Virus record (IMG/VR): IMGVR_UViG_3300030101_003037
Coordinates: 1-33,490 of that record
DNA length: 33,490 nt
Reading direction: 5' to 3' (one strand)
Source: a virus
The notes beneath the pieces are model-generated. The model saw only the letters and a program-made list of their open reading frames with translations. It had not been told where the DNA came from and ran no database searches. Numbering within the stretch: the stretch's first letter is position 1; each line of letters opens with the position of its first letter. The position numbers and the translations under genes are program-made. This document shows, piece after piece, positions 1 to 33,490 of the stretch.

Positions 1-339
1 GTATTGTTACTTATAGATTTGCTTATAATACAGCAGGTGATTTTGTAGACTTAAAAGGTATAAGAGGAGAGTTGGGTCAGTCCTCAGGTTTAAATATATC
101 TGCATTTAGTAAACCAGAAATAGTAGATGGAGATGCTGCTAATTTAAGACTTGCAGGAACAGAGGACTCTGCTTTAGTAAAAGTAGGAGCTGTAATGTTT
201 AATCAAGGAGCTGCTTTGTATTTCTCAAGTACAGCATTTACATCTCAGCCTACAGGCTCTACAGATATAGCTCTTTCATTATACACTAACAATACAGGTA
301 TCTCAGGTAGTGATTATGGTTTATTTGATTCTACAAATA
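1..339 (+). repeat. Diverged direct repeat, left copy (pairs with 33152-33490)
   Basis: These 339 bases align gap-free with 33152-33490. By eye I count 34 mismatches (about 90% identity). The first 73 bases are identical. Differences concentrate at about 74-190, where 21 of the 34 fall by 159. The reading frame is preserved in both copies. Confidence 0.85.
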
Positions 340-515
340 GTGTAGGTATTGCAGTTTATACAAGTAGCTCTTTAGATGGTTTGTTAGCTAACATACCTGT
401 ATCAGATGCAAGTGTACTAAATCAAAAGTTAGCAAATGGTTTCTATACTACAAATGGAAACACCAAACAATTTAAAATAGAAGAAGGAGTAATACAACAG
501 GTATTAGATATTTAA
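1..515 (+). CDS. Fibre-like structural protein, C-terminal part (5' end outside window)
   Basis: An open frame enters from the left edge, with its first full codon at base 3, and stops at 513-515. No start lies inside the window; the TTG at 72 that opens an M is internal, because the frame is open upstream and matches the second copy at 33152. The visible ~170 residues begin with VTYRFAYNTAGDF and end in VLDI. They are rich in Ser, Thr, Gly and Asn, as in beta-structured virion fibres, with no catalytic motif. The first 113 residues are nearly the same as the last residues of the gene leaving the right edge. This is therefore either the missing end of that gene (circular map) or a tandem paralogue. 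Function as a tail or head fibre is inferred from composition and from the neighbouring capsid genes. Confidence 0.7.
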   Translation, partial: IVTYRFAYNTAGDFVDLKGIRGELGQSSGLNISAFSKPEIVDGDAANLRLAGTEDSALVKVGAVMFNQGAALYFSSTAFTSQPTGSTDIALSLYTNNTGISGSDYGLFDSTNSVGIAVYTSSSLDGLLANIPVSDASVLNQKLANGFYTTNGNTKQFKIEEGVIQQVLDI

Positions 516-521
516 AAATAC

Positions 522-550
522 AACAAACTCTAAATAATTTAATTATATAT
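522..550 (+). promoter_or_regulatory. Candidate phage promoter P1 (AACAAA-N12-TAATTATATAT)
   Basis: AACAAA at 522-527 is followed after 12 nt by TAATTATATAT at 540-550, matching the window-wide bipartite element in spacing and 10 of 11 second-box bases. It sits in the gap before the gene at 564. The projected transcript start near 553 would give a leader of about 11 nt. Confidence 0.6.
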
Positions 551-563
551 AAAAGCATAAAGT

Positions 564-959
564 ATGAAACCCTCAGTACAAAAGATAATAAATAAACTTC
601 CAAAAGAAAAGGTAGACTTAGCGACTCAAAAGGTAGACTTAACAAATCCTGACAGAGCAATACAAAATTTTAAAGATGAGTCAAGAAAACTTGTTCAGGC
701 AGAAAAGAGTCTAAGAGATGCACAAACTACTGCTATAAATGTACGTAGAAGATTAGATGATATTATTGATGAATTAGAAGCAAGTGTTAAAGGTATTGAT
801 AGCTTATTAAGAGGTCAAAACAAAGATTTTTTAGACCCTTCTATGATTAAAGAATTGCAAAGACAAGAAAGAGAAATAAAACTTTCATTTTCTCAAGCAA
901 GGGGTAGAAGAATGAGGGCAAAAGATATAGATGAGGCAGTCCGTAAAGCACTAAATTAA
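564..959 (+). CDS. Coiled-coil protein of the head module, function unknown
   Basis: 131 residues, charged and strongly helical in composition. Long Lys/Glu/Arg/Leu heptad-like stretches run from about residue 35 to 120 and there are no membrane segments or catalytic motifs. The first 30 residues contain a 21-base tandem duplication (607-620 repeated at 628-641) that encodes KVDL twice. It follows a candidate promoter and precedes the scaffold-like and capsid genes, so a role in head assembly or as an internal head protein is plausible. That is inference from position; I do not recognise the family. Confidence 0.8.
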   Translation: MKPSVQKIINKLPKEKVDLATQKVDLTNPDRAIQNFKDESRKLVQAEKSLRDAQTTAINVRRRLDDIIDELEASVKGIDSLLRGQNKDFLDPSMIKELQRQEREIKLSFSQARGRRMRAKDIDEAVRKALN

Positions 960-970
960 GAGAAAAATCT

Positions 971-998
971 AACAAAAAATTAATTATTTATTATATAT
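971..998 (+). promoter_or_regulatory. Candidate phage promoter P2 (AACAAA-N11-TTATTATATAT)
   Basis: AACAAA at 971-976 and an exact TTATTATATAT at 988-998. The spacer is 11 nt, one shorter than at the other sites. The second box lies two bases before the ATG at 1001, so the predicted mRNA would be leaderless or nearly so. It would drive the scaffold-like and major capsid genes. Confidence 0.65.
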
Positions 999-1000
999 GT

Positions 1001-1582
1001 ATGAAAGCACTTGATATTATAAACAAAGTAAAAGACCTTGTTGGAGTGGAACTCCAAGAGGAAGTAAAATTAGCTCAAGCTACTTTAGAAAATGGAACTG
1101 TGATAGAGGCAGAAAACTTTAGTGAAGGTAATGAGGTATTCATTGTAACAGAAGATGACAAGGTAAAAATGCCTGTCGGAGAATACCAGCTCGAAGATGG
1201 AGAAATTTTAAGTATAAAGGTAGAAGGAGTTATAGACTCAGTAGGTGCAAAAGAAGAAGAAGAAAAAGAAGAAGCCTCTGAGGAATTGACAGAAGAACCT
1301 AAAGAAGATGTTGAAGAACAAAACTTAGAGGAGGAAAAAGAAGAAATGAAATATGCAACTAAGACTGAGCTTGAAGAAGTAAAGAAATTAGTTGAGGAAG
1401 TCAAAGAGATGGTAAAAGGAATGGACACTAAAAAAGAAGAAAAAATGTCTGCTGTTCAAGAACCGCCTCAAAAGGTTACTCACTCACCTGAAAACGAAGT
1501 GAAAAAAGAAAGAACTCTCTTAGAAAGAAAAAGAGAAGAAACTACTTATGATAGAGTTCTAAGAAGAATTAATAATTTATAA
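1001..1582 (+). CDS. Putative capsid scaffold / head assembly protein
   Basis: 193 residues in two parts. Residues ~20-80 form a small beta-rich domain with the pattern LxxGTxIEAE, VPVGEYxLEDGxIL, VEGVIDSV, which recurs in proteins just upstream of capsid genes in Bacteroidota phages. Residues ~83-150 are extremely acidic and then coiled coil (ELEEVKKLVEEVKEM), and the C-terminus is basic (RVLRRINNL). An acidic helical middle and basic tail directly upstream of the major capsid gene are typical of scaffolding proteins, where the basic tail contacts the coat protein. The stop is 4 nt before the capsid start, so the two are probably co-transcribed from P2. Confidence 0.65.
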   Translation: MKALDIINKVKDLVGVELQEEVKLAQATLENGTVIEAENFSEGNEVFIVTEDDKVKMPVGEYQLEDGEILSIKVEGVIDSVGAKEEEEKEEASEELTEEPKEDVEEQNLEEEKEEMKYATKTELEEVKKLVEEVKEMVKGMDTKKEEKMSAVQEPPQKVTHSPENEVKKERTLLERKREETTYDRVLRRINNL

Positions 1583-1586
1583 TAAA

Positions 1587-2531
1587 ATGAAAAGAAAAGT
1601 AAATTTAAGTACAACAACTTCTTTAACCACTACTTATGCTGGTGAGTTTGCAGGACAATATATTAGTGCTGCTTTGCTTTCAGGTAAGACTTTGGGAGAA
1701 GAACTTATTACAATCAAGCCTAATATTGCTTTGAAAGAAGTAATAAAAAAGGTTTCAACTAATGACATTGTAAAAGATGCAAGTTGTGATTTTGACCCAA
1801 CTTCAACTATTACATTGACTGAAAGAATTTTACAGCCAGAGGAGTTTCAAGTAAACCTACAACTTTGTGTAAAAGATTTTATTGGAGATTGGGAAGCTGC
1901 TCAAATGGGAGTTAGTCCAATGAGTAGAAGTTTACCTCCTAAATTCTCAGATTTCTTAATTGCTCATGCTGCTGATAAAGTAGCTCAAAAAATAGAGCAG
2001 AATATTTGGAATGGTACAAATGCAAATGCAGGAGAATTTGATGGTTTCAAAACAACACTACTTGCAGATGCAGATGTAGTTGATGTTTCAGGAACAAGCT
2101 CTACAGCTTCAAACATTATTACAGAATTAGGTAAAATTGCTGATGCAATTCCTTCTGCTGTTTATGGTAATGAAGATGTTATTATATATCTTCCAAGCAA
2201 TATGTATAGAAACTATATCCGTAGTTTAGGCGGTTTCGGCAGCTCTGGCTTAGGTGCAGCAGGATATGAGAACAGAGGAAACAACCAAGACATTCAACCT
2301 GCCTTCTTTGATGGTATCAAGGTTGTTAATGTAAGTGGTTTAGCAAGTGATACAGCAGTAGCTGCTCAGAAAAGCAACCTTTTCTTTGGTTCTGGCTTAC
2401 TCTCTGATAATCAGGAAGTTAAGGTCATTGACATGAGAGACATTGATGGAAGCCAAAATGTAAGAGTAGTAATGCGATTTACAGCAGGTATTCAGCATGG
2501 AATTGGTTCTGACATTGTATTATATTCATAA
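1587..2531 (+). CDS. Major capsid protein (HK97-like fold)
   Basis: 314 residues, within the usual range for HK97-fold coat proteins. The N-terminus is polar and low-complexity (LSTTTSLTTTYAGEFAGQY). The body resembles coat proteins of flavobacterial phages: a helical segment with FLIAHAADKVAQKIEQNIWNG (spine-helix-like), a Gly/Asn-rich loop around residues 212-232 and a beta-rich C-terminus (VRVVMRFTAGIQHGIGSDIVLY). Placement after protease and scaffold-like genes and before decoration-like, tube and portal genes supports the call. No long N-terminal delta domain is present, which fits a separate scaffold protein. Assignment is by overall pattern and context, not by a catalytic motif. Confidence 0.85.
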   Translation: MKRKVNLSTTTSLTTTYAGEFAGQYISAALLSGKTLGEELITIKPNIALKEVIKKVSTNDIVKDASCDFDPTSTITLTERILQPEEFQVNLQLCVKDFIGDWEAAQMGVSPMSRSLPPKFSDFLIAHAADKVAQKIEQNIWNGTNANAGEFDGFKTTLLADADVVDVSGTSSTASNIITELGKIADAIPSAVYGNEDVIIYLPSNMYRNYIRSLGGFGSSGLGAAGYENRGNNQDIQPAFFDGIKVVNVSGLASDTAVAAQKSNLFFGSGLLSDNQEVKVIDMRDIDGSQNVRVVMRFTAGIQHGIGSDIVLYS

Positions 2532-2549
2532 TTTTTAAAATATAGATAG

Positions 2550-2960
2550 ATGAGCACAACAATAACACATAGTAATGATGTCGAAAGACAAGTCGAAAAG
2601 TACCAAGCTATTACCATTGGAGAAACATACACAATGGCAGATAGTGGTAAGACAATTAAAGTATCTGGTACAGGTGGAACAGTAACACTTCCAGCTCCAA
2701 CAGAAGGATTTAACATTAGATTTGTAACAACAGGAGGACTAACTTCTGCTAATACTGTAATCGCAGGAGGAACTGCTGATGTAATGGAAGGTTCTATCAT
2801 TGTTGCAGGAGCTGTAGTAGATGTAGATGCTGCTGACCAACTGAACTTTGTACATACTGCTGACAACTTAGGAGACTTTGTAGAGATTACCTCTGATGGG
2901 TCAAACTATTTTGTTTTTGGTAATGCACTTGAGTCAGGAGGTATTACAGCAACAGGATAA
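2550..2960 (+). CDS. Beta-rich virion protein, candidate capsid decoration
   Basis: 136 residues, small and beta-rich, with alternating Gly/Thr/Val segments (VSGTGGTVTLPAPTEGFNIRF, ending SDGSNYFVFGNALESGG). Proteins of this type, with the pattern LPAPTEGFxIRF and a C-terminal SDGxxYxVxG, sit just after the major capsid gene in related phages and are usually virion surface or decoration proteins. There is no signal peptide or membrane segment. It lies 18 nt after the capsid stop and is probably co-transcribed. The decoration role is inferred; a short head fibre is the alternative. Confidence 0.7.
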   Translation: MSTTITHSNDVERQVEKYQAITIGETYTMADSGKTIKVSGTGGTVTLPAPTEGFNIRFVTTGGLTSANTVIAGGTADVMEGSIIVAGAVVDVDAADQLNFVHTADNLGDFVEITSDGSNYFVFGNALESGGITATG

Positions 2961-3004
2961 TTATAACAGATAGCTGAAACGCTACCTAATAAATTCAATA
3001 AATT

Positions 3005-3553
3005 ATGGCTTGTACGTTAAGTGTAGGTAGAAAAGTACCATGTAAAGATGTAGTTGGTGGAATTAAAGGAGTATACTTTTTTGACTTTGGTTCTATTACA
3101 GCAGCTTTTGATAGTACAGATACAGATGTAGTTGAAGATTTAGGTGTAGTTACCTGTTTTAATTATGAAGTAAAAGGCAATAGTAGTTTTGAACAGGCTA
3201 TTACAAGTTCAAGGGAAAACGGAACAACTTTTTATGAGCAAACTCTTAATTTGACTCTTACAAAGCTAACTGTCCAAGACCACAAAGAACTTAGAATTTT
3301 GTCTGTAGCAAGACCTCATGTAGTAATAGAGGATTATAATGGAAATGCTTTCATTATGGGTCTTGAGCATGGAGCAGATGTTTCTGGAGGGACTATTGTA
3401 ACAGGAGCTGCTATGGGAGACCTAAGTGGTTATACTCTTACGCTAACAGCTCAAGAGCTAAAACCTGCTAACTTCTTAGAAGGAGCAACTGCTGCAAATC
3501 CGTTTGCTGGAATGACTAATACTGTAACAATTACAGAAGGTACTAACACCTAA
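3005..3553 (+). CDS. Major tail tube protein
   Basis: 182 residues. The layout resembles siphovirus tail tube proteins of Bacteroidota phages: an N-terminal metal/Cys-containing segment, a beta-rich core with SSRENGTTFYEQTLNLTL and LTKLTVQDHKEL, then VVIEDYNGNAFIMGLEHGADV and GDLSGYTLTLTAQE. The terms NGT-plus-strand, EDYNGxxFxxGxxxG and GYTLTLxxxE are the basis of the call. It lies between head genes and the portal rather than beside the tape measure gene 26 kb away. A strong terminator follows, consistent with abundant expression of the capsid-to-tube operon. Confidence 0.7.
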   Translation: MACTLSVGRKVPCKDVVGGIKGVYFFDFGSITAAFDSTDTDVVEDLGVVTCFNYEVKGNSSFEQAITSSRENGTTFYEQTLNLTLTKLTVQDHKELRILSVARPHVVIEDYNGNAFIMGLEHGADVSGGTIVTGAAMGDLSGYTLTLTAQELKPANFLEGATAANPFAGMTNTVTITEGTNT

Positions 3554-3575
3554 TAAACCTTAGAGTAATTAAGAG

Positions 3576-3602
3576 GGGAGGCATTTGTCTCCCTTTTTTT
3601 TT
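3576..3602 (+). terminator. Rho-independent terminator after the capsid/tube operon
   Basis: GGGAG at 3576-3580 pairs with CTCCC at 3589-3593 around an 8-nt loop, followed by nine T residues (3594-3602). It ends the run of genes from 1001 to 3553. The upstream in-frame ATG at 3585 lies inside this hairpin and is therefore not the start of the next gene. Confidence 0.85.
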
Positions 3603-3604
3603 AT

Positions 3605-3633
3605 AACAAAATCAAAACTCTTTTATTATATAT
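3605..3633 (+). promoter_or_regulatory. Candidate phage promoter P3 (AACAAA-N12-TTATTATATAT)
   Basis: AACAAA at 3605-3610 and an exact TTATTATATAT at 3623-3633. The ATG at 3636 is the 32nd base counted from the first A. It follows a terminator directly, which is the expected place for a new promoter. Confidence 0.7.
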
Positions 3634-3635
3634 AT

Positions 3636-3971
3636 ATGATTATTTTACAAGAGAGTGGTTCAGCTCAGAACATAGATTTTATTCCAAGAAGTTTTGTAAG
3701 TGGAGGTAGCTATGTAGTTACGATAGATGATGAGCAAACAGGTAAAAACATACACAATGCTACTACTACCAGCATTACAGAAGTTTTGTACTTTAATAGA
3801 TATAACGCTACCTTTACTACAAAACAAGATAACTTTTATGTCTTAACAATTAAGTCAAGTAGTGATGTAATATTTAAAGACAGAATATTCTGCACAAACC
3901 AGACTGATTACTCTATTAACAATGGAGAGTATCAACAGACAGAAAGTAATAATGATTTTATATTTGCATAA
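3636..3971 (+). CDS. Small virion-associated protein, conserved beside portal genes
   Basis: 111 residues starting MIILQESGSAQ. A longer frame begins at 3585, but that ATG lies inside the terminator hairpin and would translate promoter DNA, so 3636 is chosen. The protein is beta-rich, with an N-terminal ESGSAQxxxFIPRSF segment, a central run of strands and DRIFCTNQTDYSINNGEY near the C-terminus. I recognise this combination from small proteins in flavobacterial phages, where it accompanies structural genes; its exact role is unknown. It abuts the portal start with no gap, suggesting translational coupling. A head or neck structural role is inferred. Confidence 0.75.
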   Translation: MIILQESGSAQNIDFIPRSFVSGGSYVVTIDDEQTGKNIHNATTTSITEVLYFNRYNATFTTKQDNFYVLTIKSSSDVIFKDRIFCTNQTDYSINNGEYQQTESNNDFIFA

Positions 3972-5717
3972 ATGGAAAACGTACATTTAATAAACCTTTC
4001 AAGCTATAATAGACCTGAGGTAGTAGAGGACAAGAAAAAAGAGTATGTAGCCTATGGAGAAGATAACAACTACTATCAATACCTAATAGACAACTTTATA
4101 AACTCTACTACAAACAATGCTACAATAAATGGTATTGCTCAGCTTATTTATGGCAAAGGTATAGATGCCTTAGATAGCTCCACAAAGACAGAGGAGTATG
4201 CAGCTTTAAAATCTATATTTAACAATGAGTGCCTTAGAAAGATATGCTTAGATTTAAAACTTTTAGGAGAGGCATCATTCCAGGTTATCTACCAAAACAA
4301 CAAAGTAGTAAAAGCAGAACACTTTCCAAGACAAACCCTAAGACCTGAGAAGATGATAGATGGAGACATAAGAGCTTATTACTATTCTCCTGATTGGGCA
4401 AACATGAAAAAGTCAGACAAGCCTGAAAGAATTGCAGCTTTTGGTTTTGGAAATCAAACAGAACCAGAGATTAAAATAGTTAAGAGATATGTTTCAGGCT
4501 ATGATTATATATGTCCACCTGACTACGCTGGTTCTTTAGCCTATGCAGAGCTTGAGAGTCAAATATCAGACTATCTAATTAATGATGTTCAATGCGGCTT
4601 CTCTGGCACAAAGGTTATAAATTTTAATGCAGGTATACCTGAGAGACAGAAGCAGTTAGAAATCAAAAATGATGTAATGAGAAAGCTAACAGGGTCAATG
4701 GGAGAAAAGGTCATTGTAGCTTTTAACAATAATGCTGAGAGTAAAACTACTATTGATGATGTACCTTTAAATGATGCTCCTGCTCACTATGAGTATTTAT
4801 CTTCTGAGGCAGCAAGGAAAATAATGGTAGGTCATAGAGTAACTTCTCCACTTCTTTTAGGTATTAGAGATGACAACAATGGTCTTGGAAATAATGCAGA
4901 TGAGATTAGAACAGCTTCTTTGCTGTTTCAAAACACTACTATTAGACCATATCAGGACCTTATAGTGGACTGTATGGATGCTATTCTTGCAGTTAATGAT
5001 ATTAGTCTAAAATTATATTTTGTTACGTTACAGCCTCTTGAATTTATTGATACAGAAAATGCAGTAACTAAAGAAGCTAAGGAAGAAGAAACAGGAGTTA
5101 AACTTGCAGCAGTTCCTACAGATGTAGCAGATGCACTTATAGACTTAGGAGAAGATGAAGATTTAGAAAATTGGGAGCTGGTAGATGAAAGAGAGGTAGA
5201 TTATGACCAAGAGGAAACACTTGATAAAATGATAGGACTTGCCTCTACAGGTAGTGCAAGACCAAATGCTAAAAGTGAACAAGATAAAGATATAGGAGAC
5301 TTAAGATTCAAAGTTAGGTATCAATATGCACCTCTTAGAAGTGATAGTGAAAGCAGAGACTTCTGTGTAAAAATGGCAGCAGCAGGTAAAATCTATAGAA
5401 AAGAAGATATTATCTCAATGGAAAATAAAGTAGTCAATGCAGGATGGGGTCCAAATGGAGCTAATACTTATTCTATTTGGTTTTACAAAGGAGGAGGGTC
5501 ATGTAGACACTTTTGGATGAGAAAAACTTATATGGCTAAAGGAGTTAATCCAGATGCTAAAAATCCAAGAGCAGAGGTTTCAGTTAATGAAGCTAAAGCA
5601 GAAGGTTTAAAACCTGTAAAAAATGACTCTAAAGTAGCTAAAAGAACAAGAGACCAAGTGAACAGAGGTTTTTTACAACCAAAGAATTTTAAAACACCAA
5701 GAAGTAAAGGAGTATAG
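3972..5717 (+). CDS. Portal protein with C-terminal MuF-like extension
   Basis: 581 residues. The N-terminal ~350 residues resemble phage portals: YGEDNNYYQYLIDNFINS, TNNATINGIAQLIYGKG, LKLLGEASFQVIY, and a helical part with HRVTSPLLLGIRDDNNGLGNNADEIRTA, the region that forms the portal stem and crown. Residues ~440-525 form an added domain with ESRDFCVKM (Cys465), GWGPNGANTYSIW and GGGSCRHFWMRK (Cys511, His513), reminiscent of the Cys/His signature of MuF-type minor head proteins. A basic tail follows. It makes the DNA entry channel at one capsid vertex and binds terminase. The portal start follows the previous stop immediately, and the adaptor-like gene begins 2 nt after its own stop. Confidence 0.85.
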   Translation: MENVHLINLSSYNRPEVVEDKKKEYVAYGEDNNYYQYLIDNFINSTTNNATINGIAQLIYGKGIDALDSSTKTEEYAALKSIFNNECLRKICLDLKLLGEASFQVIYQNNKVVKAEHFPRQTLRPEKMIDGDIRAYYYSPDWANMKKSDKPERIAAFGFGNQTEPEIKIVKRYVSGYDYICPPDYAGSLAYAELESQISDYLINDVQCGFSGTKVINFNAGIPERQKQLEIKNDVMRKLTGSMGEKVIVAFNNNAESKTTIDDVPLNDAPAHYEYLSSEAARKIMVGHRVTSPLLLGIRDDNNGLGNNADEIRTASLLFQNTTIRPYQDLIVDCMDAILAVNDISLKLYFVTLQPLEFIDTENAVTKEAKEEETGVKLAAVPTDVADALIDLGEDEDLENWELVDEREVDYDQEETLDKMIGLASTGSARPNAKSEQDKDIGDLRFKVRYQYAPLRSDSESRDFCVKMAAAGKIYRKEDIISMENKVVNAGWGPNGANTYSIWFYKGGGSCRHFWMRKTYMAKGVNPDAKNPRAEVSVNEAKAEGLKPVKNDSKVAKRTRDQVNRGFLQPKNFKTPRSKGV

Positions 5718-5719
5718 AT

Positions 5720-6226
5720 ATGGCAACAGGATTAATGATTTCTCGTAAAGATATAGTCAAGTTCACTTCTTTGAATGGTAACATTGACACCGATAAGTTT
5801 ATACAATACATTCTTATAGCTCAAGAGACCCATATACAGAACTATCTTGGTTCAAAACTATATGATAAAATAAAAACAGACATTGAGGGTTCTTCTCTTA
5901 CAGGTAATTATTTGACATTAGTAAATACCTATATAAAACCAATGCTCTGTCATTGGGGACTTGTAGAGTTCCTTCCTTATGCAGCTTATACAATATCTAA
6001 CAAAGGTATATTTAAACACAACTCTGAAAATGCAATAAACGCTGATAAGAATGAAGTAGACTTCTTAATAGAAAAAGAAAGAAATATAGCTCAGTATTAT
6101 ACAGATAGATTTGTAGACTTTATGAGTTTTGAAGCTCCAAGCAAATATCCTGAGTATTTTACTAATAATAATGATGATGTTTTTCCTGACAAAAACAGTT
6201 ATGGATTTTCTGGATGGGTACTGTAA
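5720..6226 (+). CDS. Head-tail adaptor-like protein
   Basis: 168 residues, mostly helical: ISRKDIVKFTSLNGNIDTDKFIQYI, AQETHIQNYLGSKLYDKI, LVNTYIKPMLCHWGLVEFLPY, then a long helix IEKERNIAQYYTDRFVDFM and a Tyr/Pro/Asn-rich tail. The pattern of an N-terminal segment, HIQNYLGxxLYDKI and a Trp-containing central helix matches connector proteins that lie directly after portal genes in Bacteroidota phages (head completion or adaptor at the neck). No catalytic residues are seen. Start is 2 nt after the portal stop. The adaptor role is inferred from position and helical layout. Confidence 0.7.
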   Translation: MATGLMISRKDIVKFTSLNGNIDTDKFIQYILIAQETHIQNYLGSKLYDKIKTDIEGSSLTGNYLTLVNTYIKPMLCHWGLVEFLPYAAYTISNKGIFKHNSENAINADKNEVDFLIEKERNIAQYYTDRFVDFMSFEAPSKYPEYFTNNNDDVFPDKNSYGFSGWVL

Positions 6227-6318
6227 AGAGTTATAAAAATAAAGATAAGAATATACAAAAGCTTAAAGAGTTTTTGAAAAAAGGATATATAACAAAAAAA
6301 GAAAAAAAGTATTATTAA
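6214..6318 (+). CDS. Basic 34-residue peptide, SHOCT-like
   Basis: ATG at 6214 opens a 34-residue frame ending at TAA 6316-6318. It overlaps the end of the adaptor gene by 13 nt and fills the gap before the next gene. The peptide is very basic, and its second half, LKEFLKKGYITKKEKKYY, resembles the SHOCT motif (LxxLxxxGxITxxEFxxxK), a short helix pair found at protein termini. Its 3' third also carries candidate promoter P4. Overlapping placement supports a real gene, but the length makes chance possible. Function unknown. Confidence 0.5.
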   Translation: MGTVKSYKNKDKNIQKLKEFLKKGYITKKEKKYY

Positions 6319-6319
6319 T
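6291..6319 (+). promoter_or_regulatory. Candidate phage promoter P4 (AACAAA-N12-GTATTATTAAT)
   Basis: AACAAA at 6291-6296 and GTATTATTAAT at 6309-6319 (8 of 11 matches to the consensus second box). The ATG at 6322 is again the 32nd base from the first A. The site lies inside the small basic ORF, so it is a weaker case than P2, P3, P7 and P8. Confidence 0.5.
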
Positions 6320-6321
6320 AT

Positions 6322-6519
6322 ATGGCAAATACAATAAATTGGGGAAAGGTATATTGTGAGATGGTTACAAATAAAACTTGGGGAGACGAGGTTTATACCA
6401 CAAATGCAATAAATGACCTATCAGCTCCAAGTTGTTGGACCACATTTACAATAAGTGCAGACACAACTTTGTATAGTGCCGATACAACAAGTTTAACAGC
6501 AGATGTACAATTTATTTAA
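6322..6519 (+). CDS. Small virion-type protein, function unknown
   Basis: 65 residues beginning MANTINWGKVYCEMVTNK. The sequence contains Trp-rich N-terminal segments (NWGKVYCEM, TWGDEVYTT) and a Thr/Ser/Asp/Ala repeat near the end (SADTTLYSADTTSLTAD). Similar small proteins occur in flavobacterial phage structural regions, but I know no assigned function. It precedes a fibre-like gene by 2 nt and follows candidate promoter P4. A structural or fibre-attachment role is a guess from position. Confidence 0.7.
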   Translation: MANTINWGKVYCEMVTNKTWGDEVYTTNAINDLSAPSCWTTFTISADTTLYSADTTSLTADVQFI

Positions 6520-6521
6520 TT

Positions 6522-7076
6522 ATGGCAAAGACAAACGTAAATACAGGGAGTAGTGCAAATGATGGTACAGGAGACCCTTTAAGAACAGCTTTTACAAGCA
6601 TAAATTCTAACACAGATGAGATATACTCCTTGTTTGGTAATGGAAGCACACTTGCAATTAGTGGAGATGCTTCTGTTTCAGGAGGAGCTTTAACTATTGC
6701 TAATGATGCAGTAGAACACGCTATGCTTGAACCAAGATACACTGCAAAAGCAACAAGCACAGGTACAGGTAGTCAAAATTTAGATGCTTCTACTGCTACT
6801 ACTTTCCTTCTTACAGGTAATGTAGCAACAGCTACTCTTACAATACAAAACATGAAGCTTGGTCAGGTTATTGACATTGTACTTTCTGGAACTCTAAGTA
6901 GTGCTGCAATAACACTTGCAACTAATTTTACAAGTGCTACAATAAATAAGGTAGGAAGTACAGACTTAGATACCTCTGCTACTAATGTTATTCAAGTTGT
7001 ATGTATTGATGATACAGATTCAGCAGCTATTATAAACTATTCTATAAACACCTTTGCAGCAGATACAACACCATAA
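6522..7076 (+). CDS. Fibre-like structural protein
   Basis: 184 residues. The N-terminus holds the motif NTGSSANDGTGDPLRTAFTSINSN, a signature seen at the start of many phage tail fibre and collar proteins (NDGTGDxLRxAFxxxNxN). The rest is a low-complexity beta-type sequence rich in Thr, Ser, Ala and Asn, including a TATLTIQNMKLGQVIDIVLSG segment resembling a fibre shaft or knob. It lacks enzymatic motifs. It lies 2 nt from both neighbours, within a block of adaptor, fibre-assembly-like and LamG fibre genes. Confidence 0.7.
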   Translation: MAKTNVNTGSSANDGTGDPLRTAFTSINSNTDEIYSLFGNGSTLAISGDASVSGGALTIANDAVEHAMLEPRYTAKATSTGTGSQNLDASTATTFLLTGNVATATLTIQNMKLGQVIDIVLSGTLSSAAITLATNFTSATINKVGSTDLDTSATNVIQVVCIDDTDSAAIINYSINTFAADTTP

Positions 7077-7078
7077 TT

Positions 7079-7627
7079 ATGAAAGCAAGAGAAACAAAAA
7101 ACGGAATTACTACTTATCCTATATTACCTTCTACTTGGAATGGTAAGAAAGGACATTATATAAACTTTAGAAATGCAGATAAAAAGACATTAGAGTCAGA
7201 AGGGTTTTATGATGTAGTACAGCCTTCTTACAATCCACAAACTCAAAACATAGGTGCTATAGAGTGGGATAAGAAAAAGAAAATCTTTACTCGCAAAGTA
7301 ACAGACATAGATTTCTCTGCAACTTATGAAGTAGTAGATGAAGAAAATAAAAAAACAGGAGAAGTAAAAAATGTTTATGATGTTGACACTAAAAAAGCAG
7401 ACTTAATAAAAGACTTAAAATCAAAAGCTAATAAATTATTATCACCAACAGATTGGCAAGTAGTAAGAAAAGCAGAAAGAGATATTGCTATTGATGATGA
7501 TGTCAAAGAAGAAAGAGCAAAAATATTAGCTGAATATGATAAAAAGAAAAAAGAGGTAAATGCTAAAAAGAAATATGGAACTCTTTTAAGTTATGATACT
7601 ACTTTTTTCCCTGTAAAACTTGACTAA
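7079..7627 (+). CDS. Possible tail fibre assembly protein
   Basis: 182 residues, charged and Lys-rich. The N-terminus (TYPILPSTWNGKKGHYINF) is followed by beta-type segments, then a helical region with LLSPTDWQVVRKAERDIAID and EERAKILAEYDKKKKEV. The LLxxTDWxVxRxxExxxxIxxxxxxxRxxI pattern is that of the helical segment of phage tail-fibre assembly chaperones. Its stop overlaps the start of the large LamG fibre gene (TAATG), as chaperone-fibre pairs often do. The role is inferred from this motif and placement. No signal peptide or membrane segment. Confidence 0.6.
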   Translation: MKARETKNGITTYPILPSTWNGKKGHYINFRNADKKTLESEGFYDVVQPSYNPQTQNIGAIEWDKKKKIFTRKVTDIDFSATYEVVDEENKKTGEVKNVYDVDTKKADLIKDLKSKANKLLSPTDWQVVRKAERDIAIDDDVKEERAKILAEYDKKKKEVNAKKKYGTLLSYDTTFFPVKLD

Positions 7628-10050
7628 TGAGTTTAGGAAAAAGATTATTTACAGAAGGAGCAGCAGCTTGTCTTACTGAAAACGTAAACCCATTTACAGG
7701 AACTTCTTCCGATAATGGAAAGGCATTATATAGTTTAGATTTTGATGCAAGTGATACATCAGGTGTATATAATGGCACACCTGTTGATGTAGATTTTGGA
7801 GTAAGCGGTAAAACACTCTTCGGAGCAAGATTTAATGGTTCTACTTCTTATATAGATTTACCTGTAAATAGTGCTTTAACAAAAGCAAATGATTTTAGTT
7901 GGTCTTTGTGGTTTAATTTAAGAAGTACAACATTAAATGACAACCAAACATTATTTGCTAACAACAGTACAAGTACTGCAAGATACTTTGTTATGTTTAA
8001 TAACTCAACTCTTGGAAGTATTAGATTTAATGGGAATGGTGGTGGTAATCATCATTCAGCAGCGGGATTAGTTACTGCAGGTACTTGGTTTCATTTAGCT
8101 GTAAGTAAATCATCTACAGCAGGACTCATAGTATATTTAAATGGTGTAGCTGTAATAACTGAAACTGGAGAAACTGGTGACTATACTAACGGAACTCAAG
8201 CTAATAGCAAAAATGTTTTAGGTGGTTATTATGTGCTTAACGCTTTACAAACCTCTTTTGCTTTAAAGGGAAAAATAGACCAAGTAAGAATATTCTCTAA
8301 AGCATTATCAAGTAGTGAAGTATCTACTTTGTACAATAGTGGAAACGGAGAAACTGCGTGTGTCCATACATCTACAACTGATAACAATGATTTCCCTGTT
8401 ACAAATACTGCTTATTACAAATTAGACAATTCAGCAGAGGATTCTAAAGGAACAAATGATGGAACAGAAACAGATATAGAATATCGTTTTGGTCGCTATG
8501 GTCAAGCTGCGGTGTTTAATGGAAGTAGTAGTAAAATAGAAGTTTCAGACCCTGTTATACCTGTTGGTGCAACATCTTTATCTTTTTGGTTTAATAATGA
8601 CAATACTGCTGGTTCGCTTTCAGGTGGAGAAACTCACTACATTTTAGGGAGTGGTGTTTCAAGTTCAAGCAAAGGTTTGACAGCAGGGTTTTTTGAACAA
8701 AAGTTTTTTGCTGTAGTTAATAACGCTGCAAGTTCAAGTTCTTTAACAGGCACAACTTTATTTAGTAAAACAAATTGGCATCATTGTGTGGTAACTTGGG
8801 ATGGAACGACAGGCTCAAATAAGTTAAAAATATATGTAAACGGAAATTTAGAAATTCAAGGCACTTCAAGTATTGCTGCTTCAACTATTTCAAGTTATAC
8901 TAACTTTGCTATTGGTGGCACACTTAGTAGTGGCTTTATAGGTGGTAGAGTTGACCAAGTACGCATATTTTCAACCGCATTATCGAGTTCTCAAGTAACA
9001 GAACTTTACAATGAAAAACCTGAAACAGATACATCTGACTTTAAAACTGTATTATATGAAGGAACAGGTGCAACCCAATATATTTCTAATGTAGGTATGG
9101 ACTTAGAAACAAGTGGCGGTTTGGTTTGGATAAAAAATAGAGATGTATCAGACCATCATGTTTTATTTGATAGTGTAAGGGGTGCAACAAAATACATAAT
9201 GAGTTCATTTCCAAATAGTCAAGAGTCTACTGATTCTGCAACTTTAACATCTTTTGAAAAAAATGGATTCTTTTTAGGTGCTGATGGTACAACAGGAGGT
9301 GCAGCAAATGGAAATAATGAGTCTTTAGTGGCTTGGGTTTGGAAAGGTGGCGGTGCGGCAGTTTCAAATGGTAATGGGAGTATTACAAGTTCTGTAAGTG
9401 CAAATACTGCTGCTGGATTTAGTATAGTATCTTGGACAGGTAATGGAACAGGTGCAACTATTGGACACGGACTTAGTGCTAAACCTGAACTTATACTTAT
9501 AAAAGCAAGAACAAGGACAAATAATTGGGGTGTATATGCAGAGGCAATTACGGCAGAGAACTTTTTAGTTTTAAATAGTACTGCTGCTCAAGGAGATTCA
9601 TCAACAGCTTTTAATGACACAGAGCCAACAAGTTCTGTTTTTACAGTAGGTTCTTCTCTTTCTTTTAATAATTCAGGTACAATGATAGCATATTGTTTTC
9701 ACTCTGTAAGCGGATATAGTAAAATAGGTACCTATGATGGAACAGGTTCATCAGTTAATAATAGAATATATACAACTGATGATGGAAATTCTACAGGCTC
9801 AAATGGTTTTAAACCAAGTTGGATTTTAATTAAAAATGCAGATGGTTCTTATGGTTGGGGTATTATTGATAATAGAAGATTAGCATCAGATGGAGATGTA
9901 AGGACATTATTTGCCAATAGTAATGGTGTTGAAGCGGATATATCTGGTAATATTATTTTTAATGATGACGGTTTTACAATACAAAACTATGGTGCTGGTT
10001 GGGCAAATCTTTCAAATGGGGACACCTATTTATATTACGCAATTAAATAA
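7627..10050 (+). CDS. Large tail fibre/adhesin with two LamG-type domains
   Basis: 807 residues. Two concanavalin/LamG-like jelly-roll domains occupy about 28-240 and 260-465. Each shows FNGSxSxI near the start, WFHLAV or WHHCVV before YLNG/YVNG, and a nearly identical end, VDQVRIFSxALSSSxVxxLYN. The remaining ~340 residues (VLYEGTGATQYISNVG..., VAWVWKGGGAAV, GLSAKPELILIKAR, SWILIKNADGSYGWGIIDNRR) form a third beta-rich module common at the ends of marine phage fibres. LamG folds bind glycans, so adsorption to host surface polysaccharide is the likely role. Start overlaps the previous stop. There is no autotransporter or signal peptide, consistent with a virion protein. Confidence 0.8.
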   Translation: MSLGKRLFTEGAAACLTENVNPFTGTSSDNGKALYSLDFDASDTSGVYNGTPVDVDFGVSGKTLFGARFNGSTSYIDLPVNSALTKANDFSWSLWFNLRSTTLNDNQTLFANNSTSTARYFVMFNNSTLGSIRFNGNGGGNHHSAAGLVTAGTWFHLAVSKSSTAGLIVYLNGVAVITETGETGDYTNGTQANSKNVLGGYYVLNALQTSFALKGKIDQVRIFSKALSSSEVSTLYNSGNGETACVHTSTTDNNDFPVTNTAYYKLDNSAEDSKGTNDGTETDIEYRFGRYGQAAVFNGSSSKIEVSDPVIPVGATSLSFWFNNDNTAGSLSGGETHYILGSGVSSSSKGLTAGFFEQKFFAVVNNAASSSSLTGTTLFSKTNWHHCVVTWDGTTGSNKLKIYVNGNLEIQGTSSIAASTISSYTNFAIGGTLSSGFIGGRVDQVRIFSTALSSSQVTELYNEKPETDTSDFKTVLYEGTGATQYISNVGMDLETSGGLVWIKNRDVSDHHVLFDSVRGATKYIMSSFPNSQESTDSATLTSFEKNGFFLGADGTTGGAANGNNESLVAWVWKGGGAAVSNGNGSITSSVSANTAAGFSIVSWTGNGTGATIGHGLSAKPELILIKARTRTNNWGVYAEAITAENFLVLNSTAAQGDSSTAFNDTEPTSSVFTVGSSLSFNNSGTMIAYCFHSVSGYSKIGTYDGTGSSVNNRIYTTDDGNSTGSNGFKPSWILIKNADGSYGWGIIDNRRLASDGDVRTLFANSNGVEADISGNIIFNDDGFTIQNYGAGWANLSNGDTYLYYAIK

Positions 10051-10205
10051 TGGATGATTCAATGAAGATTTTTTCAACCTATGCTGCAAGTCTCTTTGCT
10101 TTAGTTTTTAGTATAAGTGATATAAATTCTTTGCTTCAATTCTTAGTATTATTAGCAACGCTTGTTTATACTGTACTTAACATATATAAATCTTTTAAGA
10201 AATGA
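10050..10205 (+). CDS. Short membrane peptide of the lysis cassette
   Basis: 51 residues. ATG at 10050 shares its A with the fibre stop (TAATG) and the stop at 10203-10205 overlaps the next start, so the frame is coupled on both sides. A first hydrophobic stretch ([14 protein letters not shown]) and a second ([16 protein letters not shown]) could form two membrane passes. The C-terminus is basic (YKSFKK). Its place ahead of the peptidase and holin suggests a lysis accessory such as an antiholin or second holin, but nothing in the sequence proves it. Confidence 0.6.
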
Positions 10206-10609
10206 AAATTACAAATGGTGCTGCTAAAGACATAAGACATTTTGCAGGGTCGCTTTTGGTATTTTTTTTAGTTGTTATAATACTTTTTTATCTTACAAAG
10301 TATTCAATACCAAATGAAAATGCACAAATAGTAAATACACTAATTGGAATGATAGCTGCTTCTATTGCTATGGTTATTGCAAGTATTACAGGAAGAAACC
10401 CTGATGACCTTGAAGCTGCTAAGAAAAAAATTAGTAATTTAGAAATGAAAATAGAAATGCTTGTAAGTGCTAAGGATATGCTTGAAGGTATGCTTATTAA
10501 ATTACAAGATGATACAATAGATAGACTACTATTAAAAAATACACTTGCCTATGATGACTGTAAGTCAGGAAAATGCGGATGTAAAAACGAATGTACAAAT
10601 GAGTCTTAA
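10202..10609 (+). CDS. Membrane protein with Cys-rich tail, lysis cassette
   Basis: 135 residues. Two membrane segments are visible: about 18-38 ([17 protein letters not shown]) and 47-65 ([19 protein letters not shown]). A helical, probably coiled-coil region follows ([23 protein letters not shown]), and the tail is Cys-rich ([14 protein letters not shown]). It overlaps the peptidase gene by 11 nt and the upstream membrane peptide by 4 nt. Two transmembrane segments plus a cytoplasmic coiled coil beside an endolysin fit a holin or a lysis regulator. The Cys cluster could bind metal or form disulfides. Assignment is by topology and location only. Confidence 0.7.
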
Positions 10610-10979
10610 ATATTTTAGATATGAAGAATTTGACTCTCCAGATTTGCCTAACTCTGGTGCTGCTAATATGGATAACAACTTTCTTTCAATGCTCGATAAT
10701 GCAAGGGGGATTGCTGGTATACCCTTCAAAATTTCTTCTGGATTCAGAACAGATAATTACAATCAATCTCTTAGTGCAAGAGGATATTCAGCGAGTCCAA
10801 ACTCAAGCCATCTTAAAGGAGAGGCAGCAGATATTGTCTGCAAAAGCTCAAAAGATAGATGGACTATCATTACAGCACTCCAAGAGGCTGGATTCCGTAG
10901 ATTGGGAATTAGCTCCTCATTTATTCACGTGGACTCAAGCGACTTATGGAAACCCTCGCCTGTTATATGGACTTACTAA
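10599..10979 (+). CDS. Endolysin: M15-type peptidoglycan peptidase
   Basis: 126 residues of the zinc D,D-/D,L-carboxypeptidase family (M15). Motifs in order: SSGFRT (47-51), [12 protein letters not shown] with zinc ligands His71 and Asp78, AGFRRLGI, and FIHVD with His110 as the third ligand and Asp112 nearby. It would cut peptide stems of host peptidoglycan at lysis. The frame extends upstream to an ATG at 10545, but the added residues ([13 protein letters not shown]) are translated from the previous gene, and family members begin [11 protein letters not shown], so 10599 is chosen. No signal peptide is present, so export needs the holin beside it. Confidence 0.85.
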
Positions 10980-11005
10980 AACTGATACAGTAGGAAGCAC
11001 TATAA

Positions 11006-11383
11006 ATGATTAAAACATTACTTAGTTTACTTACAGGAAGGAACAGAGAAAAGTCAGCTCTTGGAGGTCTTGCAATAGAACTCAGAGAAGCTATAAAAGG
11101 AAAAGAACTTGACCCAAATGCAATACTTGAAATCCAAGCTAAAATCAATGAAATTGAAGCACAACATAGAAACTTATTTGTTAGTGGTTGGCGTCCTTCT
11201 GTTGGTTGGGTATGCTCTCTTGCATTTGCTTATCATTTTGTTGCCTTTCCAATTATTAAAACTATATATCCAGATACTGAATTTCCTGTATTAGAAACAG
11301 AACCTTTATTTACAGTTCTAATGGGTATGTTAGGCTTAGGTGGTTTAAGGACCTATGAAAAAATAAAAGACAAAGCAAAATGA
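11006..11383 (+). CDS. Holin, 3-TM family
   Basis: 125 residues. The N-terminal half is helical and charged. The second half carries the family pattern: WRPSVGWV at 62-69 entering the first membrane helix (CSLAFAYHFVAFPIIKTIY), then LFTVLMGMLGLGGLRTYEKIK with the conserved GLRTxEK ending. Proteins of this type, found next to M15 endolysins, form the membrane lesions that release endolysin. The stop overlaps the next tiny ORF (ATGA). The start at 11006 is the only ATG consistent with family length. Confidence 0.8.
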   Translation: MIKTLLSLLTGRNREKSALGGLAIELREAIKGKELDPNAILEIQAKINEIEAQHRNLFVSGWRPSVGWVCSLAFAYHFVAFPIIKTIYPDTEFPVLETEPLFTVLMGMLGLGGLRTYEKIKDKAK

Positions 11384-11439
11384 TTTGTCCTCATTGTGTA
11401 TTAGTGGTATTAAGTTTAATTTATTTTACTTTTAGATAA
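11380..11439 (+). CDS. Hydrophobic 19-residue mini-ORF with CPHC motif
   Basis: ATG at 11380 overlaps the holin stop (ATGA), and its TAA at 11437-11439 overlaps the next ATG (TAATG). The product is MICPHC followed by a 12-residue hydrophobic run (VLVVLSLIYFTF) and a final Arg. A CxxC next to a short membrane anchor could be a membrane-tethered thiol or metal site, or the peptide may only serve translational coupling between neighbours. Perfect start-stop overlap on both sides is the main support; length makes chance a real alternative. Confidence 0.45.
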   Translation: MICPHCVLVVLSLIYFTFR

Positions 11440-11570
11440 TGGCAAGACAAGCAACTTTCGTTTTTAGAGAGAAAAAAAAAATAAAAAGAAAGGGTAGACA
11501 TTCAAAAAAAGCATCTCTACTTAAAAATTCAAAGACCTACAAGAAGCTCTATAGAGGGCAAGGCAGATAA
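11439..11570 (+). CDS. Small basic protein, conserved in marine phages
   Basis: 43 residues beginning MARQATFVFREKKK, with about 17 Lys/Arg. The pattern FREKKKIKRKGRHSKKASLL, NSKTYKKLYRGQGR matches a family of short basic peptides ending YRGQG or YVGQG that recurs in phages of marine Bacteroidota. Function is unknown; nucleic-acid binding is suggested by charge only. The start shares an A with the previous stop. Confidence 0.65.
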   Translation: MARQATFVFREKKKIKRKGRHSKKASLLKNSKTYKKLYRGQGR

Positions 11571-11582
11571 TTTTTAGAAATT

Positions 11583-11909
11583 ATGAACAATATTTTACAT
11601 CTTAAAAAAATTCCTTCTACCTTTGGTGGGTTAGTGGGATATATGTCTAACTTAATAATTAATTATAAAATGGAAGATACCACTATCAGAGATTTATCTG
11701 ACAAAATCATTAAAGATTTTGGCAAAACAATTAAAGAAAAAACAGATATTTTGTTAATGCTTGATGCTACAATGTATACAAACTTAGGAATTGATTCAAC
11801 TAAAGGAGAAAAGACTAAAGTAAAATCTGATAGTAAGTATATTTATAAACAAATTAAAAGTATGGATGAGTCTTTAGGTAAGTCTCTACTTTTTCAGATG
11901 GATGGTTAA
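11583..11909 (+). CDS. Hypothetical protein upstream of NinG
   Basis: 108 residues, mixed charged, helical in composition, without membrane segments or recognisable motifs. The stop overlaps the NinG-like gene by 8 nt, so the two are probably translated together. I do not recognise the family. It is the first gene after the lysis cassette, with no promoter or terminator visible between them, so it may be read from the lysis operon. Confidence 0.65.
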   Translation: MNNILHLKKIPSTFGGLVGYMSNLIINYKMEDTTIRDLSDKIIKDFGKTIKEKTDILLMLDATMYTNLGIDSTKGEKTKVKSDSKYIYKQIKSMDESLGKSLLFQMDG

Positions 11910-12279
11910 GGTAACAAGAAGTAAACTAATAAAAAAGCTGGATAGAATTTTCAGCGAGTACATAAGAAAAAGAGATGCTGATAAAAATGGATTTGCTAAA
12001 TGTATTTCATGTAATAAAAAACTACATTGGAAAGAAATGGATGCAGGACATTTTAGGTCAAGAAAATATATGTCAACTCGCTATGATGAACAGAATGTAT
12101 TTAGTCAATGTAGGTACTGTAACAGATATAACCAGGGAAGTATATATGAATACAGTAGAGCTTTAGGTGTAGAGTTATCAGAAAAACTTTACATTAAAAG
12201 CCAAGAAACAAAAAAACATAGTATCTTTGAGTTACAAGAACTTATAGATTTTTATAAAAAGAAAATCATTGTTGAATGA
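11902..12279 (+). CDS. ninG: NinG/Rap-type HNH recombination nuclease
   Basis: 125 residues. Conserved order: KLDRIFSEYIRKRD (11-25), CISC (Cys34, Cys37) forming half a zinc site, DAGHFRSRKYMSTR with the HNH His50, and CRYCNRYNQGS (Cys70, Cys73) with the Asn of the nuclease core, then a helical tail. This is the lambda NinG/Rap pattern, a protein that helps resolve recombination intermediates by cutting Holliday junctions. It follows an unknown gene by overlap and is followed by a clear terminator that closes this transcription unit. Confidence 0.85.
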   Translation: MVKVTRSKLIKKLDRIFSEYIRKRDADKNGFAKCISCNKKLHWKEMDAGHFRSRKYMSTRYDEQNVFSQCRYCNRYNQGSIYEYSRALGVELSEKLYIKSQETKKHSIFELQELIDFYKKKIIVE

Positions 12280-12304
12280 AGTTTGGTTTTTTAATTGTTT
12301 GATT

Positions 12305-12332
12305 GGAGGGTGTAAAAACCCTCCTTTTTTTT
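12305..12332 (+). terminator. Rho-independent terminator after ninG
   Basis: GGAGGG at 12305-12310 pairs with CCCTCC at 12319-12324 around an 8-nt loop, followed by eight T residues. It separates the late lysis/ninG unit from the replication block. Confidence 0.9.
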
Positions 12333-12347
12333 ATTAACATTTTTTCC

Positions 12348-12355
12348 TATATTTG
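12348..12355 (+). promoter_or_regulatory. Candidate host-type (Bacteroidota) promoter -7 box
   Basis: TATATTTG at 12348-12355 matches the Bacteroidota -7 consensus TAnnTTTG exactly. It sits 16 nt after a terminator and 4 nt before the first ATG of the replication block. No TTTG lies at the usual -33 distance, where the terminator T-run is instead, so the match is partial. Confidence 0.5.
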
Positions 12356-12359
12356 AATT

Positions 12360-12479
12360 ATGGAAAATTTATATCAAAGATTAATAGAACTTGAGGGAGA
12401 AAACAAAGAACTCAAGCAAGAAAACAAACTTCTAAAACAACAACTTTATTATGGACAAGACTCAAATGTACATCATTAG
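12360..12479 (+). CDS. 39-residue leucine-zipper peptide
   Basis: ATG at 12360, 4 nt after the promoter-like box, and stop at 12477-12479. Leu at positions 4, 11, 18 and 25 falls every seventh residue, with Asn at 15 and 22 also spaced by seven. This is the classical dimeric zipper spacing (LIELEGENKELKQENKLL). The last 29 nt overlap the next small ORF in another frame. There is no DNA-binding basic region before the zipper, so it may act as a dimerising partner. Function unknown. Confidence 0.55.
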   Translation: MENLYQRLIELEGENKELKQENKLLKQQLYYGQDSNVHH

Positions 12480-12585
12480 ACAATCTACGCTTAAAATGGC
12501 AGTAGACCTTGTAATAGCTGACAAGGTAGAAATTAAAGACTTAACAAAAGTAGCTACAAAATTAGAACAACATGTAACTCAGTAA
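12451..12585 (+). CDS. 44-residue protein next to the OB-fold gene
   Basis: ATG at 12451 and TAA at 12583-12585, 2 nt before the next ATG. Sequence features: MYIIRQSTLKMAVDLVIADKVEIKDLTKVATKLEQ, two predicted helices. Short proteins with an STLKxAVDL segment recur upstream of replication genes in flavobacterial phages, but I know no function. It overlaps the zipper peptide by 29 nt. Confidence 0.55.
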   Translation: MDKTQMYIIRQSTLKMAVDLVIADKVEIKDLTKVATKLEQHVTQ

Positions 12586-12587
12586 TT

Positions 12588-12917
12588 ATGGAATTAAAAT
12601 TAGAAGGTAAAATTCAAAAGATTGGTCAAGAAGAACAAATCAAAAACTTGACAAAAAGGAGTATGTTATTAACTACAAATGACAAATATCCTCAAACAGT
12701 ACAATTAGACTTTATCAATGACAAAGTTAATCAACTAACAAATTTTAGTGATGGAGACCTTGTAAGTGTTTCTTTTAATGTTAGAGGAAACGAATACAAA
12801 GGAAAGTATTACACAAACCTACAAGGTTGGAAAATATCAGAAATGCTTGGAGAGGTTTCTAACTTACAGCAGAACCCATCTCGGCAACCTGTAGAGACAG
12901 GAGACTTACCATTTTAA
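12588..12917 (+). CDS. OB-fold ssDNA-binding-like protein (DUF3127 type)
   Basis: 109 residues. The pattern LEGKIQKIGxxxxIKNLTKRSMLL, YPQTVQLDFINDK, GDLVSVSFNVRGNEYKGKYYTNLQGWKI is that of DUF3127 OB-fold proteins, found in Bacteroidota and their phages and thought to bind single-stranded DNA. The chain ends DLPF, a match to the acidic-aromatic tip of bacterial SSB (DDDIPF) that recruits replication proteins. A role in phage replication or recombination is likely. A terminator follows 6 nt after its stop. Confidence 0.7.
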   Translation: MELKLEGKIQKIGQEEQIKNLTKRSMLLTTNDKYPQTVQLDFINDKVNQLTNFSDGDLVSVSFNVRGNEYKGKYYTNLQGWKISEMLGEVSNLQQNPSRQPVETGDLPF

Positions 12918-12922
12918 GTAAC

Positions 12923-12948
12923 AGGGGGATTATTCCCCCTTTTTTTTT
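12923..12948 (+). terminator. Terminator or attenuator abutting the helicase start
   Basis: AGGGGGA at 12923-12929 pairs with TCCCCCT at 12934-12940 around a 4-nt loop, followed by T to 12948. The next ATG begins at 12949, so the T-run forms the whole leader of the ATPase gene. Either the gene depends on readthrough, or the hairpin limits its expression. Confidence 0.8.
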
Positions 12949-13857
12949 ATGATTGTTCAAGGAAAAGAAATACTTGATAAGATATTAGACTACAAGTATG
13001 GTAGGATTAAAAAAGGTCTCCCCATAGGTATTGAGGGAATAGACAACCACTATAGATACTTACAGAATAATTTTGTTCTTACTATAGGTCATGCAAACAC
13101 AGGCAAGACTACTTTTATTATATATCTCTTTGTAGTTTGGGCTATTAAACACAACCTTAGATTTTTATTGTTTTCTTCTGAGAATACTCCAGAAAGTATT
13201 ATGAGAAAGATAATAGAATTTAAAATGGGTCAGACAGTAGACCAAGCCTCAGAGATGAAAATAGGTAATGCAATATCTTGGGCAGAAAACCATTTTAAAC
13301 TAATAGACAACTCAAGACTTTATAATTACAAAGACTTACTTAATGAAGCAAAAGCAATTAAAGATGCTTGGGATTATAATTGTATATTAATAGACCCTTA
13401 CAACTCTCTTAAAAAAGAGCATACACTTGTAAAAGCAGTTGGAACTCATGAGTATGACTATGAGGTAGCTTCGGAGTTTAGGATGTTTGCTAAAAAGCAA
13501 AAGGTATCTGTATATCTAAATGTTCATGCAAACACTCAATCTATAAGACAGGTCCATCCAAAAGGTCATGAGTATGAAGGTTTAGCAACTCCACTTAATG
13601 GAGCAAACATTGAAGGAGGTTCCAAGTGGGTCTCAAGGTCTGATGACATACTTTCAATACATAGGTATATTGCTCATCCTCAAGAGTGGATGTTTACTCA
13701 GCTCCATGTCTTAAAAGTAAAGGAGATAGAACTAAATGGTAGACCTACAAGCCATGACAAACCCTTAAAGTTTAGAATGGCTATTGACAATGTAGGCTTT
13801 CTATATGAAGGCTTAGATATATTAAACGATAAACAACCCAAACAAATAAAGATATGA
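12949..13857 (+). CDS. RecA/DnaB-fold replicative ATPase (helicase-like)
   Basis: 302 residues. The Walker A motif GHANTGKT lies at 47-54 and Walker B ILID at 146-149 in CILIDPYNSL. Downstream are VSVYLNVHANTQ (sensor-like His) and an Arg/Lys-rich segment GGSKWVSRSDDIL. The order matches the RecA-type core of DnaB/Twinkle helicases and the RepA-like group. No N-terminal primase or DnaB N-domain is present, and no primase gene is visible elsewhere. It probably unwinds DNA as a hexamer at the replication fork. Start at 12949 directly follows the terminator T-run, and its stop overlaps the next gene (ATGA). Confidence 0.8.
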   Translation: MIVQGKEILDKILDYKYGRIKKGLPIGIEGIDNHYRYLQNNFVLTIGHANTGKTTFIIYLFVVWAIKHNLRFLLFSSENTPESIMRKIIEFKMGQTVDQASEMKIGNAISWAENHFKLIDNSRLYNYKDLLNEAKAIKDAWDYNCILIDPYNSLKKEHTLVKAVGTHEYDYEVASEFRMFAKKQKVSVYLNVHANTQSIRQVHPKGHEYEGLATPLNGANIEGGSKWVSRSDDILSIHRYIAHPQEWMFTQLHVLKVKEIELNGRPTSHDKPLKFRMAIDNVGFLYEGLDILNDKQPKQIKI

Positions 13858-14069
13858 TAATAGTAGGAGGAATACTTTTAATACTTTGTATAGTATTCTA
13901 CATGATAGCTATGTATAAAAATGCTACTGTAGGCTTTGCTCCTATACTTGGTTTAATGGCAGGTGCTTTATTATCTTATACTGATTATGACAATGAAAGA
14001 GAATATACATTACAATGTTGTTTTTTTATAATTAGTATGACAGTACAATGGGAAGAAAAAAATGGTTAG
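13854..14069 (+). CDS. Small membrane protein in the replication block
   Basis: 71 residues. Residues 1-20 (MIIVGGILLILCIVFYMIAM) and 26-44 (VGFAPILGLMAGALLSY) are two hydrophobic stretches, with a charged hinge between and a Cys-containing segment after (QCCFFIISM). It overlaps both neighbours (4 nt upstream, 22 nt downstream with the sigma-like gene). Two-pass membrane proteins in early phage regions may act in host takeover or superinfection exclusion; there is no evidence for either here. Confidence 0.6.
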   Translation: MIIVGGILLILCIVFYMIAMYKNATVGFAPILGLMAGALLSYTDYDNEREYTLQCCFFIISMTVQWEEKNG

Positions 14070-14587
14070 CTGAGGTAGCGAAACATCATGATGAGTGGGT
14101 TACTATAGTTAAATCATTTGGAGAAAATAGTTACCATGAGGATATAGTTCAGCAGAGCTATTTGGCACTATATAAATATTCCAATAAAGAAAAGGTTTTA
14201 AATAATGGTAAAGTTAATAAAGCTTATATATGGATTGTTCTTAGGAGTATGTTCCTACAGTTTGTCAACGCTAAAAACAAAGTACACAAAATTAGTATTG
14301 ATGACCAGCAAGTGTTCCTCCAAATACCAAACATTGATGAGATGGATGCGGAAATAAATTATCATAATTTTACACAAAAGATAGACAAACATATAGAAGG
14401 GTGGAGATGGTATGATAGACAGTTATTTAAAATATATAGAGACACTCCAATGAGTATTAGAAAGATTGCAGACAAAACTAAAATAAGTTGGGTCAGTATT
14501 TTTCACACCTTAAAAAAATGTAAAGCAGAACTAAAAGAAATATTTAAAGATGAGTACAAAGAATACAAAAGAAGAAATACCGACTGA
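14048..14587 (+). CDS. Phage RNA polymerase sigma factor (ECF-like)
   Basis: 179 residues, the usual size of two-domain sigma factors. Region 2 spans about 10-75: EDIVQQSYLALYKY (31-44), the helix that contacts core RNA polymerase, and KAYIWIVLRSMFLQFVNAK. A short linker with acidic DEMDAEINYHNF follows, then region 4 with a helix-turn-helix at about 135-160 (SIRKIADKTKISWVSIFHTLKKCK), which would bind the -35 element. It would redirect host RNA polymerase to phage promoters. It lies in the early block behind a host-type promoter, and the window holds a recurrent non-host promoter element. A sigma-like regulator lacking promoter specificity is the alternative. Confidence 0.7.
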   Translation: MGRKKWLAEVAKHHDEWVTIVKSFGENSYHEDIVQQSYLALYKYSNKEKVLNNGKVNKAYIWIVLRSMFLQFVNAKNKVHKISIDDQQVFLQIPNIDEMDAEINYHNFTQKIDKHIEGWRWYDRQLFKIYRDTPMSIRKIADKTKISWVSIFHTLKKCKAELKEIFKDEYKEYKRRNTD

Positions 14588-14987
14588 TAGAAGAACAAAA
14601 GCCTACAAGACTTGGAAAGCTAATCATAAGAAACAAAGTGAGGGTCTTGGAGATACTGTAGAGAAAATTACAAAAGCTACAGGTATAAAAAAGGTAGTAG
14701 AGAAGTTTACACCAGAGGGAAAAGATTGTGGATGCACTGATAGAAAAAAATCTTTAAATAAGATATTTCCATATCAAAAACCTGAATGTCTGACAGAAGA
14801 TGAATTTAATTATCTTTATGACTATTTCGATAGACAAATAAATGCAATAACTCCTGATGTACAAAGAAGAATGGTAGAAATAAACAACAGAATATTTGGA
14901 GAAAAGGTACAGATTACAGCTTGTGGTTCATGCTTTCTAAATAATGTACATAAGAAACTTGAAAAAGTATTAAACGAATATTTATGA
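14550..14987 (+). CDS. Cys-motif protein, conserved in Bacteroidota phages
   Basis: 145 residues. A Lys-rich N-terminus (RRTKAYKTWKANHKKQ) is followed by GLGDTVEKITKATGIKKVVEKF, KDCGCTDRKKSLNKIFPY (Cys cluster) and a C-terminal ITACGSCFLNNVHKKLEKVL (CxxC). I recognise the GDTVEKxTKATGIK ... GKDCGC ... LNKxFPY arrangement from hypothetical proteins of Bacteroidota phages, with no known function. The four Cys in two pairs could hold zinc. It overlaps the sigma-like gene by 38 nt, hinting at linked expression. Confidence 0.7.
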   Translation: MSTKNTKEEIPTDRRTKAYKTWKANHKKQSEGLGDTVEKITKATGIKKVVEKFTPEGKDCGCTDRKKSLNKIFPYQKPECLTEDEFNYLYDYFDRQINAITPDVQRRMVEINNRIFGEKVQITACGSCFLNNVHKKLEKVLNEYL

Positions 14988-15310
14988 AAAAGGAATTAGT
15001 AAAAGAACTTAAACATCATGCAGAAACTATTAGAGATAGATACTCTAAAAAAGAAAGAGAAGGCAATATAAATAATGAAACTTTTTTTATTAAAGAAGTA
15101 ATTCCTACAAGCGACCATTCCGCTACAGTTATATATGAAAAAGATACAGGTAAACAAGTAGCTTTTTTCTTCTATTATATTCTTAGAGGTATGTCAAAAG
15201 GATGGAAGTATTTTGTTCCAACTAATACTCATATATTAGGATTCAGAGCTTTTGAATTTTACTACACACAAGTAGAGAAAGATAACTTTGATAAAAATTT
15301 TTATGACTAA
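14984..15310 (+). CDS. Hypothetical protein (108 aa)
   Basis: Charged N-terminal helix (KELVKELKHHAETIRDRYSKKE), then a beta-rich part with SDHSATVIYEKDTGKQVAFFFYYI and an aromatic-rich segment (GWKYFVPTNTHILGFRAFEFYYTQVEKDNF). It has no membrane segment and no recognised catalytic motif. The start overlaps the previous stop by 4 nt and the end overlaps the next start. Its function is unknown; position suggests a role in early phage functions. Confidence 0.65.
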   Translation: MKKELVKELKHHAETIRDRYSKKEREGNINNETFFIKEVIPTSDHSATVIYEKDTGKQVAFFFYYILRGMSKGWKYFVPTNTHILGFRAFEFYYTQVEKDNFDKNFYD

Positions 15311-15638
15311 AGAAACTGAAATGAGAAAAAAGTTTGAAGCTATTGAGGATTTAAAACTTCAATCTAATTTATTATTTCTTCAAGAACAGATTTTAGAGTG
15401 GTCCAAACAGAAACCAAAAAATGAAACACTCAATAAATTCAGAGATGCTATTATTGAGATAACATTCATTACTAACAAGTTTGGACTTGAGAGATTAAGT
15501 TTTGCAGATACAGTAGATGACTACAGAAGTCAAAAACTTAGAGCAATAGAAAGAGCAAGAAAGGCAGAAAAAAGAATTGATGAACTTCTGCAAGAGATTC
15601 AAAAACTTAAAACAAAAAATGAATTGGGTATCAAATAA
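15303..15638 (+). CDS. Coiled-coil protein, function unknown
   Basis: 111 residues from the ATG at 15303. A longer frame starts at 15288, but it lies deep in the previous gene and only adds MIKIF. Two helical parts are visible: residues ~10-40 and ~75-108 (RAIERARKAEKRIDELLQEIQKLK), with heptad Leu/Ile/Ala. It overlaps the upstream gene by 8 nt and is followed by candidate promoter P5. I do not recognise the family. Confidence 0.65.
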   Translation: MTKETEMRKKFEAIEDLKLQSNLLFLQEQILEWSKQKPKNETLNKFRDAIIEITFITNKFGLERLSFADTVDDYRSQKLRAIERARKAEKRIDELLQEIQKLKTKNELGIK

Positions 15639-15665
15639 CACGTTAGGAATAAAAATAATATATAT
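15637..15665 (+). promoter_or_regulatory. Candidate phage promoter P5 (weaker match)
   Basis: AACACG at 15637-15642 (4 of 6 bases) and ATAATATATAT at 15655-15665 (9 of 11), with the same 12-nt spacer. The projected start near 15668 would give an 18-nt leader to the exonuclease gene at 15686. Surrounding DNA is very AT-rich, so this match is weaker. Confidence 0.4.
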
Positions 15666-15685
15666 ATATAAAAACAATTTTTTAG

Positions 15686-16480
15686 ATGATTACTTTACTA
15701 AATAACCAACCTTACAGAACAGAAGAAATACTTGGCTACATGATGGATGATGAGTTTTACTATGGAGTCTTAGCAACAAATGCTCTTGGTAGCTCATTCC
15801 TTAGAAATTTATTAGATAGTCCAAACACTCTATTAGAGTACATGAAGAAGCCTAAGAAAGAAACAGATGCTCTTAGAATAGGTAGACTTACTCATGAATG
15901 TTTTTTAGAACCTGATAAATTCTATAAAAAGATATATGTAGAGGCAGATAGAACAAATGCTAAAGTATATAAAGATGCAGTTGCAGAGCATGGAGCTGAT
16001 AGAGTATTTAAGCAAAAAGATAAAGACTATGTAGAATGGCTTATAAGAAAACTTGCAAACAATGAAACAATTCAGTCAATTATGAAAGATGCAGATGTAG
16101 AGGTTCCTATGATTAGAATGTTTGATAAGTTTGCAATTAGAGGTAAGGCAGATATTCTTACAAAAGATTGTATCTATGATTTAAAAACTACTATTGCTCC
16201 AGTTGAGAGTTTTGCTAAATGGGAGGTAGACAAAAAGAACTATGACCTACAGGCTTTTATATATTGTAGGTTGTTTAAAAAAGATAAGTTTAAATTTATT
16301 ACCTTGAACAAAAACAACAGAGATGTAGGAATGGTTAATGTTCCTCCTGAGGTTTTATCCAGGGGAGAGACTAAGTTTAATCTTGCTCTAAAGGCTTACA
16401 AAGAGATGTTTTATAAAAAAACACTTGAAGAAACAGAATACATATTAGACCAATATATACTTGAGGTAGATGCTAAATGA
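15686..16480 (+). CDS. PD-(D/E)XK exonuclease (RecE/Cas4-like)
   Basis: 264 residues, one nuclease domain. RIGRLTHECF provides His70, GKADILTK provides Asp156, and YDLKTT gives the second acidic-Lys pair (Asp165, Lys167); YDLQAFIY supplies the following Tyr and Gln of the RecB-family motif QxxxY. This is the layout of the RecE C-terminal / DUF3799-type exonucleases. It likely chews 5' strands to make recombination ssDNA, working with the OB-fold protein at 12588. No annealing protein is obvious nearby. The stop overlaps the next gene by 4 nt. Confidence 0.75.
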   Translation: MITLLNNQPYRTEEILGYMMDDEFYYGVLATNALGSSFLRNLLDSPNTLLEYMKKPKKETDALRIGRLTHECFLEPDKFYKKIYVEADRTNAKVYKDAVAEHGADRVFKQKDKDYVEWLIRKLANNETIQSIMKDADVEVPMIRMFDKFAIRGKADILTKDCIYDLKTTIAPVESFAKWEVDKKNYDLQAFIYCRLFKKDKFKFITLNKNNRDVGMVNVPPEVLSRGETKFNLALKAYKEMFYKKTLEETEYILDQYILEVDAK

Positions 16481-16638
16481 ACCGCAAAGCAAAAGAGTAT
16501 TATTTAATAGCTCTTATAGACATACAAAATGGAAACCCAAAACAAAGAATGATAGAGGTGCTTCAATACTATTCTGACTTAGAAGAATATGAAGCCTGTC
16601 AAGGAATTAAAAAAGCAATAGATGAAACATGGAACTAA
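16477..16638 (+). CDS. Small protein between nuclease and DnaA-like gene
   Basis: 53 residues, ATG at 16477 overlapping the nuclease stop (ATGA), TAA at 16636-16638 overlapping the next start by 10 nt. Helical: RKAKEYYLIALIDIQNGN, QRMIEVLQYYSDLEEYEACQGIKKAIDE. It looks like a compact helical adaptor. Coupled overlaps on both sides support it as a gene. Function unknown. Confidence 0.6.
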   Translation: MNRKAKEYYLIALIDIQNGNPKQRMIEVLQYYSDLEEYEACQGIKKAIDETWN

Positions 16639-17063
16639 TAGAAATTAAAAAACTTGTTGAAAAACATACAAAAAGAAAACTTAACGTAAAAAGCAGAGAG
16701 AGGGATAATGTATACTGTAGAGTTCTATATTGTAAACTTGCAAAGTTACATACTAAAAAAAGCATAGATAAAATAGGAAAAGCAATAAGCAGAGACCATG
16801 CAACTGTATTGCATAATATTAAAATATTTGATGAGGTAATAGTAAATTATGAGCTTGAGTATTTAAAGATATTTAACAGACTTGATAAACTACTCTCAGT
16901 CAAGACAGGAAAGGTAGAAAAAATACTTAACCCTGACCTTTACTACAGAAAGAAATATACAAGGTTACTCTTGAACCATAGAACTCTTTTCCATCATTAT
17001 AGAGAATTAAAGAAAAGCTATGAGAGTTTTCTCCATGTAAAGTACCATGACAAAGAAGTATAA
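16629..17063 (+). CDS. DnaA domain IV-like origin-binding protein
   Basis: 144 residues. Residues ~20-66 match the DnaA C-terminal DNA-binding domain: KSRERDNVYCRVLYCKLAKL, KKSIDKIGKAISRDHATVLHNIKIF, with RDHATVLHN (55-63) equal to the DnaA signature RDHSTVxHA. There is no AAA+ ATPase domain. The second half is basic and helical. Such orphan domains in phages may bind DnaA boxes, to start phage replication or to interfere with host initiation. I could not see a canonical TTATCCACA box in the window. It overlaps the previous small gene by 10 nt and ends 2 nt before the methyltransferase. Confidence 0.7.
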   Translation: MELIEIKKLVEKHTKRKLNVKSRERDNVYCRVLYCKLAKLHTKKSIDKIGKAISRDHATVLHNIKIFDEVIVNYELEYLKIFNRLDKLLSVKTGKVEKILNPDLYYRKKYTRLLLNHRTLFHHYRELKKSYESFLHVKYHDKEV

Positions 17064-17065
17064 AA

Positions 17066-17728
17066 ATGAAAATATTAAATCTATATTCCTGTTTAGGTGG
17101 TAATAGGTATAAGTGGAATGAGGTTGTTGATGTCAAGGTTACAGCTGTAGAATGGGATGAAGAACTTGCAAGATTATATCAAGAGAGATTTCCAAAAGAC
17201 AAAGTTGTTATTGCTGATGCACATCAATATCTTTTAGACCACTATAAAGAGTTTGATTTTATATGGACTTCCCCTCCTTGTCCAACTCATAGCAAAGTTC
17301 GTGTTACTCAAAAGAATCAAGACTTTTATATTCCAAAATATCCTGATATGAAATTATATGAAGAAATAATTTTTTTAAAAGAACATTTTAAAGGTAAATA
17401 TGTAGTTGAGAATGTTGTGCCTTATTATGAAGTATTAATAAAAGCACAAAAGAGAGGTAGGCATTTATATTGGACAAATTTTAATTTACCAAATAATGTA
17501 GATAGACAAGAAGGCAAAGGAATTATGTGCGGTCAAACAAATGATGAATTTTATAAATTATGTGATTTTCATGGTATAGATAAAGATTTTTTAAAAAGGT
17601 ATAAAGGCAAACAATCTAAAATAAAAATAATAAGAAATTTGGTTGATTATGAAGTTGGTAAAACTATATTAGAAACAGCAGTAGGAATAATAAAAAAACA
17701 AAATGAAAAACAATTAGATTTATTTTAA
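17066..17728 (+). CDS. C5-cytosine DNA methyltransferase (short), ends in clamp-binding-like QLDLF
   Basis: 220 residues. Motif I is LNLYSCLGGNRYKW (4-17), the catalytic motif IV is SPPCP at 69-73 with Cys72, motif VI is ENV at 115-117, and RHLYWTNF at 132-139 stands for motif VIII. It is much shorter than the usual 300-400 residues; a target recognition domain is minimal. The last five residues are QLDLF, exactly the bacterial beta-clamp binding pentapeptide. It would methylate cytosine in phage DNA, likely at the fork if clamp binding is real. G+C of the 3' part drops well below the 5' part, suggesting a mosaic gene. Confidence 0.75.
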   Translation: MKILNLYSCLGGNRYKWNEVVDVKVTAVEWDEELARLYQERFPKDKVVIADAHQYLLDHYKEFDFIWTSPPCPTHSKVRVTQKNQDFYIPKYPDMKLYEEIIFLKEHFKGKYVVENVVPYYEVLIKAQKRGRHLYWTNFNLPNNVDRQEGKGIMCGQTNDEFYKLCDFHGIDKDFLKRYKGKQSKIKIIRNLVDYEVGKTILETAVGIIKKQNEKQLDLF

Positions 17729-17756
17729 CAAAGAAGTATAAATAATAATTAAACTA

Positions 17757-18842
17757 ATGAACGCACTACAATTAAGAGATAATGCTAAACAACAATTAGC
17801 AGAAATAAAAACAATAGAAACAGGAGTTGAATATCTAAACAAAGTAAAAGCTATAGAAACGTGGGCAAAAGCAGAAAAGAAAGATGCTGAATTACAAAAC
17901 ATAATAGCAGAACAAAAGTTAAGAACACAAAGAATATTAGGTGGGTTGATACCAGAATATATTAGTAGAGGTAATCAAAAAGGTAGTAATGGTAGGGAAA
18001 TTGTAAAATCACAAGAGATGACTTTACAAAATTTTGGCATTACCCGTAATCAAAGTTCTGCATTTCAAAAAATATCTAATTTACCACAAGAAATATTTGA
18101 AGAAGAAATAGCAATAGCAAAAGTAGAAACAAATAAAAGAATAGAACTTACTACAAGTAGAATGCTCAAAGCAGTTAAAGATTACGAAAAAGAAGAAACA
18201 ATAAAAAACAAACAAAAAAAAGGTTCAAAAATTAATATTACTAATGATTTAATAGATTACAGATTAGGAGATTTTGTAGAGCAATTAAAAAATATACCTA
18301 ATGGTTCAATAGACTGTATAATAACAGACCCTCCTTATCCGTTAGAACACATAGAATGTTGGACAAATTTAGCAAAGGAAGCTAAAAGATTATTAAAGCC
18401 TAATGGTTTTTGTATTGCTTATTCAGGACAACAAAACTTAATTGAAGTATATAATAGAATGAATAAATATTTAGACTATTATTGGACATTTTCTTTAAAT
18501 CATAGTGGAAATTCACAATTTATAAGATACAAAAATATTTTATGTGGGTGGAAACCTATATTAGTTTTTCAAAATGGTTTTAAAAAAATTGACATAGTAA
18601 GTAAAGATGTTATTACAGGGAGTGGAATGGAAAAAGAATATCACGAATGGCAACAATCTGAAAAAGAACTTATATATATAATCGAAAAATTTACTAAAAT
18701 AGGGGATACTATATTAGAACCTTTTGCTGGTAGTGGTACAACAATAGTTGCAGCAGCTAAATTAAAAAGGAAAGTTATTGCCTGTGAAATAGATGAAAAA
18801 TCTTACAATATCTCTAAAGTAAAAATTAAAAATTTGTTATGA
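17757..18842 (+). CDS. Adenine-type DNA methyltransferase with N-terminal helical domain
   Basis: 361 residues. Residues 1-140 are helical (KAIETWAKAEKKDAELQNIIAEQKLRTQRILGGL; FGITRNQSSAFQKISNLPQEIFEEEIA), the kind of N-terminal module seen before phage methyltransferases. The catalytic part has DPPY at 191-194 (motif IV) followed by FAGSGTT at 323-329 (motif I), the beta-class order for N6-adenine or N4-cytosine enzymes; DPPY favours adenine. It transfers methyl from AdoMet to phage DNA, probably protecting it from restriction. Base composition is very AT-rich. The stop overlaps the following gene (ATGA). Confidence 0.8.
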   Translation: MNALQLRDNAKQQLAEIKTIETGVEYLNKVKAIETWAKAEKKDAELQNIIAEQKLRTQRILGGLIPEYISRGNQKGSNGREIVKSQEMTLQNFGITRNQSSAFQKISNLPQEIFEEEIAIAKVETNKRIELTTSRMLKAVKDYEKEETIKNKQKKGSKINITNDLIDYRLGDFVEQLKNIPNGSIDCIITDPPYPLEHIECWTNLAKEAKRLLKPNGFCIAYSGQQNLIEVYNRMNKYLDYYWTFSLNHSGNSQFIRYKNILCGWKPILVFQNGFKKIDIVSKDVITGSGMEKEYHEWQQSEKELIYIIEKFTKIGDTILEPFAGSGTTIVAAAKLKRKVIACEIDEKSYNISKVKIKNLL

Positions 18843-19288
18843 TTTTAAAACCAAATTATTCTTTTAATTCCACAAAATTTAGTAAGTGGGTTTTTGATAA
18901 CTGTTACCATATTAAACCAGAAAATTTTAATTTTGGTTTTACTGATGGAGATTTCATGTCTTTTAAATCTGAAAAAAAAACTTTAAGATTTATAGAACAT
19001 AAATATCATGATGAAAAATGGTCATCTCATAATCAAAAAAGATTATTTACATATCATTTACCTAATATGAGTAAAATAATAAATAAACATTCTCAATTTA
19101 AACAAGAAATATATATTGTTATAACTAAAGAAAATCCCTTTGAAGGGATGTTAATTTATGACTGTATAAATAAAAAAACTAAATATTTTTTACACAATAA
19201 CGTAATAAAATTTATGAAATTTGAGGTAGGTTTTGATGAAGGAGAAAATTTTAAAACACCTCATTGGATAGATAATAATAGATTTTAA
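18839..19288 (+). CDS. Possible PD-(D/E)XK nuclease beside the methyltransferases
   Basis: 149 residues. FTDGDFMSF (Asp36, Asp38) followed by a strand LRFIEHKYHDE with Glu53 and Lys55, then HNQKRLF (Gln66), fits the D...ExK...Q layout of PD-(D/E)XK nucleases. Later strands (EIYIVITKENP, GMLIYDCINK) suit that fold. It starts inside the adenine methyltransferase stop, so the two are co-translated, and could be a restriction partner or a repair nuclease. No catalytic residue set is proven, and the call rests on a short motif. Lines 18961-19080 hold only about 17-18% G+C, unlike the next gene. Confidence 0.45.
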   Translation: MILKPNYSFNSTKFSKWVFDNCYHIKPENFNFGFTDGDFMSFKSEKKTLRFIEHKYHDEKWSSHNQKRLFTYHLPNMSKIINKHSQFKQEIYIVITKENPFEGMLIYDCINKKTKYFLHNNVIKFMKFEVGFDEGENFKTPHWIDNNRF

Positions 19289-19293
19289 TCTTT

Positions 19294-19322
19294 AACAAAC
19301 AAATAATTTTTTTATTATATAT
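19294..19322 (+). promoter_or_regulatory. Candidate phage promoter P6 (AACAAA-N12-TTATTATATAT), packaging genes
   Basis: AACAAA at 19294-19299 and an exact TTATTATATAT at 19312-19322. The last bases also read TATATTTG (19318-19325), the host -7 box. The projected start is near 19325, giving a leader of about 21 nt to the terminase small subunit gene at 19346. Confidence 0.65.
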
Positions 19323-19334
19323 TTGATTAATCAA
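19323..19334. promoter_or_regulatory. 12-bp perfect palindrome at the projected start of P6
   Basis: TTGATTAATCAA equals its own reverse complement. It overlaps the projected transcription start of P6. None of the other seven P sites carries it. A dimeric repressor operator is possible, though 12-bp palindromes in AT-rich DNA also arise by chance. Confidence 0.35.
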
Positions 19335-19345
19335 GTTTTTTCAAG

Positions 19346-19576
19346 ATGAAACATGGTGGTAAAAGACAAGGAGCAGGTAGAAAATCTAAATCAGATGAGG
19401 TCTCTCTTATAGAGAAACTTACTCCATTAGAACCCTATGCTTTAGAAGCTCTGGCAAAGGGAGTCAAGGAAGGAGACTTTAAGTTTGTGCAGCTCTACCT
19501 AAATTACTATGCAGGTAAACCTGTAGAGAATAAGAACATACAACTTACAGAAGATATTCCAATATTTGTTGATTGA
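19346..19576 (+). CDS. terS: Terminase small subunit-like protein
   Basis: 76 residues. Starts MKHGGKRQGAGRKSK, a basic GGRxGAGRK-type head seen in terminase small subunits, then LIEKLTPLEPYALEALAKGVKEGDFKFVQLYLNYYAGKPVE, which matches short terminase-adjacent proteins of flavobacterial phages. It recognises phage DNA and stimulates the motor. Its stop overlaps the large subunit ATG (TGATG). At 76 residues it is shorter than the usual 130-180, so a truncated or reduced form is possible. Confidence 0.65.
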   Translation: MKHGGKRQGAGRKSKSDEVSLIEKLTPLEPYALEALAKGVKEGDFKFVQLYLNYYAGKPVENKNIQLTEDIPIFVD

Positions 19577-20745
19577 TGCTGCCAAAGAAAACTACAGCAG
19601 TAAATAAACTCAGAGAGTTAAAACAAAGAATAAAAATTATCAGAGGGGGGACCTCTGCTGGAAAAACTATAGGTATACTTCTTATTCTTATAAATGATGC
19701 CATAAAGAACAAAGGAAAAGAAATAAGTGTAGTAGCTTCTACTATACCAAGTTTAAGGAGAGGCTCTCTAAAAGACTTTCTCAGTATCATGCAGGGTCTT
19801 GGTAGGTTTGATGAGAGTAAGTTCAATAGAAGCCTTCTAAAGTACACCTTTAGCAATGGTAGCTATATAGAGTTCTTCTCAACAGATATGCCTGAGAAAC
19901 TCAAAGGAGCAAGAAGGACAGACCTATTTATGAATGAGTGTAACAACTGTAGCTTTAGCAGCTATCAAGAATTGGCTGTAAGAACTTCTGGAGATATATG
20001 GCTTGACTATAATCCTGTTAATAGGTTTTGGGTAGACAAGGAACTGATAGGTCAGCCTGATACAGATTATATTACTCTTACCTACAGAGATAATGAAAAC
20101 TTATCTGATGCAATAGTCAAGGAGCTGGAGAAAGCAAGAGTAAAAGCAAAGACCTCAACTTTTTGGAAAAACTATTGTAGGGTGTATTTGGATGGTCTAA
20201 CAGGAAGTCTTGAGGGAGCTTGTATATCTGATTGGAAAGAAATAGATAATATACCTGTAGAGGCAAAGCTACTTAGCTATGGCATGGATTTTGGATATAG
20301 TGTAGACCCAACAACCTTAATTGCACTATATAAGTATAATGATGCTTACATATTTGATGAGGTCCTGTATAAGACAGGAATGTTAAATAGAGATATAAGC
20401 AGGTATCTAAACCAACACAATATCAAAGAAAACATAATAGCAGACTCAGCAGAACCAAAGAGTATATCTGAACTTTCTCAGTATGGTCATAATATCTTTC
20501 CTTGTACTAAAGGTAGAGACTCTGTTATCTATGGTATCAATCTTATAAATCAGAATGAAATATATATAACTCAAAGAAGTAAGAACCTCAAAAGAGAGCT
20601 ACAAGGCTATGTGTGGTCGAAAGATAAAGAAGGTAACACCCTGCAAAAGCCTGAGGGAGAGCATCCTGACTGTATAGATGCAGCCAGATATGTATTTACA
20701 GATGTATTAGAAAACCCACACAAAGGTCAGTATTTTATTTATTGA
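19576..20745 (+). CDS. terL: Terminase large subunit
   Basis: 389 residues from the ATG at 19576. A TTG at 19573 precedes it in frame, but the ATG forms the TGATG overlap with the small subunit. ATPase: Walker A GGTSAGKT (24-31) and Walker B LFMNE (117-121). Nuclease: GMDFGY (Asp238), ADS (Asp290) and HPDCIDAARY (Asp368), the three acidic residues of the RNase H-like fold. It cuts concatemeric DNA and drives it into the prohead through the portal. Length is at the short end of the family (about 400-550), with both domains complete. A likely promoter follows its stop. Confidence 0.92.
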   Translation: MLPKKTTAVNKLRELKQRIKIIRGGTSAGKTIGILLILINDAIKNKGKEISVVASTIPSLRRGSLKDFLSIMQGLGRFDESKFNRSLLKYTFSNGSYIEFFSTDMPEKLKGARRTDLFMNECNNCSFSSYQELAVRTSGDIWLDYNPVNRFWVDKELIGQPDTDYITLTYRDNENLSDAIVKELEKARVKAKTSTFWKNYCRVYLDGLTGSLEGACISDWKEIDNIPVEAKLLSYGMDFGYSVDPTTLIALYKYNDAYIFDEVLYKTGMLNRDISRYLNQHNIKENIIADSAEPKSISELSQYGHNIFPCTKGRDSVIYGINLINQNEIYITQRSKNLKRELQGYVWSKDKEGNTLQKPEGEHPDCIDAARYVFTDVLENPHKGQYFIY

Positions 20746-20777
20746 TTTGGTTGTTAATAAAATGTTTATTACATTTA
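20746..20777 (+). promoter_or_regulatory. Candidate host-type (Bacteroidota) promoter
   Basis: TTTG at 20746-20749 and TACATTTA at 20770-20777, with a 20-nt spacer. This matches the Bacteroidota -33 TTTG / -7 TAnnTTTG pattern except the last base. It starts just after the terminase stop and precedes the gene at 20800. Confidence 0.5.
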
Positions 20778-20799
20778 TATCATAAACAATTTAATAATT

Positions 20800-20994
20800 A
20801 TGAAAACAACAATAGAAGAATTAATTACAGGTTACTTTAGGGTCCATTGGAAAGATGGACAATTTAGAGGAGGTTATAGAGACTTCCCTACTGTAGAAGA
20901 AGCAGAGGAGTATAAAACATTAGTAGATACTCAAGACTTGATAAGTTTAAATCAAGGGATAACAAATAATTTAATGAAACATTTTGATATATGA
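20800..20994 (+). CDS. Small hypothetical protein after terminase
   Basis: 64 residues. MKTTIEELITGYFRVHWKDGQFRGGYRDFPTVEEAEEYKTLV is a compact alpha-beta pattern with a charged C-terminal helix. It follows a host-type promoter, and its stop overlaps the next ORF (ATGA). No family or function is recognised. Confidence 0.65.
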   Translation: MKTTIEELITGYFRVHWKDGQFRGGYRDFPTVEEAEEYKTLVDTQDLISLNQGITNNLMKHFDI

Positions 20995-21128
20995 AAATTA
21001 AAACAATAACAGAAAAACAAAACAAAAAGAACCTGAGAAAAGTATTTCTTGGGTTTTGCTTTTTAATGCTTTATACTTATCTTGGTATAATAGGTTTAAC
21101 TACTGTAATAAGATGGCTCGTAGAGTAG
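20991..21128 (+). CDS. Single-pass membrane peptide
   Basis: 45 residues. Start overlaps the previous stop (ATGA) and the end overlaps the next gene by 16 nt. The N-terminus is Lys-rich (MKIKTITEKQNKKNLRK), followed by a hydrophobic run FLGFCFLMLYTYLGIIGLTTVI, giving one or two membrane passes. No function is known. Confidence 0.55.
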   Translation: MKIKTITEKQNKKNLRKVFLGFCFLMLYTYLGIIGLTTVIRWLVE

Positions 21129-21409
21129 AGATTCCATTATGGAAGAAAAAAGTTAGATGTTGGGATAACTTTATAAGAGTTTATCCTGTAGCACTTTCCA
21201 AAGGTCCAAGACCTGAGGTTAGACTCGAAATTGAAATAAGAGGTCAGTTTAAAGAGGGAACTATAATTTATAAACAAACAAAAAAAGGAAAGTATGAAAT
21301 AGCAAAAAAGATAGATGAGGTCTATGAGTGGCTGTATGAAAATTACAGTCATAAATTTAGACAGAGATATGGAGCTCACTATAAGAGAAAACATTTTTCA
21401 TTTGATTAG
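21113..21409 (+). CDS. Small hypothetical protein (98 aa)
   Basis: Start at ATG 21113 (MARRVEIPLWKKK). The frame extends back to an ATG at 21056, but that would place its start mid-way through the membrane peptide gene. The protein is basic, with RPEVRLEIEIRGQFKEGTIIYKQTKKGKYEIAKKIDEVYEWL and a C-terminus rich in His, Tyr and Arg. No recognised domain; DNA or RNA binding is only suggested by charge. A terminator follows 5 nt later. Confidence 0.65.
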   Translation: MARRVEIPLWKKKVRCWDNFIRVYPVALSKGPRPEVRLEIEIRGQFKEGTIIYKQTKKGKYEIAKKIDEVYEWLYENYSHKFRQRYGAHYKRKHFSFD

Positions 21410-21414
21410 TAAAG

Positions 21415-21442
21415 ACCCTCAAGAGATTGGGGGTTTTTGTTT
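21415..21442 (+). terminator. Rho-independent terminator before the tail operon
   Basis: ACCCTC at 21415-21420 pairs with GGGGGT at 21429-21434 (one T-G pair) around an 8-nt loop, followed by a T-rich tract. It separates the terminase-side genes from the tail module. Confidence 0.8.
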
Positions 21443-21444
21443 TA

Positions 21445-21473
21445 TACAAATTCTTAGTAATTTTATTATATAA
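21445..21473 (+). promoter_or_regulatory. Candidate phage promoter P7 (TACAAA-N12-TTATTATATAA)
   Basis: TACAAA at 21445-21450 and TTATTATATAA at 21463-21473 (10 of 11). The ATG at 21476 is the 32nd base from the start of the first box. It follows a terminator and heads the tail operon. Confidence 0.65.
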
Positions 21474-21475
21474 GT

Positions 21476-22138
21476 ATGAAGATTAAAATTCCTGTTCCTG
21501 AAAGTCTCTCAGAGATGACTTTAGAACAATACCAAAAGTTTGAAAAGATAAACACAGAGGAGAATCAAGGTTCTAACTTTCTTCTTCAAAAGATGGTAGA
21601 GATATTCTGCAACCTTCCTCTAAAAGATATAGCTACTGTAAAGTTTACCTATGTCCAAAAGATTATAAAAGAACTCAACAAAAGTTTTAAATCTAAGACT
21701 CCACTAATAAACACCTTTGTAATGGATGGGGTAGAGTATGGATTTATTCCTAAGCTGGATGATATGACCTTAGGGGAATACATAGACATAGATAATAATA
21801 TAAAAGATTGGCAGAATATGCATAAAGCCATGACAGTTCTGTACAGACCAACGAAGTTAAAAAGAGGAGATAGATACCAAATAGAAGAATATACAGCAGA
21901 GGAAAACCCTGAGCTAATGAAGCAGATGCCTTTAGATGTAGCGATGGGGTCGCTGGTTTTTTTTTATCTTTTACAAGAGGAGTTGTTACAAACTACCCTG
22001 AACTATTTGAGCAAAGAGATGGAGGAGAACTTGACTTTGGAGCAAAGGCAAACTTTGGAAAAAAATGGGGTTGGTATCAGTCAATCTATGGATTGGCTCA
22101 GGGAGATGTTACCAAGTATGACATGGTTACCAGATTAA
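21476..22138 (+). CDS. Tail assembly chaperone, short form (gpG-like)
   Basis: 220 residues in the zero frame, mostly helical (SLSEMTLEQYQKFEKI, KFTYVQKIIKELNKSF, DDMTLGEYIDID, KAMTVLYRPTKLK). Such chaperones coat the tape measure protein and help polymerise the tube. Zero-frame residues after the slippery site form a distinct C-terminus (LLQEELLQTTLNYL ... MDWLREMLPSMTWL). The gene opens the tail operon behind P7, and the tail terminator-like gene follows. A frameshifted longer form also exists. Confidence 0.75.
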   Translation: MKIKIPVPESLSEMTLEQYQKFEKINTEENQGSNFLLQKMVEIFCNLPLKDIATVKFTYVQKIIKELNKSFKSKTPLINTFVMDGVEYGFIPKLDDMTLGEYIDIDNNIKDWQNMHKAMTVLYRPTKLKRGDRYQIEEYTAEENPELMKQMPLDVAMGSLVFFYLLQEELLQTTLNYLSKEMEENLTLEQRQTLEKNGVGISQSMDWLREMLPSMTWLPD

Positions 22139-22215
22139 ACTTTCATCAGTGCCTTATGTATTTATCCTTTGAAAAAGAAAAGACAGAAATAGAATTAAAA
22201 AGAATTAAGAAATGA
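21476..22215 (+). CDS. Tail assembly chaperone, -1 frameshift long form (gpGT-like)
   Basis: At 21957-21965 the frame runs through nine T, reading GTT TTT TTT. A -1 slip at T TTT TTT (21958-21964) continues as TTA TCT TTT ACA from 21964 with no stop until TGA at 22213-22215. That adds 83 residues and yields a 246-residue product. The -1 part has coding-like sequence (KANFGKKWGWYQSIYGLAQGDVTKYDMVTRLNFHQCLMYLSFEKEKTEI) matching the gpT-like region of flavobacterial phage chaperones. Its stop overlaps the next ATG (ATGA), as expected if this frame is translated. A sequencing error in the T-run is the alternative. Confidence 0.8.
21958..21964 (+). promoter_or_regulatory. Programmed -1 ribosomal frameshift slippery heptamer
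   Basis: T TTT TTT in zero-frame phase, within a nine-T run. Slipping one base back joins the zero frame to an open -1 frame that extends 77 nt beyond the zero-frame stop. I did not identify a clear downstream pseudoknot by eye. Confidence 0.75.
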
Positions 22216-22670
22216 AAGCCTTCTATGATGTAACAAACCAAATTAAGACAGCTCTTGCAGCAGAGCCTTTTGTCAAGACTGTTACCTTTGGAGAGCTTTC
22301 AGATGTAGACTTAGGTAAGCAGACTATCTTCCCTTTAGCTCACTTGATAATTAACAATGCTACAGTAGGAGAAAAGATAATTACTTTCAATGCTTCTATT
22401 GTATGTATGGATATAGTAGATATAAGTAAGGATGAGGTTACTGATATATTTGTAGGTAATGACAATGAGCAGGACATACTTAATACTCAACTTGCAGTGC
22501 TTACAAGAGTTCTAAACCAATTCCAAAGGGGAGACTTATATGTAAACAAATTTCAGATAAGTGAAGATGTAAGCTGTGAGCCTTTTGTAGATAGGTTTGA
22601 AAATAAACTTGCAGGGTGGACAGCTACCTTTAATATATTATTACAAAACGAAATGACAGTCTGTAGCTAA
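22212..22670 (+). CDS. Tail terminator-like protein
   Basis: 152 residues with the pattern of small tail terminator/minor tail proteins: N-terminal FYDVTNQIKTALAAEPFVKTVTFG, a central strand-rich part INNATVGEKIITFNASIVCMDIVD, DILNTQLAVLTRVLNQF and a C-terminal EPFVDRFENKLAGWTATFNI. The DRFENxLAGWxxTFxI ending is shared by proteins that follow tail chaperones in Bacteroidota phages. It would cap the tail tube at the head end. The start overlaps the frameshift product stop (ATGA) and the stop is shared with the next start. Confidence 0.65.
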   Translation: MKAFYDVTNQIKTALAAEPFVKTVTFGELSDVDLGKQTIFPLAHLIINNATVGEKIITFNASIVCMDIVDISKDEVTDIFVGNDNEQDILNTQLAVLTRVLNQFQRGDLYVNKFQISEDVSCEPFVDRFENKLAGWTATFNILLQNEMTVCS

Positions 22671-23215
22671 TGGAATATAAAGAAGTCAAAAGGATATTAA
22701 AGCAGTTTGCTGAGAGTGTTAAAAAACAAGCTATAGGAAACCTAAGAAGAAACAAGAACAATAGGTTCATGACAGGTTCTTCAAGTGGTAACTTAGAGGG
22801 TAGTTTAGATTATAAATTAAACGAATATCCAAACAGCTTAAACTTAGAGTTCTCAATGCTTGAATATGGTTCATATCAAGATGAGGGTGTAAGAGGAAGC
22901 AAAAGCTCATACCGTCAAAGTAGAAATAGTAGGTTCTCTTATTCAGGAGGTAAAAAAACAATAGCTTATAAATCATTAGATAAGTGGATGGTCAAAAAGA
23001 ATTTAGATGGGGTAAGAGATGCTCAGGGAAGGTTTATATCAAGAAAGAGTCTTAGATATTTAATAGCAAGAAGCATATATCAAAAAGGACTTAGAGCAAG
23101 TAGTTTCTTTACAAGACCTCTTATGGATAATTATCTCAAACTACCTGAGGAGTTTATAGATGCCTTTCAGTTAGATTTTGATGAGTTTGTTGACCAAATT
23201 AATTTAACACAGTAG
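22670..23215 (+). CDS. Tail completion / neck protein (HK97 gp10-like)
   Basis: 181 residues. Basic helical start (KQFAESVKKQAIGNLRRNKNNRF), a turn SLDYKLNEYPNSLNLEFSMLEYGSYQDEGVRG with the short GxYQDEGVRG loop, and SLRYLIARSIYQKGLRASSFFTRPL near the end. This pattern is that of small head-tail connector proteins of the HK97 gp10 type. Start is at the previous gene's stop; 2 nt separate it from the next gene. The connector role is inferred from these segments and the position between terminator-like and tail-tip genes. Confidence 0.65.
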   Translation: MEYKEVKRILKQFAESVKKQAIGNLRRNKNNRFMTGSSSGNLEGSLDYKLNEYPNSLNLEFSMLEYGSYQDEGVRGSKSSYRQSRNSRFSYSGGKKTIAYKSLDKWMVKKNLDGVRDAQGRFISRKSLRYLIARSIYQKGLRASSFFTRPLMDNYLKLPEEFIDAFQLDFDEFVDQINLTQ

Positions 23216-23217
23216 AA

Positions 23218-24753
23218 ATGAGTAAGTTAAACGCAAGGAGTCCTTTTTATATAAACTACAGTACACCTACAGCACCAACTGTAGCTTATGATTGTACAGT
23301 AGCAAATCTTACAGGCTTTGCTGTAGACCAAGAAGGTGTAATCACAGAACCAAATGTAGAGAGAGGAGTATTTAAAAGTTTTACAAGTTCTGCTGGAGAT
23401 TTTGCAAATGATAAATTTGCTACAGTAAGTACAGCTACTTCAAGAACTATTACAGTTACTATACAAATACCTACAGGATACTCAAACAGCTCAGATGGTA
23501 CATTTACTTGTACAGCTACAGCAACACAAATAGCTAAAGTAACCTCAGGCTCTACTCCCTCTTGTACAGGTGGTCCAACGACAAACGGAAGCATATCGAC
23601 TCAGACAATAGCATCAGGAGGAAACACAGTAACTATAGACCTTACTGCTAAGTTTAATAGTGCAACTAAATACTCAGTTTTTAATTATCATCCTGCTTTA
23701 TTTAATGCAGTTGTAAGTGGTACAAATCTTATTTTAACCTCAGGTAATTCAGGAGGTTCTGGTAATGCTTATGTAAGAGCAAATGATAACGGAGTCAATA
23801 CTTGTTCTGTACAGCAAAGAGTACCTGTTACTATAACAGTATCTTCTGCTTTAGATTGTACAACAGCAGACCTAACAGGAGGCACTGCAACAGCAGCAGG
23901 AGCAGTTACAGAGCCAACACTAATTGGAGGAACTATTGCTTCTTTCTCTTTAGACTCAAGTGGTTCTCCTACAATAACAAGTCTATCAGCTAACTCAGGT
24001 TCAGCATCTCAAAGTGTTACAGTATATTTTAATATAACAGTAGGCTCTGAGTATACAAACTCAGGAGCAACTATTGTCTGTCCGAAAGCAATATTACAAG
24101 CAGGTACAGCCTTACCTACATTTACTTGCGATATAGCAGGAATATCAGGTCAAGGTATATCAAGAGGAGGAGATGTAATTGTAGGAACAGCAGCTAAAGG
24201 TAATGTTACAGGATTTACGATTGTTGGAAGTACACTAAAAGCATTTGGAGAGGTAACCTCAGCAGTTACAAGAAATGTATCTTTTGAAGTTACTCCTCCT
24301 GCTGGAGAGTATTCAAGTGATTCTGCAATTATCTGTCCTAATTCAAGTGGACTTTCTTTATTACAAGAACCAGCGACTACAACTTGTGGTACTATTATTT
24401 ATTATGGAAGTGACAGAGGTGAAGTTGATGAAACAGATTTCTGTCAAAGTGGACAGGCTTATGCAAGAGAGTTCAAAGTTTTGTCTACAGCAACAAATAT
24501 AAGACAAGCTAAAGGTCATAGTGTTTGCTATGCAGACCAAAGCACAAATGCAGCTCAAGGGGTATTTCAAGGAGGTGATTTATATTATGTAGTAGATACT
24601 TTTTTAAATCTTACAGACATAACACAAAGAGCTTTATCATCTACTCAATTTAATCCTTTTTTATTATGGAGAGTGAACAATGGAATTATTCAAGAAGTTT
24701 GGGAGTGGAATTGTAGTTCAGGAGGAGATGGAAGTGGAAATCAAATACAATAA
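23218..24753 (+). CDS. Tail protein with repeated Ig-like modules
   Basis: 511 residues. Three ~75-residue modules of one type lie at about 25-104, 213-294 and 303-376, each starting DCT or TCD, and sharing an EP strand, a SRTxxVxIxxPxGY-type core and a C(P/T)-type end. Between the first two lies an extra Ig-like part (110-212, NGSISTQTIASGGNTVTIDL). Residues ~385-511 form a different ending with Cys and Trp. The same module appears in the fibre at 32464. Position in the tail operon suggests a tail surface protein that could bind host glycans. No enzyme motif is present. Confidence 0.65.
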   Translation: MSKLNARSPFYINYSTPTAPTVAYDCTVANLTGFAVDQEGVITEPNVERGVFKSFTSSAGDFANDKFATVSTATSRTITVTIQIPTGYSNSSDGTFTCTATATQIAKVTSGSTPSCTGGPTTNGSISTQTIASGGNTVTIDLTAKFNSATKYSVFNYHPALFNAVVSGTNLILTSGNSGGSGNAYVRANDNGVNTCSVQQRVPVTITVSSALDCTTADLTGGTATAAGAVTEPTLIGGTIASFSLDSSGSPTITSLSANSGSASQSVTVYFNITVGSEYTNSGATIVCPKAILQAGTALPTFTCDIAGISGQGISRGGDVIVGTAAKGNVTGFTIVGSTLKAFGEVTSAVTRNVSFEVTPPAGEYSSDSAIICPNSSGLSLLQEPATTTCGTIIYYGSDRGEVDETDFCQSGQAYAREFKVLSTATNIRQAKGHSVCYADQSTNAAQGVFQGGDLYYVVDTFLNLTDITQRALSSTQFNPFLLWRVNNGIIQEVWEWNCSSGGDGSGNQIQ

Positions 24754-24755
24754 CA

Positions 24756-25748
24756 ATGGCAGCAACTCTTAAATCAGTTACATTACAAATATATATTTAT
24801 ACAGGAACTTCTGGTAGTTACTCTGATAGTGATTTAAAATTTACTCTACAAAAAGAACTTATTACAGGACATTCAAAAATAATATTTGAGATAGCAGAAA
24901 TGGTAAGAGACTACATTAGTGTAAGTTTCAATAATGACTACGTTTCAAATACAGTTTGGGTAACTACTATAGCAAACCTATTTGATGAGACAGGAACTAT
25001 ATTTAGCTTTGGAAATCCTGTAACTAACACCTACTTAGCTTTTGATGCTTATGGATATTTTGAAGATGAGATAAACCCACAAGGTAATATCTATGACCTT
25101 ATTACTTCTTCTAATATTATACTTCCAAAAGATACTGCTGGTAAGTTACCTGTATATGCAGCGAGTACAGGAAGTGTAGTTATAGATAGTAGTTCTACTT
25201 CTATTACAGACAATGGAAACACTAATCAAAAGATTCAATATATAACTATACCTGCTAACAGTTCTACTATACTCGTTAAAGACAGTGGAGGTACAACCAA
25301 AAAAACTATTACAGTATCTACAGAATGTCCTGATAAGTTCACACCTTACAAGGTTACATTTGTGAACAAGCATGGAGCTTTCCAAGATTTATACTTTTTT
25401 AAGAAATCAGTAGAGAGTTTTAATGTTACAGGAGATGAAAGTTTTAAAAGAAATACTGTAAGTACAAGCACTGTTACTTATAACACCTATGAAGGACAAA
25501 AAGAAAGATTCAATGTAAATGCTCAAAGCAGCATACAACTGAACACAGGCTATATTCCAGAAGATTTAAAAGAAGCAGTTGAGGAGCTGTTTATATCTGA
25601 GAATGTATTTATAAGATATGAAAGTAAGACCCTTCCAATTATTCCTAAGACAAAATCATTTACTCATAAAACAAGTCTCAATGACAAACTAATAAATTAC
25701 ACAGTAGACTTTGACTTTGCCTTCAACAAGATAAACAATGTCAGATAA
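24756..25748 (+). CDS. Tail protein, baseplate/tip region
   Basis: 330 residues, beta-rich. LKFTLQKELITGHSKIIFEIAEMVRDYISVSFN and YLAFDAYGYFEDEINPQ near the first third, then a central Ser/Thr-rich part and TFVNKHGAFQDLYFFKKSVESFNVTGDESFKRN. This pattern is familiar from tail tip genes of flavobacterial phages, located between the Ig-module protein and the large tail protein. It has no catalytic site. Two nt after the Ig-module protein; its stop overlaps the next start. Confidence 0.65.
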   Translation: MAATLKSVTLQIYIYTGTSGSYSDSDLKFTLQKELITGHSKIIFEIAEMVRDYISVSFNNDYVSNTVWVTTIANLFDETGTIFSFGNPVTNTYLAFDAYGYFEDEINPQGNIYDLITSSNIILPKDTAGKLPVYAASTGSVVIDSSSTSITDNGNTNQKIQYITIPANSSTILVKDSGGTTKKTITVSTECPDKFTPYKVTFVNKHGAFQDLYFFKKSVESFNVTGDESFKRNTVSTSTVTYNTYEGQKERFNVNAQSSIQLNTGYIPEDLKEAVEELFISENVFIRYESKTLPIIPKTKSFTHKTSLNDKLINYTVDFDFAFNKINNVR

Positions 25749-28700
25749 TGAAAGTATCCTTACAGCTTTTTGTAGATGGTCAGCAAGTAGAATTGTTTGA
25801 AGATGAAAGTATTACACTCACTCAAAGTATACAAGATGTTAGAGATATTGCAAAGATATTTACTGAGTTTACAAGACAGTTTAGTGTACCTGCCTCCAAA
25901 AACAACAATAGAGTTTTCCAGCATTTCTACAACCAAGATATTGTTGATGGTTTAGATGCAAGACAAAAAATAGATGCAGTCCTTTATTTAAATTATCAAT
26001 TATTTAAGATTGGTAAGATAAAGCTTAAAGGAGCAACTCTTAAAAACAATAAACCTCACACTTATAGAATTGTATTTTTTGGTAATACAGTCAACCTTAA
26101 GGACCTTGTAGCTAAAACAAATATAGGTTCATTAAACCTACTTAGAGATTTTACCTTTCAGTACAACAGCACAAATATAAAAAGTGCTTTAAACACTCCT
26201 GTAGACATTACAGTAGATGGAGAGGTTTTCAAAGATGCAATAGTATTTCCTGTAATAACACACACACAAAGATTAATTTATAACTCTGCAAGTACAGCAG
26301 CAAATACAACCTCACTTGCTAATGTATACTACTCAGGTAATACTCATGGTCTGGAACTTGGTCAATTAAAACCAGCTTTAAATGTATACGCTATAATCAG
26401 AGCAATAGAAATACAATACTTTAAACCAAAAGGCTACAGTTTTTCTACAGACTTTTTCTATGACCTAAACCCAAATCTTTCAGGGTTATATATGTGGCTT
26501 CATAATAAAGCAGGAGAGCTATTCCAAGACCAAAACAAAATTGAGTCTTTTACAAATTACACTCATATAAGAGGACTTACAACAGTTGTGAATGTAGACC
26601 CTAATAGCTTTGAGTCCCCTTCAAGAAATGCAGGTAGATTAGAAAAAAAGAGAGACAGAAGAATGTCGTTTGAAGTAACTCCATCAGGAAGTCAAACCTA
26701 TACAGTTTATTTATACAAAGATGGAGAGATATTTAAGACTTATGAGAATTTATCAGGAACACAAACAGACATAGAGTCAGCGTTAATCTTACCAAAAGGG
26801 ATTTATTCTTTTGCAATTTCTTCAAGTGGTTCAGGAACTTTTACTTTAAAAGCAAGAGTAGCTTTCCAAAGAAAAATAGTAGGTCTTGGTACTACAACAG
26901 CATCAAGGAACTTTAGTTGTACAGCTACAGTAGGTACAGATGTTACTTTAGACTTTGAAAGATACATTCCTGAGATGCCTATAATGGACTTCCTCACAGC
27001 GATTTTCAAGATGTTCAATCTTACAGCATTTATACAAAACGATAAAACAATTAAAATAACAACTCTTGATGACTTCTATGCCTCGAGTGCAAACTCTTAT
27101 GACATTACATTAGACCTTGACAAAAAGTCAAGTATGGTAGATACAGTAATGCCTTACAGACAGATTAGTTTTGATTATCAAGGCAGAGAAAGTTTCTTTT
27201 CTATAAACCATGAGAGACAATTCTATAAAAATTGGGGGTCTGTCGACTATGATGCAACTCAACATCCAAGTCCTCCTGACAATGTTTTAGATGGTACTGT
27301 ATATAAAATAGAAATACCTTTTGAACATCATAAGTTTGAGAAGTTGTTAAATGTAAACGGAGGAGCTGAAACAAATATTCAATGGGGATGGAGTGTTGAT
27401 GACAGTCAGGCTCCATATTTAGGGAAACCTTTACTGTTTTATCCTGTACTCTCCTCAGGTACTGCTCTAAGTGTTGTAGATTTAGAGGGAAGCGTATCTT
27501 CTATGTCAAGTTATTTTATACCAAGCAACTCTATAAACCTTACAAAAGAAAAGACTGTAGATGGTAAGACTGTAGACTCCTCTGATAACATACACTTTAA
27601 CGGAGAGGTCAATGAGTTTGCTTTAGTACCATTTGAAAAAACACTATTTGACAAATACTACAAGACATATATTGAGGAAGTTTTTGATTTAAACAGAAGG
27701 CTTACAAAAGTTACAGCTCATTTAAGCTATGGTACACTTTTAAACTTATCTCTTGCAGATATAATTATAATATTCAACAGAAAATATAAAATAAACAAAA
27801 TCACTACAAACTTTGAGACTCTTGTAAGTAATTTAGAACTTATAAACACTCACAAAGAGACTACAGGTATTATACCATCAAGGTTCTTAAAGAATGAAGC
27901 AGAGATACAACCATCAGGAAGGGTAGCCTGTGAGCTTACAGCAGATACAACAAACATCAGAGCAGACATAGGTTCAATTACAGCAGACCAACAATGTAAC
28001 ATAGATGGTTTAAACATTATAAGTGCTGGAGAAGCTATACCTCAAACAGAGCAACCTAAGAATACCCCTGTACAACAAATACAAGGAGAGTCTCTTGCAG
28101 TTACTTCTCCTACATTAATATATCAAACACCTACATCTGCTACATCTTCTGTAGTTTATATGAAATTTAAAGTAAACACCTTAGGTGCTATAGGTAATTT
28201 ATCACAAATTGCAGAGTATGGTTTCTTTTATTCTACTAATGCAAGGAATGATGTAGAACAATTTACAGGAGCTACTGCAATAGAAAGCCTTAAAGGAGCT
28301 TCTAATGTTAATTATATTCCATTCACACCATCACAGGCAGATAAATTTACAGCAGGTAAAGAAGTACAGCACTCTGTTACAGGTCTTTCAAATAGTTATG
28401 TTTATTACAGGTTCTATGGTAGAACAAATACAGACAGCTCTTATGATACAGGAGACTTTTTAAGTCCTACATTTGTAGAACACACAGCTCAGTCATTTAG
28501 TTTGACTGCTACATCTGATACAAGAGAGTATACTAAAGACTCTACCTCAGACAATGTAGATATTAGAATAACTCATGCAGATGGAACAGTAGTAGACTTA
28601 CAAAACATTACAGGACATGCAACAAGCTTCTACTCTAAAACAGTACCTGTTGTAGTGTCAGGGAATACAGGCACTTTTACACAAATAAGAACCAATATTT

Positions 28701-29089
28701 ATTTTAGTGGTTTCATAGGAGAGAGTAATATAACTTATGCAGGATTTTCTTCATTGAGAGTTTCAGTAGGCAGAAGAACAGGTTATAGTGCTACTTCAAG
28801 AGATACTGCTGAGAGTGATGCAAAACTAAACAAAAGCACTGCACCTGAATTGTTCTTTTCAAACAGGACAAGTAGTAGTCAGTTTATATTTCCATTTAGA
28901 GCAGAAGGATTTAGTGTGTATACTACAACAAATGTTTTAAATACTGCTGCTGCTTCTGGTATTACTTTAGCTTCTGATGGATTCTATGCTTATTTTGGAT
29001 TTGCCTCAGATGGTAGTTACTCAAGAAGTACAGGTGTATCAGTAAGAGTAGTCAATGGTATAATTACAGAGAAACAATTATTTTATTAA
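25748..29089 (+). CDS. Large central tail protein (tip/hub-like)
   Basis: 1113 residues. The N-terminal ~150 (MKVSLQLFVDGQQVELFEDESITLTQSIQDVRDIAKIFTEFTRQFSVPASKNNNR) match a hub-type domain seen in flavobacterial phages. The middle (300-650) is mixed beta with an NFSCTATVGTDVTLDFERYIPEMPIMDFLTAIFKMFNL block. Around residue 724 comes a GRVACELTADTT ... GSITADQQCNIDGLNI linker, and residues ~780-930 look like a fibronectin-type fold (SVTGLSNSYVYYRFYGRTN). It is probably the distal tail hub with host-contacting modules. Expressed in line with the tail operon; it starts inside the previous stop. Confidence 0.65.
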   Translation: MKVSLQLFVDGQQVELFEDESITLTQSIQDVRDIAKIFTEFTRQFSVPASKNNNRVFQHFYNQDIVDGLDARQKIDAVLYLNYQLFKIGKIKLKGATLKNNKPHTYRIVFFGNTVNLKDLVAKTNIGSLNLLRDFTFQYNSTNIKSALNTPVDITVDGEVFKDAIVFPVITHTQRLIYNSASTAANTTSLANVYYSGNTHGLELGQLKPALNVYAIIRAIEIQYFKPKGYSFSTDFFYDLNPNLSGLYMWLHNKAGELFQDQNKIESFTNYTHIRGLTTVVNVDPNSFESPSRNAGRLEKKRDRRMSFEVTPSGSQTYTVYLYKDGEIFKTYENLSGTQTDIESALILPKGIYSFAISSSGSGTFTLKARVAFQRKIVGLGTTTASRNFSCTATVGTDVTLDFERYIPEMPIMDFLTAIFKMFNLTAFIQNDKTIKITTLDDFYASSANSYDITLDLDKKSSMVDTVMPYRQISFDYQGRESFFSINHERQFYKNWGSVDYDATQHPSPPDNVLDGTVYKIEIPFEHHKFEKLLNVNGGAETNIQWGWSVDDSQAPYLGKPLLFYPVLSSGTALSVVDLEGSVSSMSSYFIPSNSINLTKEKTVDGKTVDSSDNIHFNGEVNEFALVPFEKTLFDKYYKTYIEEVFDLNRRLTKVTAHLSYGTLLNLSLADIIIIFNRKYKINKITTNFETLVSNLELINTHKETTGIIPSRFLKNEAEIQPSGRVACELTADTTNIRADIGSITADQQCNIDGLNIISAGEAIPQTEQPKNTPVQQIQGESLAVTSPTLIYQTPTSATSSVVYMKFKVNTLGAIGNLSQIAEYGFFYSTNARNDVEQFTGATAIESLKGASNVNYIPFTPSQADKFTAGKEVQHSVTGLSNSYVYYRFYGRTNTDSSYDTGDFLSPTFVEHTAQSFSLTATSDTREYTKDSTSDNVDIRITHADGTVVDLQNITGHATSFYSKTVPVVVSGNTGTFTQIRTNIYFSGFIGESNITYAGFSSLRVSVGRRTGYSATSRDTAESDAKLNKSTAPELFFSNRTSSSQFIFPFRAEGFSVYTTTNVLNTAAASGITLASDGFYAYFGFASDGSYSRSTGVSVRVVNGIITEKQLFY

Positions 29090-29092
29090 CAA

Positions 29093-29242
29093 ATGATAGA
29101 AAATATTATTAATTTATTAGAGATAGCTAAAGAAGCTAAAAAAGGAGGAGAGTATACAGATATTGCTTTAGGTAAGTATAAATTTCCAAATAGTCTTGTA
29201 GAGGCTTACCAACAATTTAAGATAGAGTTATGGCAAAAGTAA
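29093..29242 (+). CDS. Small protein just ahead of the tape measure gene
   Basis: 49 residues, ATG at 29093, stop at 29240-29242, overlapping the tape measure start by 13 nt. Helical (IENIINLLEIAKEAKKGGEY), then TDIALGKYKFPNSLVEAYQQFKIELWQK. It fits the gap and is coupled to the tape measure, but I do not recognise it. A weak match to the P element lies at its start (29088-29116). Confidence 0.6.
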   Translation: MIENIINLLEIAKEAKKGGEYTDIALGKYKFPNSLVEAYQQFKIELWQK

Positions 29243-30849
29243 TAAATGCTGAGATAGACATTAAAACAGGAGCAGCGACAAAAGCTGTTGATGACTTAGC
29301 ACAGGGTATTGAAAACTTTAACGCTGAGGTTGCAACTACAAACACTAAAGCAGCAAAAGGGTTTAAATCACTTAATACTGCTGTAGAGAAAACAAGCAGA
29401 GGTTTTAAAGGTCTTGGTAATGCTTTGAAAGCTGCTGGTATAGGTTTAGCTATTGCTGCTTTTGCAAAGCTATCTGAGGTATTTAGAGAAAATCAAAAAG
29501 TAACTAATTTTTTCAATACAACTTTTGAAGCACTTAGTTTAGCTTTCAATGATTTCTTTAATTTCTTAAATAGAAATGTAGGTACAGTTATAGACTACTT
29601 TAGAGGTTTGTTTGAGGACCCTGTTACTTCACTTAAAAACTTTGGTACTGCAATAGTAAATAATGTTGTAGAAAGAGTTAGGTCTGCTTTGGATGCTTTA
29701 GGATTTTTAGGAGATGCAGTTGTAAAAGTATTTCAAGGAGATTTTGCTGGAGCAGCAGAGTCAGCTAAAAATGCAGGTAAAGAACTTGTAGATGTAGTTA
29801 CAGGAGTAGATGATTCATTTGAAAAAATAGCTGAGGCAGCACCTGCTGTAGTAAAAGGAATAACTGATTATGCTAAAAGTACAGTACAAGCTGCAAAAGA
29901 TACAGTAGAGCTTAACAGAGCAGCAGAAATTGGTATAGCACAAAACAGAATCATCTTAGAACAAAAAGACAGAGAAGCAGAAAAGCTAAGACAGATAAGA
30001 GATGATGAAACAAAAACTATTGCAGAAAGAATAAAAGCAAATGAAGATTTAGCAAAAGTATTAGAAGAGCAAGAAAAATTAATGTTAGCAAATGCTCAAG
30101 CAGTTATAGATGCAGCACAGGCTCAGTTTGATAAAAATGCAAATGATGAAAACCAAATAGCTCTCTTAGATGCTAAAGCAGAGAAAGAAGGTATACTTGC
30201 ACAAATAGAAGGATTTAGAAGTGAGCAATTAATAAACAGAATATCTCTTGAAAGAGAAGCAGCAGATTTAAGAGAAGAATCTTTAGAAAAAGAAATAGAA
30301 CTTGAAAAAGAAGCAAGAAAAGCAAGAGAAGAAAAACTTTTAGGTATAGCAGCCTCTATAGGTATGCAAGAGAAAATGGAAAAGGTTTTATTTATAGCTC
30401 AACAAAAAAGAATTATACAAGAACAAATAGCACAAGCTAAAGCAACTCTTGCAAGAATAACGATGAAGTCCTCTGAAAGTGGAGTAGCAACTGCTCAAGG
30501 TGCTGCTGAAACAGCTAAAGTAGGATTTCCACAAAATGTACCTTTGCTTATTGCTTTTGCAGCTCAAGCAGCAGGAATATTGTCAGCAGTTAAATCAGCA
30601 GCAAGTGCTGCAAAAAGTGTTGTAAGTTCATCAACTCCCTCAGGTGGTGGAGGTGGTGGTGATATAGGAGGAGGTGGTGGTGGAACTCCTCCCCCTGCAT
30701 TTAACATAGTTGGTGCTGCTCCAGAGAACCAATTAGCTGAAAGTATAGGAGCACAACAAGACAGACCAATAAAGGCTTTTGTAACAAGTACAGATGTATC
30801 TTCTCAACAAGCACTTGACAGGTCTATAGAAGATGAGTCAGCAATTTAA
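29230..30849 (+). CDS. Tail tape measure protein
   Basis: 539 residues. Features are those of tape measures: an alpha-helical body, a hydrophobic segment near 65-85 (GLGNALKAAGIGLAIAAFAKL), Ala/Lys-rich coiled coil from about 235 to 400, a second Ala-rich stretch (AAQAAGILSAVKSAASAAKSV), and a Gly-rich hinge GGGGGGDIGGGGGG near 475-490. At about 1.5 angstrom per residue the tail would be near 80 nm, short for a siphovirus. It is preceded by hub, terminator and chaperone genes, as usual, although the tail tube gene sits elsewhere. Confidence 0.8.
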   Translation: MAKVINAEIDIKTGAATKAVDDLAQGIENFNAEVATTNTKAAKGFKSLNTAVEKTSRGFKGLGNALKAAGIGLAIAAFAKLSEVFRENQKVTNFFNTTFEALSLAFNDFFNFLNRNVGTVIDYFRGLFEDPVTSLKNFGTAIVNNVVERVRSALDALGFLGDAVVKVFQGDFAGAAESAKNAGKELVDVVTGVDDSFEKIAEAAPAVVKGITDYAKSTVQAAKDTVELNRAAEIGIAQNRIILEQKDREAEKLRQIRDDETKTIAERIKANEDLAKVLEEQEKLMLANAQAVIDAAQAQFDKNANDENQIALLDAKAEKEGILAQIEGFRSEQLINRISLEREAADLREESLEKEIELEKEARKAREEKLLGIAASIGMQEKMEKVLFIAQQKRIIQEQIAQAKATLARITMKSSESGVATAQGAAETAKVGFPQNVPLLIAFAAQAAGILSAVKSAASAAKSVVSSSTPSGGGGGGDIGGGGGGTPPPAFNIVGAAPENQLAESIGAQQDRPIKAFVTSTDVSSQQALDRSIEDESAI

Positions 30850-30878
30850 AACAAAAGCATAAAATTTATATTATATAT
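30850..30878 (+). promoter_or_regulatory. Candidate phage promoter P8 (AACAAA-N12-ATATTATATAT)
   Basis: AACAAA at 30850-30855 and ATATTATATAT at 30868-30878 (10 of 11). The ATG at 30881 is the 32nd base from the first A, as at P3, P4 and P7. It follows the tape measure stop and heads the capsid protease gene. The first base of the element is inside the tape measure stop region (30847-30849), so the two features abut. Confidence 0.7.
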
Positions 30879-30880
30879 AC

Positions 30881-32467
30881 ATGGATATTATAGAACTTTT
30901 TATAGATGAAACTGATGAGTCTCTCGGAATAGAGGCTATTTCAATAGTAGATAAACCAGCAATAGATGAGGACTTTGTTGCTCTTAGTAAACAAAAAATA
31001 GAATTTGCAGAAGTAGACAAAGAGAAAAAAATTCTTCTTGGTCCTGCTCTTATTCCCAACAAACCTATTTTTAGAAAGTCAAGAGATAAAGAATATTATA
31101 TATACTTCTCAAAGTCTACAGTAAAAAAAGCAAGTGAGTTGTTTTTTATAAGAGGCAATCAAAACAATGCAACCTTAGAACACCAACTTAAACTAAAAGG
31201 TATGTCTGTAGTTGAGAGCTGGATAGTAGAAGGGGAGAATGACAAATCTAAAAACTATGGTTTAGATATGCCTGATGGTACATGGATGGTTGCTATGAAA
31301 GTTTTAGATGATGAGGTATGGGAAAACTTTGTCAAGACAAAAAAAGTAAAAGGATTTTCTATAGAAGGCTACTTTGCTGACAAGTTAGAGTCTCCACAAG
31401 ACAGAGGTTTAAAAAGTGAACTTGCAGAGTATGAAGATGAGTTGTTAGTACAAGAACTCAAAGAACTTCTCTCTGCAAAAAGAGTTGCTCTTGTAAGCTA
31501 TAATGATTATCCTGACTCTGCTGTAAACAATGCAAAAAAAGCCATTGAGTACAACAAGGAGGTAGGAAACAAATGTATGACTCAGGTAGGGAAAGTAAGA
31601 GCAAGACAAATAAGTAAAAAAGCAAAACTCTCAGAACAAGTTTTAGTAAGAGTCAGGTCATATCTTGAAAGAGCTGAGGTTTATTATGATGAGAAAGACA
31701 AGTCTGCTTGTGGCACTATAGCATACTTAGCTTGGGGAGGTCTATCCATGAAAAGATATGTAAACTCTAAACTTAAGTCATTAGGTTATGAAGATTTAGA
31801 ACAGTTAGAAACTCAAGTTATAGATGATACATTTGCTATTATTAATGATAGATTAGCTTATAATACTCTTGAAAAAGCTCTTGAAATAGCAAAAGATATA
31901 GGTTGTAAACTTTTTCATACACATGATTTAGATGGTAAGACATGGTATATGCCCTGTGAAAAGCACAGCGTAGATATGAGATATAAATGTCCAAAAGGTT
32001 TTAAAAAAAATAAAAAGGGTAAATGTGTAAAGATGTCAGCAGAAGAACTTGCTGAGATAGGTCCAAGAGGTGGTATTAGAAAAAGTCCAAAAGCACCTAA
32101 GTCTGGAACACCAAACCCAAATCCAAAAGGTAAAGGTACAGCTAAAGGAGATGCCTCTACTTCAAGAGGTGCAAAGGTATCTCAAAAAGATTTAGCAGCC
32201 TTACAGAAAAAAGCAGATGACTTTAACAAAAGATACAAAAAGAAGTTAGGCTATGGTACTACAGTAGGACAACTCAAGGCAGTATTCCAAAGAGGACTTG
32301 GAGCTTTCAACACTTCAAGAAGTCCAAGAATTAAATCACCAACTGCTTGGGCACAAGCAAGAGTAAATGCTTACTTATATTTAGTAAGAAATGGCAGACC
32401 ACAAAATCCTAAATATACAGGAGACTTTGATTTGTTACCTGCTAAACATCCTAAATCTAACAAGTGA
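30881..32467 (+). CDS. Capsid maturation protease with C-terminal DUF5824-like domain
   Basis: 528 residues, multidomain. Residues 1-170 match the XkdF-type prohead protease: SIVDKPAIDEDFVALS, GPALIPNKPIFR, EYYIYFSKSTV, NATLEHQLKLKG, WIVEGENDKSKNYGL, GFSIEGYF. His101 and Ser160 are the likely catalytic pair. Residues ~205-290 hold a helical module (YNDYPDSAVNNAKKAIEYN, ACGTIAYLAWGG) common in such proteins. A Cys-rich bridge (YKCPKGFKKNKKGKCVK) leads to residues ~440-528, where AVFQRGLGAFNTSRSP, WAQARVNAYLYLVRNGRPQNPKYTGDFDLLP fits DUF5824. It would cleave scaffold and capsid N-termini. No separate protease is seen elsewhere. Confidence 0.75.
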   Translation: MDIIELFIDETDESLGIEAISIVDKPAIDEDFVALSKQKIEFAEVDKEKKILLGPALIPNKPIFRKSRDKEYYIYFSKSTVKKASELFFIRGNQNNATLEHQLKLKGMSVVESWIVEGENDKSKNYGLDMPDGTWMVAMKVLDDEVWENFVKTKKVKGFSIEGYFADKLESPQDRGLKSELAEYEDELLVQELKELLSAKRVALVSYNDYPDSAVNNAKKAIEYNKEVGNKCMTQVGKVRARQISKKAKLSEQVLVRVRSYLERAEVYYDEKDKSACGTIAYLAWGGLSMKRYVNSKLKSLGYEDLEQLETQVIDDTFAIINDRLAYNTLEKALEIAKDIGCKLFHTHDLDGKTWYMPCEKHSVDMRYKCPKGFKKNKKGKCVKMSAEELAEIGPRGGIRKSPKAPKSGTPNPNPKGKGTAKGDASTSRGAKVSQKDLAALQKKADDFNKRYKKKLGYGTTVGQLKAVFQRGLGAFNTSRSPRIKSPTAWAQARVNAYLYLVRNGRPQNPKYTGDFDLLPAKHPKSNK

Positions 32468-33490
32468 GAAGATATAAAAAAACACCAAGTACAACAAGTC
32501 CTAAAGATGACAGGAGAGCTTGTCTCTGTCCAGATGGTACATACTCAAGAGAGTGTTGTGATGGTAGTCTCATAGCACAAGGTATTGGAAATGTAACAGG
32601 AACAGCAGTAACTTCTGAGGCTCTTACTATATCATCCATAACTATAGACCAAGCAGGAACTATTACACTTCCTACAGCTACTTTTCAAGGTACAAGTTTT
32701 GGTACTGTAGGGTCTGTTACTCCCCCATCATTTCAAGCTGTATCTACAGAAACAACAAGGACAGTTACAGCTAATGTAACAGTACCAGCAGGATATACAA
32801 ATACAGGAAATGTAGTTACAAAAGAAGAAACAGCGACTCAACCTGCAAATACAACAGTAGCTCTTAGCTGTTCAGATATTACCTTTAGTGGATTTTCAAT
32901 ATCTCAAGCAGGAGTAATTACTTTACCAAGTATAGACATAGGTACTATTGCAAGTACAACTCCTAAGAGTTATGACCCTGTAACAACTGCAACTTCAAGA
33001 ACTTTAAATGTCAATATAACAGTACCCTCTGGTTATACAAACTCTGGAGCTACATTAGCCTGTACTACAACAGCTACTCAACCAATAGCAACTCTGTCAA
33101 ACCCTGTAACAACAAATCCTTTTAAATATGTCTTTACAGGTTTCCCTTCTGGTATTGTTACTTATAGATTTGCTTATAATACAGCAGGTGATTTTGTAGA
33201 CTTAAAAGGTATAAGAGGAGAGTTAGGAAAGAGCTTAGGTGTAAATATTTCTGCATTTAGTAAACCTGAGATAGTAGATGGAAGTAATATAGGATTGATA
33301 ATTACAGGAACAGAAGAACCTGCTTTAGTTAAAGTAGGAGCTGTTATGTTTAATCAAGGTTCTGCTTTGTATTTCTCAAGTACAGCATTTACATCTCAGC
33401 CTACAGGTTCTACAGATATAGCTATTTCATTATACACTAACAATACAGGTATCTCAGGAAGTGATTATGGTTTATTTGATTCTACAAATA
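32464..33490 (+). CDS. Fibre-like protein with Ig-type modules, 3' end outside window
   Basis: Starts with GTG at 32464, overlapping the protease stop (GTGA), and stays open to the right edge, giving 342 residues so far. The N-terminus is Lys/Arg-rich, then CLCPDGTYSRECCDGSLIAQGIG (Cys cluster). Two modules of about 75 residues follow (roughly 53-126 and 127-206) sharing TLPxxxxGTxxS, T(T/S)RTxxxxxTVPxGYTN and TATQ, the same type as in the tail protein at 23218. The last 113 residues repeat the start of the window at about 90% DNA identity. It is a likely virion fibre or surface protein. Confidence 0.65.
   Translation, partial: MRRYKKTPSTTSPKDDRRACLCPDGTYSRECCDGSLIAQGIGNVTGTAVTSEALTISSITIDQAGTITLPTATFQGTSFGTVGSVTPPSFQAVSTETTRTVTANVTVPAGYTNTGNVVTKEETATQPANTTVALSCSDITFSGFSISQAGVITLPSIDIGTIASTTPKSYDPVTTATSRTLNVNITVPSGYTNSGATLACTTTATQPIATLSNPVTTNPFKYVFTGFPSGIVTYRFAYNTAGDFVDLKGIRGELGKSLGVNISAFSKPEIVDGSNIGLIITGTEEPALVKVGAVMFNQGSALYFSSTAFTSQPTGSTDIAISLYTNNTGISGSDYGLFDSTN
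33152..33490 (+). repeat. Diverged direct repeat, right copy (pairs with 1-339)
   Basis: Collinear with 1-339, no gaps, with about 34 mismatches. The first 73 bases are identical to bases 1-73. The final bases of the window also match exactly, but the last mismatch lies about 32 bases from the end, so the ends do not form an exact long overlap. Confidence 0.85.

Follow-up and report, generated by a model that had tools for sequence, protein, structure and literature searches.

Genome organization of the window

The window is the whole IMG/VR virus record IMGVR_UViG_3300030101_003037, a linear sequence of 33,490 bases that is possibly an incomplete genome. All of its main genes lie on the + strand. 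Structural genes occupy two blocks (564-10050 and 19346-32467), and replication, recombination, methyltransferase, and sigma factor genes lie between them. The large terminase shares ~50% identity with those of Flavobacterium psychrophilum phages, and the portal shares 37% identity with that of the marine Nonlabens (Persicivirga) phages P12024S and P12024L, genus Inhavirus. The window appears to belong to a marine virus of flavobacteria-type bacteria. Relatives of its terminase, portal, and sigma factor are encoded on many contigs. Searches against named phages, by Megablast with the window and by tblastn with the sigma factor, returned no match.

A bipartite element upstream of late genes

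A preliminary description of this DNA listed eight sites of a two-box element, with AACAAA as the first box and an 11-base sequence as the second, and proposed a phage-specific promoter family. The coordinates and box-to-box offsets of all eight sites proved correct on re-examination. The element is real at seven of them, one of which (6291) is weak, while the eighth (15637) is probably a chance match. The accepted sites share one strand and a box spacing of 12 nt (11 nt at 971), and they precede late (structural and packaging) genes, often with a terminator immediately upstream, which strongly supports the proposed family.

The first candidate late promoter spans 522-550, with AACAAA at 522-527, TAATTATATAT at 540-550, and the ATG of gene 564 lying 42 nt after box 1. 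The second, at 971-998, has an 11-nt spacer (AACAAA 971-976, TTATTATATAT 988-998), and its ATG at 1001 follows box 1 by 30 nt. The same second box recurs in the candidate at 3605-3633 (AACAAA 3605-3610, TTATTATATAT 3623-3633; ATG 3636, 31 nt) and in the one preceding the small terminase gene at 19294-19322 (AACAAA 19294-19299, TTATTATATAT 19312-19322), where the ATG at 19346 lies 52 nt away. The site at 21445-21473 begins with TACAAA (21445-21450) followed by TTATTATATAA (21463-21473), and the last, at 30850-30878, combines AACAAA (30850-30855) with ATATTATATAT (30868-30878); their ATGs, at 21476 and 30881, both lie 31 nt after box 1. A weak or degenerate late promoter is proposed at 6291-6319 (AACAAA 6291-6296, TATTATTAATA 6309-6319; ATG 6322, 31 nt). 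At five of the seven accepted sites in the window, the distance from box 1 to the ATG is 30-31 nt. The preliminary description predicted a transcript start ~31 nt downstream of the first box, which at these sites would fall on the start codon.

When at most one mismatch per box and a spacer of 11-12 nt are allowed, the window contains six forward sites (522, 971, 3605, 19294, 21445, and 30850) and no reverse site, against an expectation of 0.04 from 200 dinucleotide shuffles. The site count against shuffled sequence that had been suggested as a check is therefore strongly in favor of the element. The loosest standard of the preliminary description, 8 of 11 bases in the second box, is too permissive, as it returns 17 forward and 4 reverse matches with 6.5 expected; these matches were kept out of the evidence. 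Two of the listed sites are indistinguishable from chance by sequence alone: 6291 has three mismatches in box 2, and 15637 combines AACACG as box 1 with a weak box 2. The former is accepted as a weak site because its place is conserved in relatives, with 15 of 30 orthologues of gene 6322 carrying the element, mostly 31 nt before the ATG. The latter was dropped as a promoter, as only 2 of 49 orthologues of gene 15686 carry the element, and these at other distances.

Conservation of the element in relatives

The motif search was extended to 22 records totaling 626 kb, comprising the window and 21 relatives, after removal of three near-identical records. On the forward strand, AACAAA-N12-TTATT(A/G)TATA occurs in its exact form 31 times, against no occurrence on the reverse strand and 0.1 in shuffles, and every other spacing from 4 to 24 yields only 0-1 matches each. 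Chance pairing of A/T-rich words in an A/T-rich genome could account for 15637 and some matches in coding regions, which are of the kind expected at the loosest threshold. For the six core sites this explanation is already refuted by the excess of strict pairs, the spacing peak, the strand bias, and the conservation in relatives, and for the element as a whole its probability is negligible. In a separate scan of viral contigs with the exact pattern, the matches listed include both members of the family and hits in A/T-rich contigs that are probably due to chance. The F. psychrophilum phage FPSV-S2 served as a control because it has a related large terminase and no annotated sigma factor; it has one match versus six in the window.

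Across 195 distinct sites, the consensus is tAACAAAa-N11/12-TTATTGTATAwwTATG, and TTATTGTATA is the second box of the family as a whole. The two boxes hardly vary, and the spacer bases carry little information, a signature that would suit two DNA contacts held at a fixed distance. Position 24, within the second box, is A at every site of the window clade (22 A, 0 G) and G at most sites of the other relatives (21 A, 134 G). Of the distinct contexts in which the second box stands at a start codon, 115 also contain box 1. Another 22 lack it; in about half of these, a TACA-type or 11-nt-spaced box 1 is obvious.

Dozens of divergent relatives retain the element, in keeping with a promoter family, and the position of the element is specific to particular genes; because the relatives share ancestry, the orthologue and record counts given here are not independent. 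Upstream of gene 3636, it is present in 82 of 84 orthologues, with the ATG exactly 31 nt from box 1 in 81 of those 82. Gene 30881 has it in 37 of 45 orthologues, all 37 at 31 nt. For gene 21476, 45 of 76 orthologues pass the search threshold, 40 of them at exactly 31 nt, and several further orthologues carry TACA-type variants of box 1. Most of the 53 positive orthologues of gene 1001 (58 in total) have the ATG at 30-33 or 44 nt. Longer distances characterize the small terminase gene 19346 (62 of 80 orthologues, mostly 51-53 nt) and gene 564 (six of seven, at 41-42 nt). In the same orthologue test, most other late genes have the element in none of their orthologues. The pattern is what would result if several late operons each had their own promoter, with the box-to-box distance fixed and the ATG distance specific to each gene.

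The proximity to start codons raises the alternative that the element is a translation-initiation signal in mRNA, such as an A/T-rich region bound by the ribosome or S1, serving highly expressed late genes. At five of the seven sites, 2-3 nt separate the end of the element from an ATG, and in flavobacteria, which have no Shine-Dalgarno sequences, A-rich upstream signals are used instead (PMC6847099). However, the distance to the ATG varies between genes over 30-53 nt (30-32, 41-44, and 51-53 nt), with no fixed distance to the start codon, while the boxes stay 12 nt apart, which argues for recognition of DNA rather than mRNA. The flavobacterial preference for A at -3, -6, -12, and -13 (PMC6847099) is also poorly matched, as TTATTGTATAww places T at -12 and -13. 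Most of the other late genes lack the element entirely, and terminators directly 5' of box 1 would leave little mRNA to carry it. This explanation is therefore very improbable, and recognition of the element as promoter DNA is the preferred reading.

Terminators and the early-region start

The preliminary description noted that two of the sites follow terminators, which is correct. An intrinsic terminator at 3571-3598 (+ strand) ends just 5' of the 3605 promoter candidate, and a terminator-like hairpin followed by a T-run lies at about 21415-21434 (+ strand), directly before the site at 21445. In nearly all relatives, a hairpin and T-run lie just 5' of box 1 before the genes corresponding to 3636 and 21476, ending ~5-20 nt from box 1, and the hairpin sequences differ. 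Terminator-like hairpins also immediately precede the ATG at 12949 and the start codon of many orthologues of gene 3005, in both cases without the element and with no room for one. A hairpin before a gene is thus not by itself proof of a new promoter.

The start of the early region has another layout. Bacteroidota promoters have the form TTTG / TAnnTTTG, in which TAnnTTTG is the -7 element of the host primary sigma factor (PMC6847099). On the + strand at 12305-12359, a terminator (12305-12324) is followed by the host-type -7 element TATATTTG (12348-12355) and the 4 nt AATT, which separate it from the ATG at 12360. This layout is also present in three close relatives (G001, G002, and G003) and in the divergent G008, and the remaining relatives have similar, less exact sequences. 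Among the late sites, a host-type TAnnTTTG occurs only at 19318, where a perfect TATATTTG overlaps the 19294 promoter candidate. The other late sites lack this host pattern, in keeping with the earlier claim that the element differs from it. Early genes thus appear to use a start of host type, and late genes the new element. Reading by an Escherichia coli-type sigma-70 was also considered and rejected, as promoter-like sites of that type are no commoner in the window than in shuffles.

A phage-encoded ECF-type sigma factor

The candidate reader of the element is encoded on the + strand at 14048-14587, a 179-amino-acid product with predicted regions 2 and 4. It matches the NCBIfam ECF sigma models TIGR02937 and TIGR02985 with E ~1e-7, below the curated cut-offs, and TIGR02937 matches 31 of 32 members of the sigma family. 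A Pfam search of the window protein gave no sigma domain above threshold. Its structure model (mean pLDDT 76.7) shows two helical domains joined by a poorly resolved linker, and the best PDB matches are the ECF sigma factors SigL, SigE, and SigH, with probability near 1, an E-value of 0.0035 at best, and a low whole-chain TM, probably because the linker is flexible. With only regions 2 and 4 detected, together with the ECF model matches and the modeled fold, the protein is best classed as a putative ECF (group 4) sigma factor.

All 21 records that span this early region contain the sigma gene, as do 20 of the 24 relatives searched. In the other four relatives, the neighboring helicase and NinG genes are missing too, which indicates that these records are truncated and uninformative on sigma absence. 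A divergent sigma lineage (L062/L064) was inspected for a motif of its own, and no clear one was found.

Divergence of the second box in a cultured relative

The Inhavirus phages P12024S and P12024L (NC_018271 and NC_018272) resemble the window in genome layout, in the placement of the sigma gene, and in having an AACAAA box 31-32 nt before the ATG of late genes; they differ in the second box, CGTTAATATA, and in a spacer of 13-14 nt. Promoters are not annotated in either record. In P12024S, a gene annotated as sigma-70 region 2 (gp33) occupies the place corresponding to the window sigma, and late genes are preceded by AACAAA-N13/14-CGTTAATATA at six sites, with none on the other strand and 0.02 in simulated sequence. 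The coding strands of the window and of P12024S each lack the element type of the other. Region 4 of the P12024S sigma has diverged, yet AACAAA is kept, so the matching of box to sigma region is not clean. A different sigma alongside a different second box, and likewise the clade-specific base at position 24, would fit a pair drifting together, although common ancestry alone could give the same result.

These comparisons also bear on whether the promoters are read by the host. The sigma could then be the primary one, sigma-ABfr, or one of the host's ECF factors; alternatively, a second phage protein that binds DNA, for example the DnaA-C-like product of the gene at 16629, could assist the host holoenzyme. 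The overlap at 19294 is compatible with host reading, and the DnaA-C-like gene is also core (21 of 25 records). However, the remaining late sites lack TAnnTTTG, and a proper host-type element is found instead at the early start. The phage sigma accompanies every record spanning its region, and P12024S differs from the window in both second box and sigma. Host reading is therefore unlikely, less so than a translation signal. Probably, tAACAAAa-N11/12-TTATT(A/G)TATAww serves a group of marine flavobacterial-type siphophages as their late promoter and is read by the phage sigma.

Proposed mechanism of late transcription

From the sequence, spacing, conservation, and placement of the element, the terminators, and the sigma gene, we infer recognition by the phage sigma, the transcript start sites, and late timing. 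In the proposed scheme, the phage sigma would be made from the early region under the host-type promoter. Host RNA polymerase carrying this ECF-type sigma (14048-14587) would then read both boxes, box 1 serving as a -35-like element and box 2 as a -10-like element. For most late operons, transcription would begin no more than a few bases from the start codon, which lies 31 nt after box 1, and the mRNAs would be leaderless or nearly so, whereas the small terminase gene and gene 564 would have leaders of ~10-20 nt.

The predicted start depends on how box 2 is read. If TATT(A/G)T is taken as the -10 hexamer, transcription would begin on the A of the ATG. In coliphage phiEco32, starts lie 6-8 nt after tAATGTAtA (PMC8948821), and by that rule the start here would coincide with the G of the ATG or lie a little past it. 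The sequence appears to be best read as giving leaderless or nearly leaderless late mRNAs. Phage transcripts have been described as often leaderless (PMC5312081), so leaderlessness alone would not be unprecedented.

Relation to known systems and implications

Phage-encoded sigma factors that redirect host polymerase provide the closest parallels. Late promoters of Salmonella phage 7-11, GTAAtg-(16)-aCTA, are read by the phage sigma SaPh711_gp47 (PMC8948821). Both these promoters and the element are bipartite, phage-specific, and placed before late genes, with a phage sigma acting on host core polymerase, as is proposed for the element. The element differs in its consensus and spacing (AACAAA-12-TTATTRTATA), its host phylum, and its fusion to the start codon, and it is known from sequence. 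The middle and late promoters of phiEco32 consist of tAATGTAtA read by gp36 (PMC8948821, PMC4331800). This single element resembles TATTGTATA and likewise depends on a phage sigma, but it has no -35-like counterpart. As in phiEco32 and 7-11, the window encodes a sigma-70-family protein, and its late genes are preceded, on the coding strand, by a repeated motif that is not of host type. The principle is already known from these two phages, whereas the consensus, the geometry, and the phage group appear to be undescribed; the literature searched, the coverage of which is incomplete, yielded no description of phage-sigma promoters in phages of Bacteroidota.

The element shares with the promoters of the Bacteroidota host primary sigma an A/T-rich composition and a position upstream of genes, and the phage early region seems to use that host type. 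Its box spacing and sequence differ, and, apart from the overlap at 19318, the core late sites lack TAnnTTTG. Bacterial ECF sigma factors recognize promoters of the GGAAC / CGTC type. Similarities to these include an upstream box containing AAC, a downstream box in P12024S containing CGTT, and the ECF-like phage sigma, but box 1 lies ~3-5 nt closer to the proposed start, and the second box of the window lacks CGTC.

A broader picture, which we favor by a modest degree, is that a large group of uncultured marine phages uses its own ECF-type sigma and a bipartite promoter running into the start codon, giving leaderless late mRNAs in a bacterial group whose own mRNAs mostly have leaders. Between phage genera, the sigma would have diverged together with the -10-like box, with the 31-nt geometry from box 1 to the ATG held fixed. 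The cultured phage P12024S allows a direct test of the leaderless prediction. The promoter family can be read from sequence alone and marks late operons on many uncultured marine phage contigs. It offers a natural series of sigma/promoter pairs that have apparently drifted apart, and it suggests orthogonal promoter parts for flavobacteria.

Additional sequence features

The region at 12305-12360 contains a terminator followed by TATATTTG, a -7 element of the host type (TAnnTTTG, that of the Bacteroidota primary sigma factor). An ATG located 4 nt downstream of TATATTTG starts a short ORF of ~40 amino acids. The site is likely the early promoter, with a transcript that is apparently leaderless, as for most of the late promoters, the AACAAA-N11/12-TTATT(A/G)TATA elements found before late genes.

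A strong terminator-like hairpin at 12923-12951, kept in related viral contigs, has a T-run that continues directly into the helicase start codon (ATG at 12949), and a promoter cannot fit between the two. Orthologues of the gene at 3005 are also preceded by hairpins resembling this one. The hairpins at both positions may serve as partial terminators or function in mRNA processing or stability. Additionally, a palindrome, TTGATTAATCAA, lies at 19323-19334 between the late promoter and the ATG of the small terminase gene; it is mostly kept in relatives, as TTGAATAATCAA, and could represent an operator or a 5' hairpin.

The two ends of the record (1-339 and 33152-33490) match each other with 90% identity over 339 bases. 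The likely source of this match is a protein domain that occurs in repeated copies, not an exact terminal repeat.

A small protein encoded at 16629-17063 carries the DNA-binding domain found at the C-terminus of DnaA, and 21 of the 25 records compared have a relative of this protein. It may be an origin-binding protein of the phage.
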